Below, one piece after another: positions 1 through 58,965 of a DNA stretch of 58,965 nucleotides. The notes under the pieces were generated by a model, which saw only the letters and a program-made list of their open reading frames with translations, was not told the DNA's origin and did no database searches. Location of the stretch: contig NZ_JASGBQ010000018.1 of NCBI RefSeq assembly GCF_030053595.1, positions 1 through 58,965 of the forward strand. Direction: 5' to 3'. Position 1 is the first letter of the stretch. Each line of letters opens with the position of its first letter. The DNA comes from Fusibacillus kribbianus. Its GTDB lineage: Bacteria > Bacillota > Clostridia > Lachnospirales > Lachnospiraceae. The position numbers were made by a program, and so were the translations under genes.

Positions 1-315
1 TTTTTATACCAAAAGATGCAGACTTGCTCAGAAATAGAAAAATTCATACAAAGAAACGCCAAAACCGACATTTGCCGGAGTTGGCGCTTCTTAATCAGGG
101 ACTTATTTTACAGCCCCTTTTTTTAAAATAAAGAGGGGTGCAGGGTATGATTTATGAGTTTTTTACGGGATCTTATGGGCTTTCAGGAAAACAGGGACTC
201 TTACCTTTACAGATTGGAGCGCCGGCCTCGTGCGTCCTTGCTGTGTGTGCAGCTGCGGTGAGACAAGGGTCTGAAACATCTCCAGAATATAATTGATAAA
301 TATTAAATCCGCTGC
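1..315. other. Gene-free stretch before tRNA-Gly
   Basis: No credible coding region. It holds an imperfect inverted repeat with arms at 51-62 and 81-92 (one mismatch in 12), which would fold into a hairpin. A run of T follows at about 118-124, so the hairpin and T-run may be the 3' end of a transcript entering from the left. No function can be assigned. Confidence 0.4.
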
Positions 316-344
316 TTGACTATTTGTCCGGCAGCGGATATAAT
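316..344 (+). promoter_or_regulatory. Promoter of tRNA-Gly
   Basis: -35 box TTGACT (316-321) and -10 box TATAAT (339-344) with a 17-base spacer, ending 10 bases before the mature tRNA. This is a near-consensus housekeeping promoter. Confidence 0.85.
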
Positions 345-354
345 ACATTTGTGT

Positions 355-425
355 GCGGATGTAGTTCATTGGTAGAACACCAGCTTCCCAAGCTGGATAG
401 GCGGGTTCGATTCCCGTCATCCGCT
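355..425 (+). tRNA. tRNA-Gly (anticodon CCC)
   Basis: Cloverleaf with a perfect 7-bp acceptor stem (GCGGATG 355-361 with CATCCGC 418-424), an anticodon stem CCAGC/GCTGG around the loop TTCCCAA, and a T-arm containing GGTTCGATTCC. The anticodon is CCC, which reads GGG glycine codons. The 3' CCA is not encoded. It stands alone between its own promoter and terminator, just upstream of ispF. Confidence 0.95.
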
Positions 426-428
426 TCA

Positions 429-456
429 AGGGCCCGAAGAGTGAGGGCTTTTTTCT
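429..456 (+). terminator. Terminator after tRNA-Gly
   Basis: Short GC stem (GCCC 432-435 with GGGC 445-448) followed by a run of six T. It ends the tRNA transcript before the ispF promoter. Confidence 0.6.
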
Positions 457-520
457 TTTGCAGCCGGTGAAAGAATGTGCAGATTCCGTCCTTGAAACCG
501 GTTCTTTTTTAGGGGCGCCC

Positions 521-550
521 TTGCCCAAGTATACCGGTATCTGGTATAAT
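521..550 (+). promoter_or_regulatory. Promoter of ispF
   Basis: -35 box TTGCCC (521-526) and -10 box TATAAT (545-550), 18-base spacer, about 36 bases before the ispF start. Confidence 0.65.
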
Positions 551-586
551 AGAAAAAACAGTCTGACCGGAAAGGATGGTTTTACT

Positions 587-1165
587 ATGAGGATCGGAAT
601 GGGATACGATGTTCACCGGCTGACGGAGGGACGCGATCTGATATTGGGCGGTGTGAAGATTCCTTACGAGAAGGGGCTTCTCGGCCATTCGGACGCAGAC
701 GTTCTTCTGCATGCCATCATGGATGCAATTCTGGGAGCGGCGGCTCTGGGAGACATCGGGAAGCATTTCCCGGATACGGATGAGGCCTACCGAGGGATTT
801 CCAGCCTGAAGCTTCTGGAAAAGGTCGGAGAGTTTCTGGAGGAGCACATGTATTTTGTGGGCAATATCGATGCGACAGTCATTGCCCAGCGGCCGAAGCT
901 GGCTCCCTATCGGGAGGAAATGAGGAAGAATATTGCCGATGCGCTGCATATTTCCGTGAACCAGGTGAGCGTCAAGGCTACTACCGAGGAAGGGCTCGGC
1001 TTTACGGGAACAGGAGAGGGGATTTCCGCACAGGCGGTGGCACTTCTGGAGATGGCGGGCAATTACAGCTACGGCTATGACCCGATGGAACCGGAGACGG
1101 AGGGGGTTAGCGGCAGGATGGGCTGCCCTGGTGCAGATGGAGGCTGTCCCGGCTGCAGGCAGTGA
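587..1165 (+). CDS. ispF: 2-C-methyl-D-erythritol 2,4-cyclodiphosphate synthase with Cys-rich tail
   Basis: IspF converts CDP-methylerythritol 2-phosphate to the 2,4-cyclodiphosphate with release of CMP in the MEP isoprenoid pathway. The N-terminus [12 protein letters not shown] carries the metal-binding D-x-H pair, followed by [15 protein letters not shown] (third metal histidine) and [26 protein letters not shown] lies near the C-terminal end of the fold. The ATG at 587 was chosen because homologues begin here and the frame upstream is unconserved in appearance. The product is 192 residues, whereas the family is normally near 160. The extra 30 or so residues end in [13 protein letters not shown], three cysteines that resemble a small metal-binding knuckle. 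Function is certain; the tail is unexplained. Confidence 0.95.
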
Positions 1166-1176
1166 GAAAATTGGGG

Positions 1177-1205
1177 TTGACAAATTCCAAAAAACTGCAT
1201 AGACT
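1177..1205 (+). promoter_or_regulatory. Promoter of the cysS T-box leader
   Basis: -35 box TTGACA (1177-1182), 17-base spacer, -10 box TAGACT (1200-1205). It lies just past the ispF stop and starts the leader transcript at about 1212. Confidence 0.7.
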
Positions 1206-1211
1206 GGAAAA

Positions 1212-1485
1212 AGAAACAGGTGAAAAGCTTTGAAGGAAAGAGTAATCCCGGAGGAAACAGCAGAGAGGATCCGTCACCGGCTGAAAGCGGATCTTGCAGA
1301 AACTGGGATGAAGTGCATTCCGGAGCTGGCAGGGCGATGGCAGTGCAGCGAGAAAGAGAGGCTGCAGCAGTAGTCCGGCACGGGTGGTTCCCGTTAAGAA
1401 CCTTGAGTGAGACCTTTGACAGGTCTTATGAAGAGTGGAACCGCGGAGTTTTAGCTTCGTCTCTTTGGAGACGGAGCTTTTTTAA
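1212..1485 (+). promoter_or_regulatory. T-box riboswitch (cysteine) before cysS
   Basis: The T-box sequence AGAGTGGAACCGCGG lies at 1432-1446. It is followed by a terminator hairpin (AGCTTCGTCTC, loop TTT, GGAGACGGAGCT) and a T-run at 1478-1483. Upstream are typical Stem I elements: AGTA near 1251, AGAGAGG at 1263, and a TGC triplet at 1314-1316 in the context GAAGTGCATT, the likely specifier for Cys. Uncharged tRNA-Cys should stabilise the antiterminator and let cysS be read. The open frame across this leader (1220-1495) is not a gene. Confidence 0.9.
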
Positions 1486-1506
1486 TCATATGTAAGGAGG
1501 AAAGAA

Positions 1507-2913
1507 ATGAAGATTTTCAATACGCTGTCAAAAACCAAGGAAGAGTTTGTCCCCCTGGAGCCGGGCAAGGTTAAGATGTATGTGTGCGGCCCTACCGTTT
1601 ATAATTTCATCCATATTGGAAATGCCCGTCCCATGATCGTCTTTGATACGGTCAGGAGATATTTTGAGTATAAGGGCTATGAGGTCAACTATGTTTCCAA
1701 TTTCACTGATGTGGACGATAAGATCATCAAGAAGGCCATTGAGGAGGGCGTGGATGCATCGGTGATCTCCGAGCGCTACATCGCTGAGTGCAAAAAGGAC
1801 ATGGAGGCCATGAATGTAAAGCCTGCCACCACCCATCCGCTGGCCACCCAGGAGATCTGCGGTATGGTCGAAATGATCGGAACTTTGATTGAAAAGGGTT
1901 ATGCTTATGCCGTTTCTGACGGTACTGTGTATTTCCGGACAAGAAAATTCAAGGATTACGGCAAGCTGTCCCATAAAAATCTGGATGATCTTCAGTCCGG
2001 TTTCCGTGAGATCAAGGTGACCGGTGAGGAGAAGGAGGATTCCCTCGATTTTGTTCTCTGGAAACCCAAAAAGGATGGAGAACCCTTCTGGGAGTCTCCC
2101 TGGTGCAAGGGACGTCCCGGTTGGCACATTGAGTGCTCTGTTATGTCCAAGCGTTATCTGGGAGAAGAGATTGATATCCATGCCGGCGGAGAGGATCTGA
2201 TCTTCCCTCATCACGAGAATGAGATTGCCCAGAGCGAGGCGGCCAACGGAAAGTCCTTCGCAAAATACTGGATGCACAATGCCTTCCTCAACATCGATAA
2301 TAAGAAAATGTCCAAATCCCTTGGCAATTTCTTTACGGTCCGGGAGATCAGTGAAAAATATGACCTTCAGGTGCTCCGTTTCTTCATGCTTAGCGCTCAT
2401 TACAGAAGCCCTCTGAATTTCAGCGCTGAGCTTATGGAGGCCTCCAAAAACGGTCTTACGAGAATCCTGACGGCAGTGGAACGTCTGAATGAGCTTCTGG
2501 CTGCTGCCTCCGGGGACGCGCTTACTGCAGATGAGCAGGCTGTCGCAGCACAGGTGAAGGAGTTTGTTGAGAAATATGAGGCAGCCATGGAGGATGACTT
2601 CAATACAGCAGATGCCATTTCTGCTGTCTTTGAGCTGGTGAAGCTTGCCAATACCTCTGTGGATGGACAGAGTACAAAGGCGCTGGTGGAATATGTGAAG
2701 AAAACCATTGATACGCTGTGCGATGTGCTGGGTATCATTACAGAAAAGAAGGAAGAGCTTCTGGATGCCGATATTGAGGCACTGATCGCAGAACGGCAGC
2801 AGGCGAGAAAGGATAAGAATTTTGCAAGAGCGGATGAGATCCGCGACACTCTGGCTGCAAAGGGTATTCTCCTCAAAGATACCAGAGAAGGCGTAAAATG
2901 GACGAGAGCATAA
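1507..2913 (+). CDS. cysS: Cysteinyl-tRNA synthetase
   Basis: Class I aminoacyl-tRNA synthetase, 468 residues, the usual family length. The ATP-binding signature is HIGN in the segment VYNFIHIGNARP near residue 37, and the KMSKS loop is in KKMSKSLGNFF near residue 265. The zinc site is marked by CGP near the N-terminus, the segment WHIECSVM and HHENEIAQSE. A strong ribosome binding site (AAGGAGG) precedes the ATG. It is controlled by the upstream Cys T-box and followed without a gap by mrnC and rlmB, a standard Firmicute arrangement linking tRNA charging to rRNA processing. Confidence 0.97.
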   Translation: MKIFNTLSKTKEEFVPLEPGKVKMYVCGPTVYNFIHIGNARPMIVFDTVRRYFEYKGYEVNYVSNFTDVDDKIIKKAIEEGVDASVISERYIAECKKDMEAMNVKPATTHPLATQEICGMVEMIGTLIEKGYAYAVSDGTVYFRTRKFKDYGKLSHKNLDDLQSGFREIKVTGEEKEDSLDFVLWKPKKDGEPFWESPWCKGRPGWHIECSVMSKRYLGEEIDIHAGGEDLIFPHHENEIAQSEAANGKSFAKYWMHNAFLNIDNKKMSKSLGNFFTVREISEKYDLQVLRFFMLSAHYRSPLNFSAELMEASKNGLTRILTAVERLNELLAAASGDALTADEQAVAAQVKEFVEKYEAAMEDDFNTADAISAVFELVKLANTSVDGQSTKALVEYVKKTIDTLCDVLGIITEKKEELLDADIEALIAERQQARKDKNFARADEIRDTLAAKGILLKDTREGVKWTRA

Positions 2914-3356
2914 AAAACATGGATGGGATCCTGGCACAGGAAAGAGAACTGGTGGGCGGACGGGAGCTTGATATGCGGACCTATTCGCCCCTGACCCTGG
3001 CTTTTATCGGAGATGCCGTGTTCAGCCTGTATATCCGCACCGTTGTGGTGGGAAGAGGAAATACGGCTCCCGGAAAGCTTCATAAGCAGTGCAGCGAGCT
3101 TGTGAAAGCGGGGACCCAGTCGGCGATGATCCGCGGCATTTTTGAGGAACTTACCGATGAGGAGAAGAGCATTTATAAACGGGGAAGAAATGCTCAGGCC
3201 CCCAGCCGCGCCAAGAATGCATCCATGTCGGAATATCGTCACGCCACAGGTCTGGAGGCACTGTTCGGTTATCTGTATCTGACCGGACAGGGACAGCGGA
3301 TGACTGAGCTGGTGGAAAAATGCCTGGAAAAGTATGAAAGCATTGAGGGAAAATGA
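2898..3356 (+). CDS. mrnC: Mini-ribonuclease III
   Basis: MrnC (Mini-III) matures the ends of 23S rRNA precursor. The 152-residue protein is an RNase III catalytic domain without a double-stranded RNA binding domain, the family's hallmark. The segment YSPLTLAFIGDAVFSLYIR matches the conserved LAyiGDavye motif with its catalytic acidic residue. A later ALFGYLYLTGQ segment matches the family's C-terminal helix. The start overlaps the end of cysS by 16 bases; AGAAGG six bases before the ATG supports this start. Its stop overlaps the rlmB start (ATGA), so translation is probably coupled. Confidence 0.93.
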   Translation: MDESIKNMDGILAQERELVGGRELDMRTYSPLTLAFIGDAVFSLYIRTVVVGRGNTAPGKLHKQCSELVKAGTQSAMIRGIFEELTDEEKSIYKRGRNAQAPSRAKNASMSEYRHATGLEALFGYLYLTGQGQRMTELVEKCLEKYESIEGK

Positions 3357-4102
3357 CTATGCGATACGAAGAGTTTGTAATAGAAGGAAGAAATGCGGTG
3401 CTGGAGGCGCTGCGTTCAGGAAAGACCGTGGATAAGCTGTTTCTTCTGAAAGGGTGTCAGGACGGTCCCATCTTAAGCATTGCCAGGCAGGCCAGAAAGG
3501 GAGACACCCTGATCCAGTATGTCCCCAGAGAACGGCTGGATCAGCTGTCCAGAACAGGAAAGCATCAGGGCGTGATTGCCTACGCGGCGGCCTACGAATA
3601 CTCTACCGTGGAGGATATGCTTGAGCTGGCGAGGGAAAAGGGAGAGCCGCCCTTTTTATTCCTTTTGGACGGCATTGAGGATCCCCACAATCTGGGAGCC
3701 ATCATCCGTACGGCCAATCTGGCCGGAGCTCATGGTGTGATCATCCCCAAACGGCGGGCAGCAGGGTTAACAGCAGTGGTTGCAAAGACCTCCGCAGGAG
3801 CCATCAATTATACACCGGTAGCGAAGGTGACCAACCTGACAGCTGTGATGGAGGAACTGAAAAAAACGGGGATGTGGTTTGTCTGCGCCGATATGGGCGG
3901 AGATATCATGTATGATTTGGATCTGACCGGTCCTATAGGACTTGTCATCGGCAATGAGGGAGAAGGAGTCAGCCGACTCGTGAAGGAGCGGTGCGATATG
4001 ATCGCGTCCATTCCCATGAAGGGAGATATCGACTCTCTCAACGCATCGGTGGCAGCGGGAGTACTGGCCTATGAGGCCGTTAGACAAAGATTAAAAAAGT
4101 AG
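3353..4102 (+). CDS. rlmB: 23S rRNA (guanosine-2'-O-)-methyltransferase, TrmH/SpoU family
   Basis: SpoU-class methyltransferase of 249 residues. An N-terminal substrate-binding domain (VIEGRNAVLEALRSG) leads to the SPOUT fold with its three motifs: DGIEDPHNLGAIIRTANLAG (motif 1, catalytic Asn and Arg), GLVIGNEGEGVS (motif 2) and IPMKGDIDSLNASVAAGV (motif 3, knot). It methylates a guanosine ribose in 23S rRNA in characterised homologues. It overlaps mrnC by four bases. The exact target nucleotide in this organism is inferred from family and gene order. Confidence 0.92.
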   Translation: MTMRYEEFVIEGRNAVLEALRSGKTVDKLFLLKGCQDGPILSIARQARKGDTLIQYVPRERLDQLSRTGKHQGVIAYAAAYEYSTVEDMLELAREKGEPPFLFLLDGIEDPHNLGAIIRTANLAGAHGVIIPKRRAAGLTAVVAKTSAGAINYTPVAKVTNLTAVMEELKKTGMWFVCADMGGDIMYDLDLTGPIGLVIGNEGEGVSRLVKERCDMIASIPMKGDIDSLNASVAAGVLAYEAVRQRLKK

Positions 4103-4117
4103 TGGGAGGAAAAACCA

Positions 4118-5134
4118 ATGACACCTTATGAGAGAATTAGAGCCATGGTAAACAAGGAGTCGGTGGACAGACCCGGAGCCAGTGCCTGGAAGCATTTTCA
4201 TGAGGAGGACCGTGTGGTAAACGACCTGGTCAAGAGAACGATTGCCTTTGAGGAGCAGAATCAGTGGGATTTTGTCAAGGTAATGGCCAATGGCGTGTAT
4301 GTGCAGGATCAGTATGGAGCAGAGATCCAGTGGTCCAGAGACGGAATTGAATTTCCGGCGACGATCCGCCGGGTGATCAACAGCCCCAGAGGCTTCCGTG
4401 ATCTGAAGATGGTAGATGTAACAACAGGCCCCATCCACAGAGAGGTGGAGGTCGTGAAGCGCCTGATGGATGTATACGGAGGAAAGGTGCCGGTGACGGC
4501 CACCGTTTTCACTCCTCTGACCTATGCGCAGGAGCTTTATAATGGCTGGCAGAATCCGTATCCTTTTGTGGATCTGGTCCGTTACTACGGCGATGATCTG
4601 AAGGAGGGCTTGAAGGTTCTGACTGAGCTTACATCAAAGATCATTGAAGAATTTGTGAAGGCCGGCGTGGATGGATTCTTTTATTCCACTCAGTTCGGCA
4701 ACGACCTGCAGATGACACCGGAGCTCTATGATGAATTTGCGGTTTCCTCTGATCTGGAGGCTTTCCAGCCGGCTGTGGGCAACACCTGGTTTAATGTTCT
4801 TCATATTCATGGGGATTCCAACCTGTTCTTCGACAAATTCCTGGATTATCCCTTTGAAGCCTTCAACTGGCAGTCAACCATTTCCAATGTAACGTTAAAG
4901 GATGCGGCGGAAAAGACGGACAAGATCCTCATCGGCGGTCTGGAGAGAGAATATGATTTCCAGATCGAAGACAGAGACGAGTTAAAGGAGCATATCCGCA
5001 AGCTGGTAAAGGAAGCAGTGGCTTCCGTTCCTGCAAACCGTCTGATTCTGGCGCCGGGCTGTGCACTTCCCAACGATGTGCCGGAATTCCGCTTCAATGT
5101 GCTTCGTGAGGTGGTGGATGAGCTCTATGATTAA
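4118..5134 (+). CDS. Uroporphyrinogen decarboxylase (URO-D) family protein, probably not HemE
   Basis: 338 residues, recognisable as the URO-D/HemE fold from the N-terminus MTPYERIRAMVNKESVDRPG, the central GVDGFFYSTQ segment and the C-terminal LILAPGCALPNDVP segment, which matches the conserved GC.lp..tp of this superfamily. No heme genes are nearby, and the N-terminus lacks the arginine-rich PVWxMRQAGRY motif of true HemE. Relatives without that motif include corrinoid-dependent methyltransferases and uncharacterised proteins. It begins 15 bases after rlmB with a GGAGG site and overlaps the next gene, a Gfo/Idh/MocA oxidoreductase, by eight bases. The two probably share a pathway; the substrate is unknown. 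Confidence 0.75.
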   Translation: MTPYERIRAMVNKESVDRPGASAWKHFHEEDRVVNDLVKRTIAFEEQNQWDFVKVMANGVYVQDQYGAEIQWSRDGIEFPATIRRVINSPRGFRDLKMVDVTTGPIHREVEVVKRLMDVYGGKVPVTATVFTPLTYAQELYNGWQNPYPFVDLVRYYGDDLKEGLKVLTELTSKIIEEFVKAGVDGFFYSTQFGNDLQMTPELYDEFAVSSDLEAFQPAVGNTWFNVLHIHGDSNLFFDKFLDYPFEAFNWQSTISNVTLKDAAEKTDKILIGGLEREYDFQIEDRDELKEHIRKLVKEAVASVPANRLILAPGCALPNDVPEFRFNVLREVVDELYD

Positions 5135-6137
5135 TCTTGTGATCATCGGTACCGGCGACATTGCCCGAAAGCGCCATATCCCCGGTATTCTGCAGTCGGC
5201 GGATGCAAAGCTTTACGGCTTTTACAACAGAAGCGTAAAGAAATCCGAGGAGGCTGCAAAGACGTATGGAGGAAAGGCTTTTGCAAGTGAGGAAGAGATC
5301 TATGCTGATCCGGCGGTGGATGCGGTTTTGATCTCTACCCCGCCTGTTTCCCATAAGGCCCTTGCAGTGAAGGCCCTTCTGGCAGGACGCCATGTCCTCC
5401 TGGAAAAACCCATGTCTCTGACCGTGGAGGAGGCAGAGGCCATGAAGGAAGCCTCCGAAAAAACAGGGGCAAAATTGATGCTGCTTCATGTTCAGAGGTT
5501 CTATGAGCCTCACAGAAAAGCAAAAGAGCTTCTGGAACAGGGAGAGATCGGAAGGCTTTTGTCCATTCGGACATTTCTCGGGAACGGAGACGCCGATCCG
5601 GAAGCCTCCGTGGCAGTGCCGGGCTGGCAGGATGTGCTTTTCAATGTGGCGATCCATCGGATCGATCTGATTCGTTATCTGGTCGGCTCTGAGGTATCTC
5701 AGGTGTTTTGCCACAGAAGCAGCCTTCTGGGAATCGTATGTCCTGAGGACGGACAGAAGGAAGAGGACCATATGGTCGGACTTTTCCGGTTTGAAAACGG
5801 CGTGATGGGTACGATGATTTCAGCCAGGACCAGCTACGGAGGAGAAGACCGGTCCACGGTGCTTCTTGGTACGGAGGGGACGATTACCACCTATCTGGAC
5901 GGCCACGGACTGGTGCTGGAAAAAAGGAACGGGGAGCGCAGGGTTTATGATCTGGAGGAAGGAAAAAATCAGAAAATCCTGGAGCTGACTGATATCCATG
6001 AACAGTTCTGCCGATGCATCGAGGAAGACACAGAGCCGGCTGTGACGGCAAAGGATGGTGTGGAATCGGTGAAGATTGCGGTGGCCATGGAAAGATCCGA
6101 CAGGGAAAAACGCTGGGTCGGACTGGAAGAAGTATAA
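5127..6137 (+). CDS. Gfo/Idh/MocA family NAD(P)-dependent oxidoreductase
   Basis: 336 residues. The N-terminal Rossmann fold opens with MINLVIIGTGDIARKRHIP (GxGxxA dinucleotide loop), and the family signature LLEKPMSLTVEEAE carries the catalytic lysine of the EKP motif. The C-terminal half has the alpha/beta substrate domain with NVAIHRIDLIRYL. The ATG at 5127 was chosen because the Rossmann strand starts there; the open frame extends upstream only inside the preceding gene. Such enzymes oxidise or reduce sugars, inositols or related hydroxy compounds. It is co-translated with the URO-D-family gene and followed by a terminator. Confidence 0.85.
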   Translation: MINLVIIGTGDIARKRHIPGILQSADAKLYGFYNRSVKKSEEAAKTYGGKAFASEEEIYADPAVDAVLISTPPVSHKALAVKALLAGRHVLLEKPMSLTVEEAEAMKEASEKTGAKLMLLHVQRFYEPHRKAKELLEQGEIGRLLSIRTFLGNGDADPEASVAVPGWQDVLFNVAIHRIDLIRYLVGSEVSQVFCHRSSLLGIVCPEDGQKEEDHMVGLFRFENGVMGTMISARTSYGGEDRSTVLLGTEGTITTYLDGHGLVLEKRNGERRVYDLEEGKNQKILELTDIHEQFCRCIEEDTEPAVTAKDGVESVKIAVAMERSDREKRWVGLEEV

Positions 6138-6158
6138 GAATTAATCGCATTGACGTTG

Positions 6159-6202
6159 TGCCTGCGGGATATCTCTTTTGAGATCGCCTGCAGGCATCTT
6201 TT
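6159..6202 (+). terminator. Terminator after the Gfo/Idh/MocA gene
   Basis: Long hairpin with outer arms TGCCTGC (6159-6165) and GCAGGCA (6190-6196), an inner paired section, loop TTTT, then TCTTTTCTC. Confidence 0.85.
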
Positions 6203-6225
6203 CTCTGCACGAAAAAGACTTTTTG

Positions 6226-6260
6226 ACAAAAAAATGGCACCCGGATTCTCCGGATACCAT
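6226..6260 (-). terminator. Terminator of tRNA-Thr (minus strand)
   Basis: On the minus strand, a 9-bp stem (6250-6258 with 6236-6244, two G-U pairs) is followed by seven T (complement of 6228-6234). It lies 12 bases beyond the tRNA 3' end. Confidence 0.85.
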
Positions 6261-6271
6261 CTTCTGTACAG

Positions 6272-6344
6272 AGCTGGCGAGCAGACTCGAACTGCCGACC
6301 TCCTCATTACCAATGAGGTGCGCTACCACCTGTGCCACGCCAGC
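6272..6344 (-). tRNA. tRNA-Thr (anticodon GGT)
   Basis: Cloverleaf on the minus strand: acceptor GCTGGCG pairing with CGCCAGC, D-arm with AGGTGGTAGC, anticodon stem CCTCA/TGAGG around TTGGTAA, and T-arm GGCAGTTCGAGTCTGCT. The anticodon is GGT, which decodes ACC and ACU. CCA is not encoded. Confidence 0.95.
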
Positions 6345-6423
6345 ACTCTTTCCGCCGTTTCAGCGGCAACATGAATACTATACTATATAAATGAAAACTT
6401 GTCAACTATGAATTTGAGAAAAA

Positions 6424-7419
6424 TTATTTTTTTTGACAGGAATCGCGGATCACCAGCCGGCAGGGCATTTTGATATGAAGAGCGGTGCCGGACGGTTCAC
6501 GGAGAAGGTGGTAAACGATGCCTGCTCCGTACTGTCCCATTTCATAGGCGGGGGCGTGTACGGTTGTGAGCGGCGGGGATGTCATCTGGCATAAGCTGAT
6601 GTCGTCAAAGCCGATCAGAGAAATATCGTCCGGTACCCGGAGCCCTTCTTCCCGCAGAGCCTTGAGCGCCCCCAGGGCAATGGGATCGCTGGCCGCAAAG
6701 ACGGCGGTGGGAAGCTTTCCCGAGGAGATCAGCTCAAGCATCATCCGATAACCGGCTTCGCTGGAAAACTGTTCCTCCCTCAGATAGGGAACATAGCGGA
6801 TGTCGTGGCTTTCGCAGTAATCGATAAAGGTCTTTTTGCGGCTGTCGGGAAAGAGCGTACCGTCGGCCAGATATTCCAGCCCGCCCAGATAGCCAATATC
6901 CCGGTGTCCCAGCTGATACAGATGATCAAGGGCATCTGTGACTGCCTGGTTAAAGTCCAGGGTAATGGAGGAGGTTTCCGGATCATGGGATGCCATGTCA
7001 ATAAGCAGCAACGAATCAGTCAGCTTTTTAAACCGGAAAACCTCATCCTCGGTAAATTTTCCGATACAGATCAGACCATCCGCCTGGGAGAGCGATTCCA
7101 TACAGTTCAGATCATTTTTGAAGGTGCGGATCACGTTCAGACAATTGGATGAGCAGAATTCTTCAATGCCCTGGCGGATGGAGAGGTAATAATTGTCCTC
7201 CAGCTCCTGCAGGGAAGAAAACCATTGGAGAATGCCCATGGTATAGGCAGATTTCATGCCGGCTTTCAGCTTTTTCCGGTAGCTTAACAGTCTGGCGGCT
7301 TCAAGCACCTTCTGTCTCGTTTCCGGGGAAACGGACAGGGACGGGTCGTTATTGAGGATTCTGGAGGCGGCGGCAGAGGAAACGCCGGCTTTGTCTGCGA
7401 CATCCTTTAAAGTGGCCAA
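6424..7419 (-). CDS. LacI/GalR-family transcriptional regulator, probable gal repressor
   Basis: 331 residues with an N-terminal LacI-type helix-turn-helix (TLKDVADKAGVSSAAASRIL, residues 3-22), the hinge helix, and a periplasmic-binding-protein-like effector domain ending in the typical LIGFDDISLCQMTSPPLTTV segment. The start is a TTG at 7419 with GAGGTG a few bases upstream; no in-frame ATG precedes the HTH. The gene is divergent from galK-galE-galT across a 200-base AT-rich region carrying repeated AGTAAAAT elements, so it probably represses the gal operon and perhaps itself. The effector is inferred to be galactose or a derivative. Confidence 0.88.
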   Translation of the reverse strand: MATLKDVADKAGVSSAAASRILNNDPSLSVSPETRQKVLEAARLLSYRKKLKAGMKSAYTMGILQWFSSLQELEDNYYLSIRQGIEEFCSSNCLNVIRTFKNDLNCMESLSQADGLICIGKFTEDEVFRFKKLTDSLLLIDMASHDPETSSITLDFNQAVTDALDHLYQLGHRDIGYLGGLEYLADGTLFPDSRKKTFIDYCESHDIRYVPYLREEQFSSEAGYRMMLELISSGKLPTAVFAASDPIALGALKALREEGLRVPDDISLIGFDDISLCQMTSPPLTTVHAPAYEMGQYGAGIVYHLLREPSGTALHIKMPCRLVIRDSCQKK

Positions 7420-7446
7420 GGTGGCACCTCGCTTCCTTATATAGTG

Positions 7447-7591
7447 AGTAAAATATGGTCCTTTTCGATTATTATAGCAGAAGGTGAGAAAAATGCCAAT
7501 GGAATTATTGAATTTTAGTAAAATACTGGAGTAAAATAAATAAAATAATTGGTAAATTAATGTTGAATATTTAGTAAAAATAAGATATACT
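7447..7591 (+). promoter_or_regulatory. gal regulatory region: promoter plus repeated AGTAAAA elements
   Basis: The galK promoter is TTGAAT (7563-7568), 17-base spacer, TATACT (7586-7591). Four copies of AGTAAAAT or AGTAAAAA occur, near 7447, 7516, 7531 and 7571. The last (TTTAGTAAAAA) lies inside the promoter spacer, where a bound repressor would block RNA polymerase. They are likely operator half-sites for the divergent LacI-family protein. Confidence 0.6.
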
Positions 7592-7621
7592 GTTGGGAGA
7601 AGAGAACGCAGGAGGGTATTT

Positions 7622-8905
7622 ATGAAGGAAGGAAAGGTATTTCTTGAGGAACTGAAAAAGGGAGCGTATGACGAACGTCTGCGGGCAATCTACGTGGATG
7701 AGACTTTGGTACCCGAACAGAGGGCACGGTATGAAAGGGCTGTTGAGAAATATGAGGAACTTTTCGGTCCCGGGGAGATCGAGATTTACAGTGCGCCCGG
7801 CCGCAGTGAGGTGGGAGGAAACCATACGGATCATCAGCATGGCATGGTCCTCGCCACTTCGGTCAATCTTGACGCGATTGCCATTGTGGGACTGAATGAA
7901 GACAACTGTATCCGGATCGTATCGGAGGGCTATGATATGATTACCGTAGAGCTTTCCGATCTGTCAAAAAAAGAGGAGGAGGAAGGAACCTCCGCAGGTC
8001 TGATCCGCGGTGTGGCGGCTGGTCTCCTTGAACAGGGGTTCCCGGTTAAGCAGGGCTTTCATGCCTACGTGACCAGCAATGTGCTCATCGGAGCAGGTCT
8101 GTCCTCGTCGGCGGCCTTCGAAGTCATCGTGGGGACTGTTATTTCCGGTCTGTTCCATGAGATGAAGATCAGTCCGGTGGAGATCGCAAAGGTTGCCCAG
8201 TTTGCAGAGAATGTATATTTTGGAAAGCCCTGCGGTCTGATGGATCAGATGGCCTGCTCTGTGGGAGGGCTGATCCACATCGATTTTGCCGATCCGAAGG
8301 CTCCTGTGGTCAACCGGGTTTCCGTGGACTTTGATTCATACCATTACAGCCTGTGCATTGTCGATACAAAGGGAAGCCACTCGGATCTGACGGAGGATTA
8401 CGCGCAGATTCCCGGCGAGATGAAGGCGGTTGCCGCATATTTCGGAAAATCGGTTCTCCGGGAGGTGGACCGGCAGGAATTCTTTGCAAACATTGCGAAG
8501 ATCCGACAGAAAACGGGAGACCGTGCGGTACTTCGTGCTATCCATTTTTATGCGGAGAATGAGCGGGCGCTGGCAGAGGCGGAGGCCCTTTCCGGAGGAC
8601 AGTTTGATGAGTTCCTGAGACTGGTGAAGGAATCCGGCAATTCCTCCTTCCAGTTCCTTCAGAACGTCTATACCAGCCGTCATGTGGAGGAGCAGGGAGT
8701 TTCTATCGGTCTTGCAGTGAGTGAAAGCATTCTGGGGGATCATGGAGTATGCCGTGTCCATGGAGGCGGCTTTGCCGGAACTATACAGGCCTTTGTGAAA
8801 AATGATTTTGTCGGGGAATACAGGCGGGTGCTGGACAGCGTTTTCGGTGCAGGCTCCTGTCATGTGCTGAAGGTGCGGCCTTATGGAGGCATCCGTGTAT
8901 TGTAA
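7622..8905 (+). CDS. galK: Galactokinase (GHMP kinase family)
   Basis: 427 residues. GHMP kinases phosphorylate the sugar at C1 using ATP, the first Leloir step. The galactokinase signature appears as APGRSEVGGNHTDHQHG near residue 60, the ATP-binding GLSSSAA loop is in VLIGAGLSSSAAFEVI, and the catalytic aspartate is in GKPCGLMDQMACSVGG. The classical signature reads G-E-H-T-D-Y; here the Glu is Asn and the Tyr is His, and the N-terminus is about 30 residues longer than usual. Substrate specificity could therefore be shifted, but galE and galT follow immediately, so galactose is the best guess. Confidence 0.88.
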   Translation: MKEGKVFLEELKKGAYDERLRAIYVDETLVPEQRARYERAVEKYEELFGPGEIEIYSAPGRSEVGGNHTDHQHGMVLATSVNLDAIAIVGLNEDNCIRIVSEGYDMITVELSDLSKKEEEEGTSAGLIRGVAAGLLEQGFPVKQGFHAYVTSNVLIGAGLSSSAAFEVIVGTVISGLFHEMKISPVEIAKVAQFAENVYFGKPCGLMDQMACSVGGLIHIDFADPKAPVVNRVSVDFDSYHYSLCIVDTKGSHSDLTEDYAQIPGEMKAVAAYFGKSVLREVDRQEFFANIAKIRQKTGDRAVLRAIHFYAENERALAEAEALSGGQFDEFLRLVKESGNSSFQFLQNVYTSRHVEEQGVSIGLAVSESILGDHGVCRVHGGGFAGTIQAFVKNDFVGEYRRVLDSVFGAGSCHVLKVRPYGGIRVL

Positions 8906-8962
8906 ATAACGGTTTGAGGTTTATAAAAATATATGGCTTTTATTCGGGAAGGAAGGATAAGC

Positions 8963-9955
8963 ATGAAGATTTTGGTATTAGGCGGTGCTGGCTACATCGG
9001 TTCCCACACGGTGTACGAGCTGATCGATGCAGGCAATGAGGTGGTTATTATTGATAATCTGGAAACGGGACACAGGGAGGCTGTTCATCCCCAGGCCAGG
9101 TTTTATCAGGGAGACCTGAGACACAGGGAGTTCGTGGATTCTGTTCTGGAGCAGGAGAAGAATATTGATGCAGTCATTCATTTTGCGGCCAATTCCCTGG
9201 TGGGAGAGAGCATGGTAAATCCTCTTAAATATTATGACAACAATCTCTGCGGCACCAAGGTCCTTTTGGAGAGCATGGTTGCCCACGGCCTTGATAAGAT
9301 CGTATTTTCCTCCACGGCTGCCACCTATGGTGAGCCGGAAAAGATCCCCATTGAGGAGACGGACAGGACAGAACCGACCAACACTTATGGTGAGACCAAA
9401 CTGTCCATGGAGAAAATGTTCAAATGGACCGGTCTGGCCCATGGGCTCCGATTTGTATCACTTCGGTATTTTAATGCGTGCGGTGCCCATGTGAGCGGAA
9501 GGATCGGAGAAGCCCATGATCCGGAAAGCCATCTGATCCCGCTGATCCTTCAGGTGCCCAACGGGCAGCGGGAGGCCATCAGCATTTTCGGTGACGATTA
9601 CGACACCAAAGACGGAACCTGTGTCCGCGATTATATTCATGTGACGGATCTGGCTCAGGCTCATATTCTGGCCGTGGATTACCTGATGAAGGGCGGAAAA
9701 AGCGATATCTTCAATCTGGGCAACGGCGTAGGCTTTACGGTCAGGGAAGTGGTGGAGACCGCACGGAAAGTAACCGGAGATCCCATCAAGGCTGTTATAT
9801 CTCCCAGGCGTGCAGGGGATCCGGCGAGACTGATCGCTTCCAGTGAAAAGGCAAAGAGGGTACTGGGCTGGAAGCCGGAACACGCGGATCTGGAGGAGAT
9901 CATTGCGACGGCATGGAACTGGCACAGAAATCATCCTCACGGTTATGCGGAATAA
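8963..9955 (+). CDS. galE: UDP-glucose 4-epimerase
   Basis: 330 residues, a short-chain dehydrogenase-type epimerase interconverting UDP-galactose and UDP-glucose with bound NAD. It opens with MKILVLGGAGYIGSHT (GxxGxxG). The catalytic residues are in SSTAATYGEP (Ser/Thr) and NTYGETKLSMEK (YxxxK), and the sugar-binding region has RYFNACGAH. The ATG at 8963 was preferred to the upstream one at 8933 because GGAAGGA precedes it and the Rossmann strand starts there. Second gene of the gal operon. Confidence 0.96.
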   Translation: MKILVLGGAGYIGSHTVYELIDAGNEVVIIDNLETGHREAVHPQARFYQGDLRHREFVDSVLEQEKNIDAVIHFAANSLVGESMVNPLKYYDNNLCGTKVLLESMVAHGLDKIVFSSTAATYGEPEKIPIEETDRTEPTNTYGETKLSMEKMFKWTGLAHGLRFVSLRYFNACGAHVSGRIGEAHDPESHLIPLILQVPNGQREAISIFGDDYDTKDGTCVRDYIHVTDLAQAHILAVDYLMKGGKSDIFNLGNGVGFTVREVVETARKVTGDPIKAVISPRRAGDPARLIASSEKAKRVLGWKPEHADLEEIIATAWNWHRNHPHGYAE

Positions 9956-9965
9956 GGAGGCAGTC

Positions 9966-11456
9966 ATGATAAATGAAGCGGTGAAAAAGCTGGTGACCTA
10001 TGGGCTGGAAACAGGTCTCATTGAGAACGAGGATGTCATTTATACAACAAATGCGATCCTGGAGACACTGGGGATTTCTGAGTATGAGGAGCCTGCATCG
10101 GAATGGCAGAATGTGGAGCTGGAGCCGGTTTTGAAGGAGCTTCTGGACTACGCCTGTGATGCGGGTCTGATTGAGAACAACATTGTCAGCCGGGATCTGT
10201 TTGATACAAAACTTATGTCCAGACTGGTGGCAAGACCAAGTGCAGTCATTGGAAAATTCCGGGAGCTTTATGAGGAAAGTCCGGAGAAGGCAACGGATTT
10301 TTATTACAGATTCAGTCAGGATACGGACTATATCCGTCGTTATCGGGTGAAAAAGGACTTAAAATGGAAATCAGATACTCCATACGGAGAGATGGACATT
10401 ACCATCAATCTGTCCAAACCGGAAAAGGATCCCAGAGCCATCGCGGCGGCAAAGGCTGCAAAGCAGAGCGGCTATCCCAAATGTCTGCTCTGCATGGAAA
10501 ATGAAGGCTATGCAGGACGCCTCAATCATCCGGCCAGACAGAATCACCGGATCATTCCGGTGACAGTCAATGGTCATCCCTGGGGTTTTCAGTATTCCCC
10601 TTATGTGTATTATAACGAACACTGCATTGTCTTTAATAAAGAGCATACGCCTATGCAGATCAATCGGGACACTTTTTCCAAGCTTCTGGATTTTGTGAGA
10701 CAGTTCCCGCATTATTTCGTGGGCTCCAATGCAGATCTTCCTATTGTCGGCGGTTCTATCCTGAGCCATGATCACTTCCAGGGCGGCCATTATGAGTTTG
10801 CCATGGCAAAAGCACCTGTAGAGGAACCGGTGACGATTCACGGCTTCGGGGATGTGAAGGCAGGAATTGTGAAATGGCCCATGTCCGTCATCCGACTTCA
10901 GTCCACGGATACAACACGGCTGGTGGAGACGGCAGATCATATTCTGAGTGGCTGGCGGTCCTATACCGATGAGGAAGCGTTTATCTATGCAGAGACAGAG
11001 GGAGAGCCTCACAATACGATCACACCCATTGCAAGAAAACGGGGAGATCAGTATGAGCTGGATCTGGTGCTGCGGAATAATATTACCACGAAGGAGCATC
11101 CCCTCGGGGTTTATCATCCTCATAAGGAACTTCATCATATCAAAAAAGAGAACATCGGTCTCATCGAGGTGATGGGTCTGGCAGTGCTTCCTGCAAGACT
11201 GAAGGGAGAGATGGAGAAGCTGGCAGACGCTATCGTCACAGGACAGGATCTTCGGGCGGATGAGGCAACGGAGAAACACGCCGATTGGGCGGAGGAGTTT
11301 CTGAAAAAATATTCTGATGTAAACATAGAAAATGTCCATGAGATCCTTTATAAAGAGATCGGCATCGTCTTCAGCCGGGTGTTGGAGGATGCAGGGGTCT
11401 ATAAGAGAACACCGGAGGGCAGAAGGGCATTTCGGAAGTTTATAGAAAGCCTGTAA
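9966..11456 (+). CDS. galT: UDP-glucose--hexose-1-phosphate uridylyltransferase, class II
   Basis: 496 residues, the long Firmicute (class II) GalT that swaps UMP between UDP-glucose and galactose 1-phosphate. Visible family segments are the N-terminal repeat of short helices and the active-site region GSILSHDHFQGGHYEF, with the catalytic histidine in the H-D-H-F-Q-G-G-H context. The ATG at 9966 follows AGGAGG by five bases. The open frame continues upstream inside galE, but that part is not typical. It closes the galK-galE-galT operon. Confidence 0.95.
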   Translation: MINEAVKKLVTYGLETGLIENEDVIYTTNAILETLGISEYEEPASEWQNVELEPVLKELLDYACDAGLIENNIVSRDLFDTKLMSRLVARPSAVIGKFRELYEESPEKATDFYYRFSQDTDYIRRYRVKKDLKWKSDTPYGEMDITINLSKPEKDPRAIAAAKAAKQSGYPKCLLCMENEGYAGRLNHPARQNHRIIPVTVNGHPWGFQYSPYVYYNEHCIVFNKEHTPMQINRDTFSKLLDFVRQFPHYFVGSNADLPIVGGSILSHDHFQGGHYEFAMAKAPVEEPVTIHGFGDVKAGIVKWPMSVIRLQSTDTTRLVETADHILSGWRSYTDEEAFIYAETEGEPHNTITPIARKRGDQYELDLVLRNNITTKEHPLGVYHPHKELHHIKKENIGLIEVMGLAVLPARLKGEMEKLADAIVTGQDLRADEATEKHADWAEEFLKKYSDVNIENVHEILYKEIGIVFSRVLEDAGVYKRTPEGRRAFRKFIESL

Positions 11457-11462
11457 GTATGC

Positions 11463-11491
11463 TTGACGGGAGGGGAAACGAGCGCTAAAAT
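11463..11491 (+). promoter_or_regulatory. Promoter of the butyrate kinase gene
   Basis: -35 box TTGACG (11463-11468), 17-base spacer, -10 box TAAAAT (11486-11491), right after the galT stop. No clear terminator separates galT from this gene, so some read-through is possible. Confidence 0.6.
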
Positions 11492-11534
11492 GAGTTGGGT
11501 AGATCTGGTATAACGGAAAGGAACGGATACGACT

Positions 11535-12641
11535 ATGAATACTTACAGAATTTTAGTGATAAATCCCGGTTCTACGTCAACGAAGCTTTCCATGTTTGAA
11601 AATGAAAAGTGTCTCTTTACGCAGGATGTGTTTCATGATTCGTCAGTGTTGAAGGAGTTTCTGACGATCAATGATCAGCTCCCTTACCGGATGGAAGTGG
11701 TCAGAAGTTTTTTGAAGGATGGAGCAATCGATCTGCATGGAGTGGATGCGATTGTTGGAAGAGGCGGCGGATGCTATTCTGTGACCGGTGGCGTCTACAG
11801 GATCGACGACTGTCTCATTGAAGATACAAGGATGGCCAGAGGAGGGCTGTATCATTCTTCCATGCTGGGGGTTCAGATGGCAGCGGAGCTGAACCGGGAG
11901 TACGGAGGAATCATGCTGATGATGGATCCGCCGGTGGTGGATGAGCTCTGCGATCTGGCAAGAGTCACCGGAGTGGACGGTGTTTACAGAACAGCAGTTT
12001 CCCACGCATTGAATCTGAAGGCGACGGCCAGAAAGCATGCAGCCTCCATCGGACGGCGCTATGAGGACTGCAACTTTATTGTCTGCCATATTGATGGAGG
12101 TATTTCTGTTACAGCCCACCAAAAGGGACGGATGATCGACGGAAATGATGCCGGAGGCGGGGAAGGTCCCTTTACTCCCACGCGTATGGGATCCATGGCA
12201 GTGACGGATGTGCTCCGGCTTCTGGACAGTAAAACACGGGAGGAATTTAAATCTCTCTGCAGTCAGACCGGTGGCTTTGGCAGCTATTACGGGACCTCCA
12301 ATTCGGACTATATCCATGAGCTGGTGAAAGCAGGAGATAAGAAGGCTGTGCGTATCTGGCGTGCAATGATTTATCAGGTGATCAAGTATATCGGATCCAT
12401 GAGTACCGTTCTGAAGGGAGAGGTGGATGGAATTCTGCTGACCGGCGGTCTGCTCCGTTTCCCGGATGTGGAGGAGCAGATAAAGGAGAGCTGCCAGTGG
12501 ATCGCGCCGGTAACTGCTTATCCCGGAGAGTTCGAGCAGGAAGCGATGGCTTTGGGAGCACTGCGGGTCCTGCGGGGCGAGGAAGAGGCCAGAACCTATA
12601 CGGGAAAGCCAGTGTGGGATGGCTTTGAGGATGATGCTTGA
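11535..12641 (+). CDS. buk: Butyrate kinase (acetokinase family)
   Basis: 368 residues, family length. It converts butyryl phosphate and ADP to butyrate and ATP, the last step of one butyrate fermentation route. The acetate/butyrate kinase signature is seen in ILVINPGSTSTKLSMFE at the N-terminus and in IVCHIDGGISVTAHQKGRMI, followed by DGNDAGGGEGPFTPTRMG. Phosphotransbutyrylase (ptb), the usual partner, is not in the window. Branched acyl phosphates are alternative substrates known for the family. The -35 box of the leuS leader promoter overlaps its stop codon. Confidence 0.9.
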   Translation: MNTYRILVINPGSTSTKLSMFENEKCLFTQDVFHDSSVLKEFLTINDQLPYRMEVVRSFLKDGAIDLHGVDAIVGRGGGCYSVTGGVYRIDDCLIEDTRMARGGLYHSSMLGVQMAAELNREYGGIMLMMDPPVVDELCDLARVTGVDGVYRTAVSHALNLKATARKHAASIGRRYEDCNFIVCHIDGGISVTAHQKGRMIDGNDAGGGEGPFTPTRMGSMAVTDVLRLLDSKTREEFKSLCSQTGGFGSYYGTSNSDYIHELVKAGDKKAVRIWRAMIYQVIKYIGSMSTVLKGEVDGILLTGGLLRFPDVEEQIKESCQWIAPVTAYPGEFEQEAMALGALRVLRGEEEARTYTGKPVWDGFEDDA

Positions 12642-12666
12642 CAAATGAAAAGCCATGCGCTAATAT
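12638..12666 (+). promoter_or_regulatory. Promoter of the leuS T-box leader
   Basis: TTGACA (12638-12643), 17-base spacer, TAATAT (12661-12666). The -35 box contains the last bases of the butyrate kinase gene. Confidence 0.75.
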
Positions 12667-12672
12667 TATTCC

Positions 12673-12948
12673 ATATGAGAAAAACGCAGAAGAGAAGGAG
12701 TAGGGCTTTATAAGGCATCAGAGAGCTGCCGGGTGGTGAGAGGCAGTGCCGGATGAGTCTGAACTGGTCTCAGAGTTCCGCATCTGAACCGGCTGCGGCA
12801 GAAAACAGACTGCCGGAGGAGCCAGAGTAGGAGGCGGCGGGATTTCCCGTTACAGAATCAATGAGTGCACAGCACGAGGCTGTGAAGTAGAGTGGTACCG
12901 CGAATGAAGCCCTTCGTCTCTATGGCAGAGAGGAAGGGCTATATTTAT
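12673..12948 (+). promoter_or_regulatory. T-box riboswitch (leucine) before leuS
   Basis: The T-box TAGAGTGGTACCGCG lies at 12888-12902. It is followed by a strong hairpin (AGCCCTTC 12908-12915 with GAAGGGCT 12933-12940) and the weak tail ATATTTATT. Stem I features are AGTA near 12701 and AGAGAG near 12720; the region GATGAGTCTGAACTGGTCTCAG contains two possible Leu specifier triplets (CTG and CTC). Uncharged tRNA-Leu should prevent termination. The downstream gene, leuS, fits the specifier. Confidence 0.88.
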
Positions 12949-12968
12949 TGAGAAAGGACGTAGTAACC

Positions 12969-15383
12969 ATGGCAATCCCTTATAATCATAAGGAAATCGA
13001 AAAGAAATGGACGAAGAAATGGGAAGAAGATCCCATCAATGTCAATGACGGCAAAAAACCGAAATATTATTGTCTGGATATGTTCCCTTATCCGTCAGGC
13101 AACGGCCTTCACGTGGGACATTGGAGAGGCTATGTGATCTCTGATGTATGGAGCCGTTATAAGATGATGAAGGGATATTACATCATTCATCCCATGGGCT
13201 GGGATGCTTTCGGTCTTCCGGCGGAAAACTATGCGATCAAGATGGGCGAGCATCCGGCAAAATCTACTGCGGACAATATCAACCGGATCCGTGAGCAGAT
13301 CAAGCAGATCGCAGCAGTGTATGACTGGGATATGGAGGTCAATACCACCGACCCCAGTTTCTACAAATGGACGCAGTGGATTTTTGTGAAGATGTTTAAG
13401 GCGGGCCTTGCCTATGAAAAGGAAATGCCCATCAACTGGTGCCCTTCCTGTAAGACAGGTCTGGCCAACGAAGAGGTCGTAAACGGCTGCTGTGAGCGCT
13501 GCGGTGCGCCGGTGACTAAGAAGAACCTGAAGCAGTGGATGCTCAAGATCACAGCCTATGCAGATCGCCTTCTGAACGACCTTGACAAGCTTGATTGGCC
13601 GGAGAAGGTAAAGAAGATGCAGACCGACTGGATCGGAAAATCCTACGGTGCTGAGATCGATTTCCAGGTGGACGGCAGAGAGGATTCCATCCGGGTTTAT
13701 ACCACCCGTCCCGATACTCTGTACGGTGCAACCTTTATGGTTCTGGCTCCTGAACACGCTATGGCTGCAGGCCTTGCAACGGCAGAGCAGAAGAAGGCAG
13801 TTGATGATTACATTTTCCAGGCTTCCATGAAGTCCAATGTGGATCGTCTTCAGGATAAGGAAAAGACCGGTGTGTTTACCGGAAGCTATGCCATCAATCC
13901 CATCAACGGTGCCAAGATTCCGATCTGGCTGTCGGATTATGTTCTGGCAGATTACGGTACCGGTGCCATTATGTGTGTACCTGCCCATGATGAGAGAGAC
14001 TTTGATTTTGCTAAAAAATTCGGCATTCCGATCATTCAGGTTATTTCTCCTGACGGAAAGGAGAATTCGGATCTGAAAGAGGCTTATGTGAACCCCGGCG
14101 TGATGATCAACTCCGGCGAGTTCAATGGAATGAATTCGGAGGAAGCCAAGGCAAAGGTTCCCGACATTATGGAACAGAGAGGTCTTGGCAAGAAAACCAC
14201 CCAGTACAAGCTTCGTGACTGGGTATTCTCCAGACAGCGTTACTGGGGTGAGCCGATCCCCATTGTACACTGCGAGAAGTGCGGCTGTGTGCCTGTACCG
14301 GAGGAGGAGCTTCCTCTGCTTCTTCCCGATGTGGAATCCTATCAGCCGACCGGTACAGGAGAATCTCCGCTGGCAGCCATTGATGAGTGGGTGAATACGA
14401 CCTGCCCTGTCTGCGGACGTCCTGCCAAGAGAGAGACCAATACCATGCCTCAGTGGGCAGGTTCCTCCTGGTATTTCCTCCGTTATGTCGACAACAAGAA
14501 TGATAAGGAGCTGGTTTCCAAAGAAAAAGCAGACAAGTATCTGCCTGTGGATATGTATATCGGCGGTGTGGAGCATGCGGTTTTACATCTTCTGTATTCC
14601 AGATTCTATACTAAGTTCCTCTACGACATCGGTGTAGTAGACTTTGACGAGCCCTTTAAAAAGCTGTTCAATCAGGGTATGATCACCGGAAAGAACGGTA
14701 TCAAGATGAGTAAATCCAAGGGAAATGTGGTTTCTCCTGACGATCTGGTACGGGACTATGGCTGCGATTCTCTGAGAATGTATGAGCTGTTTGTTGGTCC
14801 GCCGGAACTGGATTCCGAGTGGGATGAGAGAGGCATCGACGGCGTAAACCGTTTCCTGAACCGTTTCTGGAACCTGGTTATGGATAACAAGGATGCAGAT
14901 ATGACTCCCACCAAGGAGATGGAGAAGCTTCGCCATAAGATGATTTACGATATCACCACCCGTCTGGAAAGCTTCAGCCTGAATACCGTAGTCAGCGGAT
15001 TCATGGAATATAACAACAAAATGATCGATCTGGCAAAGAAGAACGGCGGCATGGATAAGAAGACCCTTGAGACAGCCGTGACCCTTCTGGCACCCTTCGC
15101 CCCTCATATCTGCGAAGAGCTGTGGAGCCAGCTTGGTCATGAGACCAGCGTATTTGTTGACAATACATGGCCGGAATGCGACGAAAGCAAGATGGCTGAC
15201 GATGAGAAGGAGATTGCAGTTCAGATGAACGGCAAGACCCGCTGCGTTGTAACGCTTCCTGTGGATATTGACAAGGAGAGCGCTCTCAAGGCAGGTAAGG
15301 AAGCACTGGGAGATAAGCTGTCCGGAACGATCGTCAAGGAAATTTATGTACCCGGCAGGATCATCAACATTGTAGTAAAATAA
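12969..15383 (+). CDS. leuS: Leucyl-tRNA synthetase
   Basis: 804 residues, class I synthetase. It opens with the LeuS block YPSGNGLHVGHWRGYV (HVGH ATP site near residue 47). A zinc-type cluster follows in NWCPSCKTGLANEEVVNG, then the editing (CP1) domain with TTRPDTLYGATF and GTGAIMCVPAHDERD. The KMSKS loop is in GIKMSKSKGNVVSPDD. The ATG at 12969 was taken over the upstream TTG at 12948 because MAIPYNHKEIEKKW is the usual LeuS start and AAAGGA precedes it. Controlled by the Leu T-box leader. Confidence 0.97.
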   Translation: MAIPYNHKEIEKKWTKKWEEDPINVNDGKKPKYYCLDMFPYPSGNGLHVGHWRGYVISDVWSRYKMMKGYYIIHPMGWDAFGLPAENYAIKMGEHPAKSTADNINRIREQIKQIAAVYDWDMEVNTTDPSFYKWTQWIFVKMFKAGLAYEKEMPINWCPSCKTGLANEEVVNGCCERCGAPVTKKNLKQWMLKITAYADRLLNDLDKLDWPEKVKKMQTDWIGKSYGAEIDFQVDGREDSIRVYTTRPDTLYGATFMVLAPEHAMAAGLATAEQKKAVDDYIFQASMKSNVDRLQDKEKTGVFTGSYAINPINGAKIPIWLSDYVLADYGTGAIMCVPAHDERDFDFAKKFGIPIIQVISPDGKENSDLKEAYVNPGVMINSGEFNGMNSEEAKAKVPDIMEQRGLGKKTTQYKLRDWVFSRQRYWGEPIPIVHCEKCGCVPVPEEELPLLLPDVESYQPTGTGESPLAAIDEWVNTTCPVCGRPAKRETNTMPQWAGSSWYFLRYVDNKNDKELVSKEKADKYLPVDMYIGGVEHAVLHLLYSRFYTKFLYDIGVVDFDEPFKKLFNQGMITGKNGIKMSKSKGNVVSPDDLVRDYGCDSLRMYELFVGPPELDSEWDERGIDGVNRFLNRFWNLVMDNKDADMTPTKEMEKLRHKMIYDITTRLESFSLNTVVSGFMEYNNKMIDLAKKNGGMDKKTLETAVTLLAPFAPHICEELWSQLGHETSVFVDNTWPECDESKMADDEKEIAVQMNGKTRCVVTLPVDIDKESALKAGKEALGDKLSGTIVKEIYVPGRIINIVVK

Positions 15384-15401
15384 AGATTGCGAACAAGAAG
15401 G

Positions 15402-15437
15402 GAAGCCGTTGCAAAACAAGCAATGGCTTCTTTTTTT
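15402..15437 (+). terminator. Terminator after leuS
   Basis: Arms GAAGCCGTTGC (15402-15412) and GCAATGGCTTC (15420-15430) pair with one G-U wobble, followed by seven T. Confidence 0.92.
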
Positions 15438-15469
15438 GAGTCCATGATAAAAAGTTTGTGATTTTTTTG

Positions 15470-15595
15470 TTGATTTTCTTTGATAAACATGTATAATGTA
15501 ATTTAGGTAAGTAGGGATTCTACTTTAGAAACCTATAACTCCTGCATTTGCAGCTAGTTATCATACAATCATCAAAGAAAAGAGGTAAATGTGAA
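15470..15595 (+). promoter_or_regulatory. pckA promoter and structured leader
   Basis: TTGATT (15470-15475), 16-base spacer, TATAAT (15492-15497). The roughly 90-base leader contains a dyad (ATAACT near 15534 with AGTTAT near 15555) enclosing GCATTTGC, so it can fold shortly before the ribosome binding site AGAGG. No known riboswitch class is recognised. Confidence 0.6.
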
Positions 15596-17200
15596 ATGGC
15601 AGTAATTGATTTAACCAAGTATGGCATTACCGGAACTACAGAGATTGTTCATAATCCTTCTTATGAGCTTTTGTTCGAAGAAGAAACAAAACCCGGTCTG
15701 GAGGGCTTTGACAAAGGTCAGGTCAGCGAGCTGGGCGCTGTTAATGTAATGACAGGCGTTTATACCGGACGTTCTCCTAAAGATAAGTTCATCGTTATGG
15801 ATGAAAACTCCAAGGATACCGTATGGTGGACCTCTGATGAGTACAAGAATGACAACCATCCCGCAAGTCCTGAGACCTGGGCTGCTGTAAAGAAGATCGC
15901 TCAGGAAGAGCTGTCCGGCAAGAAGCTCTACGTTGTAGATGCTTTCTGCGGTGCCAACAAGGATACCCGCATGGCTATCCGTTTCATCATGGAAGTAGCT
16001 TGGCAGGCTCATTTCGTAAAGAATATGTTCATTGCTCCCACTGAGGAAGAGCTTGCAAACTTCGAGCCTGATTTCGTTGTTTACAATGCTTCCAAGGCTA
16101 AGGTTGAGAATTACAAGGAGCTTGGTCTGAACTCCGAGACTGCTGTTGTATTTAACATCACAAGCCGCGAGCAGGTTATTATCAACACCTGGTACGGCGG
16201 TGAGATGAAGAAGGGTATGTTCTCCATGATGAACTACTATCTGCCTCTGAAGGGCATTGCTTCCATGCACTGCTCCGCAAATACAGATATGAACGGCGAG
16301 AACACCGCAATCTTCTTCGGTCTTTCCGGTACCGGCAAGACCACCCTTTCCACAGATCCCAAGCGTCTGCTGATCGGTGATGATGAGCACGGCTGGGACG
16401 ACAACGGCGTGTTCAACTTTGAGGGCGGCTGCTATGCAAAGGTTATCAACCTGGACAAAGAGTCTGAGCCCGACATCTACAATGCCATCAAGCGCAACGC
16501 ACTCCTTGAGAACGTTACTCTGGATGCTGACGGAAAGATCGACTTCGCTGACAAGAGCGTGACTGAGAATACCCGTGTATCTTATCCGATCAACCATATT
16601 GAGAATATTGTACGTCCTGTATCCTCTGCTCCGGCAGCAAAGAATGTGATCTTCCTGTCTGCAGATGCGTTCGGCGTACTTCCTCCCGTATCTGTTCTGA
16701 CTCCCGAGCAGACCCAGTACTACTTCCTGTCCGGATTTACTGCAAAGCTGGCTGGTACAGAGCGCGGTATCACTGAGCCTACTCCTACCTTCTCCGCTTG
16801 CTTCGGCCAGGCTTTCCTGGAGCTGCATCCTACCAAGTATGCAGAAGAGCTGGTTAAGAGAATGGAGAAGAGCGGTGCCAAGGCTTACCTTGTAAACACC
16901 GGCTGGAACGGAACCGGCAAGCGTATCTCCATCAAGGATACCCGTGGCATCATCGATGCGATCCTGAATGGCGATATCAAGAATGCACCCACCAAGAAGA
17001 TCCCTTACTTCAACTTCGAAGTACCTACCGAGCTCCCCGGTGTTGATCCTGCAATCCTGGATCCCCGCGATACCTATGCTGATCCTTCCGAGTGGGAGAC
17101 CAAGGCACAGGATCTGGCCGGCAGATTCATCAAGAACTTCGCAAAATACGAAGGCAATGCAGCAGGCAAGGCACTTGTATCCGCAGGTCCTCAGAAATAA
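15596..17200 (+). CDS. pckA: Phosphoenolpyruvate carboxykinase (ATP)
   Basis: 534 residues, the ATP-type enzyme interconverting oxaloacetate + ATP and PEP + CO2 + ADP. The kinase loop [18 protein letters not shown] and the metal-binding segment [20 protein letters not shown] are intact, as is the substrate arginine region [11 protein letters not shown] near residue 55. In anaerobes it often runs towards oxaloacetate, fixing CO2 and making ATP. The ATG at 15596 fits the family N-terminus. Codon use is strongly biased and regular, as expected for a highly expressed gene. Confidence 0.97.
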
Positions 17201-17220
17201 AATATGCTTTTTTGAGAAGG

Positions 17221-17244
17221 CGGCGCCGTCAGGCGCCGTCTTTT
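17221..17244 (+). terminator. Terminator after pckA
   Basis: GC-rich arms CGGCGCC (17221-17227) and GGCGCCG (17232-17238) with loop GTCA, then TCTTTT. Confidence 0.85.
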
Positions 17245-17332
17245 GCGCCTGTAAATTTTGATGAAATTTTCGTGGGAAAACAGAAAAACCGGGGCGCATT
17301 TCACAAAAATGCGAAAAGGGACATAAAAATGA

Positions 17333-17361
17333 TTGACGCGTATAATTTTATAAGGTAAAAT
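17333..17361 (+). promoter_or_regulatory. Promoter of the amt-PII gene
   Basis: TTGACG (17333-17338), 17-base spacer, TAAAAT (17356-17361). It would start transcription near 17368, only about ten bases before a terminator hairpin. Confidence 0.7.
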
Positions 17362-17376
17362 GCACACAAATAACAA

Positions 17377-17412
17377 GGGCGTTACGGAAGCGATTCCGCA
17401 GCGTCCTTTTTG
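17377..17412 (+). terminator. Leader terminator (attenuator) before the amt-PII gene
   Basis: A 13-base stem (17377-17389 with 17394-17406, one A-C mismatch, two G-U) is followed by TTTTTGTTTT. It stands between the promoter and the gene start at 17468, so the gene can only be read through it. The apex can be drawn as a hexaloop AGCGAT with A at position 1 and G at position 4, the pattern recognised by ANTAR antiterminators. A second hairpin expected for ANTAR targets is not evident, so the mechanism is open. Confidence 0.6.
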
Positions 17413-17467
17413 TTTTCGAGAGCTGCCATGGAAACTCTCAGATCAAAATGGTAGAGGAGGAACGAGT

Positions 17468-19180
17468 ATGACAGAATTTATGGAAGCAGCGAGTGGTTTG
17501 ACCTTCGGAGTCTGGTTTTTGATCGGTGCAGCACTGGTGTTCTTTATGCAGTGCGGGTTTGCCATGGTGGAGGCCGGGTTTACGAGAGCGAAAAATGCCG
17601 GCAACATCATTATGAAGAACCTGATGGATTTTTGTATCGGTTCTGTGGTCTTTGTGACTTTGGGTTCCGGGCTGATGCTGGCGGAGGATTATATTGCCGG
17701 CGTTATCGGTATGCCCAACCTTGATATTTTTACCAACTGGGAAAACTATAACTGGTCGTCCTTTGTGTTTAACCTGGTGTTTTGCGCAACAGCGGCTACC
17801 ATCGTTTCCGGAGCCATGGCAGAACGGACAAAATTCAGTGCCTACTGTATTTACAGCGCCGTGATCAGCGCTGTGGTATACCCCATTGAGGCCGGCTGGG
17901 TGTGGAATACGCAGGGCTGGCTTTATCAGCTGGGATTCATTGATTATGCAGGATCAGCTGCCATTCATATGGTAGGCGGTGTTACCGCTTTGATCGGCGC
18001 CGCTCTTTTAGGTCCCCGAATCGGAAAGTATTATGTGGATGAAAGCGGCAAAAAGCAGGCGAGAGCCATTCCGGGCCACTCCGTTACCATCGGAGCCCTC
18101 GGTGTGTTTATTCTTTGGTTTGGCTGGTATGGCTTCAACGGCGCAGCGGCCACCGATATGGCGACCCTCGGAAAAATATTTGTGACAACCACATTGGCTC
18201 CGGCCTTTGCCTCCTGTGCTACCATGGCTTACACCTGGATCAAGAATGGAAAGCCGGATGTGTCCATGACCCTGAACGGTTCTCTGGCTGGTCTGGTAGC
18301 CATAACAGCCGGATGCGCTAACGTAGATGCCCTGGGATCCATCATCATTGGAATCGTGGCAGGTATCTGGGTCGTGGTCATTGTGGAAGTTCTGGATCTG
18401 AAGCTTCATATTGATGATCCGGTTGGCGCCGTAGGCGTACACTTTGGAAATGGACTTTGGGGAACTCTGGCTGTAGGCCTGTTCGCCACCGACGGCGGTC
18501 TTTTCTATGGCGGCGGGTTCCGGCTTCTGGGTATTCAGGCCCTCGGTGTGGCTGCCATTCTGTCTTATACGGTAGTACTTATGACGATCGTATTTCTTCT
18601 GATCCGGAAATTCCATGGTCTGCGTGTATCGGAGGAGGAAGAGATCGGCGGTTTGGATTCTTATGAGCATGGTCTGGAAAGTGCTTATGCAGGCTTTTCC
18701 TTTGTGGCAGAGCCTGTTCCCGGAGAAGCCATGCCGGAGACAGCTGCTGCGGCAGAGCCGAAGGTCACTGTTATTTCAAAATCAACAGAAGCTGTTTCGG
18801 AACAGGGCAGTGGCTGCAAGATGACAAAGATCGATATTATCTGCAAAGAATCGCGGTTTGAAGCGTTAAAGAGTGCCATGAACAGCATAGGAGTCACCGG
18901 TATGACGGTTACCAAGGTTCTCGGCTGCGGAATTCAGAAGGGCAAGGATACCTACTATCGTGGTGTTAAAATGGAATCCATGGATCTGAAGCCCAAGGTA
19001 CAGATCGAGATCGTAGTATCCAGTGTTCCCGTAAGAACTGTGATCGAGGCTGCAAAGAAGGTGCTCTATACAGGTAAGATCGGAGACGGAAAGATCTTCG
19101 TATACGATGTGGAAAACGTAATAAAGGTTAGAACCGGTGAGGAGGGCTACGATGCTCTTCAGGGAGACGACCAGTTCTGA
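17468..19180 (+). CDS. amt: Ammonium transporter fused to a PII signalling domain
   Basis: 570 residues. Residues 1 to about 400 are an Amt/Mep channel with many membrane helices and the two pore histidines in AAIHMVGG and GAVGVHFGNG. An acidic/Ala-rich linker follows. Residues 452-570 are a complete PII (GlnB/GlnK) domain, including TGMTVTKVLGCGIQKG and the B-loop TGKIGDGKIFVYDVE with RTGEE. The T-loop (YYRGVKMESMDLKPK) lacks the tyrosine that is uridylylated in enteric GlnB. In most bacteria GlnK is a separate protein that blocks AmtB when ADP and no 2-oxoglutarate are bound; here the gate is covalently attached. The start at 17468 follows GAGGAGG. A leader terminator suggests nitrogen-responsive attenuation. 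Confidence 0.95.
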   Translation: MTEFMEAASGLTFGVWFLIGAALVFFMQCGFAMVEAGFTRAKNAGNIIMKNLMDFCIGSVVFVTLGSGLMLAEDYIAGVIGMPNLDIFTNWENYNWSSFVFNLVFCATAATIVSGAMAERTKFSAYCIYSAVISAVVYPIEAGWVWNTQGWLYQLGFIDYAGSAAIHMVGGVTALIGAALLGPRIGKYYVDESGKKQARAIPGHSVTIGALGVFILWFGWYGFNGAAATDMATLGKIFVTTTLAPAFASCATMAYTWIKNGKPDVSMTLNGSLAGLVAITAGCANVDALGSIIIGIVAGIWVVVIVEVLDLKLHIDDPVGAVGVHFGNGLWGTLAVGLFATDGGLFYGGGFRLLGIQALGVAAILSYTVVLMTIVFLLIRKFHGLRVSEEEEIGGLDSYEHGLESAYAGFSFVAEPVPGEAMPETAAAAEPKVTVISKSTEAVSEQGSGCKMTKIDIICKESRFEALKSAMNSIGVTGMTVTKVLGCGIQKGKDTYYRGVKMESMDLKPKVQIEIVVSSVPVRTVIEAAKKVLYTGKIGDGKIFVYDVENVIKVRTGEEGYDALQGDDQF

Positions 19181-19192
19181 TCCTGCTTTTCC

Positions 19193-19226
19193 TTGACAGA
19201 TGCTTCGGAAAACGGCACAATATAAT
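19193..19226 (+). promoter_or_regulatory. Possible promoter of the ornithine-cyclodeaminase-family gene
   Basis: TTGACA at 19193-19198. With a 17-base spacer the -10 box is CACAAT (19216-19221); a better TATAAT (19221-19226) sits at a 22-base spacing. The transcription start is therefore uncertain, but the position between amt and the next gene fits a promoter. Confidence 0.5.
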
Positions 19227-19266
19227 AGGAAGAAATCCGAAGCAAATGTAAGGGAGGAGAGTATTA

Positions 19267-20253
19267 ATGGACATCGGGAGAGAGGTGCTTTATCTGAGTC
19301 AGGCTGACGTGAAGGCTGTGGGGCTCACGATGAAGGACTATATTGATACCATGGAGGAGGCGCACAGGGATAAGGGAAACGGAGACATCGTCATGCCTCC
19401 CAAGATTACCGTGCAGCCAAATCCGGATCTGTTTATGCTGGGCATGGGCTGTGCAGTGAACCGGACAAAGGCGGCAGGCATTAAGTGGCTGTCCGGCTGT
19501 GCCACAAACCGGGACAAAGGGCTTCCACGGTTCACTGGTTTCGTCATTATCAATGATATGGAGACAGGAGCTCCGGTCTGTATTATGGATGCCACTTATG
19601 TGACTGCTATGCGGACGGCGGCTGTCAGCGGCCTGGCTCTTCGGTATCTGGCCAATCAGGACAGTGAGACAGTGGGGGTTTACGGCTGCGGCATGGAGGG
19701 ACGGACCAATCTGGAGGCCGCTCTGTGTGAATGCCCCGGGATCCGGAAGGTGTATGCCTGGGCGCCCAGAGCAGTGACAGTCGATGCCTATGTGAAGGAG
19801 ATGAGCGAACGGTTCCCGGAGGTGTCCATAGAGGCCTGCCGGGATCCGGAGAAGGTCATGCGGGAAGCAGATATCTTTCTCGGAAGCTCGCCGGTGACAC
19901 ATGGGGATGAGTTTAAGCTGGTGAAGGCGGACTGGCTGAAGCCGGGGCTCACAGCAGTTCCCGTCAATGCAGAATCGCATTTTTACGATGAGGCAGTGGA
20001 ACAGTTTGACAAGATTTATATCGACGATACGACCATGTATGATCTTTGCAGAAGCATCGGCCATTACAGGACCCTGAGGGAGACGCCGCCGGAGCTTTCT
20101 GCACTGGTAACAGGAAGGGCTCCGGGACGGGAGCGAAAAGAGGAGCGGATCATTACCTTTACCGAGGGGATCGGACTCAACGATGTGGCCTGCGGGGAGA
20201 AGATCTTCCGTCTTGCCATGGAAAAGAAAATCGGAACAATGCTTCCTTTATAG
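19267..20253 (+). CDS. Ornithine cyclodeaminase / mu-crystallin family protein
   Basis: 328 residues. The family signature MDATYVTAMRTAAVSGLALRY is intact, and the Rossmann domain begins with VGVYGCGMEGRTNLEA (GxGxxG). Members use NAD(P) to deaminate ornithine to proline, or act as alanine, lysine or tauropine-like dehydrogenases, ketimine reductases or opine enzymes. AGGGAGGAG precedes the ATG. It sits just upstream of, and in the same direction as, the 2-oxoacid oxidoreductase operon, which has its own promoter, so a role in imino or keto acid chemistry of the same substrates is plausible. Exact reaction not assignable. Confidence 0.82.
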   Translation: MDIGREVLYLSQADVKAVGLTMKDYIDTMEEAHRDKGNGDIVMPPKITVQPNPDLFMLGMGCAVNRTKAAGIKWLSGCATNRDKGLPRFTGFVIINDMETGAPVCIMDATYVTAMRTAAVSGLALRYLANQDSETVGVYGCGMEGRTNLEAALCECPGIRKVYAWAPRAVTVDAYVKEMSERFPEVSIEACRDPEKVMREADIFLGSSPVTHGDEFKLVKADWLKPGLTAVPVNAESHFYDEAVEQFDKIYIDDTTMYDLCRSIGHYRTLRETPPELSALVTGRAPGRERKEERIITFTEGIGLNDVACGEKIFRLAMEKKIGTMLPL

Positions 20254-20346
20254 GAAGAAACTGGGATGCAGTCCATATTCTGGGCTGCATCCTGTCTGAT
20301 TTGACGAAAGACGGAAAGATCTTTAAAAGAAAATTGTGAATAATGC

Positions 20347-20375
20347 TTGACGTGGAATTGTCGACAATATATAAT
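20347..20375 (+). promoter_or_regulatory. Promoter of the 2-oxoacid oxidoreductase operon with embedded palindromic operator
   Basis: TTGACG (20347-20352), 17-base spacer, TATAAT (20370-20375). Within the spacer lies a perfect 12-bp palindrome, ATTGTCGACAAT (20357-20368). A protein bound there would block RNA polymerase. The same palindrome with an AT centre recurs before livG, so both are probably operators of the GntR/FCD regulator at 34869-35549. Confidence 0.75.
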
Positions 20376-20428
20376 GTACAAAAGAGAACAATTCGGGTGA
20401 TACCCGTTAACGAGAAAGGAGAACTTAT

Positions 20429-21583
20429 ATGCCAGTCGTAAAAGCATCAAAGGATCGTGTAAAAACCGGTGTACATTTTATGCTGGGGAATTACGCACTT
20501 GTAGAAGGCGCCATCAGTGCCGGATGTAATTTCTTTGGCGGTTATCCCATTACACCTGCCAACGAAATTTCAGAGAGGATGTCACAGAGACTCCCGGAGG
20601 TGGGCGGCAAGTTTGTACAGGGCGAGGACGAGCTCTTTTCCATTTTTGCATGTACCGGTGCATCTTTGGCAGGCGGTAAGGTTATGACGGCTACGGCAAG
20701 TGCCGGTTATAACTATATGCAGGAGGGCCTTGGCTACGCTTACACCATCGAGGCTCCGCTGGTCGTGGCAGACGTACAGAGATGCCGCGGTGAGAACTAT
20801 GCCAGCCAGGCAGACGTATATCAGATGAGATACGGCGCCAGCGGCGATTATGAAGCTATTGTTGTATGTCCTTCTTCTGTACAGGAGCTCTATGATTATA
20901 CCATCTGGGCCTTCAACCTGGCAGAAGAATACAGAAACCCCGTTATCATCATGTCCGAGACGACCATCGCCCTGATGCGTGAGCGTCTTGATATTCCTGA
21001 GGCATCTCAGATCGACCTTTACAACAGAAATTATACTACCCTGTCACCGGAGGAGTATCAGCCCTTCGCAGCGCCTGAGTTTGGCTGCCCTGATTTTGCA
21101 CCTCTGGGAGAGGGCTACAAGACGATCTACTCCCTGAATCCCCACGATGAAAAGGGAAGCATCGACTGGGATCCCGTTGTATTTGACAGACTGTATAAGA
21201 GAGTATGCGGAAAGATTCGTGAAAACGCGGACAAGATCTGCCGTACTGAGACCTTTATGATGGATGATGCAGACTATGCCATCGTTGCTTATGGCAGCGA
21301 GGTTCGTCCCTCCATCGAGGCTGCTGAAAAGGCAAGAGAGTGCGGAATCAAGGTTGGCGTTCTCAAGCTCTGCAACGTATGGCCCGTTCCGGAAAAGGCC
21401 ATTGCTGAGGTGGCAAAGAATGTTTCCAAGATCTTTGCAGTGGAAATGAACATGGGCAAGTATGTCAATGAGATCGCAAGAGTGGCAAACGGTGCATGCG
21501 AGGTCATTCCCGTAACCAAGAATCTGGGTCTTGTACATACCGGCTATGAGATTTTAGAAGAGATCAAGAAGGGGGTTAAATAA
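20429..21583 (+). CDS. 2-oxoacid:ferredoxin oxidoreductase, alpha subunit
   Basis: 384 residues. The N-terminal pyrimidine-binding domain is recognisable from GNYALVEGAISAGCNFFGGY and PITPANEISERM, as in KorA/VorB. EAPLVVADVQRCRG and the C-terminal transketolase-like domain (ADYAIVAYGSEVRPSIEAA) follow. The complex oxidises a 2-oxoacid plus CoA to acyl-CoA, CO2 and reduced ferredoxin. First gene of an operon with beta (1 base away) and gamma subunits, two CoA-ligase subunits and a small ferredoxin. The substrate class (2-oxoglutarate, branched-chain or aromatic oxoacid) cannot be read from sequence; the context favours amino-acid-derived oxoacids. Confidence 0.9.
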   Translation: MPVVKASKDRVKTGVHFMLGNYALVEGAISAGCNFFGGYPITPANEISERMSQRLPEVGGKFVQGEDELFSIFACTGASLAGGKVMTATASAGYNYMQEGLGYAYTIEAPLVVADVQRCRGENYASQADVYQMRYGASGDYEAIVVCPSSVQELYDYTIWAFNLAEEYRNPVIIMSETTIALMRERLDIPEASQIDLYNRNYTTLSPEEYQPFAAPEFGCPDFAPLGEGYKTIYSLNPHDEKGSIDWDPVVFDRLYKRVCGKIRENADKICRTETFMMDDADYAIVAYGSEVRPSIEAAEKARECGIKVGVLKLCNVWPVPEKAIAEVAKNVSKIFAVEMNMGKYVNEIARVANGACEVIPVTKNLGLVHTGYEILEEIKKGVK

Positions 21584-21584
21584 G

Positions 21585-22394
21585 ATGAGCGAGCTTAAAA
21601 TCAATCCCAGAAGAAAATATTTAAGACCGGAAAAGCTTCCGCACTTCTTCTGCTCCGGCTGCGGCTGCGGACAGGTGCTGAATTATTACATGCAGGCTCT
21701 GGAAGAGCTTGATATGGACCCTCAGAAAATGATCCATATCGCAGGCGTTGGCTGCACAGCCAGAATTCCTGTTTATATTAAGACAGATATGTTCCACGGC
21801 GTACACGGAAGAACTCTGGCATGGGCTACCGGTGTCAAGATGATGAAGCCGGATACTCCCGTTGTGATCTTTGCCGGTGACGGCGACATCGCTTCTATCG
21901 GCGGAAATCATCTGATCCATGCGGCAAGACGTAATCTGGATGTGACCGTTGTGATGGTAAACAACATGAACTTTGCCATGACCGGCGGGCAGGTGGCACC
22001 TACCACTCCGGAAAAATCCAGAACGATGACGACTCCTTACGGAAGCGCAGAACCCAGATTTGACGTTTGTGCTCTGGCACAGGCAGCAGGAGCTACCCAC
22101 GTGGAACGCTGGACAACGGCTCAGCCGGCACAGTGCAAAAAGGCCATGGAGAGAGCTCTGCAGCATAAAGGCTTCTCCCTGATCGAGATCGTGTCTCAGT
22201 GCCCGACTCATTTCGGACGTTATGCTCTTAAGACCGGCGATCCTGTGGCTGTACAGAAATGGATCAAGGAGCACACCTATACCGACGCTCAGGCCAAGAA
22301 GATGGCTCCCGAAGAGCTGGAAGGCAAGCTTCGCTGCGGCGAGTACATCTGTGTGGACAGGCCCATCTATGAGGGCACCAACGAGTTAATGTAA
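21585..22394 (+). CDS. 2-oxoacid:ferredoxin oxidoreductase, beta (TPP-binding) subunit
   Basis: 269 residues. The thiamine diphosphate motif is clear: GDGDIASIGGNHLIHAARR followed by NNMNFAMTGGQ. The N-terminal FFCSGCGCGQV matches the C-x-G-C-G segment of KorB-like subunits, and CTARIPVYIKTDMFHGVHGR is the usual cofactor-adjacent stretch. It begins one base after the alpha subunit stop. It acts with the alpha and gamma subunits and the ferredoxin at 25039 in the cytoplasm. Confidence 0.92.
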   Translation: MSELKINPRRKYLRPEKLPHFFCSGCGCGQVLNYYMQALEELDMDPQKMIHIAGVGCTARIPVYIKTDMFHGVHGRTLAWATGVKMMKPDTPVVIFAGDGDIASIGGNHLIHAARRNLDVTVVMVNNMNFAMTGGQVAPTTPEKSRTMTTPYGSAEPRFDVCALAQAAGATHVERWTTAQPAQCKKAMERALQHKGFSLIEIVSQCPTHFGRYALKTGDPVAVQKWIKEHTYTDAQAKKMAPEELEGKLRCGEYICVDRPIYEGTNELM

Positions 22395-22407
22395 GGAGGA
22401 CAAGAAA

Positions 22408-22965
22408 ATGGTTGCATATCCCCAGAGAATTACCTTATGTGGTTTTGGTGGACAGGGAATCATTCTGTCCGCAGTGATCTTAGGAACGACTGCCGTTACA
22501 AAGGGAAACAAGTACGCCGTTCAGACCCAGTCTTACGGTTCCGAAGCCCGCGGCGGCCAGTGTCAGGCAGAGCTCATCATTGATGAGAGAGCCATCAATT
22601 CCCCGGTAGCGGAGAAGAAGAACCTGCTGGTAGCCATGTTCCAGACAGCCTATGAAAAATACATCCCCACCTTAGAGGAGGATGGTGTCCTTGTCATTGA
22701 TCCCGGTCTGGTAACGAATATTACCCGTCCTATCAAGAACACCTTTGAAGTACCTGCAACCCAGATCGCAGTTGATATTGGAAACCGTATGGCAGCCAAC
22801 ATGGTTATGCTGGGCTTTTTAAGCGAGGCCCTCGGTATCATTGGTCATCAGGATCTTCTGGATGTGGTAAAGGATACTGTAAATCCCAGATTTGTAGAGC
22901 TTAACTTCAAGGCAGTAGAGGCCGGCGCCGCTTATGCCAAGGAGCATAACCTGTACTATAAATAA
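22408..22965 (+). CDS. 2-oxoacid:ferredoxin oxidoreductase, gamma subunit
   Basis: 185 residues, PorG/KorC-type. The opening CGFGGQGIILSAVILG is the family signature, followed by QSYGSEARGGQCQAELII. This subunit completes the catalytic core (CoA-binding side) of the oxidoreductase. Preceded by AAGGAGG; the next gene starts ten bases after its stop with AAGGAG, so the operon continues. Confidence 0.93.
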   Translation: MVAYPQRITLCGFGGQGIILSAVILGTTAVTKGNKYAVQTQSYGSEARGGQCQAELIIDERAINSPVAEKKNLLVAMFQTAYEKYIPTLEEDGVLVIDPGLVTNITRPIKNTFEVPATQIAVDIGNRMAANMVMLGFLSEALGIIGHQDLLDVVKDTVNPRFVELNFKAVEAGAAYAKEHNLYYK

Positions 22966-22974
22966 GGAGCAGCT

Positions 22975-24096
22975 ATGAATTTATTTGAATATGAAGGCAA
23001 GCAGATGATGCGGGAATACGGGATTCCCGTGCCGGAAAGCCATCTGATCACTTCTGAGGACGCACCTGCGCCCATGGCCTATCCCTTCGTACTGAAGGCA
23101 CAGGTCATGACAGGAGGAAGAGGAAAGGCCGGCGGCGTGAAGGTCTGCGAGAATGAGGCTGATTACAAGAAATATGCCCACGACATCCTGAATATGGAGA
23201 TCAAGGGACACAAGGTACACGGACTTCTGGCGGAACAGATGATGAAGGCAGAGAGAGAGCTGTATCTTTCCATTACGCTCCAGGGAGTGGCAAAGCCCAC
23301 CCTCATTGCCAGCCGCATGGGCGGAATGGACATTGAGGCGGTTTCCAGAGACAATCCGGAAGAAATCGTTAAAATGGAGATCGATCCCTTTACCGGGCTC
23401 AAGGGCTATCAGTTAAAATACCTGGCCAAGAAGCTTCAGGTGGAGGATAAACAGGACCTGTTTGCTCTTGTCAAGAAGGTACAGGATGCTTTCTTCAAGG
23501 CAGGGGCTCTTCTGGTGGAGATCAATCCTCTCGGCGTGGTGGACGGAAAGCTCGTTGCTATGGACTCCAAATTTGTCATTGACAATCATTCCCGTCAGAT
23601 GCAGGCGAAAATGGAGGAGCTGGAGGCTGCAAGGCAGAGTCTTCATGCCTATGAAACTCCTTTCAAGGAGGAGACCACCATCACTTACGTTCCTCTGGAC
23701 GGCGATCTGGGCCTGATCTCCGACGGCGCAGGCACCGGTATGCTGACTCTGGATCTTCTGAATGACGCGGGCGGCCATGTTGCCAGCTTCTGCGAGCTGG
23801 GCGGCATGACCACCGAGGAGGTTATGTACAGAGCCATGGATCTGACCCTTACCGGCCATCCGGAGATCAAGGGTGTCATCATCGTGCTGATCGGCGGATT
23901 CAACCGTATGGACAACATGGCTCTCGGCATTACAAAATATGTGAAGGAGCACAACGTTACCATTCCGATCTTCACAAGAATGTGCGGAACCATGGAGGAA
24001 GTGGGTCTGGAAACTATGAAGGAAGCCGGAATGCCCACGTACAACATCCTGTCCGACACAGTAAAAGAATTTGTACATCAGGTAGAGGGGGTGTAG
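22975..24096 (+). CDS. Succinyl-CoA synthetase-like beta subunit (ATP-grasp)
   Basis: 373 residues, like SucC. The N-terminus MNLFEYEGKQMMREYGIPVP and the ATP-grasp segments PFVLKAQVMTGGRGKAGGV and LLVEINPLGVVDGKLVAMDSK are characteristic, and the C-terminal ligase domain has NDAGGHVASFCELGG. With the alpha subunit that follows it should convert an acyl-CoA plus ADP (or GDP) and phosphate to the acid, CoA and ATP/GTP. Coupled to a 2-oxoacid oxidoreductase rather than to TCA genes, its substrate is more likely the acyl-CoA made by that enzyme than succinyl-CoA; this is inference. Confidence 0.88.
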   Translation: MNLFEYEGKQMMREYGIPVPESHLITSEDAPAPMAYPFVLKAQVMTGGRGKAGGVKVCENEADYKKYAHDILNMEIKGHKVHGLLAEQMMKAERELYLSITLQGVAKPTLIASRMGGMDIEAVSRDNPEEIVKMEIDPFTGLKGYQLKYLAKKLQVEDKQDLFALVKKVQDAFFKAGALLVEINPLGVVDGKLVAMDSKFVIDNHSRQMQAKMEELEAARQSLHAYETPFKEETTITYVPLDGDLGLISDGAGTGMLTLDLLNDAGGHVASFCELGGMTTEEVMYRAMDLTLTGHPEIKGVIIVLIGGFNRMDNMALGITKYVKEHNVTIPIFTRMCGTMEEVGLETMKEAGMPTYNILSDTVKEFVHQVEGV

Positions 24097-24099
24097 GGA

Positions 24100-24969
24100 A
24101 TGTCAATTTTGATCAATAAAGATTCAAAGGTGCTGGTTCAGGCCATTACGGGTAAATCCGGTTCCCTGCAGACCAAGGTGATGCTGGAGGCAGGCACCAA
24201 CATTGTGGCAGGCGTTACCCCCGGAAAGGGAGGCCAGGAGGTTTACGGAGTTCCCGTCTACGATTATGTTTCCGAGGCAAAGGCGCATCATGATTTCGAT
24301 ACGGTCATCAGCTTTGTGCCCCCCGCAGGAGCAAAGGATTCCTGCTTTGAAGCCATTGATGCCGGTATTAAGGTTCTCGTTCTGACCACGGAGGAGATCG
24401 CTCTTCACGATGTGGTAGAGATCATTGCCTATGCAAAGGCTCACAATACGATTCTGGTCGGACCCGGCTGCGCAGGCGTCATTGCACCCGGCGTATGCAA
24501 GGTAGGTGCTCACCCCATCCGCTTTTTCAAAAAGGGACGTGTCGGCGTTGTATCCAAGAGCGGCGCTCTGTCCTATGAGATCGGCAAGACCCTGACGGAT
24601 GCAGGCATCGGCCAGTCCTCGGTAGTAGCCATCGGCGGCGGTCCCATCTGGGGCTTTACCCAGAAGGACGCGGTAGCTCTCTATGAGGAGGATCCGGAGA
24701 CGGATGTGATTGTGCTTCTCGGCGAGATCGGCGGCGGGTCTGAGGAGGATGCGGCAGCCTTTATCAAGGAGCATGTGAAGAAACCGGTGGTTTCCCTGAT
24801 CGTGGGACGCAACGCCCCTCAGGGCAAGAGCCTGGGCCATGCGGGAGCCATTGTGAGCGGCAATGTGGGAACAGCAAAGACAAAGATCGCTGCCCTTGAG
24901 GACGCCGGTGTCCATGTGGTGAAAAATCCTGTGGAGATGGTGGAGACGATCCGGTCTCTGCTTAAATAA
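24100..24969 (+). CDS. Succinyl-CoA synthetase-like alpha subunit
   Basis: 289 residues, like SucD. ITGKSGSLQTKVMLEAGTN and VAGVTPGKGG form the CoA-binding Rossmann domain. GKSLGHAGAIVSGNVGTA carries the histidine that is phosphorylated in the family. Where SucD usually has GPNCPG this protein has GPGCAG, a change near the CoA site that may reflect another acyl group. It begins three bases after the beta subunit. Together they provide substrate-level ATP formation for the operon. Confidence 0.88.
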   Translation: MSILINKDSKVLVQAITGKSGSLQTKVMLEAGTNIVAGVTPGKGGQEVYGVPVYDYVSEAKAHHDFDTVISFVPPAGAKDSCFEAIDAGIKVLVLTTEEIALHDVVEIIAYAKAHNTILVGPGCAGVIAPGVCKVGAHPIRFFKKGRVGVVSKSGALSYEIGKTLTDAGIGQSSVVAIGGGPIWGFTQKDAVALYEEDPETDVIVLLGEIGGGSEEDAAAFIKEHVKKPVVSLIVGRNAPQGKSLGHAGAIVSGNVGTAKTKIAALEDAGVHVVKNPVEMVETIRSLLK

Positions 24970-24979
24970 GTCAAATACT

Positions 24980-25014
24980 GCGGGCGTTATAGGGCCCTTT
25001 GGCCCACCGCCCGC
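24980..25014 (+). other. Stable hairpin between ligase alpha and ferredoxin genes
   Basis: Outer arms GCGGGCG (24980-24986) and CGCCCGC (25008-25014) and inner arms GGGCC/GGCCC around CTTT. No T-run follows, so it is not a classic terminator; it may stabilise the upstream mRNA or tune the ratio of ferredoxin to enzyme. Confidence 0.6.
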
Positions 25015-25038
25015 GTAAAAGAAAGAGAGGAAACTGCC

Positions 25039-25236
25039 ATGGCGGTATATATTGATAAAGAGCTTTGCAAGAGCTGCAAGATCTGCATGAGCATCTGCCC
25101 GAAAAATGTGTTTGAGATCACTCATCACGTAAACAAAAAGGGCTACAACTATGTGGAGGCTGCCAGAGAAGAGGACTGCGTAAAATGCGGTCAGTGCGAG
25201 ACCTCCTGTCCTGATTTTGTAATTCATGTTGAATAA
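25039..25236 (+). CDS. Two-cluster 4Fe-4S ferredoxin (delta subunit of the oxidoreductase)
   Basis: 65 residues with two classic motifs, CKSCKICMSICP (Cys 10, 13, 16, 20) and CVKCGQCETSCP (Cys 47, 50, 53, 57), each binding a 4Fe-4S cluster. In three-plus-one subunit oxidoreductases such a protein is the delta subunit that accepts electrons from the TPP site. It follows the ligase genes instead of sitting among the oxidoreductase genes, but shares their direction. AGAGAGG precedes the ATG. Confidence 0.92.
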   Translation: MAVYIDKELCKSCKICMSICPKNVFEITHHVNKKGYNYVEAAREEDCVKCGQCETSCPDFVIHVE

Positions 25237-25292
25237 ACCCGGAGATAGGTTTATACTCTAAAACAAAAAGCAACCGGGAAAGGAAAAGCATC

Positions 25293-26003
25293 ATGAAAAA
25301 GACAATTGGTATCGTAGGCGGTATGGGACCGCTGGCAACATGTGATTTGTTTAAAAAGATTGTGGAGATCACCGACGCAGCCTGTGACCAGGATCACGTG
25401 CGGGTGTGCATCGACAGCAACACAGAGATTTCTGACAGAACGGCGGCCATCTTAAGCGGCGGGAAAAATCCCGTCCCTGAGATGGTAAAAAGTGCCGTAA
25501 GGCTTCAGGGAATGGGCGCGGATGTGCTCATTATGCCCTGCAATACGGCCCATTATTTCTATAACCAGATCGTGCCCTTTGTGGATACCCCCTTCCTCAA
25601 CATGCTTGAGGAGACTGCAAAGGAGATCAAACGGAGAGGAATCAAAAAGGTCGGACTTTTAGCCACTGACGGAACCTGCCAGTCGGGCGTTTACAAGACT
25701 GTTTTCGATGCCGCGGGAATCGAGATGCTTTCTCCTTCTCCGGTCGGACAGCAGGCTGTGATGGATGTGATTTACAAAGGCGTAAAAGCCGGAAATCTGT
25801 CCATCGATCTGTCCGGCTTCAACAAAGCGATGGATGAACTTTTTGAGGCCGGAGCCGAAGTCCTTGTGCTGGGCTGCACAGAGCTTCCCGTAGCCTTTGA
25901 GCTGTTCCATATTGACAGGCCCAACATTGACCCCACCCTTGTACTGGCAGCGGCGGCAGTGCGTTTTGTCGGTGCAAAGGTCAAGGAAGAGGTCGGATAT
26001 TAA
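25293..26003 (+). CDS. Aspartate/glutamate racemase family protein
   Basis: 236 residues, cofactor-independent racemase fold. It begins KKTIGIVGGMGPLAT, the family's N-terminal signature. The two catalytic cysteines are Cys83 in MPCNTAH and Cys195 in GCTELP, so a two-base mechanism is intact. Members racemise Asp, Glu or, in broad-specificity forms, other amino acids. Placed between the oxoacid oxidoreductase operon and an aminotransferase, it may convert D-amino acids released by the deacylase downstream into L-forms for transamination (inference). The exact substrate is not readable. Confidence 0.88.
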   Translation: MKKTIGIVGGMGPLATCDLFKKIVEITDAACDQDHVRVCIDSNTEISDRTAAILSGGKNPVPEMVKSAVRLQGMGADVLIMPCNTAHYFYNQIVPFVDTPFLNMLEETAKEIKRRGIKKVGLLATDGTCQSGVYKTVFDAAGIEMLSPSPVGQQAVMDVIYKGVKAGNLSIDLSGFNKAMDELFEAGAEVLVLGCTELPVAFELFHIDRPNIDPTLVLAAAAVRFVGAKVKEEVGY

Positions 26004-26022
26004 AGAGAACAGGAGGATTGTC

Positions 26023-27207
26023 ATGTTAAGCAAGATTGCTCAGAATATTACCCCGTCTGCAACCTGCGAGCTGGAGGGCGTTGTAGCCGATATGAAGGCA
26101 GCGGGCGTGGATGTGATCGGCATGAATGCCGGTGAACCTGATTTTGATACCCCGGAGAATATCCGTGATGCCTGTAAGAAAGCACTGGATGAAGGAAAGA
26201 CCAGATATGTGAACGTGCCTGGTATCGCTGTCCTTCGTCAGGCTATCTGCGAGAAGCTGAAAAAAGACAACAACGTGGAATATACCCCCGCTCAGATCTG
26301 TGTATCCACAGGCGCAAAGCAGGCCCTCAACAACGCCGTTATGGCTGTTGTCAACGCCGGCGATGAAGTTATTATCCCCATGCCCGGCTGGGTAAGCTAT
26401 GTGGAGATCGTAAAGCTGGTAGGCGGCGTTCCCGTATGTGTGGACACGAAGGAGGATTTCCAGCTTGACCTGGAGGCCATTGAGAAAGCCATTACCCCCA
26501 AAACTGCCGCAATCATGATCAACACGCCCAACAACCCCACCGGTGCTGTTTACACAAGAGAAAGCCTGGAAAAGCTGGCTGATCTGGCGGTTAAGCATGA
26601 TTTCTACATTATTTCCGATGAAGTTTACGAGAAGCTCATCTACAACGGCAAGGTTCATGAGTGCGTCGCTTCCTTCTCCGAGGACGCTTATAACCACACC
26701 ATTCTGATCAACGGTATGTCCAAGGCATACGCCATGACCGGCTGGAGATGCGGCTATACAGCTGCTCCTGCTGAGATCGCAGCCGGCATCAATGCCATTC
26801 AGGGGCACACCACCTCCAACGGCACCACCTTCGTTCAGTGGGCTTCCGTGGAAGCGCTCAGGAACAATGATGAGAGCATCAAGGCCATGGTGGGAGAGTA
26901 TGCCAAGAGAAAGGATTATACCTTTGGACGTCTGACTGCCATGGAGGGCATTACCTGTGCCAACGTGGACGGCGCATTCTATCTGCTGCCCGATGTGAGC
27001 TACTATTTTGGCAAGAAGGATGGCGACAAGGAAATCAAGGATTCCTTCGATTTCTGCAGCTACATTCTGGAGAAGGCTCATGTGGCCATCGTGCCCGGAG
27101 GTGCTTTCAATGCGCCCAAGTGCGTGAGAATCGCCTACACCAATTCCATGGAGAAGATCGTGGAAGGTATGGACAGGATCGAGAAGGCACTTTCTGAGCT
27201 GAAGTAA
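26023..27207 (+). CDS. Class I/II pyridoxal-phosphate aminotransferase
   Basis: 394 residues, aspartate-aminotransferase subgroup I. It shows the N-terminal MNAGEPDFDTPENI, NTPNNPTGAVYTRE (PLP-ring Asn and its neighbours), YIISDEVYEKL (Asp binding the pyridine N), and Lys234 in NGMSKAYAMTGWRCGY as the Schiff-base lysine. The ATG at 26023 follows AGGAGG. The longer open frame upstream lies inside the racemase gene. It should move the amino group from an L-amino acid to an acceptor such as 2-oxoglutarate, feeding oxoacids to the oxidoreductase encoded upstream. Confidence 0.93.
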   Translation: MLSKIAQNITPSATCELEGVVADMKAAGVDVIGMNAGEPDFDTPENIRDACKKALDEGKTRYVNVPGIAVLRQAICEKLKKDNNVEYTPAQICVSTGAKQALNNAVMAVVNAGDEVIIPMPGWVSYVEIVKLVGGVPVCVDTKEDFQLDLEAIEKAITPKTAAIMINTPNNPTGAVYTRESLEKLADLAVKHDFYIISDEVYEKLIYNGKVHECVASFSEDAYNHTILINGMSKAYAMTGWRCGYTAAPAEIAAGINAIQGHTTSNGTTFVQWASVEALRNNDESIKAMVGEYAKRKDYTFGRLTAMEGITCANVDGAFYLLPDVSYYFGKKDGDKEIKDSFDFCSYILEKAHVAIVPGGAFNAPKCVRIAYTNSMEKIVEGMDRIEKALSELK

Positions 27208-27238
27208 GTATACTATTGGCAAAAATGGAGATTAGAAG

Positions 27239-28855
27239 ATGAGTAAAGAATATTCCCTGCTGATTAAAAACGGCCGTATTATTGATGGAAACAATAAGCC
27301 AGCTTTTTCAGGGGACATTTTGGTCAAGGGAGATAAAATCGCACAGATTGGCGGACCCTTTTCGGAAGAACTGGCGGACTGCGTGATCGAAGCTGCGGGG
27401 CATGTGGTTTCGCCTGGACTTATTGATCCACATTCCCATGCCGATCTGGATTTACTGAAGAATCCCAGGCAGGATTTTGATCTGTGTCAGGGTGTGACCA
27501 CAGAGGTTGTTGGTCTGTGCGGACTTGGATTTGTTCCTCTTGAAAAGGAGCGGCTTGATGAGAATATGAAATACAGTGCAGGTCTGTTTGGCTATGATCC
27601 TGCATTGCTTGAGCATGACTTTTCTTCTTTTGAAGGTTACATGAAAGAGGTTGAGGGAGCCGGTATCAATGTGGCTGTGGCGGCAACTCATAATGCGGCG
27701 CGTATTGCAGCTTCCGGTTTTTATAACCGGGATGAGGACAAAGAGCACCGTCTCTCCGTTATGGGAGAGATCATTGATGAGGCTATGGCTGCAGGATGCG
27801 TCGGAATGTCCACGGGTCTTTCGTATTATCCTTGTACCTATGCTGATTTTGATGAGCTTGTTTATCTGGCAAAGAAGCTTAAGGAACACGATGGAACGTT
27901 TTTGACTCACATTCGTTATCCCAAACAGGGTGAGCCAGGCAGCGCTATCGATGAGATCATCAGGGTTGGCCAGGAAAGCAAGGCGCGTATTCATATCCTC
28001 CATTACCGGACGAAATATCCGTACGATTATGGTCACCCAGAGCTTCTTCTTGATAAGATGACAAAGGCCAACGAAAACGGCTGTGATTTTACTTTGGAAA
28101 CGCTGCCGTATTTGTCCGGCAGTACGTTTATTCATGCGATTCTTCCCGGCTGGGCTGTTGAGGGGGGTTTTGAGAAGACTTTGGAAAATTTAAAAAATCC
28201 GACACTCAGAGCCCGTATCATCGAGGAGATGCAGTATCTTCTCGGAATTACTGCCATGGGCAACGGAAAGCCGCCGCGTTTTGGCCATGTAGGAGGTCAT
28301 CCGGAATACAGCGGAAAATTTATCCGGGATGTCCAAGCTTTAAGAGGACAGGATCTCAATGAGATGCTTCTTGACCTTCTTGTGGAGTCGGAACTGGATA
28401 TCAATTATGTGGGAAATGAGGCGGAAGAGGATCCGGAAATTGCCCGTATTCTGATGAGCGATACAATGACGATGCTGCAATCTCCTTTGTATCTGTGCGG
28501 AGGAGATGCCATGCCTTACGGAGAATATCCTCATCCTCGCACATACGGCTGCTATGCGAAAATGCTTCGCCTTTCCAGAGAAATGGAGATTCCGCTGGAA
28601 TTCATGATTGCCAAGCTGACGTCCTGTGTGGCAGATCGCTTTCATCTGGACAGCATTGGAAGGCTGGAACCCGGAAAACGGGCGGATATTATTATTTTTG
28701 ATCCTGATACAGTTACAGACAGGGCTACTTTTGAGGACCCTACAGCTACGGCGAAGGGTATGAGTTTTGTCATCGTGGGCGGAAAAGTCGCTTTGAAGGA
28801 TGATCAGCCTACGGGAGTGCTGAATGGAACAGTAATTCGAAAAACAAACCGTTAA
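27239..28855 (+). CDS. D-aminoacylase / N-acyl-D-amino-acid deacylase family amidohydrolase
   Basis: 538 residues, amidohydrolase superfamily. The metal and catalytic positions known from D-aminoacylase can be placed: His65 and His67 in DPHSHADLDLL, Cys94 in VVGLCGLG, His224 in LTHIR, His255 in ILHYRTK, Asp423 in GGDAMPYG, followed by EYPHPRTYG. Family members hydrolyse N-acyl-D-amino acids; related ones act on D-glutamyl, hydantoin-like or dipeptide substrates. No signal peptide, so it is cytoplasmic. Base use here and downstream looks more AT-rich than in the oxidoreductase operon. It follows the aminotransferase by 31 bases and precedes the importer operon. Confidence 0.85.
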   Translation: MSKEYSLLIKNGRIIDGNNKPAFSGDILVKGDKIAQIGGPFSEELADCVIEAAGHVVSPGLIDPHSHADLDLLKNPRQDFDLCQGVTTEVVGLCGLGFVPLEKERLDENMKYSAGLFGYDPALLEHDFSSFEGYMKEVEGAGINVAVAATHNAARIAASGFYNRDEDKEHRLSVMGEIIDEAMAAGCVGMSTGLSYYPCTYADFDELVYLAKKLKEHDGTFLTHIRYPKQGEPGSAIDEIIRVGQESKARIHILHYRTKYPYDYGHPELLLDKMTKANENGCDFTLETLPYLSGSTFIHAILPGWAVEGGFEKTLENLKNPTLRARIIEEMQYLLGITAMGNGKPPRFGHVGGHPEYSGKFIRDVQALRGQDLNEMLLDLLVESELDINYVGNEAEEDPEIARILMSDTMTMLQSPLYLCGGDAMPYGEYPHPRTYGCYAKMLRLSREMEIPLEFMIAKLTSCVADRFHLDSIGRLEPGKRADIIIFDPDTVTDRATFEDPTATAKGMSFVIVGGKVALKDDQPTGVLNGTVIRKTNR

Positions 28856-28867
28856 TAAAATTAGTTG

Positions 28868-28896
28868 TTGACAAAAGACAAAAAAACGATTATTAT
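28868..28896 (+). promoter_or_regulatory. Promoter with overlapping operator-like palindrome
   Basis: TTGACA (28868-28873), 17-base spacer, TATTAT (28891-28896). The sequence TTGTTGACAA (28865-28874) covers the -35 box and matches TTGTNNACAA, the pattern seen at 20358 and 29130. Transcription would begin near 28903. Confidence 0.65.
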
Positions 28897-28913
28897 AACA
28901 ACAGATTAGCAAA

Positions 28914-28946
28914 GGCGCTATTCCTGAAGGGGAGTGGCGTCTTTTA
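28914..28946 (+). terminator. Terminator or attenuator upstream of the liv operon
   Basis: Eleven-base stem (28914-28924 with 28931-28941, several G-U pairs), loop TGAAGG, then TTTT. It may simply end the deacylase transcript, but it lies only about 11 bases after the start expected from the promoter at 28868, so it could also attenuate that promoter. Confidence 0.65.
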
Positions 28947-29011
28947 CTATTTTACATATATTTGTTTTATACAGTATATTCGTTTTAAAGCATTTGGTGA
29001 AATTACACAAA

Positions 29012-29027
29012 ACAGTTGACAAACTGT
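29012..29027 (+). promoter_or_regulatory. Dyad ACAGTT-GACA-AACTGT over a -35 box
   Basis: A 6-bp dyad with a 4-base centre, containing TTGACA (29016-29021). AT-rich -10 candidates follow near 29037. It may be a second promoter with its own operator for the liv operon. Confidence 0.45.
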
Positions 29028-29127
29028 AGGGTTATATATTAAAATTGATGCATCATAGATAGAAACAAGCTGTTAAAACGGATACTGGTAGTCAAAAATG
29101 ATGAAAGTATCTTTTTTATAAACAACT

Positions 29128-29141
29128 AATTGTATACAATT
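29128..29141. promoter_or_regulatory. Probable GntR-family operator before livG
   Basis: Perfect 14-bp palindrome AATTGTATACAATT, 50 bases before the livG start. Its core TTGTNNACAA is identical to the operator at 20357-20368. A TATACT box follows at 29147-29152. Confidence 0.7.
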
Positions 29142-29190
29142 TACAATATACTAAAGCGGTAGAAAGTCCAATAAACAGGGAGGTATCGGA

Positions 29191-29952
29191 ATGTTATCTG
29201 TGAATCAAGTATCTATGCACTTTGGCGGCCTGGTGGCTCTGGATGGAGTCAATATGACTGTGAAGGACGGAGAAATCAGAGGCCTGATCGGACCAAATGG
29301 TTCCGGGAAGACCACATTGATCAATGTAATTACCGGATTCTATGCTCCGACGAAAGGTACCGTGGAGATGGACGGGCAGGTTATTTCCGGAAAAACACCA
29401 AACGCAGTGGCGAAAGCAGGTCTTTGCCGGACATTTCAAAACATCAATCTGTTTTCGGAAATGAGTGCTCTTGAAAATGTAGTTACTGCGTCTTGTACCC
29501 ATCAGACGGTGAATTTGGGATCGGCAATATTCCAGACTAAGGCTTTGAAGGTGCAGGAAAAGGAATGCTACGATAAAGCAAGAGAGCTTTTGGAATTCGT
29601 TGGACTTGCCGGAAAAGAGAATATAAAAGCAACTAACCTTCCATATGGACAGCAGAGACTTTTGGAGATTGCCAGAGCATTGGCTACAGAACCTAAGCTG
29701 CTGCTTTTGGATGAACCGGTAGCAGGTATGAATGAGCAGGAAAGCGATGAAGCTGCACAGTTGGTACATAAGCTTAGAGAAAGCGGAAAGACGATTCTCC
29801 TTATCGAGCATCACATGAAATTTGTTATGTCCCTCTGTGATAACCTGACTGTACTTAACTACGGAAAAGTTATTGCCGAGGGAACACCTTCAGAGATCCA
29901 ATCCAATGAAGATGTTATCAGCATTTATCTTGGTAAAAAAAGGGGGAAATAA
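29191..29952 (+). CDS. livG: Branched-chain-amino-acid-type ABC transporter ATP-binding protein (LivG)
   Basis: 253 residues. Walker A is GPNGSGKTTLINVITG; the Q-loop region is FQNINLF; the signature is the LPYGQQRLLEIARAL variant usual in LivG; Walker B is LLLLDEPVAGMNEQE; the switch is in LLIEHHMKFVM. One of two ATPases energising the importer with LivF, LivH, LivM and the binding protein. GGGAGG precedes the ATG. The real ligand may be an acylated or carbamoylated amino acid or small peptide, given the neighbouring hydrolases (inference). Confidence 0.93.
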   Translation: MLSVNQVSMHFGGLVALDGVNMTVKDGEIRGLIGPNGSGKTTLINVITGFYAPTKGTVEMDGQVISGKTPNAVAKAGLCRTFQNINLFSEMSALENVVTASCTHQTVNLGSAIFQTKALKVQEKECYDKARELLEFVGLAGKENIKATNLPYGQQRLLEIARALATEPKLLLLDEPVAGMNEQESDEAAQLVHKLRESGKTILLIEHHMKFVMSLCDNLTVLNYGKVIAEGTPSEIQSNEDVISIYLGKKRGK

Positions 29953-29955
29953 TTC

Positions 29956-30663
29956 ATGTTAAAGATCGAAAATCTCAGTTGTCATTATGGCGTGATTCAG
30001 GCCCTTCATGAAGTAAATATCAACATTGAGAAAAAGGGTATTTATGCGATCATCGGTGCCAACGGCGCAGGAAAATCCTCCCTGATTAACGTTCTCTCGG
30101 GACTTGTACCGGCATCTTCGGGACGAGTGGTATTTGAAGGCGTGGAAATTACGGATCTGCAGCCCCATGAGATCATAAAAACAGGAATTTCGGTTTGTCC
30201 TGAGGGAAGAAAAATTTTCAAAAGCGTATCGGTCTATGAGAATCTTCTTGCCGGAGCCTATATCATGAAGGATAAGGCGGAGATCCAGAAAAATGTTGAA
30301 ATGGTCTATGACTTTTTCCCCAGATTGTCTGAACGGCGTAAACAGCTTGCCGGAACATTATCCGGCGGTGAACAGCAGATGCTGGCCATTGGAAGAGCAT
30401 TGATGTCAAATCCCAAGCTTCTTCTTCTGGATGAGCCGTCCATGGGTCTTGCACCGAATCTGATCGATTTTGTGTTTGAAACGGTAGTAAAGATTTATGA
30501 AGAAAAGAGTCTGCCGTCTATTATCGTGGAGCAGAATTCAGAAATGGCTCTCAGCATAGCTGACTATGCATATGTTCTCGAGGTTGGTCATCTGACTATG
30601 GAGGGAACAGGTGCAGAACTTCTTGCCAGCGATGAAGTACAGAAGAAATATCTCGGCGCATAA
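29956..30663 (+). CDS. livF: Branched-chain-amino-acid-type ABC transporter ATP-binding protein (LivF)
   Basis: 235 residues. Walker A IGANGAGKSSLINVLSG, signature TLSGGEQQMLAIGRALM, Walker B LLLLDEPSMGLAPNL, and the LivF-typical ISVCPEGRKIF segment. It starts three bases after livG and pairs with it as the ATPase dimer of the importer. Confidence 0.93.
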   Translation: MLKIENLSCHYGVIQALHEVNINIEKKGIYAIIGANGAGKSSLINVLSGLVPASSGRVVFEGVEITDLQPHEIIKTGISVCPEGRKIFKSVSVYENLLAGAYIMKDKAEIQKNVEMVYDFFPRLSERRKQLAGTLSGGEQQMLAIGRALMSNPKLLLLDEPSMGLAPNLIDFVFETVVKIYEEKSLPSIIVEQNSEMALSIADYAYVLEVGHLTMEGTGAELLASDEVQKKYLGA

Positions 30664-30721
30664 AAGAGAAACTATTGGCTCAGATTGAGCCTGTAGCATA
30701 AAAACAAAAGGAGGAACACGT

Positions 30722-31867
30722 ATGAAGACATTGAAAAAAGCAGGTTGTCTGGCATTGGCACTGGCTATGTGCGTATCCATGATCGGATGCGGCTCAAAGA
30801 AGGATGAGACAATCAGAATTGGTGCAGTTGGCCCTCTGACCGGCGACAGCTCCAACGGCGGTACCGACGAGCTGGAAGGAAAGCAGTTAGCTGTGGAGGA
30901 TTTCAATGCAGCTGGCGGTATTGATGGAAAGAAGGTAGAGCTTTTCTACGAAGATGACGCTTCTTCTGCATCTCAGTCTGCATCTGCTGTTACTAAACTG
31001 ATCAATCAGGATAAAGTAGTAGCTATCGTAGGTGCTCATAACAGTGCTTGTACACTGGCTGACCTGGAAGTAATCAACAAATATAAGATTCCTATGATCA
31101 CTCCCGGATCTTCTGCAGAGGCCGTATTAACCTCAGGCTGTGAGTGGATCTCCAGATCCTTCCCTGGTGACGGACTGCAGTGTTCTGCATTGATCAACTA
31201 CATTACTACTACCGGATCTCCCAAGAAGATCGGCGTTATCTATTCCAACGACGATTTCGGACAGGGTGGTTTGAACTCTATCACCGAGGCTGCAACTGCA
31301 AAAGGACTTGAGGTCGTTTCTGAATCTTTCGCAAATGAAGATAAGGATATGACTACCCAGCTCAGCAAATTAAAGAGTGAAAATATTGATTGTCTGTTTA
31401 TCTGGTGCCAGTACACTCCCGGTGCTCTGATCATGAAGCAGGCAAGAGGTCTTGGATGGGATATTCAGTTCTACAGCGGCACAGGAACTATTCATTCAGA
31501 TACCTTCTCTCTGTCTGACGGTGCATATGTAGGCTGCATCAACTCCGTACCTTTCACTTCCACCAGTACAGATCCGAAGGTACAGGATTTTGTAAAGCGT
31601 TATAAAGAAAAATTTGGTGAAATTCCTTCTCAGAACTCCGCAAGAGCTTATGATGCAACGATGATTCTTCTGAACGCAATCAAGACGGCCGGTTCTACCG
31701 ACGCTGCCAAGATTCAGGAAGCAATCCGCAATACCAAGGATCATGACGGTATGCAGGGCAACATTTCTATTGATCCGGCAACCGGTGAATACATCGGTGA
31801 TGTTATGATCGTTCAGGCTACAGACAACAACGATTGGGAATATCTTGATTCCGCATCGACTAACTAA
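30722..31867 (+). CDS. Liv-type substrate-binding lipoprotein
   Basis: 381 residues. A lipoprotein signal (MKTLKKAGCLALALAMCVSM, then IGC) ends at Cys23, followed by the periplasmic-binding-protein type 1 fold starting IRIGAVGPLTGDSSNGG and ending with typical FVKRYKEKFGEIPSQNSARAYDA. It would be anchored outside the membrane and hand ligand to LivHM. It is preceded by AAAGGAGG. A more regular codon use than in its neighbours suggests high expression, normal for binding proteins. Ligand unknown. Confidence 0.92.
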   Translation: MKTLKKAGCLALALAMCVSMIGCGSKKDETIRIGAVGPLTGDSSNGGTDELEGKQLAVEDFNAAGGIDGKKVELFYEDDASSASQSASAVTKLINQDKVVAIVGAHNSACTLADLEVINKYKIPMITPGSSAEAVLTSGCEWISRSFPGDGLQCSALINYITTTGSPKKIGVIYSNDDFGQGGLNSITEAATAKGLEVVSESFANEDKDMTTQLSKLKSENIDCLFIWCQYTPGALIMKQARGLGWDIQFYSGTGTIHSDTFSLSDGAYVGCINSVPFTSTSTDPKVQDFVKRYKEKFGEIPSQNSARAYDATMILLNAIKTAGSTDAAKIQEAIRNTKDHDGMQGNISIDPATGEYIGDVMIVQATDNNDWEYLDSASTN

Positions 31868-31949
31868 AGCATTGTATCCGGCAGGGGATCTCCCCTGCCG
31901 GACATAAAGATGGAAGGGTCAATATTGTATGTTGGAGGGAGAAAAAACG

Positions 31950-32789
31950 ATGAAAGAAAAAGTAGTGGTAGCAGCGGTTCAGATGGATATCGTTCTTTTT
32001 GACATGGCAGCGAACCTGAATTATATGGAAAATGCCGTAAAGAAGGCAAAGGAAGAAAAAAATGCAGATTTAGTGGTGTTTCCGGAACTTTGCAGCATTG
32101 GATATATCCGTGAGAGAAATAAGGAATTCGGACACAATTATGTAATGTGTGCCGACAAGGTTCCCGGAGAATTCACGGAAGCACTCGGTGAGATTGCAAA
32201 GAAATATGATGTGTATATTATTTCCGGAATGACAGAGGCTCATCCGCAGATTCCTGCAACTCTCTATAATTCAGCAGTGCTGATTGCCCCCACAGGAAAG
32301 ATCGTGGGCGTGCACAGAAAAGTACATATCCCCGGCTACGAGAAGCATTACTTCATCCCGGCCAATACAAATGATGTATTCCAGACTGATATCGGAACAA
32401 TCGGTATGGGAATCTGCTACGACAATCAGTTTGCAGAGCTTACAAGGAATTACGCACTGAAGGGTGCAGAGATTCTGGTTATGCTCTGGAATATGCCCAG
32501 GTTCTCAAATCAGCCTGAAATGCTTCATCGACTGACTTCCACAAGAGCCTTTGAAAACAGATTCTATGCAGTGTCCTGCAACAGAATCGGAGAAAACAGC
32601 GGAATGGAATTCTTTGGTCACAGTGCCATCGCAGATCCGTTAGGTGAACTGATCGCGACGGCAGGAGAAGAGGAAACGATTATCTACGCAACGTTAGAAC
32701 GGTCCATGCTCCTCACGGAGAGGGCACAGATGCCCGTGTTCAGAGACAGAAGGCCGGATCTTTACGGCGAGTTGGTAAAACCTCTGTAG
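31950..32789 (+). CDS. Carbon-nitrogen hydrolase (nitrilase superfamily amidase)
   Basis: 279 residues with the full catalytic triad of the fold: Glu46 (VFPELCS), Lys124 (HRKVHIPG) and Cys156 (GMGICYDNQFAE). Relatives include N-carbamoyl-D-amino acid hydrolase, beta-ureidopropionase and omega-amidase. Sitting inside the liv operon with a D-aminoacylase gene upstream, a carbamoyl or amide side reaction on an imported amino acid derivative is likely. The ATG at 31950 was chosen because GGAGGGAG lies 8 bases before it; an ATG at 31929 has a weaker site. No signal peptide. Confidence 0.88.
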   Translation: MKEKVVVAAVQMDIVLFDMAANLNYMENAVKKAKEEKNADLVVFPELCSIGYIRERNKEFGHNYVMCADKVPGEFTEALGEIAKKYDVYIISGMTEAHPQIPATLYNSAVLIAPTGKIVGVHRKVHIPGYEKHYFIPANTNDVFQTDIGTIGMGICYDNQFAELTRNYALKGAEILVMLWNMPRFSNQPEMLHRLTSTRAFENRFYAVSCNRIGENSGMEFFGHSAIADPLGELIATAGEEETIIYATLERSMLLTERAQMPVFRDRRPDLYGELVKPL

Positions 32790-32841
32790 ATTCAGAACGC
32801 AGCTTGAATCTGCAGTTTCAGAAAATGAACGAGGTGAGAGA

Positions 32842-33714
32842 ATGGGACTTTTAGGTTTACAGATTGTCAATGGTATAACCATCGGCATGATTTATGGATT
32901 AGCTGCCCTTGGATTTACGATGGTATTCAAGGCACTGGGGTATTTGAATTTTTCACATTCCAATACCATAACAATCGGCGCATTTGTAATTTATACCGTG
33001 GTGATCAGCTGTAATATCCCCTTTATACTTGCGATGCCGATCGTTACTCTGTTTATGCTCTTTTACGGTTTTGTACTGGAAAAGGTTCTTTTCAAACGGT
33101 TTAGAAATGCATCGGCACTGACTTTTATGCTGGTTTCGATTTCTCTGTCGACCGTCGTAAGTAATACCTGTTTGCTGATATTCGGGCCGCAGCCGAGAGC
33201 TTTGACCAATGTATTTCCTTCAACCAGAATTGCCATTGGGCCGGTGTCGATTCCCTTTAATAATATATGCATCTTCGTCATCGCAGTGGCGTTCCTGGTG
33301 ATCCTTCAGCTTTTCTTCTCAAAAACAAAGTTTGGACTTTCTTTGAGACTTGCATCTGAGGATCCCTCTACAGCCAGCCTGATGGGAATCAAGGTATTCA
33401 ATACGAGAGCAGCTACATTTGCTATCACAGCGGCTTTGGGTGGTATTGCAGGTATGCTGGTATCTCCTCTTTATTCTGTTACCATCGAGCTTGGATCCTC
33501 TCTGGCGCTGAAAACATTTATTTCGGCAGTAGTAGGAGGTCTTGGAAACTTTATCGGTGCAGTAGTCGGCGGACTCTTGGTTGGTTTGACAGAGACTATG
33601 GCTGCCACCTATATCTCTTCTGCATACAAGGATTTGATCGTGTACGTAGCAGGCATTGTGATTCTGGCGTTTTTCCCTTATGGAATTTTCCGCCGTGTCA
33701 AGACAAAGCATTAA
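32842..33714 (+). CDS. livH: Liv-type ABC transporter permease (LivH)
   Basis: 290 residues, hydrophobic throughout with about eight membrane segments. The opening LQIVNGITIGMIYGLAALGFT and the AALGGIAGMLVSPLYSVT cytoplasmic loop are typical of LivH. GLGNFIGAVVGGLLVGLTE matches the conserved C-terminal coupling region. Forms the channel with LivM. Confidence 0.92.
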   Translation: MGLLGLQIVNGITIGMIYGLAALGFTMVFKALGYLNFSHSNTITIGAFVIYTVVISCNIPFILAMPIVTLFMLFYGFVLEKVLFKRFRNASALTFMLVSISLSTVVSNTCLLIFGPQPRALTNVFPSTRIAIGPVSIPFNNICIFVIAVAFLVILQLFFSKTKFGLSLRLASEDPSTASLMGIKVFNTRAATFAITAALGGIAGMLVSPLYSVTIELGSSLALKTFISAVVGGLGNFIGAVVGGLLVGLTETMAATYISSAYKDLIVYVAGIVILAFFPYGIFRRVKTKH

Positions 33715-33732
33715 TCAGGGAAGGAGAACGAC

Positions 33733-34764
33733 ATGAATATGATAAAAAAGTATGGAAAATATATCGTAATGGTCATTCTGCTGGCCCTGGTGATTTATCT
33801 TTCCTTTAACAGCTATTTTGTATTTGTAGGCATCAATGCTCTGATCAATGCCATTGCGGTAATGGGAATCGTAATTATTTCCGGATATGCAAAACAGCTC
33901 CACTTAGGGCAGTCGGCATTCATGGGAATCGGTGCTTATACTTCAGCGATTCTGATGACAAAGGCGGGACTGAATTTCTGGCTGACGATTCCTGTAGCTA
34001 TGGTGATCTCAGGTCTGTTTGGCTGGGTTCTTTCTATTCCAACCCTGAAGCTTAAAGGCGGTTCCTACCTGGCTCTTGTGACTCAGACCTTTGGTGAGAT
34101 TATTTATGTGCTTCTTTTAAATATGGTATGGCTGACAAACGGACCTTTCGGTATCTCCGGTATTAAGGCTCCGACAATAGGTCCCATTGATTTCACAGGG
34201 CTTCAGCCGTATTTCTTCCTTTGTATGGCAATTCTGATCATTGTATACATTGCATTAAAACGAATTGTTAAGGTGAAGTTCGGTCGTTTCTTCATTTCCA
34301 TCAGAGAATCTGAGGAAGCAGCTCAGTCCATCGGAATCAATACAAGAAAGTATAAGATGGTGGCGTTTGTCATTGCAACCTCCATTGCTGGTCTGGCCGG
34401 CGTTCTCTATGGACCCTTTATCGGATATTTAAGCCCGGAACAGTTCCGCTGGCAGCCGTCTCTGATCCTTGTATCTATGGCTATCGTTGGCGGTCTTTAC
34501 AGTCTGGAGGGAGGAATCATTGGTGCGATCCTTCTGACTTTCCTTCCGGAACTCCTTCGTTCCACAGATCAGCTTCGTATGATCTTATACGGAGTGATCG
34601 TAATATTGACACTGGCGTTCCTTCCTGATGGTATTGTTTCTCTTTTTGGAAAGAAACCGAAGGAAATCAAGAAGATGCTGAGTGCTCAATGGGATATGCT
34701 TTCTGATAAGACTTTACGCAGAAAAAAGAAAAAAATTAAGGCAGCGAGAATGTCGGGCAAATAA
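33733..34764 (+). CDS. livM: Liv-type ABC transporter permease (LivM)
   Basis: 343 residues, multi-spanning. The ISGYAKQLHLGQSAFMGIGA segment and the ALVTQTFGEIIYVLL region are the LivM hallmarks, and the coupling loop is SIGINTRKYKMVAFVIATSI. The tail is strongly basic (KTLRRKKKKIKAAR) and cytoplasmic. Eighteen bases after livH; last transporter gene. Confidence 0.92.
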   Translation: MNMIKKYGKYIVMVILLALVIYLSFNSYFVFVGINALINAIAVMGIVIISGYAKQLHLGQSAFMGIGAYTSAILMTKAGLNFWLTIPVAMVISGLFGWVLSIPTLKLKGGSYLALVTQTFGEIIYVLLLNMVWLTNGPFGISGIKAPTIGPIDFTGLQPYFFLCMAILIIVYIALKRIVKVKFGRFFISIRESEEAAQSIGINTRKYKMVAFVIATSIAGLAGVLYGPFIGYLSPEQFRWQPSLILVSMAIVGGLYSLEGGIIGAILLTFLPELLRSTDQLRMILYGVIVILTLAFLPDGIVSLFGKKPKEIKKMLSAQWDMLSDKTLRRKKKKIKAARMSGK

Positions 34765-34800
34765 TAAAGAAGAAAGATTTTTTTGAACTATTGCTAAAAT

Positions 34801-34829
34801 TTGACAACCCTGCCAATTTGTGATAAAAA
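34801..34829 (+). promoter_or_regulatory. Promoter of the GntR/FCD regulator gene
   Basis: TTGACA (34801-34806), 17-base spacer, TAAAAA (34824-34829). The regulator may be made both from this promoter and by read-through from livM. I saw no TTGTNNACAA palindrome here. Confidence 0.55.
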
Positions 34830-34868
34830 CAAAAGTAGAATTTAAATTTTGGTCGGGGGTGACATCAT

Positions 34869-35549
34869 ATGGCAACGTCAAACTTTGGGGCGAATCCATC
34901 ACTGAAACAGCTGGTGTACGATAATTTAAAAGAGCGGATTATTCACGGGGAATTAAAGCCGGGTGTCCGTCTTCGTGAAGAAGACCTTTCTACGGAGATG
35001 AATATCAGCAGAGCCCCGATCCGTGAGGCCCTGAATATGCTGGAGCGTGATGGGTTTACGACGATCGTTCCAAGGAAAGGTGCTCTTGTTGCAGAGGTTA
35101 AAAAGGAAGATATCCGTTATATCTGGGAAATGAGGGCGCTTTTGGAGCCATATGCGGCAAAACTGTCCACCTTGAGTATACCTGATAAAAAGATTCAGGA
35201 GGCCAAAAAGAATGTATCCTGGGTCCTTGATAATCCGGAGGATATGGAACAGTATATAAGCTCTGACCTTGAAGTCCATGAGATGCTGGTGGATTATCTT
35301 GATAACCGGTTTTTAAAGTCAACGCTGCAGAACATGAAAGCTCATTCGCTGCGGCTTCGGTGGGCTGCAGAATATGACAATGCAGAAGCAAAGAAGGAAA
35401 TCATCGTTGTCGCAACGAAAGAGCATTTAGAAATTGTACAGGCATTGGAACAAAAAGATGAAGATCTGGTATATGAGACGGTGAAACATCATGTGGAAAA
35501 CAGTGCTAACCGCCTTACCAATGCAAATTACAGAAACTATAATAATTAG
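34869..35549 (+). CDS. GntR-family transcriptional regulator, FCD (FadR-type) subfamily
   Basis: 226 residues. The N-terminal winged helix reads LVYDNLKERIIHGELKPG, then LREEDLSTEMNISRAPIREA (recognition helix) and LERDGFTTIVPRKGALV. The C-terminal all-helical FCD domain carries the metal/ligand residues in SDLEVHEMLV, KEHLEIVQAL and VKHHVENSA. FCD domains usually bind small carboxylates or amino acid derivatives. It lies between the importer and the M29-like gene and is the only regulator in the island, so it is the best candidate for the TTGTNNACAA palindromes at 20357, 28865 and 29128. Confidence 0.9.
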   Translation: MATSNFGANPSLKQLVYDNLKERIIHGELKPGVRLREEDLSTEMNISRAPIREALNMLERDGFTTIVPRKGALVAEVKKEDIRYIWEMRALLEPYAAKLSTLSIPDKKIQEAKKNVSWVLDNPEDMEQYISSDLEVHEMLVDYLDNRFLKSTLQNMKAHSLRLRWAAEYDNAEAKKEIIVVATKEHLEIVQALEQKDEDLVYETVKHHVENSANRLTNANYRNYNN

Positions 35550-35581
35550 AGGCTGAAAGAAGGCCTCGAAAAGGAGGCTTT

Positions 35582-36541
35582 ATGAGCGAAAAAGCAATGA
35601 AGGGCTGCGAAATTCTCCTCCACACCTGCGGTGAGGTAAAAAAGGGAGAACGTGTCCTTGTAATTACGGATAATACGAGCAAAGAAATCGGAGAAGCGAT
35701 GTATAAATGTGCAGCAGCATTTACCGATACCACTTTAGTCTGCATGCCTGATCGTTCTACCCACGGCGAAGCACCTACCGATGCGATCGCGGCAGCAATG
35801 AAGGAGTCGGATGTGATGTTTTCTGCAACCACATTCTCTCTGTATAACAGCAGTGCAAGAATTGAGGCGTGTGAAGCCGGCTCCCGTTTTGTGAATATGG
35901 CTGACTATTCCATGGAAATGCTGGAGGAGGGCTGTCTGTTTACAGATTGGGGTGAGATCCGTAAAATTGTAGATGATTTAAAAACAAGAATTGTGGGCAA
36001 GGAGCTTTCTATTACAACGCCTGCAGGAACGAATTTCCATACATCCATTGAAGGGCGTCATGCCGATACAGGTTACGGTGTCTCCAGAGAAAAAGGAGAG
36101 GCTTCCTCACCGCCCGATGCCGAGTGTGCCGTCGGTCCTGCTGACAATTCCGCAGAGGGTGTATTGGTTATTGACGGAAGTATTCCGCTTCCCGGTATCG
36201 GACTCATTGAAACACCGATCACTCTTAAGGTGGAAAAAGGTTATATTACTTCCATTGAAGGCGGAAAAGAGGCTGATGTGCTCAGAGAAACCCTGGCAGG
36301 TTTTAATGATCCCCGCGTATACAATGCGGCAGAGGTTGGATTTGGTTTGAACCCTGCCGGAAAATTAAGCGGTCGTATGCTGGAGGATGAGGGAGTTATG
36401 GGTACCATGCATATCGGTATTGGTAACAATCTTGCTTATGGTGGCACCTGCAATACCCCGGTTCATATTGACCTGATCATGAAATGTCCGACCTGTATCA
36501 TTGACGGTGTATGCGTGATGAAGGACGGAAAGCTTCAGTAA
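35582..36541 (+). CDS. M29-aminopeptidase-like metalloprotein
   Basis: 319 residues, related to the C-terminal half of thermophilic aminopeptidases (peptidase family M29) and to 2,5-dihydroxypyridine 5,6-dioxygenase-type proteins. Metal ligands can be placed at Glu251 (AEVGFGLNP), Glu270 (LEDEGVMGTMHIGIG), His277 (same segment), and His295 and Asp297 (HIDLIM). The PPDAECAVGPADNSAEG stretch is also typical. It could release N-terminal amino acids from small peptides or open a ring; sequence alone does not decide. AAAGGAGG precedes the ATG. It follows the GntR gene by 32 bases and ends the island before a terminator. Confidence 0.8.
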   Translation: MSEKAMKGCEILLHTCGEVKKGERVLVITDNTSKEIGEAMYKCAAAFTDTTLVCMPDRSTHGEAPTDAIAAAMKESDVMFSATTFSLYNSSARIEACEAGSRFVNMADYSMEMLEEGCLFTDWGEIRKIVDDLKTRIVGKELSITTPAGTNFHTSIEGRHADTGYGVSREKGEASSPPDAECAVGPADNSAEGVLVIDGSIPLPGIGLIETPITLKVEKGYITSIEGGKEADVLRETLAGFNDPRVYNAAEVGFGLNPAGKLSGRMLEDEGVMGTMHIGIGNNLAYGGTCNTPVHIDLIMKCPTCIIDGVCVMKDGKLQ

Positions 36542-36623
36542 TGATGACAGAGAATTTGAATTAAAGAAATGTGGCTGAACAGCAATCATCTTATAGTATT
36601 GATATAGTATGTTTGTTCAACAT

Positions 36624-36667
36624 GGGTGCTTTATAACTAAGTGATTTAGTTGTGTAGCACCCTTTTT
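36624..36667 (+). terminator. Terminator at the end of the catabolic island
   Basis: Arms GGGTGCT (36624-36630) and AGCACCC (36656-36662), inner dyad ACTAA/TTAGT, then five T. Confidence 0.88.
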
Positions 36668-36720
36668 GAGTTTGACAAATAATTTGACATTATTTTCCTT
36701 AAAATACTCTGATGACTTTG

Positions 36721-36772
36721 AAGAGGGCATCCCCATACAAAATGGTATTCGTTTTGTGTGGGGGTGTCTTCT
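36721..36772. repeat. Long inverted repeat without T-run
   Basis: Arms CATCCCCATACAAAA and TTTTGTGTGGGGGTG pair over 15 bases with two G-U, and are flanked by a further GAAGA/TCTTC pairing. The nine-base loop is TGGTATTCG. No T-run follows on the plus strand. It lies 100 bases before the flavin reductase-like gene and may be an mRNA leader structure. Confidence 0.6.
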
Positions 36773-36872
36773 GTATATAAAGTAAAATTTTAGGATACAG
36801 TTATTTGGAGGTGTTGTACTTCCAGGATTCCTGTGTTATGATTCCAGTAAGAAGATTAAAGGAGGCTGCATA

Positions 36873-37376
36873 ATGAAGCAGATAAAACCAGAAGAGCTTA
36901 CAAGAAATCCTTTTCAGATGATCGGAAAGGATTGGTTGCTGATAACGACAAAAAAAGGAGATAAAGTTAATACTATGACTGCTTCCTGGGGCGGTGTAGG
37001 AGTGATGTGGGGAAAGCCGGTGGCGTATCTTGTGATTCGAGATTCCCGCTATACAAAGGAATTTGTGGATGCCGGAGATCGGCTGTCCGTTTCGGTGCTG
37101 AATGACTGTCACAGGAAACTCTTGTCCTATTTTGGCAGTGTTTCGGGACGGGATGAAGATAAAATTGCAAAATCAGGACTTGTTCTTTCAGAAGAGGAGG
37201 GTGTTCCTTATTTTTCGGATTCTGAGATTGCTTTTCTGTGTCGCAAGCTATATGCGCAGCCGATGAGTGCCTCTTTTCTTTTGGAGCAGGAGATCGATAA
37301 ACTCTGGTATCCCAATGGAAACTGGCATACCATGTATATTGTAGAGATAGAAAAACTTCTGGTGAAGGAACAGTAA
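36873..37376 (+). CDS. Flavin reductase-like FMN-binding protein
   Basis: 167 residues, split-barrel FMN-binding fold. NPFQMIGKDWLLITTKKGDK and NTMTASWGGVGVMWGKPVAYL are the typical flavin contact strands, followed by RYTKEFVDAGDRLSVSVL. Such proteins reduce FMN or use it to reduce small molecules. AAAGGAGG precedes the ATG. The next gene begins 36 bases downstream, so they may be co-transcribed, though no functional link is obvious. Confidence 0.85.
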   Translation: MKQIKPEELTRNPFQMIGKDWLLITTKKGDKVNTMTASWGGVGVMWGKPVAYLVIRDSRYTKEFVDAGDRLSVSVLNDCHRKLLSYFGSVSGRDEDKIAKSGLVLSEEEGVPYFSDSEIAFLCRKLYAQPMSASFLLEQEIDKLWYPNGNWHTMYIVEIEKLLVKEQ

Positions 37377-37412
37377 CGGCTTTGTGAAAGAGGGAAAACT
37401 GAGGGAAAAGTA

Positions 37413-38303
37413 ATGAAAAATGTAGAAGAATATATGCAGGAAAATCGGTGGATGCGCTATTTTATGTGTGTGGTGGGCGCCCTTATTTATTCTTTTGGAA
37501 TGAATACTTTTGTATCCTCCATGGGATTTTATGCCAGCGGCATTATGGGCATCAGCCAGATAACCCAATCGGTGCTGGTAGATAAACTGCAGATCGACCC
37601 GGGGAATATCAATATCAGTGCCGTATTATACTTCCTTCTGAACCTTCCGCTTTTCATTCTGGCGATGAAGAGCATCGGAAAACGCTTCCTTATTAAAACC
37701 GGAATCAATGTCATTTGTGTTACGTTATTCCTGAGTATCATTCCGGTGCCTAAAACTCCAATTATTGAAGACCGGCTTACCTGTACGCTGATTGGCGGAA
37801 TCATCTGTGGAGCAGGCGGAGGACTGACGCTGCAGGCAGGCGGCAGCGGCGGCGGCCTCGATATTCTGGGAGTATATCTGGCAAAGAAAAGCAAAGGGTT
37901 CAGTGTCGGAAAGCTTTCCATGCTGATCAATGCGGTGATTTATGGAGTCTGTATTTTCCTGTTCGATGTGTCGGTAGCTGTTTATTGTATCATTTATGCG
38001 GTATTTTCAGCAATGATCGTGGACAAAGTACATACCCAGAGCATCACCGTTCAGGCGATGATCTTTACAAAGACTGACGGAAAGCAGATATGTGACCGTA
38101 TCATTCGTGAATTAAACAGAAGTGCTACGATCTGGGATGGTGTAGGTGGATATACGGAAAAAGATGTTACCATTATTTATTCTGTGCTCTCCAAGTATGA
38201 AGCGACGATTTTGAGGCGGCTGGTACGGGAGGAGGATGAGCATGCCTTTGTAGTATTTAACGAAGGATGCCGGATATCCGGTAATTTCCAGAAACACCTG
38301 TGA
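37413..38303 (+). CDS. YitT-family membrane protein (DUF161 with C-terminal DUF2179)
   Basis: 296 residues. About five membrane segments in residues 10-205, including GGGLTLQAGGSGGGLDILGVYL, a glycine-rich segment typical of the family, then a cytoplasmic DUF2179 domain with the usual GGYTEKDVTIIYSVLSKYE pattern. Family members are widespread in Firmicutes; their transport substrate is not established. AGGGAAAAGTA precedes the ATG, a moderate site. Confidence 0.85.
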   Translation: MKNVEEYMQENRWMRYFMCVVGALIYSFGMNTFVSSMGFYASGIMGISQITQSVLVDKLQIDPGNINISAVLYFLLNLPLFILAMKSIGKRFLIKTGINVICVTLFLSIIPVPKTPIIEDRLTCTLIGGIICGAGGGLTLQAGGSGGGLDILGVYLAKKSKGFSVGKLSMLINAVIYGVCIFLFDVSVAVYCIIYAVFSAMIVDKVHTQSITVQAMIFTKTDGKQICDRIIRELNRSATIWDGVGGYTEKDVTIIYSVLSKYEATILRRLVREEDEHAFVVFNEGCRISGNFQKHL

Positions 38304-38364
38304 TATTTGTTTGACCGGCAATGGATTCTGATCCGGATGGTTATTTATAAAGAAGATAATTCAA

Positions 38365-38430
38365 CAAGATGCTCCCTTCTGAGCGGCAAGTATTCCATAA
38401 AATGCCTGTTCAGAGGGGAGCATCTTGTTT
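38365..38430. terminator. Terminator-like long hairpin
   Basis: 18-base arms (38365-38382 with 38410-38427, one G-U pair) and a 27-base loop, followed by TTT. Near-perfect symmetry means it could act in both directions. It ends the flavin reductase/YitT transcript. Confidence 0.75.
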
Positions 38431-38482
38431 ATCGCACGCACAAAAATTACGCACACACATTAGCAGATATAAAACATAGTAT

Positions 38483-38527
38483 CTATAAAACGAACACATA
38501 TAGGTGAAAAAACAACCTATAAAATGC
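38483..38527. repeat. Upstream element related to that at 41239, with dyad TATAGGT-N9-ACCTATA
   Basis: Perfect 7-bp dyad (38499-38505 with 38515-38521), preceded by CTATAAAACGAACACATA. A similar block lies 54 bases before the gene at 41333. They may be binding sites of one regulator. The gene at 38613 begins about 90 bases downstream. Confidence 0.5.
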
Positions 38528-38612
38528 CGGAATACTCTTATAGAATATAAGTGCAAATTGAGAGTGATCTCAGATATTCAGAATAATATGTACCAGAGTG
38601 AGGGATGAGAAA

Positions 38613-39311
38613 ATGAAAATTACTATGATCCACGGACAGAATCATGAAGGAAATACCTGCATGGTAGCAAGAGAACTTGCCAATAAAGTGGGAGGGGAAA
38701 TTCGGGAATTTTTCCTGCCGCGGGATTTTAATAAGCCCTGTCTCGGCTGCTATACCTGCTTCAAAACGGATCTTAGCAACTGTCCCCATTACAGGGAACT
38801 GGAACCGCTGATTGCGGCCATGCTGGAAGCGGATCTGCTGATTCTTGACAGTCCGGTTTATGTTTACCACGCTGCAGGTCCTATGATGAGCTTCCTGGAT
38901 CATTTTGGAACCTGGTGGATGGTTCACAGACCATTGCCGGAAATGAGCAGAAAGCAGGCAGTTGTCGTAGCAACTGCTGCAGGCGGCGGGATGAAAAGCA
39001 CTGTACAGGATATGGCAGACAGTCTGGAAATGTGGGGCATCCGTAAGGTGTATAAACTGGGCTTAGGCGTGCAGGCAGTAAAGCCTGATGAGATACCGGG
39101 CAGGATCCTGAACAGCATTCATAGAAAAACAGATCGACTGTCCCGTCGGATCAAAGAAAATGCAGGAAGAAACGGCAGCAATATCCGGGCAAAGAAGTGG
39201 TTTTATCTGATGCGTTTTGCCCAAAAACATTTCCAGCCGCCAATGGAACCGGATTACGGCTATTGGGAAAAGAACGGCTGGCATGGGAAAAAACGGCCCT
39301 GGAAGCAATGA
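38613..39311 (+). CDS. NADPH-dependent FMN reductase / flavodoxin-fold protein
   Basis: 232 residues. The flavodoxin-like fold begins MKITMIHGQNHEGNTCMVAR (phosphate-binding loop) and continues with PCLGCYTCFKTDLSNCPH, a cysteine-rich segment common in iron-sulfur flavoprotein-like NAD(P)H oxidoreductases, then LLILDSPVYVYHAAGPMMSF. The basic C-terminal 70 residues form an extension. The start at 38613 was preferred over 38598 because GAGGGA is 8 bases before it. Possible roles are quinone, azo or nitro reduction; substrate unknown. Confidence 0.82.
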   Translation: MKITMIHGQNHEGNTCMVARELANKVGGEIREFFLPRDFNKPCLGCYTCFKTDLSNCPHYRELEPLIAAMLEADLLILDSPVYVYHAAGPMMSFLDHFGTWWMVHRPLPEMSRKQAVVVATAAGGGMKSTVQDMADSLEMWGIRKVYKLGLGVQAVKPDEIPGRILNSIHRKTDRLSRRIKENAGRNGSNIRAKKWFYLMRFAQKHFQPPMEPDYGYWEKNGWHGKKRPWKQ

Positions 39312-39396
39312 GAGGAGAGGCACAGCATCAGTCCGGCCCTTACAGATTTTGATGAAGAGTGTCAGAGAATTGAAAAATGTATTCTTAAAAACGTTC

Positions 39397-39654
39397 TTAA
39401 AAACGCCGCCAAGTGCGGTAGTTGAAAAAGCAGATCTTGTCACATGCTTTCAGGCAATCCACCTTATAGCCTGCTTTCGCACCATGAAAAATAATTTTAT
39501 TTGAAGCTTCATCATAAAGATAATTGATCGGAATGACATAGGGATAACCGTCATTACCATTAACAGCCAGAATACCGCGGCGGGAACAACGAAGCAGCGC
39601 TTTTGCAGCGTCTACCGTGATTTCATTTTTCTTTTTACGAATTGCTCTGAACAT
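39397..39654 (-). pseudogene. Truncated pyridoxamine 5'-phosphate oxidase-like (NimA-type) gene
   Basis: The N-terminal 80 or so residues (MFRAIRKKKNEITVDAAKAL, GILAVNGNDGYPYVIPINYL, KIIFHGAKAGYKVDCLKACD) match the FMN-binding split barrel of NimA-like proteins, which are usually about 150-160 residues. After KICF the frame runs into unrelated sequence with a tandem GTTCTTAAAAAC repeat and stops at 39397, so the C-terminal half is missing. GGAGG six bases before the ATG at 39654 shows the start is original. Probably a deletion remnant. No T-run terminator lies downstream on this strand. Confidence 0.7.
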
Positions 39655-39709
39655 AAAATCATCCTCCACGAATCCTCTGTCCAACACAGAAAAAATGGAG
39701 CATATGAAT

Positions 39710-39874
39710 TCAGCAGCAGAAAATAGAACAGAAATTACATATCCGGGACTGACTGCTCATCGACAATGCCCGAGGATCTTCTCGGTTCAGAGCAACACTT
39801 GTAAGCGCCTTCAGACATTTAGCTGCGTGTTCTGCGCCTTCGGGGGAAATGTTCTTTCGTAAAAGATGATCCAT
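39710..39874 (-). other. Short open frame, possible gene remnant
   Basis: 54-codon frame on the minus strand starting MDHLLRKNISPEGAEHAAKC, upstream of the truncated NimA-like gene. The first part looks protein-like, while the last 15 residues are cysteine-rich and atypical. I do not recognise it. No strong ribosome binding site is seen. Confidence 0.25.
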
Positions 39875-39944
39875 GTTGTAAAAGATGTCCCTGAAAGAGC
39901 ATATTAATACTTTACAGGTATTGAAACTGTGATCATATATGTAT

Positions 39945-39973
39945 TTTACTATTGTCCCTCCTGGTGGTATAGT
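39945..39973 (+). promoter_or_regulatory. Promoter of the micro-ORF pair
   Basis: TTTACT (39945-39950), 17-base spacer, TATAGT (39968-39973), about 58 bases before the first micro-ORF. Confidence 0.55.
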
Positions 39974-40030
39974 TAAACCATCAAAAGGAAATACAAATTT
40001 TCCACAATAAATAATAAGGAGGACAAAGCT

Positions 40031-40090
40031 ATGTTGAAGAAATTAGAGATGTTTCTGGAAGAGTACTACAAAGAATGCGCACGTAAATAA
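40031..40090 (+). CDS. Micro-ORF 1, 19-residue amphipathic peptide
   Basis: MLKKLEMFLEEYYKECARK, preceded by AAGGAGG, an ideal ribosome binding site. The pattern (K-K-[LI]-E-x-F-L-E-x-Y-Y-[KE]) recurs in micro-ORF 2 downstream. A one-base shift after the TAC TAC codons would open a longer frame through 40151 (about 39 residues, ending KETEECL), whose TGA overlaps the ATG of micro-ORF 2. It may therefore be a short complete peptide or the front part of a frameshifted gene. No known family recognised. Confidence 0.5.
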   Translation: MLKKLEMFLEEYYKECARK

Positions 40091-40147
40091 AGCAATCATG
40101 GCAGAATTTCCGGAAGTTTATCTGGTTAAAGAAACGGAGGAATGTTT

Positions 40148-40210
40148 ATGAAGAACGTATGGAAGAAGATCGAAGAGTTTCTGGAAGCATATTATGAGAG
40201 AATAATCTGA
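40148..40210 (+). CDS. Micro-ORF 2, 20-residue amphipathic peptide
   Basis: MKNVWKKIEEFLEAYYERII, preceded by CGGAGG at seven bases. It is clearly a paralogue of micro-ORF 1 (identical or similar at most positions of KK-IE-FLE-YY). A terminator follows 50 bases later, so the two form a compact transcript of about 320 bases. The peptides would be acidic-basic amphipathic helices with paired aromatics; a signalling, antimicrobial, membrane-protein-binding or leader role are all possible. Confidence 0.5.
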   Translation: MKNVWKKIEEFLEAYYERII

Positions 40211-40260
40211 TCGACAAATACAAGTAAATAAGAGGGATGTATGATACGATATGTTAAGTG

Positions 40261-40306
40261 AAGCACCGGCTGGTACATGGGATGATGTAGAGCCGGTGCT
40301 TGTTTT
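40261..40306 (+). terminator. Terminator after the micro-ORF pair
   Basis: Perfect 11-bp arms AAGCACCGGCT (40261-40271) and AGCCGGTGCTT (40291-40301), then GTTTTA. Confidence 0.88.
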
Positions 40307-40355
40307 ATGGGCTTATAACATGATCGTCCAAAACGGAAAATAACGTGACGATTCC

Positions 40356-40388
40356 TGTTCTATCTATTGACTACCGAACGATAGGACA
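40356..40388. promoter_or_regulatory. Dyad flanking a -35 box before the acetyltransferase gene
   Basis: TGTTCTATC (40356-40364) and GATAGGACA (40380-40388) form a 9-bp dyad (one G-U) around TTGACT. AT-rich -10 candidates (CTATTA, TATAAT) follow near 40390-40400. A likely operator-promoter overlap; the regulator is unknown. Confidence 0.5.
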
Positions 40389-40463
40389 TCTATTATATAA
40401 TAAAGGATGCTTCAGAATCTGTCAGTTGAAAGAGTGGAAACACAGGGAGGAGGAATAAACAGG

Positions 40464-41210
40464 ATGAACTATTTGAGAATTACGAAGGAAAATATTGATA
40501 AAGAGCATATTTGCTGTGCCATGTCCAACAAGCAGAGCATTGTAAAAAAGGAATGGCTCAGGAAACGGTTTGAGGAAGGCCTTGTCTTTTACAGGAGCGA
40601 AGAAAGGGGTAAGTGCTTTATTGAATATATTCCGGCGGAGAACGCGTGGATGCCGATCTGTGCAGAGGGATACATCTATATCAATTGCCTGTGGGTCTCC
40701 GGCTCTATGAAGGGACATGGTTATTCCAGTGATCTGCTGGATGAGTGTATTCGTGATGCGAAAGAGAAGGGACGGAAGGGGCTTTGTATTCTTTCTTCTG
40801 AAAAGAGGAAAAAAGAGTTTCTTTCCGATCCGGGATACCTGGTTCATAAAGGCTTTTCCGTTGCGGACACCTCAGCAAACGGGATCACGCTCATGTATCT
40901 GCCCTTTGACCTGGATGCAAAACCGCCAAAGTTCAAGGAATGTGCCAGGTACCCCAAAGTGGAGGAAGAGGGATTTCTTCTTTATTACACCGATCAGTGT
41001 CCTTTTACATACTATTGGGTACCGAGAGTGGAAGCGGCGGCCAGAGAACATAATATCCGTTTTAAGGCGATCCATATTACCGACAGGGATTCTGCACAGA
41101 ATGTACCTGCTCCCGTCACGACATATGCGTTGTTTCGGGATGGGAAGTTCGTGACGCAGGGAATACAATCGGATAAAAAATTTCTGGCCCTTGCAGGAGT
41201 GAAAATTTGA
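40464..41210 (+). CDS. GNAT-family N-acetyltransferase with YoaP-like C-terminal domain
   Basis: 248 residues. An N-terminal GNAT fold spans residues 1-150 (YIYINCLWVSGSMKGHGYSS contains the acetyl-CoA loop), followed by a YoaP-type domain beginning near YYTDQCPFTYYWVP and continuing with a thioredoxin-like pattern. The ATG at 40464 was chosen for the GGAGGAGG site nine bases upstream; the open frame starts earlier but without such a site. Family members are annotated as acetyltransferases of unknown substrate. Its promoter region carries a strong dyad, so it is probably induced by a small molecule. Confidence 0.8.
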   Translation: MNYLRITKENIDKEHICCAMSNKQSIVKKEWLRKRFEEGLVFYRSEERGKCFIEYIPAENAWMPICAEGYIYINCLWVSGSMKGHGYSSDLLDECIRDAKEKGRKGLCILSSEKRKKEFLSDPGYLVHKGFSVADTSANGITLMYLPFDLDAKPPKFKECARYPKVEEEGFLLYYTDQCPFTYYWVPRVEAAAREHNIRFKAIHITDRDSAQNVPAPVTTYALFRDGKFVTQGIQSDKKFLALAGVKI

Positions 41211-41238
41211 GTTTGAGGACCTGCTGGTGGAAAAGCAC

Positions 41239-41280
41239 CTATAAAACAGACACATATGGATATAAAAACTGCCTATATGC
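41239..41280. repeat. Upstream element related to that at 38483
   Basis: CTATAAAACAGACACATATG aligns with the block at 38483, and a partial dyad CATATGG (41253-41259) / CCTATATG (41272-41279) takes the place of the perfect one there. It lies 54 bases before the gene at 41333. Confidence 0.45.
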
Positions 41281-41332
41281 GAAGGCGGCCATTTTGTAAA
41301 ATAGAAGGAGAAAACGCTGGGCGGGATTCCGT

Positions 41333-42037
41333 GTGAAATTATTGAAGAGAACATTGATTGTGCTGCTGGTCATTGCGGTAATTTTGACGGCAGTGTTTCT
41401 TGCCGGACGTTATGGGTGGAAGCTGGGCGGATTCCGTTCCTGCCAGAGCGCAGGAATTACCTCTGTGGAGGTGAATGACAAAAACGTTCGTATCACAGGG
41501 TTCTTTCCGGGCTCTTTTCCTGAAGGATTTTGCGGATATTACAGCGAAGAACGGGATGGAACGCTCTATGTAGGGTTTCGGTTCAGTGCCGTGTTCGGCT
41601 TTTTTGAGACAGGAGACTTTGACATCACGATCCCGGTCGAGGGAGAGGTCAACGAGGTGATTCTGAAAACCAGACTTTATGAAACGTCCATCTGGAAGGC
41701 CGGGTCAGGCTTTCTCAGTCAGTCGGAGCAGTATGGCGTGTATGTGAAGTTGGAACGAAACGATGTATATTCCGTTTCCATGTCTTACGATTCCGGCGGC
41801 GGTGGAGTGGTCAATGCGGACAATACGGCCATGGAAAGCGGAGAATACATCTTTATGGATAACGATATCATGCAGGTTGCCAAGGATGCCCTGGACGTTC
41901 CGGTGAACTTTACCATCACCGTAAAAGATGCGCAGGGAAATGTGGTGGCGTCAGGTGAATTTTCTTTTGACGTTGACATGGAAAAAATGTATCTGACTGT
42001 CACGGCGGACGGCAGGATTTTGGAGGACGGAGATTAA
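41333..42037 (+). CDS. Membrane-anchored or secreted protein of unknown function
   Basis: 234 residues with GTG start. Residues 1-25 (MKLLKRTLIVLLVIAVILTA) form a membrane anchor or uncleaved signal; the rest is outside, rich in beta-type and aromatic segments (GFFPGSFPEGFCGYYSEERD). Two cysteines (in FRSCQS and GFCGYY) could bond. I recognise no family. The ribosome binding site is weak (GGCGGGA). It is followed 70 bases later by the DUF2975 gene. Confidence 0.65.
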   Translation: MKLLKRTLIVLLVIAVILTAVFLAGRYGWKLGGFRSCQSAGITSVEVNDKNVRITGFFPGSFPEGFCGYYSEERDGTLYVGFRFSAVFGFFETGDFDITIPVEGEVNEVILKTRLYETSIWKAGSGFLSQSEQYGVYVKLERNDVYSVSMSYDSGGGGVVNADNTAMESGEYIFMDNDIMQVAKDALDVPVNFTITVKDAQGNVVASGEFSFDVDMEKMYLTVTADGRILEDGD

Positions 42038-42109
42038 GACAACTCAGGGTGATGCTTTTGAGATCCGGTTTGAAACAGAAAAATCAATATTCAGCTTGGG
42101 GGGGAGGTG

Positions 42110-42655
42110 ATGAAATCTTTGAATACTATTCAGAAGACCTTTCGGGTTTTTCAGATTCTCACGAAAATTGCAACTGTTTTCTGCATCGTTGGCGCGTCGT
42201 TTTGTGCCGTAGGTGCTTTGTGTGCTTTAGCATGGCATAGCGGAGGGAAGGTTTTCAGTATATTCGGTGAGGAGATCAAGTTAAACTTTGGAGGTGCCAC
42301 TTTCAATGGGGCGATGGCTGAGCTGCTTTCCAATATGGTATTTCTGGTTACAGAATCTATTCTGTTGACTTTTGCTTATCGGTATTTAAAAACCGAGCAG
42401 GCGGAGGGGACTCCTTTTACGGAAAACGGAGCAGCACAGCTCAGGAGACTGGGCATTCGCTGTATCTATATGCCCATCGTGGCTATTGTAATTGTAGCTG
42501 TTATTACGGTTTTCCTGGGCGTGGAGAGAAGCGGCGACATCAGTAATCTCCTCAGCGTGGGTACGGGCATCGTTCTGATCATGGCATCCCTCATCTTCCG
42601 CTACGGCGCTGAACTGGAGCGGGGAGATCAGGCGCGGATTACTGACGGAGGCTGA
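42110..42655 (+). CDS. DUF2975-type four-helix membrane protein
   Basis: 181 residues with four hydrophobic helices, starting MKSLNTIQKTFRVFQILTKI. TAF-type loop SNMVFLVTESILLTFAYRYL and AAQLRRLGIRCIYMPIVAIV match the common pattern of DUF2975 proteins, often encoded next to small regulators in Firmicutes. The ATG at 42110 is preceded directly by GGGGGGAGG; the short spacing leaves the TTG at 42119 as an alternative. No regulator gene is adjacent here. Confidence 0.7.
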   Translation: MKSLNTIQKTFRVFQILTKIATVFCIVGASFCAVGALCALAWHSGGKVFSIFGEEIKLNFGGATFNGAMAELLSNMVFLVTESILLTFAYRYLKTEQAEGTPFTENGAAQLRRLGIRCIYMPIVAIVIVAVITVFLGVERSGDISNLLSVGTGIVLIMASLIFRYGAELERGDQARITDGG

Positions 42656-42657
42656 TT

Positions 42658-43005
42658 ATGCAGGTACAATTACGACCGGAAACGGAAGGAAAGGTGGAAG
42701 GGAAAAGAACGCAGGCACATCAATGGAATACGGCTGATACCATCACATCTGTGCGGATCGCCGCTTCTCTTGTTCTGTTGTTTCTTTCTCTGGACTATAC
42801 CTGGTTTCTTATAATTTACACGATTACGGGATTGACAGATGCACTGGATGGCTGGCTGGCAAGAAGGACAGGGACAGCCAGCGAGTTCGGTGCAAGGCTG
42901 GACAGCATAGCGGACCTGCTGTTTTACGGTGGTCTGTCTGCTTGCCCTTGCCGCGTCGGTGGAGGAACTGCTGATCCATCTATGCTGTCAGGAATACTGC
43001 GCTGA
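42658..43005 (+). pseudogene. CDP-alcohol phosphatidyltransferase, frameshifted and truncated
   Basis: The complete family motif is present in TDALDGWLARRTGTASEFGA and RLDSIAD (D-G-x2-A-R-x8-G-x3-D-x3-D) near residue 65-90, so this was a PgsA-like enzyme. After DLLFYG the frame turns into Gly/Pro/Cys-rich sequence and stops at 43005. A one-base shift restores a hydrophobic segment (VVCLLALAASVEELLI), but that frame also stops near 43041, well short of the usual 180-200 residues. Broken gene or sequencing error plus truncation. It begins two bases after the DUF2975 gene. Confidence 0.65.
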
Positions 43006-43046
43006 CAGGAAATCGATCTTTCAGAGGGAAACAGAAGGCTGACGAC

Positions 43047-43075
43047 GGCCCGTCCCTCCGGGCTTTCCATTTTTT
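43047..43075 (+). terminator. Terminator-like hairpin
   Basis: GCCCG (43048-43052) and CGGGC (43059-43063), then TTTCCATTTTTT. Confidence 0.6.
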
Positions 43076-43100
43076 GCTGATCGATTATCGGGGGATCATC

Positions 43101-43593
43101 ATGGAAAAGGATAAGAACATATGATTTTCTTGACAGCCTTGGGATCGAATATGAGCGTGTTGACCATGACGCCGTAGAATCTATGGAAGCGTGTGCGGAA
43201 ATCGATAAGATTCTTGAACCGGCAGTCATATGTAAAAATCTGTTCCTGTGTAATTCGCAGAAGACGAAGTTTTATCTGCTGGCAATTCTCGGAGATAAGA
43301 AATTTAAAACAAAAGAAATATCACATCAGATCAATAGCTCCAGCTTATCATTTGCGCCTCCCTGTTTCATGGAGAAGTATCTTGATATTACGCCGGGATC
43401 TGTGAGCGTACTGGGACTTATGAATGATATCGAAAACCATGTAAAACTGATCGTGGACAGGGACATACTCAAAGAGAAATATTTTGCGTGTCATCCATGT
43501 ATCAACACATCAAGTCTGTGGCTGAAAACAGAAGATGTTTTTGGCAGATTTTTGAGAGCTGTTGATCATGATTATCTGATAGTTACATTGTAG
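43101..43593 (+). pseudogene. Prolyl-tRNA editing (YbaK/ProX) family gene with N-terminal frameshift
   Basis: From 43120 onwards one frame reads YDFLDSLGIEYERVDHDAVE then SMEACAEIDKIL, CKNLFLCNSQKTKFYLLAIL and GLMNDIENHVKLIVDRDIL, which is the trans-editing domain that deacylates mischarged tRNA-Pro. Its natural start, ATG at 43101 (MEKDKN) behind GGGGG, is one base out of frame; the frame shifts within AACATATGA near 43118. Without the shift, translation could only start at the internal ATG 43183, losing the first strands. Either a real frameshift or a one-base error. Confidence 0.7.
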
Positions 43594-43633
43594 GATGGAC
43601 AGCAGCCGCGGCCGAATTCGTGGAGGTGAAGCA

Positions 43634-43693
43634 ATGGTTACAGGATTTGTTATTTGGAGTATGTCAGCCCGGAAAACCTCGCCAGCATACTGA
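43634..43693 (+). other. Small open frame with strong ribosome binding site, probably frameshifted
   Basis: ATG at 43634 follows GGAGGTGA. The direct frame gives 19 residues (MVTGFVIWSMSARKTSPAY). A one-base shift after ATTT continues as EYVSPENLASILKWYGEER to a TAA near 43719, which looks much more protein-like. It may be a small broken gene. No family recognised. Confidence 0.35.
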
Positions 43694-43741
43694 AATGGTA
43701 TGGAGAGGAACGGTAACTTGTCGGAAAAACGTGATCTTCCC

Positions 43742-43775
43742 GGACATGCCGCCTTAACTGCGGCGTGTCCTTTTG
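43742..43775 (+). terminator. Terminator before the sigma factor gene
   Basis: GGACATGCCGC (43742-43752) and GCGGCGTGTCC (43760-43770), one G-U, then TTTT. Confidence 0.85.
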
Positions 43776-43943
43776 CATTCAGGTAAATAAAGTCGAGAAA
43801 TGCTGTCCGATTTGCTGTATGCTTAAATGGAAAGCAGGAGAATGATAGATAGTATCTTATAGTTCATAAAACCTGAATCGTTTTTTTACGGGATATATAG
43901 GGAAGGAATCTGTAAAACAGCAAACCGGAAGGGAGGTACGCCT

Positions 43944-44504
43944 GTGAAGGATACGGAGATCGTTGCCTTGTACTGGGACAGAAACGAAGACGCGATTTGC
44001 CAGACGCAGCAGAAGTATGGAGCATATCTGTCGAAGATCGCATACAATATTGTCTCCGATTTTGAGGACAGTCGTGAGTGTGTCAATGATACATATCTGA
44101 AAGCATGGAATTCCATGCCGACACACAGACCGGATGTCCTTTCCACCTATCTGGGAAAGATTACGCGGCAGCTGTCCATCGATGTGTTCCGCAAAAAGCA
44201 CAGTGCAAAGCGCTATGCTTCAGAGTATGCCATTTCCCTGGATGAGCTTGGAGACTGCTTCTCAGATGGTAACACACCGGAGAAGGCGCTGGATGCCAAA
44301 ATGCTGGGCGAAGCGATCAATCGTTTTCTGCGTACACTTCCGGACGATGCGAGGAATACCTTCATTGGCAGGTACTATTTCTTTGATCCTCTGAAGGATG
44401 TGGCTGCATACTGCGGCATGAGTGAGTCAAAGGCCAAGAGTATGCTGTACCGCACCCGTCAGAGCCTGAAAGCATATCTCGTAAAGGAGGGGTTTGATTT
44501 ATGA
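43944..44504 (+). CDS. ECF-type RNA polymerase sigma factor
   Basis: 186 residues. Region 2 is visible as the helix YLSKIAYNIVSDFEDSRECV and NDTYLKAWNSMP, and region 4 as DVAAYCGMSESKAKSMLYRT, a helix-turn-helix. The start is GTG 43944 behind GGGAGG. It overlaps the following membrane protein gene by four bases, the standard arrangement of an ECF factor and its anti-sigma partner. It should direct RNA polymerase to a small set of stress or signal genes; its -35/-10 targets cannot be identified here. Confidence 0.9.
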   Translation: MKDTEIVALYWDRNEDAICQTQQKYGAYLSKIAYNIVSDFEDSRECVNDTYLKAWNSMPTHRPDVLSTYLGKITRQLSIDVFRKKHSAKRYASEYAISLDELGDCFSDGNTPEKALDAKMLGEAINRFLRTLPDDARNTFIGRYYFFDPLKDVAAYCGMSESKAKSMLYRTRQSLKAYLVKEGFDL

Positions 44505-45670
44505 GTAAAGACAGAGTGATCGATTCTTTGGGAAGGATCGACGATGATATGGTGCAGAGCGTGGATGCCCTGCGCCGGAAAAAGAAGCGGACTGTTTGGA
44601 AAAGGTGGGTGGCTGCGGCTGCCTGTCTGTGCCTGCTGGCAATGGGGACAATGCTTTTTCTGACGCATGGAAACGATAAAACCCCTGTTTTGACGTGGTC
44701 AGAGAGCTTCCGGGCAGAAAATTATTTTAAGTACAATGCTGGCGGCGGGGATATGGCTTCGTCGAAATCCATTGCTGACAGCGAAATTGCTTATGCGGCT
44801 TCCCGGTACTTCTCGGACGAACGCAGCCGGATGGAGACCGGAGGCGTGATCCCGGAAATGCCGGAGCATCCTCTTTTTTTCTGCGTCGCCCACTACAATG
44901 AGGACGGAACGCTTTACAGCGTGACCTTCTCCTGGCATCAGCGCGGCGAATCCTACAGCGACCTGTCCATCACGGCCGGGTATCAGGAGGTGGAGCAGAT
45001 TCAGGACTGTATTGCTGTTGAGGTGGATAAGGACGGGAATATCATTCCGCCTTCTGTAACGGTAACAGAACGGGACGGGATCCGGATCACAGCATACGGG
45101 AATGAGAAGAGCAGCAAGACGATCACATTCCGGAAAGACTCGGCATGGTATCAGATCGCCGGATCCGGGTGGGACAGCTGCAGTGCCATGGCGGAGCTTC
45201 TGGATTGGGTATGGGAGCACCCGATCGATTTTGAGATGTTCCCGATGGATAAAGGATCGGAGATTACCAATGTCAGCCTTGAGGACTACCCCGATGCCTT
45301 TGTCGGCCAGATCCCTGATTTTGAGGGTATCGGTTATTTCCTCGGCGAATATTATCTGCAGCTGAAGGATGGTGAGCCGTACGCCTTTGAAGGACATTAT
45401 TATAAAGGAGTCACACCGGAGCAGGTGGAGGATGGCAGCTGCTATGGGATGGAAGGCTGGACAGAGATCCATTGGTGCATTGATGCGCAGCCTGACTGCT
45501 ACGATTTACAGGACTGCATGGGCGATATCTCAGAACTGACGCAGGATCAGGTCATAAAAGCGCTGACGGAAACAGGCAGTTTTTCCTTTATGATGAATGA
45601 TGTTTTTATCAAGGTCTATTGCAAAGATGCTGCGGAGGCATGGAAAACGGTTGAGATTCTGAAAAGCTGA
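44501..45670 (+). CDS. Membrane-anchored protein, probable anti-sigma partner
   Basis: 389 residues: a 35-residue basic cytoplasmic N-terminus (MSKDRVIDSLGRIDDDMVQS, then RRKKKRTVWKR), one membrane helix at about 37-55 (WVAAAACLCLLAMGTMLFL), and a large extracellular part. The N-terminus and ATGA overlap with the sigma gene fit an anti-sigma factor, but I see no zinc-binding HxxxCxxC motif. The outer part is rich in acidic residues and carries several cysteines (SCYGMEGW, WCIDAQPDCYDLQDC). It may sense an extracellular signal. Ligand unknown. Confidence 0.7.
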   Translation: MSKDRVIDSLGRIDDDMVQSVDALRRKKKRTVWKRWVAAAACLCLLAMGTMLFLTHGNDKTPVLTWSESFRAENYFKYNAGGGDMASSKSIADSEIAYAASRYFSDERSRMETGGVIPEMPEHPLFFCVAHYNEDGTLYSVTFSWHQRGESYSDLSITAGYQEVEQIQDCIAVEVDKDGNIIPPSVTVTERDGIRITAYGNEKSSKTITFRKDSAWYQIAGSGWDSCSAMAELLDWVWEHPIDFEMFPMDKGSEITNVSLEDYPDAFVGQIPDFEGIGYFLGEYYLQLKDGEPYAFEGHYYKGVTPEQVEDGSCYGMEGWTEIHWCIDAQPDCYDLQDCMGDISELTQDQVIKALTETGSFSFMMNDVFIKVYCKDAAEAWKTVEILKS

Positions 45671-45824
45671 GATTTGAATGTTGAAGAAGGCAAATTGAAC
45701 TTTTTAAAATGTATCATAATGAGACATGCGAAAAACGAAAAGATCTGCAATGGTGAGATTTGACGGCCTCTTTGGCGGGGATGAAAAATAATCTGGAAAA
45801 ATTCACAAGAAGAGGAAAATACTA
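45671..45824. other. Intergenic sequence before the dhaK promoter
   Basis: No gene, no clear terminator and no recognised RNA. AT-rich with scattered short dyads only. Confidence 0.4.
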
Positions 45825-45865
45825 TTGCGAAAATACGATGATATGTTATAATGAAAGCGTATTTA
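45825..45865 (+). promoter_or_regulatory. dhaK promoter with cre-like site
   Basis: TTGCGA (45825-45830), 16-base spacer, TATAAT (45847-45852). The sequence ATGAAAGCGTATTTA (45851-45865) matches the CcpA box WTGNAANCGNWNNCW except at one position and overlaps the transcription start, which would suit catabolite repression. Confidence 0.55.
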
Positions 45866-45941
45866 GAATGTATTATTATGATACAAATAGAACCGTGCTG
45901 CTGTATGGCGGAGGGTGTAGCGGAAAGAAAGGAGAAAAACA

Positions 45942-46940
45942 TTGAAAAAAATCATCAACAAACCGGAAAACGTAGTAGAGGAGATGCTTCACGGACTGGC
46001 GATGGCCAATCCTGCAGTGATCCACAGTGAGGGCCTTGGCGTTATCTCCAGAAGAGAGAAGAGTGAGAAAGTCGGTATCGTATCCGGTGGCGGAAGCGGA
46101 CATGAGCCCGCACATGCAGGTTATGTCGGCAAAGGTATGCTGGATGCAGCAGTATCAGGAAACGTATTTTCCTCTCCCGATCCCGAGAGAATTCAGGAAG
46201 GTATCAATCAGGCAAACGGCGGCAAGGGCGTTCTGCTTGTTATTAAGAATTATTCCGGTGATAATATGAACTTTACCATGGCTGCTGAGTTGGCTGAGAT
46301 GGACGACATTGAGGTTGACTGGGTAGTTGTGAAGGATGACGTTGCCGTTGAGGACAGCACCTATTCCACCGGACGCCGTGGAATTGCCGGTACCGTATTC
46401 GTACATAAGATCGCAGGTGCAAAGGCTGAGGCAGGCGCTTCCCTTCCCGAGGTAAAGGCTGCTGCTGAAAAGGCTATCAAGAATCTGAGAAGCATGGGTA
46501 TGTCCATGAGCGCATGCACCATTCCTGCAGTAGGAAAGCCCGGATTTGTTCTTGGCGAGAATGAGATGGAAGTAGGTATGGGTATCCATGGCGAGCCCGG
46601 TATCGAGAAGAGCGAGATCAAGGAATCCAAGGAGATTGCAAAGATCCTTCTGGATAAGATCCTGGATGATTACAAGGCTTCCGGTATTGAGATGGAAGGC
46701 GCTGAAGTGGCACTGATGGTGAACGGTCTGGGTTCAACTCCTCTGATGGAGCTTTACATCCTGAATGGTGATGTGCAGGCTTACCTGGCAGAAAAAGGCA
46801 TCAGGATCTACAAGACCTTTGTCGGCAACTACATGACCGCCCTTGAGATGGCCGGCTGCTCTCTGACGCTTATGAAGCTCGATGACGAGCTGAAGGAGCT
46901 TCTGGATGCTCCAAGCGAGGCACCTGCATTCCGCGTTTAA
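45942..46940 (+). CDS. dhaK: Dihydroxyacetone kinase, DhaK subunit
   Basis: 332 residues. DhaK binds dihydroxyacetone covalently through a histidine, here His216 in GMGIHGEPGIEK. The nucleotide/substrate region GGGSGHEPAHAGYVGKGMLD is intact. The start is TTG at 45942 (KKIINKPENVVEEML is the usual N-terminus) with AAAGGAG eight bases upstream. It acts with DhaL encoded 30 bases downstream. Codon use is regular, suggesting good expression. Confidence 0.95.
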   Translation: MKKIINKPENVVEEMLHGLAMANPAVIHSEGLGVISRREKSEKVGIVSGGGSGHEPAHAGYVGKGMLDAAVSGNVFSSPDPERIQEGINQANGGKGVLLVIKNYSGDNMNFTMAAELAEMDDIEVDWVVVKDDVAVEDSTYSTGRRGIAGTVFVHKIAGAKAEAGASLPEVKAAAEKAIKNLRSMGMSMSACTIPAVGKPGFVLGENEMEVGMGIHGEPGIEKSEIKESKEIAKILLDKILDDYKASGIEMEGAEVALMVNGLGSTPLMELYILNGDVQAYLAEKGIRIYKTFVGNYMTALEMAGCSLTLMKLDDELKELLDAPSEAPAFRV

Positions 46941-46970
46941 TTAGGAAAGAGATAAGAGGAGGAGATTACC

Positions 46971-47615
46971 ATGGGTTTTGAACTGACAAGCAAGGATTAT
47001 GTGGAATATCTGAAAAAAGCATATGTGAAGATTCACGAGAGCGGTGATTACATCACAGAGCTGGATGCAGCTACCGGTGACGGCGATCATTGGGCCAATA
47101 TCAACAGCGGCTTCGGAAAGCTCAATGAGCTGGCTGATTCTCTGGAAACCATGAATCTGTTTGAGCTTTTCAAGCAGATCGGCAAGACCATGATGTCCGT
47201 GATCGGCGGTTCCTCAGGTGTTCTTTACGGCAGTGCTTATCTGGCAGCTGCCAAGACTCTGAAGGATAAGGAAACCATCGACAACGAAGGTCTCTGCGGT
47301 GTGCTCGCAGCCATGCTGGATGCTATCATGTCCAGAGGCAATGCTCAGCCCGGCTGGAAGACCATGATCGACAGCCTTCATCCTGCAGTAGAATGCTATA
47401 AGGCATGCATTGCAGACGGCGTATCTGAGGCTGAGACGGTTGAGAAGGTGAAACAGGCTGCCATTGATGGTGCGGAGAGCACAAAGGCCATGGAGGCTGT
47501 AAGAGGCCGTGCGACATATCAGACCGATAAGGGGGTAGGCCACCTGGATCCCGGTGCTGTTACCATGTCCTATCAGATTGAAACTCTGATGGATTGTGTA
47601 AAGGAGAAGCTGTAA
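46971..47615 (+). CDS. dhaL: Dihydroxyacetone kinase, DhaL subunit
   Basis: 214 residues. DhaL holds ADP/ATP and two magnesium ions through Asp residues in LDAATGDGDHWANINSGF (Asp37, Asp39). GGSSGVLYGSAYLAAA and GRATYQTDKGVGHLDPGAVT are conserved nucleotide contacts. In PTS-coupled systems DhaL-ADP is rephosphorylated by DhaM; no dhaM gene is in the window. Preceded by AGGAGG. Confidence 0.95.
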   Translation: MGFELTSKDYVEYLKKAYVKIHESGDYITELDAATGDGDHWANINSGFGKLNELADSLETMNLFELFKQIGKTMMSVIGGSSGVLYGSAYLAAAKTLKDKETIDNEGLCGVLAAMLDAIMSRGNAQPGWKTMIDSLHPAVECYKACIADGVSEAETVEKVKQAAIDGAESTKAMEAVRGRATYQTDKGVGHLDPGAVTMSYQIETLMDCVKEKL

Positions 47616-47649
47616 AACTATACCTGTTATATAGAAGCGGAGCGATGAA

Positions 47650-49371
47650 ATGGGACGAGAATTGATGCCGGTGAGCCAGACACTTCTGGAAACGATTCAG
47701 GATTCGGTGCAGCAGTTTGCAGAGGCCATTGCGAAGACCATGGATGCCGATGTGCTGATTGTGGACAATAATCTCAATGTGATCGGGAAAACCGGGTTCT
47801 ATTTCCGTCTGTATTCGCCGGTGGATATAAACTGTGTGGTCGGTCAGGTGCTGCTTGGCCAGAAAAATATTATAATCAAGGATCGGAAGAGCTATGAGCC
47901 CTGCAGGCGGTGTCCGGCTTATGAGGAATGCCAGATTGCAGGTCTCATCGGCGTACCGATCTTTCATGAGACCAGGGCGGTGGGAGTCATCGCCCTGGTG
48001 CTTCCCGGACACCGGATCGCGGAGACCTTCCGGGAGGGCTGCCGTGCAGTCAGTTTTCTTGAAAACATGGCAGAGCTTCTTTCCGGCATGTTAAACTACA
48101 ATGACGAGTATACGGCGGCCAGGCAGATGGGACTGGAGCGGGAGCAGGTTCTGGACTGCCTTGAAGAGGGCGTTGTCTGTACAGATAAGAGCGGAGTCGT
48201 TCTGTATTATAATCAGGCCTTTGTTTCCATGTTTGGCTTTCATGAGAATCTTAGAGGAGAAAACCTTCTTGCACTGCTTCCTCACCGTATTTTGCGGGAG
48301 TATCTCCAGAACAGGACGGCGATCCGGAATCTGAAGATTTCTCTGGAGCATGGGAAGCGTCAGTTCTATGGATTTCTTTCCTGCCGGGAGCTCTCGGCCT
48401 GTGTGGACGCGAAGCGTCTTGTGTTCAGCTTTCGCTCCGTCAGCAACATCTGGGCGGATGCAAGCGCGGCCGGTGACGGTTCCATGGTTACGTTGGAATG
48501 GTGCCGTGGATGGCTCCTCAACGAGGAGGTCATCGACAGGGCCAAAAGCCTTGCCGTGACGGATGCTCCCGTTTTGATCGAGGGCCCTGACCTCAGCCTG
48601 AATGAGATTGCCGCCAAGGGAGTGTGCAATTATTCGGACAGAAGCGCCATGGGCATGGTGAGCGTTTTCTGCAATAATATTTACCGGGAGTTCTTTGAGC
48701 AGTTCCTGTTCAGCCGGTTCGGTGAGATCCAGAGAGCGAATCACGGGACACTCCTCTTTCATGACGTGGAAAATCTGCCCCTGTATCTTCAGGAAAGACT
48801 GCTGGATTTTATGAAAACAAAGGAGATCATTCTTGACAATTCCGAGGTGATAAAGAGTGATGTGCGAATCGTTTTCACCACCACCAGAGATTTGAAAGAG
48901 ATGTCGGAACAGGGCTTTTTCCTGGAGGAGCTTTATTACCGGCTGGCGGATAATAAGATTCAGCTGTCGCCGGTTCAATGTGACCGGACAAGGCTGGCTG
49001 CCATGCTGGATTCCGGATTGGAATTCTATAAAGCCAGATATGGAAAACCTTCTGTTTACCTGAGCAAGGGAGTGAAGCTGAGGCTTTTAAACAGGTCCTG
49101 GGAAAAGAATCCCAACGAGATCGATAAGGTTCTGGAACGGATCGTGAGAAGCGGGGATGGGCAGGTGACAGAAAAGGATCTTGCGGCAATGGGCATTTTC
49201 CATAACGGAAACGATACGGTTTCAGCCATCAGTGAGATGGAAAAAGAGAAGATCGAAAAGCTTTTGAATTCCGGCTACAGTAAGGTGGAGATCGCCAGAA
49301 TGCTGGGCATCGGGCGGGCGACTCTTTACCGGAAAATGGCAGAATATCATTTAAATGAAAACAACAAATAA
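47650..49371 (+). CDS. DhaR/AcoR-like regulator with degenerate sigma-54 AAA domain
   Basis: 573 residues. An N-terminal GAF-like sensor (about 20-150) contains CRRCPAYEEC, then a PAS-like segment (about 165-230: EEGVVCTDKSGVVLYYNQAF), then an AAA region (about 290-450), then a Fis-type HTH (SKVEIARMLGIGRATLYRKM). In the AAA part Walker A is lost (GPDLSLNEIAAKG instead of GExGTGKE), GAFTGA is absent, and the arginine finger segment reads FFLEELYYRL; a Walker-B-like GTLLFHDVE and TTTRDL remain. It cannot be a normal ATP-driven sigma-54 activator. It probably regulates dhaKL, 35 bases upstream, in another way. Confidence 0.85.
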   Translation: MGRELMPVSQTLLETIQDSVQQFAEAIAKTMDADVLIVDNNLNVIGKTGFYFRLYSPVDINCVVGQVLLGQKNIIIKDRKSYEPCRRCPAYEECQIAGLIGVPIFHETRAVGVIALVLPGHRIAETFREGCRAVSFLENMAELLSGMLNYNDEYTAARQMGLEREQVLDCLEEGVVCTDKSGVVLYYNQAFVSMFGFHENLRGENLLALLPHRILREYLQNRTAIRNLKISLEHGKRQFYGFLSCRELSACVDAKRLVFSFRSVSNIWADASAAGDGSMVTLEWCRGWLLNEEVIDRAKSLAVTDAPVLIEGPDLSLNEIAAKGVCNYSDRSAMGMVSVFCNNIYREFFEQFLFSRFGEIQRANHGTLLFHDVENLPLYLQERLLDFMKTKEIILDNSEVIKSDVRIVFTTTRDLKEMSEQGFFLEELYYRLADNKIQLSPVQCDRTRLAAMLDSGLEFYKARYGKPSVYLSKGVKLRLLNRSWEKNPNEIDKVLERIVRSGDGQVTEKDLAAMGIFHNGNDTVSAISEMEKEKIEKLLNSGYSKVEIARMLGIGRATLYRKMAEYHLNENNK

Positions 49372-49377
49372 TAGAAA

Positions 49378-49437
49378 AGGCGGCATTCCAGGGGGCATAT
49401 CACATCAATTGCCCGGCCGGGAAGCCGCCTGTTTTTT
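49378..49437. terminator. Bidirectional terminator between convergent genes
   Basis: AGGCGGCATTCC (49378-49389) with GGAAGCCGCCT (49420-49430), inner GGGCA/TTGCCC, then GTTTTTTATT on the plus strand; on the minus strand the stem is followed by TTTTCTATTATT. Confidence 0.85.
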
Positions 49438-50173
49438 ATTCTTCAAATAATTTCTGGTAAATGATCTCGCTGAGACTGTCCGCATGGTTTTCCGTCAGGG
49501 AAGAGAATTCCCGCAGAAGATAATCGCGGATCAGGGAAAGGCGCTTGAGACAGAGGACCTCGGCGCGGGGCAAAGTGCCTTCGCTGGCTTCGATGGTATG
49601 ATCAAGCTCTTTGGCTGTATAGGTTTTTAAAAACCAGTCAATGGCTGTTTTCTCCAGGTCCGCTTCTGTCTTGATATGGGCCTTGTAGGCATTGGCCTTT
49701 TTTAAAGAGAGAAGGCCGATGATGAGAAAAACGACAGAGATCAGTGCAAGGGCCGCAAACATAATGGGCTGTTCTCCCAGGGTGAGAGGGAAGGGCAGGA
49801 TATGAAATGCGCAGAGTATGAGGACAACGATCACCAGAGCGCCTACAGTCAGGAAAGCGAAAGCGGAGGAAGAGGTATCCTTATACTTTTCTTCACTTCC
49901 GACAAAGCTTCCGTAAGATCCGGTCAGCTCCGGCTCGGGCTCCTCCTCCGGTTCGTCCGGCTCCTGCTCCATGTAGATCTTAAGAAGAGCGGTGGCTTTG
50001 TCATACTGGCTGTCCGGCACGGAAAGCTGATAAATATCGGACTCCTCGTCGAATTTTTTTTCGGCATCAACGCCGGAATAGGTTAAAAATTCAAGGATCC
50101 GGGAGATCCGGTCGGATTCGTCGGAAATGAGAATACTCATGGTTTCTTTTTTGTCATCATTTTGCAAACTCAT
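49436..50173 (-). CDS. Two-helix membrane protein of unknown function
   Basis: 245 residues. An acidic cytoplasmic N-terminal half (residues 1-100; the first part looks like a DUF2007-type or signal-transducing beta-alpha unit, SRILEFLTYSGVDAEKKF) ends in a Glu/Pro-rich linker. Two membrane helices follow (FAFLTVGALVIVVLILCAF and FAALALISVVFLIIGLLSL), then a helical C-terminal domain. The start ATG at 50173 has AAAGG nine bases upstream. Family not recognised with certainty. Confidence 0.7.
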   Translation of the reverse strand: MSLQNDDKKETMSILISDESDRISRILEFLTYSGVDAEKKFDEESDIYQLSVPDSQYDKATALLKIYMEQEPDEPEEEPEPELTGSYGSFVGSEEKYKDTSSSAFAFLTVGALVIVVLILCAFHILPFPLTLGEQPIMFAALALISVVFLIIGLLSLKKANAYKAHIKTEADLEKTAIDWFLKTYTAKELDHTIEASEGTLPRAEVLCLKRLSLIRDYLLREFSSLTENHADSLSEIIYQKLFEE

Positions 50174-50286
50174 ATATTTCAAAACCTTTCTGTATGGTTT
50201 TCACTGCTAGTCTACATTATATTATAATCAGTTATCCTTGGCAATATTTATATTGCATGGAAACCGAATATCTTGTCGGATTCTGG

Positions 50287-50315
50287 TTGCGGACCTGCTT
50301 CTTTTTAGGTATAAT
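50287..50315 (+). promoter_or_regulatory. Promoter of carB
   Basis: TTGCGG (50287-50292), 17-base spacer, TATAAT (50310-50315). About 80 bases of leader follow, without a recognised riboswitch. A small dyad GCAATAT/ATATTGC lies upstream at about 50239-50254. Confidence 0.65.
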
Positions 50316-50399
50316 GATAAACGGCAGAGTCAGTGTTCAGTTATGTTGTCTATTACGCTGGTTCCAATATTATAACGTGAGAAAGCAGAGGGAAAACTA

Positions 50400-53300
50400 A
50401 TGTCTCAGAGAAAGGATATTCATAAGGTATTGATTATCGGCTCCGGCCCTATTATTATCGGGCAGGCGTGTGAATTCGACTATTCCGGTACGCAGGCGTG
50501 TAAGGCTCTTCGGAAGCTGGGCTACGAGATTGTTCTGGTGAATTCCAATCCCGCCACAATTATGACGGATCCGGAGATTGCAGACGTTACCTATATAGAA
50601 CCGCTCAACGTGGAGCGGCTGGAGCAGATCATTGCAAAAGAAAGACCTGACGCGCTGCTTCCCAATCTGGGAGGACAGTCCGGTCTGAATTTGTGCTCGG
50701 AGCTTGCCAAGGCGGGAATTCTGGATAAGTACCATGTGCAGGTCATTGGTGTTCAGGTGGATGCCATTGAGCGGGGGGAGGACCGGATCGAATTCAAGCA
50801 TGCCATGGAAAAGCTGGGGATCGAAATGGCAAGAAGTGAGGTGGCCTATTCGGTGGATGAGGCACTGGCGATCGCAGATAAGCTGGGGTATCCGGTGGTG
50901 CTCCGTCCTGCCTATACCATGGGCGGCGCCGGCGGCGGCCTGGTTTATAATGTGGATGAGTTAAAGACGGTCTGTGCGAGAGGTCTGCAGGCAAGCCTTG
51001 TCGGCCAGGTTCTGGTGGAAGAGTCGATCCTTGGCTGGGAGGAGCTGGAGCTTGAGGTGGTCCGCGATGCCAAAAACAATATGATCACGGTCTGCTTCAT
51101 TGAAAATATTGATCCTCTCGGTGTACACACAGGCGATTCCTTCTGCGCTGCGCCCATGCTTACCATTTCTGAGGAGGTGCAGAAGCGCCTTCAGGAAAAA
51201 TCCTATAGAATTGTGGAATCCATCGAGGTGATCGGCGGGACCAATGTGCAGTGGGCCCATGATCCCAAAACAGATCGGGATGTGATCATCGAGATCAATC
51301 CCAGAACCTCCCGTTCTTCCGCGCTGGCGTCCAAGGCTACCGGTTTCCCCATCGCCTTTGTGTCAGCCCTTCTGGCTGCAGGACTGACTCTGGAGGATAT
51401 TCCCTGCGGAAAATACGGAACTCTAGATAAATATGTGCCGGACGGCGATTATGTGGTGATCAAATTTGCCCGCTGGGCCTTTGAAAAATTCAAGGGAGTA
51501 GAGGACAAGCTGGGTACTCAGATGCGCGCGGTGGGCGAGGTGATGAGTATCGGCAAAACCTATAAGGAAGCTTTCCAGAAGGCCATCCGAAGCCTGGAGA
51601 CGGGCCGTTACGGACTCGGTCATGTGAAGGATTTCGGTGAGAAATCGAAGGAAGAGCTTTTAAGACTTCTTGCCCATGCATCCAGCGAGCGCCATTTCCT
51701 CATGTATGAGGCTCTGCGCAAGGGAGCTTCTGTGGAGGAAATCTATGAGATCACAAAGGTGAAGACCTATTTTATACAGCAGATGAAGGAGCTTGTGGAG
51801 GAAGAAGAAGCGCTTATGGCTTTCAAGGGGCAGCTTCCTTCTGATGAAGCGCTGATTTCCGCCAAAAAGAATGGGTTCTCCGATAAATATTTAAGCCAGA
51901 TCCTCGATGTGAGCGAGGCGGACATCCGGGAGAGGAGAATTGCCCTCGGAGTTGAGGAGGCCTGGGAGGGTGTCCATGTGAGCGGTACGCAGGACAATGC
52001 CTACTATTATTCCACCTACAATGCAGAGGATAAGAATCCGGTGAATTCCGATAAGCCCAAGGTTATGATCCTTGGCGGCGGCCCCAACCGGATCGGTCAG
52101 GGTATTGAGTTCGATTACTGCTGCGTGCATGCTTCTCTGGCCCTTAAAAAGCTGGGCTTTGAGACGATCATCGTAAACTGCAATCCTGAGACTGTGTCCA
52201 CAGATTATGACACCTCCGATAAGCTTTACTTTGAGCCTCTTACTCTGGAGGATGTACTCAGTATTTACAAGAAAGAGAAGCCGGTTGGCGTTATTGCCCA
52301 GTTTGGCGGACAGACGCCTCTGAATCTGGCAGCCGATCTGGAGAAGAACGGTGTGAAGATCCTGGGAACAGCTCCCGCAGTTATCGATCTGGCAGAGGAC
52401 AGAGATCAGTTCCGCGCTATGATGGATAAGCTTGAGATCCCCATGCCGGAATCCGGAATGGCAGTCAATGTGGATGAAGCCTTAAGTATCGCGGACAGGA
52501 TCGGTTATCCGGTCATGGTTCGCCCCTCCTACGTCCTTGGCGGACGCGGCATGGAGGTGGTTTATGATGCCCAGAGTATGGTCGGCTATATGAATGCGGC
52601 GGTGGGCGTTACTCCCGACAGACCGATCCTCATTGACCGGTTCCTGGTTCATGCAACCGAATGTGAGGCCGATGCCATCAGCGACGGAAGCCATGCCTTT
52701 GTGCCGGCAGTTATGGAGCATATTGAGCTGGCAGGCGTTCATTCCGGAGACTCTGCCTGCATCATTCCGTCGAGACATCTGTCTGAGGACAATGTAAATA
52801 CCATTAAGGAATATACCAGAAGGATCGCTGAGGAAATGCATGTCAAGGGCCTTATGAATATGCAGTATGCCATTGAGAACGGCAAGGTCTATGTGCTGGA
52901 GGCCAATCCGAGAGCATCCAGAACCGTGCCGCTTGTGTCCAAGGTGTGCAACATCCGGATGGTGCCGCTGGCCATTGACATTGTGACTTCCGAGCTGACA
53001 GGCAGACCGTCACCGGTTCCGGCTCTGAAGGAACAGGATATTCCTTATTATGGGGTGAAGGAGGCGGTGTTCCCCTTCAATATGTTCCAGGAGGTGGATC
53101 CTGTTCTGGGACCTGAAATGCGTTCCACCGGAGAGGTTCTGGGGCTTTCCGAATCCTGGGGCGAAGCGTTCTACAAGGCTCAGGAAGCAACACAGACCAG
53201 GCTTCCGTTGGGAGGAACCGTGTTAATCAGTGTCAGTGACAAGGATAAGCCGGAGGCAGTAGAGGTGGCAAAGGAATTTGCCGCTGCAGGCTTTAAGATC

Positions 53301-53627
53301 ATTGCATCCAGAAATACCTGCGCACTGCTTCGGGAGGCAGGACTTGAGGTCGAGATGATCAATAAGCTGCAGGAAGGCCGTCCCAACATGCTGGATCTGA
53401 TCACCAACGGAAAAATCGATGTTATCGTCAATACGCCGGTAGAAAAGGAACGGAAGATGGATGACAGCTATCTGAGAAAGGCAGCCATCAAAAAGAAGGT
53501 TCCCTATGTGACTACCATGGCTGCAGCCAAGGCGACCATCAATGGGATCCGGTTCATCAAGGAACATGGAAACGGCCAGGTGAGATCCCTTCAGGAGCTT
53601 CACGGGGCAATTAAGGATAAAGCATGA
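50400..53627 (+). CDS. carB: Carbamoyl-phosphate synthase large chain
   Basis: 1075 residues. Two homologous halves, each with an ATP-grasp domain, are clear: IIGSGPIIIGQACEFDYSG and VLRPAYTMGGAGGGLVYN in the first, ILGGGPNRIGQGIEFDYCC and MVRPSYVLGGRGMEVVYD in the second. A C-terminal MGS-like allosteric domain follows (VLISVSDKDKPEAVEVAKEF). It makes carbamoyl phosphate for pyrimidine and arginine synthesis with glutamine-derived ammonia supplied by CarA. No carA is next to it. It overlaps rlmH by four bases. Confidence 0.97.
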   Translation: MSQRKDIHKVLIIGSGPIIIGQACEFDYSGTQACKALRKLGYEIVLVNSNPATIMTDPEIADVTYIEPLNVERLEQIIAKERPDALLPNLGGQSGLNLCSELAKAGILDKYHVQVIGVQVDAIERGEDRIEFKHAMEKLGIEMARSEVAYSVDEALAIADKLGYPVVLRPAYTMGGAGGGLVYNVDELKTVCARGLQASLVGQVLVEESILGWEELELEVVRDAKNNMITVCFIENIDPLGVHTGDSFCAAPMLTISEEVQKRLQEKSYRIVESIEVIGGTNVQWAHDPKTDRDVIIEINPRTSRSSALASKATGFPIAFVSALLAAGLTLEDIPCGKYGTLDKYVPDGDYVVIKFARWAFEKFKGVEDKLGTQMRAVGEVMSIGKTYKEAFQKAIRSLETGRYGLGHVKDFGEKSKEELLRLLAHASSERHFLMYEALRKGASVEEIYEITKVKTYFIQQMKELVEEEEALMAFKGQLPSDEALISAKKNGFSDKYLSQILDVSEADIRERRIALGVEEAWEGVHVSGTQDNAYYYSTYNAEDKNPVNSDKPKVMILGGGPNRIGQGIEFDYCCVHASLALKKLGFETIIVNCNPETVSTDYDTSDKLYFEPLTLEDVLSIYKKEKPVGVIAQFGGQTPLNLAADLEKNGVKILGTAPAVIDLAEDRDQFRAMMDKLEIPMPESGMAVNVDEALSIADRIGYPVMVRPSYVLGGRGMEVVYDAQSMVGYMNAAVGVTPDRPILIDRFLVHATECEADAISDGSHAFVPAVMEHIELAGVHSGDSACIIPSRHLSEDNVNTIKEYTRRIAEEMHVKGLMNMQYAIENGKVYVLEANPRASRTVPLVSKVCNIRMVPLAIDIVTSELTGRPSPVPALKEQDIPYYGVKEAVFPFNMFQEVDPVLGPEMRSTGEVLGLSESWGEAFYKAQEATQTRLPLGGTVLISVSDKDKPEAVEVAKEFAAAGFKIIASRNTCALLREAGLEVEMINKLQEGRPNMLDLITNGKIDVIVNTPVEKERKMDDSYLRKAAIKKKVPYVTTMAAAKATINGIRFIKEHGNGQVRSLQELHGAIKDKA

Positions 53628-54103
53628 AGATCACAGTTCTGGCAGTGGGAAAAATAAAGGAACGGTTTTATACAGATGCTGTTTCGGAATATGCCAAACG
53701 GCTTTCTCGTTACTGCAGGCTGGAGATCGTTGAGGTGGCCGATGAGAAAACGCCGGATGGTGCCGGGGAGGCCATGGAGCGAAAGATCAAGGAGAAGGAA
53801 GGCGAACGCCTTCTTTCTCATATAAAGGACAATATGTACGTCATTGCCCTGGCCATTGAGGGAAAGGCCCGAAGCTCGGAGGAGCTTTCCGGGCGGCTGA
53901 ATACTCTGGGACTGCAGGGAATCAGCGATATTGCTTTCGTCATCGGCGGCTCTCTGGGGCTTTCGGAGGCCGTTTTAAAGCGGGCGGACGAGGCGCTCAG
54001 CTTTTCCAGAATGACATTTCCCCATCAGCTGATGCGGGTCATTCTGCTGGAACAGATTTACAGGAGCTTTAAAATACAGCATGGGGAGCCGTATCACAAA
54101 TGA
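53624..54103 (+). CDS. rlmH: 23S rRNA (pseudouridine1915-N3)-methyltransferase
   Basis: 159 residues, full length. SPOUT methyltransferase with the signature AFVIGGSLGLSEAVLKRADE and SFSRMTFPHQLMRVILLEQI, RSFKIQHGEPYHK at the C-terminus. It modifies 23S rRNA helix 69 on 70S ribosomes. Start and stop both overlap neighbours (ATGA), so carB, rlmH and the SGNH hydrolase gene are translated as a coupled unit. Confidence 0.95.
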   Translation: MKITVLAVGKIKERFYTDAVSEYAKRLSRYCRLEIVEVADEKTPDGAGEAMERKIKEKEGERLLSHIKDNMYVIALAIEGKARSSEELSGRLNTLGLQGISDIAFVIGGSLGLSEAVLKRADEALSFSRMTFPHQLMRVILLEQIYRSFKIQHGEPYHK

Positions 54104-54729
54104 AACGTTTGGTATTCATTGGCGACAGTATTACAGACTGCGACCGGCTTTGGGACGAACGGCCGGAAGGGCTGGGCTTCGGTTTTGTCAGGATGATTTA
54201 TGACTGGTTTCAGGAATCCGGACAGGTAAAAGAGCCTGTTCGGATTTTTAACAGGGGAAACAACGGATTCACAGCATTTCAGGTCAAAGCTCATCTGGAG
54301 GAGGACTGCCTGAAGCTTAAGCCGGATGTGGTGACTCTTTTAGTGGGAATCAATGATCTGTACATGCACATCGGAGGAGCGGGCGGTTATGGTGCGGAGG
54401 GTTACGGCCGCTGTCTTGAGACCATTCTTCAGGTCATAAAGGAGAAGAACGGTGCTGCCGTGATCCTGATGGAGCCATTTGTGTTTCCGAAGCCGCTGGA
54501 ATATGCGGCCTGGGAAAAACCTTTAGGTGCCTTCCGGAACGAATTGCGCCGATTGGCAAAAACATACGAAACCGGCTTTCTTCCGTTGAGCGATTATTTT
54601 CAGGCTCTGGGCCGGCGGTATTCTCTGGATGAGCTGACGGTTGACGGAATCCATTTGACTGAAAAAGGCCATGAGCTTCTGGCAGCAGCATGGATTTCTT
54701 CTTATATGGAAGGAAAGGAATATGTATGA
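54100..54729 (+). CDS. SGNH/GDSL hydrolase family protein
   Basis: 209 residues. Block I VFIGDSITDC carries the nucleophile serine, block II has the glycine in IFNRGNNGFTAFQV, block III the Asn in LLVGINDLYMHIGG, and block V the Asp/His pair in VDGIHLTEKGHEL. No signal peptide, so it acts inside the cell as an esterase or acyl hydrolase of unknown substrate. It overlaps rlmH by four bases and the MocR gene by eight. Confidence 0.9.
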   Translation: MKRLVFIGDSITDCDRLWDERPEGLGFGFVRMIYDWFQESGQVKEPVRIFNRGNNGFTAFQVKAHLEEDCLKLKPDVVTLLVGINDLYMHIGGAGGYGAEGYGRCLETILQVIKEKNGAAVILMEPFVFPKPLEYAAWEKPLGAFRNELRRLAKTYETGFLPLSDYFQALGRRYSLDELTVDGIHLTEKGHELLAAAWISSYMEGKEYV

Positions 54730-56149
54730 ACTGACGATCCCTCTCAACGGGGCTGAGCCCCTTTATGAACAGATCTATGCATATATCAGGAACCAGATCA
54801 AGGAGAAGCGTCTTTTGGCAGGGACGAGACTTCCTTCCACCAGGAAGCTGGCGGAACATCTGGGGGTCAGCAGAAGCACGACTCAGCTGGCCTATGATCA
54901 GCTTCTGGCAGAGGGATATCTGGAGTCGGAGCCTTGTCGGGGATATTATGTGGCGGAGCTGGAAACGCTGTTTGACCTGCAGCCTGACAAGAAACAGCTG
55001 CAGCCGGAGGTGAGCGAAAAAAAGAAACCGTGGCTGGTTGATTTTTCTCCCCGGGGAATTGATCTGGAGAGCTTCCCCTACGGAATCTGGAGAAAGCTCT
55101 CAAAAAGCATTTTGAATGACGATAATCGGGAACTCTTTTCGGCAGGGGAAAATAAAGGGGATTATGAACTGAGAAAAGCCATTTGTACCTATCTGTACGG
55201 AGCGAGAGGTGTGATCTGCCGCCCGGAGCAGCTGATCGTGGGAGCAGGAAATGAATATCTGCTGATGCTCCTGCATCAGATTCTGGGCAGTCAGGTCATT
55301 GCCATGGAGACGCCGACCTACCGACAGGCCTACCGGGTCTTTGAGCGTTTGGGACATCAGGTCGTTCCGGTGGAAATGGATGGGAGCGGGATGCAGGTCC
55401 GAAAGCTGAACGCTTCCGGGGCAGACATCGCCTATGTGATGCCGTCCCATCAGTTTCCCATGGGGATCGTCATGCCCATCCGGAGAAGAATGGAGCTTCT
55501 TTCCTGGGCAGCAGTCCGGGAGGACCGGTATATCATTGAAGACGATTACGACAGTGAATTCCGTTACCGGGGCAAGCCCATTCCTTCTCTGCAGAGTGCC
55601 GATGCCAAGGGACGGGTGATTTATCTGGGAACCTTTTCCCGGGCCATCGCACCTGCCATTCGAGTCAGCTACATGATGCTGCCGCAGTCGCTTCTGGAAA
55701 TCTATGAGAAGACCTGCAGCTTTTACGCCTCTACGGTTTCCAGAATCGATCAGAGGATTCTGGCGGAATTTTTGAGCGGCGGTTATTATGAGCGACATTT
55801 AAACAGAATGCGAGGAATCTACAAAGCGAAGCACGATGAGCTTCTGGCTGCACTTTCCCTACTTTCAGAGGAGTTTTCTGTCAGCGGGGAGCATGCCGGC
55901 ATTCACCTTCTTCTGACCAGCCGGCGGGGGCTTGCGGAGAAAGAGCTGGTTTCCAGGGCAGAGTCTGTTGGAGTGCGGGTTTATGGACTTTCTGAATTCG
56001 ACATTGGGGAGAAGGAAAGAATCAGGAAGGGAAATGATGAGAGGGCCGGGACTGTGCTTCTCGGTTATGCCAGTCTGGAGCGCAGAGAGATCAAGGAGGG
56101 AGCAGCTCTTTTGGCAAAGGCCTTTGGTTTTCCTGCCTTCCTGAGATAA
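54722..56149 (+). CDS. MocR-type (GntR/aminotransferase) transcriptional regulator, PLP lysine replaced
   Basis: 475 residues. An N-terminal GntR winged helix (YEQIYAYIRNQIKEKRLLAG, LPSTRKLAEHLGVSRSTTQL) is fused to a class I aminotransferase fold (EDDYDSEFRYRGKPIPSLQ). In the segment YLGTFSRAIAPAIRVSYMML the position of the PLP-binding lysine of MocR proteins (normally GTFSK) is Arg307. If the assignment is right, the protein cannot form the internal aldimine. PdxR-like control of vitamin B6 genes is typical for the family, but none are nearby. The ATG at 54722 follows GGAAAGGAAT. Confidence 0.88.
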   Translation: MYELTIPLNGAEPLYEQIYAYIRNQIKEKRLLAGTRLPSTRKLAEHLGVSRSTTQLAYDQLLAEGYLESEPCRGYYVAELETLFDLQPDKKQLQPEVSEKKKPWLVDFSPRGIDLESFPYGIWRKLSKSILNDDNRELFSAGENKGDYELRKAICTYLYGARGVICRPEQLIVGAGNEYLLMLLHQILGSQVIAMETPTYRQAYRVFERLGHQVVPVEMDGSGMQVRKLNASGADIAYVMPSHQFPMGIVMPIRRRMELLSWAAVREDRYIIEDDYDSEFRYRGKPIPSLQSADAKGRVIYLGTFSRAIAPAIRVSYMMLPQSLLEIYEKTCSFYASTVSRIDQRILAEFLSGGYYERHLNRMRGIYKAKHDELLAALSLLSEEFSVSGEHAGIHLLLTSRRGLAEKELVSRAESVGVRVYGLSEFDIGEKERIRKGNDERAGTVLLGYASLERREIKEGAALLAKAFGFPAFLR

Positions 56150-56175
56150 TAAAATTTCATTTCAGATAATAAATC

Positions 56176-56203
56176 GGGACAGAAGCCGGATCGCTTCTGT
56201 CCC
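56176..56203. terminator. Bidirectional terminator-like hairpin
   Basis: Perfect 11-bp arms GGGACAGAAGC (56176-56186) and GCTTCTGTCCC (56193-56203), loop CGGATC. It lies between the convergent MocR and Cys-rich protein genes; the T-runs are poor on both sides. Confidence 0.65.
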
Positions 56204-56250
56204 ATCTTGAATTTAACATTGGATCGTTCTGAACTGCCCTGTAAAGCCGC

Positions 56251-56619
56251 TTATTCGTCAGCTTTCTCCTCGGAAACAGTACTGTCTGCCTCGGTTTCCT
56301 CGGCATCGTCACATTCACAGCAGCAGTCGGAATCGTCACAGCAGCACTCCTCCGCCGGTTCGGATTCTTCCGCTACGGACGCTTCTTCTTTCTCTTCAGA
56401 AACAGCCTCTTCCTGACCATGGGAGAGAGGTACATAATTTCTGGAGGCGTTGTCGCAGCAGTCAGATTCATCGCATTCACTGCAGTCATCATCACAGAAG
56501 CAGTCCTCAGAATAGGTATCCTTTTTTTCCTTTTTTAATTTTGAAATAAGGAGTATAGCACCTCCTGCGAGAGCAGACACGGCCAAAAGCTTTCCGAGAA
56601 TGTTTTTACCCTTGCACAT
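56251..56619 (-). CDS. Small Cys/Asp/Glu-rich membrane-anchored protein
   Basis: 122 residues. An N-terminal hydrophobic helix (ILGKLLAVSALAGGAILLIS) is followed by a basic patch (KLKKEKK) and a very acidic tail with two cysteine clusters, CFCDDDCSECDESDCCD and ECCCDDSDCCCECDD, holding 15 cysteines. GGAGT lies 8 bases before the ATG. The basic patch after the helix suggests the tail stays in the cytoplasm. Low-complexity, but the start site and clusters look deliberate. Possible metal or iron-sulfur buffer; no family recognised. Confidence 0.7.
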   Translation of the reverse strand: MCKGKNILGKLLAVSALAGGAILLISKLKKEKKDTYSEDCFCDDDCSECDESDCCDNASRNYVPLSHGQEEAVSEEKEEASVAEESEPAEECCCDDSDCCCECDDAEETEADSTVSEEKADE

Positions 56620-56639
56620 ATAAAAACTCCTTTCTTTAC

Positions 56640-56797
56640 CGAAATAATCTGGTATTATTGTAATCCTTTTTTAAAAATATGAAAAGGGATATTTTTACGA
56701 AAATGAAAAAATATAGAAAAAACAAGTATTGACGAGAAAAACAGAGATAATATGAAATAATATAGAAAAATACAGAAAATTAGAGGCGAAAACGACG
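56640..56797. other. AT-rich divergent intergenic region
   Basis: Very AT-rich sequence between the Cys-rich protein gene and the groESL promoter, with repeated AATATAGAAAAA-like stretches. No gene. It must contain the minus-strand promoter of the Cys-rich protein gene, but no clear boxes stand out. Confidence 0.4.
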
Positions 56798-56826
56798 TTG
56801 CATTTTATAATCAAATTATATAATAT
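56798..56826 (+). promoter_or_regulatory. groESL promoter
   Basis: TTGCAT (56798-56803), 17-base spacer, TAATAT (56821-56826); an alternative TATAAT lies two bases earlier. The CIRCE operator begins 13 bases downstream. Confidence 0.7.
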
Positions 56827-56838
56827 AGTAACAGTCAG

Positions 56839-56865
56839 TTAGCACTCGAATGGAGTGAGTGCTAA
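56839..56865. promoter_or_regulatory. CIRCE element (HrcA operator)
   Basis: TTAGCACTC (56839-56847), nine-base spacer, GAGTGCTAA (56857-56865): a perfect match to the consensus inverted repeat bound by the heat-shock repressor HrcA. It sits in the groESL leader, just after the promoter. Confidence 0.97.
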
Positions 56866-56872
56866 TAATTGA

Positions 56873-57160
<288 letters not shown>

Positions 57161-57180
57161 CTATAATAAAAGGAGATTGA

Positions 57181-58809
<1,629 letters not shown>

Positions 58810-58870
58810 TTCAGCTACGAGCCGAGCAAAACAGGAATGTTTGGGGGCTGTAAAAAAACTCCCCTGACAG

Positions 58871-58907
58871 AAAAATCGCCCAGACCGTGAGGTCTGAGCG
58901 ATTTTTT
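58871..58907 (+). terminator. Terminator after groEL
   Basis: AATCGCCCAGACC and GGTCTGAGCGATT form a 13-base stem with one mismatch and loop GTGA, followed by a T-run. The last 60 bases of the window are AT-rich with no gene. Confidence 0.9.
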
Positions 58908-58965
58908 GGTATAATTAATTATGCTACTAAATAACAATACCAGTACTAATTATACTATGCGTCAG

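Follow-up and report, generated by a model that had tools for sequence, protein, structure and literature searches.

Gene content and boundaries

In the window (the whole 58,965-nucleotide stretch of DNA from the gut bacterium Fusibacillus kribbianus that was analysed), an amino-acid-type importer lies directly behind genes for a ferredoxin-linked oxidative pathway, and the question raised by this locus is whether the two form one catabolic unit and, if so, on which substrate it would act. All genes named in an earlier note, which described them as co-directional, were found on the + strand inside 19267-36541, and are listed here with the associated sites.

19267-20253, +, OCD-family gene, judged a separate unit
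20347 to 20375, korA promoter: TTGACG at 20347, N17, TATAAT to 20375
20358-20367, no strand, operator-like palindrome TTGTCGACAA, within the korA promoter
20429-21583, +, 2-oxoacid:ferredoxin oxidoreductase alpha (KorA), variant clade, with R118-x-R120-G-[ED]-N123 loop and N237
21585-22394, +, oxidoreductase beta (KorB), variant clade, with R60 and with N129-F/Y-A-M replacing x-Y-G-M
22408-22965, +, oxidoreductase gamma
22975-24096, +, ADP-forming acyl-CoA synthetase (SCS-like) beta, with GFN replacing GIV/GIT/GIM
24100-24969, +, SCS-like alpha, GHAGAI and SGALSYE motifs retained (from sequence)
25039-25236, +, ferredoxin/delta subunit, 8 Cys
25293-26003, +, Asp/Glu-type (Asp-type) racemase
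26023-27207, +, class I aminotransferase
27239-28855, +, D-aminoacylase-type amidohydrolase
28865-28874, no strand, operator-like palindrome TTGTTGACAA, overlapping promoter-like 28868-28896
29130-29139, no strand, operator-like palindrome TTGTATACAA, upstream of livG
29191-29952, +, LivG-type ATPase
29956-30663, +, LivF-type ATPase
30722-31867, +, Liv-type substrate-binding protein (SBP, LivK)
31929-32789, +, carbon-nitrogen hydrolase, nitrilase fold
32842-33714, +, LivH-type permease
33733-34764, +, LivM-type permease
34869-35549, +, GntR/FCD regulator, presumed binder of the palindromes
35582-36541, +, M29-like metalloenzyme, weak assignment
36726-36768, +, terminator-like hairpin behind the gene unit

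The genes fall into two adjoining runs, korABG-sucCD-fdx-racemase-aminotransferase-amidohydrolase (gaps of 1-69 bp) and livGFK-nitrilase-livHM-gntR-M29-like (gaps of 3-104 bp), with wider gaps between OCD and korA (175 bp), amidohydrolase and livG (335 bp), and the M29-like gene and the next gene (331 bp). The OCD-family gene, previously counted as a member of the block, appears to stand apart: the space before korA holds a 14-pair terminator-like hairpin at 20262-20294 (from a scan prone to chance sites, 23 found vs 17.0 expected), and no OCD gene adjoined korA in the fetched stretches of six genus relatives with the cluster, where contig ends cut the upstream reach to ~4.5 kb (G307) and ~5.5 kb (G301). 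The sole copy found in relatives was in G302 (80%), ~11 kb upstream. The M29-like gene is present as described, and its family assignment is weak (Pfam 21.9 bits vs gathering score 27), with a poor predicted fold (pLDDT 56).

Probable joint regulation, and conservation within the genus

The palindrome TTGTNNACAA was found within the korA promoter in 7/7 genus genomes with korA, an arrangement judged by eye, and before livG in 6/6 genus genomes with this importer. When the gap before korA was dinucleotide-shuffled 2000 times, a palindrome appeared in 0.65% of the shuffles, and two before livG appeared in 0/2000; the promoter-like sites come from a scan prone to chance sites (46 found vs 27.3 expected). 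The unit holds a regulator gene and an operator-like site common to its promoters, the pattern expected of a GntR/FCD regulon, and the earlier proposal that importer and oxidative half are regulated as one gains support from the shared palindrome and from joint occurrence in relatives. In G301, where the Liv importer is replaced by another importer, the palindrome also precedes the replacement Nramp gene.

Of the seven genus genomes that have the oxidoreductase, six also have a close importer (LivK at least 83%), against 0/4 of those without it, two of these four being 86-87% complete. The idea had been made to depend on the two halves staying together in relatives, and for the most part they do: gene order is the same in genus relatives, and the halves are contiguous in 5/7 genomes with the oxidoreductase, the exceptions being G307, with the halves on separate contigs, and G301. 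Outside the genus, a Synergistota genome (G1033) carries kor-suc-fdx-aat-M29-like-PTE-PTE-nit-livHMGFK in one cluster, and the expectation that the module is kept in relatives held both there and in the genus synteny. Since gene order is the same in relatives and the palindromes are rare in shuffles, the arrangement is more than chance.

That the halves are chance neighbours, as the split in G307 and the GC difference in the window (0.516 vs 0.447) might indicate, was already disfavoured and is scarcely credible given that the importer tracks the oxidoreductase in the genus, that the palindrome is shared, and that the halves mostly lie together, as they also do in the Synergistota cluster. Of the five relatives that have both halves, G302, G304, G305 and G307 show a slight GC contrast at most and G300 a clear one (0.616 vs 0.507); the idea of a GC island was rejected. 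Which hydrolase gene separates aminotransferase from importer varies: the window and four relatives have a D-aminoacylase type, G300 an M20 peptidase.

On this evidence, we favour, with somewhat more confidence than doubt, the reading that the genes at 20429-36541 form one GntR/FCD-controlled, ATP-yielding catabolic regulon for an N-substituted or peptide-bound acidic amino acid. The substrate would be taken up by the Liv importer, and the amino acid would be released by the amidohydrolase, nitrilase-fold and M29-like enzymes. Either enantiomer would then be converted to a 2-oxoacid by the Asp-type racemase and aminotransferase; its oxidation by the oxidoreductase would give CO2, reduced ferredoxin and acyl-CoA, from which the SCS-like ligase would form free acid and ATP. 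The order of steps proposed earlier (hydrolysis, racemisation, transamination, oxidation, acid plus ATP) fits the gene set, with the OCD gene not counted as a member. The acyl group, probably non-succinyl and perhaps a shorter acidic one (malonyl from Asp or sulfoacetyl from cysteate), is the weakest point of the proposal.

A variant oxidoreductase and ligase pair

The window encodes alpha, beta, gamma and ferredoxin-like subunits in the make-up of a 2-oxoglutarate:ferredoxin oxidoreductase (KGOR). As with known KGORs (H. pylori OOR, 8ys5; MmOGOR, 6n2n; StOFOR) and E. coli succinyl-CoA synthetase (SCS), the predicted chemistry couples oxidation to ferredoxin and then releases CoA with formation of ATP. 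Unlike those enzymes, the window pair has RxRG[ED]N for RxGPSTG in KorA, FAM for YG(L/M) in KorB, so that both the standard RxGPSTG (alpha) and YG(L/M)T (beta) motifs are missing, and GFN for GIV in the ligase; it forms a distinct clade, and its genes are accompanied by those for racemase, aminotransferase, hydrolase and importer. In a tree of the window, 23 named loci, 9 Synergistota loci (those with a separate KorB of > 200 residues in the gene map, L184 left out) and 25/27 standard loci, KorB formed its own clade (100/99), with long-branch warnings for L012 and L016.

The KorA motif RxRG[ED]N was found in 22/25 named loci, 14/17 Synergistota loci and 0/27 standard KOR loci, and the KorB motif N[FY]AMTGGQ in 23/25, 17/17 and 0/27, respectively; the standard loci carry RxGPSTG (27 of 27) and YGMTGGQ (24 of 27). 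Misses among the named loci were L098, in which neither motif occurs, and L092 and L097, on cut contigs, and the Synergistota KorA misses (L172, L173, L180) were in stretches that end within or near the gene. The Synergistota loci were found with L095 as query (E <= 1e-75), which favours near relatives, and since L184 is the L095 locus again, the 17 places amount to 16 new ones.

The ligase has the Pfam ATP-grasp/CoA-ligase (beta) and CoA-binding/ligase (alpha) domains and the phospho-His loop GHAGAI, with alpha above NCBIfam cut-offs and beta below (289 vs 370 and 282 vs 375.55 bits). In place of the GIV-type motif for the succinate C4 carboxylate, beta carries GFN. GGFN was found in 17/17 Synergistota places, which were located by protein similarity with the motif not used, and in 0/9 other clostridial SCS-beta loci, which carry GIM/GIT (full-length matches with loci, leaving out the split copy G564:C38 and many short weak matches); for the 25 named loci, counting GGFN is circular, as FNRMD formed part of a scan pattern.

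The altered positions coincide with or border known substrate sites: in Kor, residues of the StOFOR side-chain pocket (PMC5020499), and in the ligase, those of the SCS C4-carboxylate site (PMC11489063). Judged by motifs and tree position, the pair is a distinct subfamily and not an ordinary KGOR and succinyl-CoA synthetase, a point missed by the earlier view that each family is well known. Because the rewritten substrate-site motifs are nearly invariant in both enzymes, the acyl group is probably not succinyl, with malonyl, sulfoacetyl and others as candidates. We know of no characterised enzyme of this clade. Counting against a non-succinyl acyl group, the alpha Tyr corresponding to SCS Tyr167, a contact to the succinate C4 carboxylate according to PMC11489063, is retained in 26/26 rows with letters (matched by eye).

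The same Tyr would suit ordinary oxidative glutamate catabolism, in which D/L-Glu from peptides or peptidoglycan is converted via 2-oxoglutarate and succinyl-CoA to succinate and ATP, and the pocket changes are neutral within the KGOR/SCS lineage. KorB R60 likewise has an Arg counterpart in both H. pylori OOR and MmOGOR, solved members of the D-aminoacylase family include N-acyl-D-glutamate deacylase, and glutamate-related genes accompany the core elsewhere: GltS (L087) above cut-off (365.5 over 310.75), alanine racemase above cut-off at L084 and as a fragment below cut-off at L098, and, all below cut-offs, gamma-glutamyltransferase (GGT, L093) and C26-like and L-Ala-D/L-Glu-epimerase-like genes (L085). 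The altered motifs, however, are nearly invariant over several phyla rather than drifting, and GIT ligases are found apart from this clade in kor-suc operons of the standard kind (L130), while L096 has both ligase types in tandem, so that we regard the glutamate route as somewhat unlikely.

Recurrence in distant anaerobes

Among the named loci, L091 combines the core with an aminotransferase and a 64% M29-like gene, and L088, from Yanshouia hominis BX1, also has the core. In Synergistota relatives, allantoinase/hydantoinase-type, hydantoin-racemase-family and phosphotriesterase-family genes adjoin the same core, and these neighbours fit an N-substituted amino acid as substrate. Counting against the main reading, a serine-racemase/threonine-lyase-family gene follows the core in 9/17 Synergistota loci, replacing racemase and aminotransferase; its product, a PLP enzyme, has a threonine ammonia-lyase model as best NCBIfam match, below cut-off (340 vs 379). 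One similarity search was run at a strict E limit of 1e-100, which would miss relatives below ~50% identity, and single MAG contigs (Atribacterota, Caldisericaceae, Deltaproteobacteria) may be mis-binned. The KOR/SCS-like pair is distinct, recurs in distant oxygen-free bacteria and is apparently uncharacterised.

Front-end enzymes and candidate acyl groups

The amidohydrolase matches Pfam Amidohydro_3 (76 over 29.7); on its best NCBIfam model it scores 164, under the 340-bit cut-off, and its best matches among solved structures are D-aminoacylase and N-acyl-D-glutamate deacylase (1m7j, 3gip), with which it shares the amidohydrolase family. The importer has the five-subunit ABC make-up of Liv branched-chain amino acid importers but differs from them in that all subunits score below the Liv model cut-offs and that a nitrilase-fold gene lies between livK and livH. 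Assigning the SBP ligand from structural relatives was abandoned, the closest solved ones being generic amino-acid binders.

The racemase is 48% identical to PhAspR (1jfl) over 223 positions and shares its Cys pair, Arg and Lys positions, differing in that its gene lies in a catabolic operon. PhAspR positions R48, C82, K164 and C194 are retained in 17/17 aligned rows, PhAspR itself included, and R48 and K164 are taken by us to bind the acid. Although the racemase exceeds the cut-off of the CuyB model NF052483 (237 vs 190), PhAspR (250.8) and Salmonella 3s7z (228) also pass, so the 'cysteate racemase' label is not diagnostic and a cysteate reading from this model was rejected.

A sulfonate fermentation, from cysteate via sulfopyruvate and sulfoacetyl-CoA to sulfoacetate, ATP and reduced ferredoxin, would resemble known routes. 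In HpfXYZ (3-sulfopropionate) and SqwD-SqwKL (sulfoacetate), as described in PMC11489063 and PMC12890257, a non-succinyl acyl-CoA is also cleaved for ATP by an SCS-family or ADP-forming ligase, with the acyl-CoA supplied by an aldehyde dehydrogenase, where the window has a 2-oxoacid oxidoreductase. GFN is similar to GIN, the signature of HpfYZ (3-sulfopropionate-CoA ligase), and the window ligase shares with HpfY an Asn in the acid site; the full signature given in PMC11489063 (beta GIN, alpha His160) is absent, with Asn present, Phe for Ile and Tyr retained where HpfYZ has His, and the Asn in GFN was not accepted as proof of a sulfonate. At other loci the core is accompanied by a 2-hydroxyacid-dehydrogenase-family gene (below cut-offs) and by TRAP transporters; in a single case, L083, a neighbour was judged by eye to encode a TSUP-type exporter. 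The route would, as an argument and not a result, avoid sulfite release. Given the retained Tyr, the undiagnostic CuyB label and the poor fit of hydantoinase and glutamyl-type partners, we consider sulfonate fermentation unlikely. SCS genes beside SauS-like dehydrogenases (L131, L133, L135, L136) carry GIT, but these dehydrogenases miss the SauS cut-off (394-456 vs 600), so the adjoining ligases settle nothing.

The two nearest solved relatives of the aminotransferase are aspartate aminotransferases, and its Lys, which presumably binds the side-chain carboxylate, is present in 15/17 rows with letters; the Thr in L092 and L099 counts against the main reading. An Asp-type racemase and aminotransferase would also suit conversion of aspartate or 3-hydroxyaspartate via oxaloacetate and malonyl-CoA to malonate and ATP, as would the Synergistota PLP enzyme, which belongs to the serine-racemase/hydroxyaspartate-lyase family, and an auxin-efflux-carrier-family gene (below cut-off) in the L098 cluster. 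This route would bring no energy gain over oxaloacetate to pyruvate to acetate, and we hold it to be improbable. We know of no natural enzyme for the step from oxaloacetate to malonyl-CoA, and a search of the open-access literature gave nothing relevant.

The threonine ammonia-lyase match and the aminotransferases without Lys (L092, L099) would also be compatible with an enzyme that is broad or acts on neutral 2-oxoacids (such as 2-oxobutyrate, giving propionate), the Asp-like front end being incidental, and StOFOR K49R prefers pyruvate (PMC5020499). Such an enzyme is quite improbable, since the acid-binding racemase positions occur in every aligned row, the aminotransferase Lys in most rows, and polar residues (R, N, N) occupy the pocket.

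For the clade as a whole, it is tentatively proposed, at less than even likelihood, that its two enzymes are a new pair, carried as an exchangeable cassette by anaerobes of several phyla with varied import and deacylation modules. The ferredoxin-dependent oxidoreductase would form an acidic acyl-CoA other than succinyl-CoA, either malonyl-CoA (starting from oxaloacetate) or sulfoacetyl-CoA (starting from cysteate), and the ADP-forming ligase would use it to yield ATP. No description of the gene combination was found in the open-access literature, subscription papers lying mostly outside the search. If the proposal is true, gut and digester anaerobes would possess a way to conserve energy from a modified amino acid, possibly one of D configuration.

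Annotation is likely to name the pair '2-oxoglutarate oxidoreductase' and 'succinate-CoA ligase' despite the rewritten substrate sites. Within the window genome, there was no second SCS-beta match, and the POR_N matches (KorA, a second within an open frame of 1186 residues, and a third that fell below cut-off) included no other KOR-type alpha, so metabolic models of this genome could assign the wrong product.

Gene layout and transcription units

Gene calls and profile matches across the window confirmed the gene island of the earlier note in content, order and strand. The note had read the families as well known and missed that the energy module (korABG for a 2-oxoacid:ferredoxin oxidoreductase (OFOR), succinyl-CoA-synthetase (SCS)-like sucCD, and ferredoxin) represents a distinct, widespread OFOR/ligase clade, apparently not yet characterised. 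Amino-acid catabolism by an OFOR and an ADP-forming ligase is already known, and the module is a variant of it whose substrate is within reach of simple assays. The genome carrying the window (contig C10) is 2.9 Mb.

19267-20253, OCD/mu-crystallin-family gene, downstream of an Amt-PII fusion gene
20429-28855, + strand, korA to the amidohydrolase gene
28911-28944, 15-pair hairpin with a U-rich tail, directly after a promoter-like site (28868-28896) and upstream of livG
29191-36541, + strand, livG to the M29-like gene
36726-36768, 20-pair hairpin after the M29-like gene, from the scan for terminator-like and promoter-like sites

Three units are suggested by the gaps between genes and by the promoter-like and terminator-like sites: OCD alone, korA to the amidohydrolase gene, and livG to the M29-like gene. 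The proposed architecture held apart from the membership of OCD, which has a promoter-like site of its own at 19193 and is followed by a terminator-like hairpin; in the genus relative G302, an 80% identical OCD copy lies ~11 kb upstream of korA. The hairpin at 28911-28944 may serve the importer unit as an attenuator or a leader.

The palindrome TTGTNNACAA occurs six times in the 58,965 bases, versus 0.93 expected from mononucleotide shuffling, with one copy in the korA promoter, between its -35 and -10 elements, and two in the amidohydrolase-livG gap. The korA copy was at the same position in 7/7 genus genomes with korA and a livG-side copy was present in 6/6 with this importer; in relative G301, a copy lies upstream of an Nramp gene. 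An FCD regulator gene was found in all seven genomes (on the importer's contig in G307), and its product would presumably bind these palindromes. Palindromes at both promoter regions, together with the regulator in all seven, support the single induced unit that had been suggested.

Conservation of the island

The oxidoreductase was present, at an identity of at least 88%, in seven of 11 genus genomes including the window's. A close substrate-binding protein (at least 83%) was found in six of these seven, and in none of the four genus genomes without the oxidoreductase, two of which are only 86-87% complete. The earlier note would have been contradicted by separation of the two halves in relatives; they were together in most genomes, being contiguous with order kept in five (the window, G300, G302, G304 and G305) and split over separate contigs in G307. 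G301 differs downstream of the core: gntR comes first, then genes for an Nramp-family protein, an M20-family peptidase (assigned by similarity) and a DegT-family protein, and lastly the M29-like gene with another Liv importer. The amidohydrolase (at least 83%) occurred in 5/11 genus genomes, and an M20 peptidase occupies its place in G300. The genus relatives share with the window a YitT-family membrane gene (37413-38303) that follows the M29-like gene; it is there in L040, L041, L043, L047 and L137, and farther off in L074.

Scanning with the ligase beta subunit yielded 25 named loci. Gene maps showed the kor-suc-ferredoxin core next to partner genes that are exchanged between loci; it occurs in Lachnospiraceae, Oscillospiraceae, Eubacteriaceae, Fermentithermobacillaceae and Synergistales, and on single contigs that carry the labels Atribacterota, Caldisericaceae and Deltaproteobacteria. 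Its distribution was sparse, at 2/391 class genomes, the window's own among them. Within the phylum to which the Synergistales genome belongs, 16/185 genomes carried the ligase, at 17 places, where the gene after the core encodes a serine-racemase/threonine-lyase-family enzyme (9/17), an aminotransferase (3/17), a 2-hydroxyacid-dehydrogenase-family protein (2/17) or none of these types (3/17). In G1033, from Synergistota, the core is directly followed by genes for an aminotransferase, an M29-like protein, two phosphotriesterase-family proteins, a nitrilase and a complete Liv importer; the aminotransferase and the genes common with the window's second half are 43-57% identical to the window's. 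No other independent evidence speaks as strongly for the island being a functional unit.

Substrate sites of the oxidoreductase and ligase

In the oxidoreductase StOFOR, beta K49 and L123 and alpha T349 and D468 surround the 2-oxoacid side chain, according to PMC5020499. By alignment, partly by eye, the clade has R and M at the two beta positions, a shortened loop ending in N at T349, and N at D468, and next to L123 KorB has FA for YG. The KorA motif (RxRG[ED]N) was found in 22/25 named and 14/17 Synergistota loci and the KorB motif (N[FY]AMTGGQ) in 23/25 and 17/17, each being absent from all 27 standard loci. A KorB tree set 33 clade members apart from 25 standard ones (support 100/99).

The ligase has GFN at the SCS GIV position, DGAG where SCS have NGAG/NGSG, and other substitutions within that region. 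Of nine other full-length SCS-beta genes from 291 class genomes, six carry GIT, two GIM and one a diverged form, and locus L096 carries tandem ligases, one GIT and one GFN. These lie in two tandem kor-suc modules (1-9122, the first cut by the contig end), separated by 2-hydroxyacid-dehydrogenase-family and GntR genes. Locus L130 (G643:C33) is built in a second way: a standard kor stands with GIT-type sucCD, malic enzyme-, symporter- and M20-type hydrolase-like genes (by eye), and the gene for an amidohydrolase of the allantoinase type that exceeds its cut-off. In L131, L133, L135 and L136, GIT-type sucCD adjoins genes for SauS-like acylating aldehyde dehydrogenases that score under the SauS cut-off, the last three loci also having E1-subunit-like genes nearby.

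Candidate acyl groups

From the KorA and KorB motif changes, the KorB clade and the ligase GFN, we conclude that the two enzymes share one unusual acyl group, which is most likely not succinyl. A four-carbon acidic compound is a candidate substrate, consistent with an aspartate-type racemase (48% identical to the aspartate racemase PhAspR, 1jfl), an aspartate-type aminotransferase, and bulkier side chains at two sites (KorB Gly to Ala; ligase Ile to Phe). Glutamate as substrate, with succinyl as acyl group, is a less likely reading, favoured by a GltS gene and by GGT, C26-like and epimerase-like genes (these three below cut-offs) among the neighbours. The aminotransferases of L092 and L099, which lack the Lys predicted to bind the side-chain carboxylate, speak against any single acidic substrate for the whole clade. 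Sulfoacetyl in particular is less probable still; it is favoured by the comparable GIN of the 3-sulfopropionate-CoA ligase HpfYZ (PMC11489063). Against a firm sulfonate assignment, the ligase alpha-subunit Tyr is retained, and the label of the cysteate racemase model CuyB on the racemase failed its control and is not diagnostic.

Other features of the window

A sigma-70-type factor adjoins a 389-residue protein at 43944-45670; neither this protein nor 41333-42037 had a Pfam match. Rfam identified two T-box leaders.

1221-1467, T-box leader before cysS
12678-12924, T-box leader before leuS
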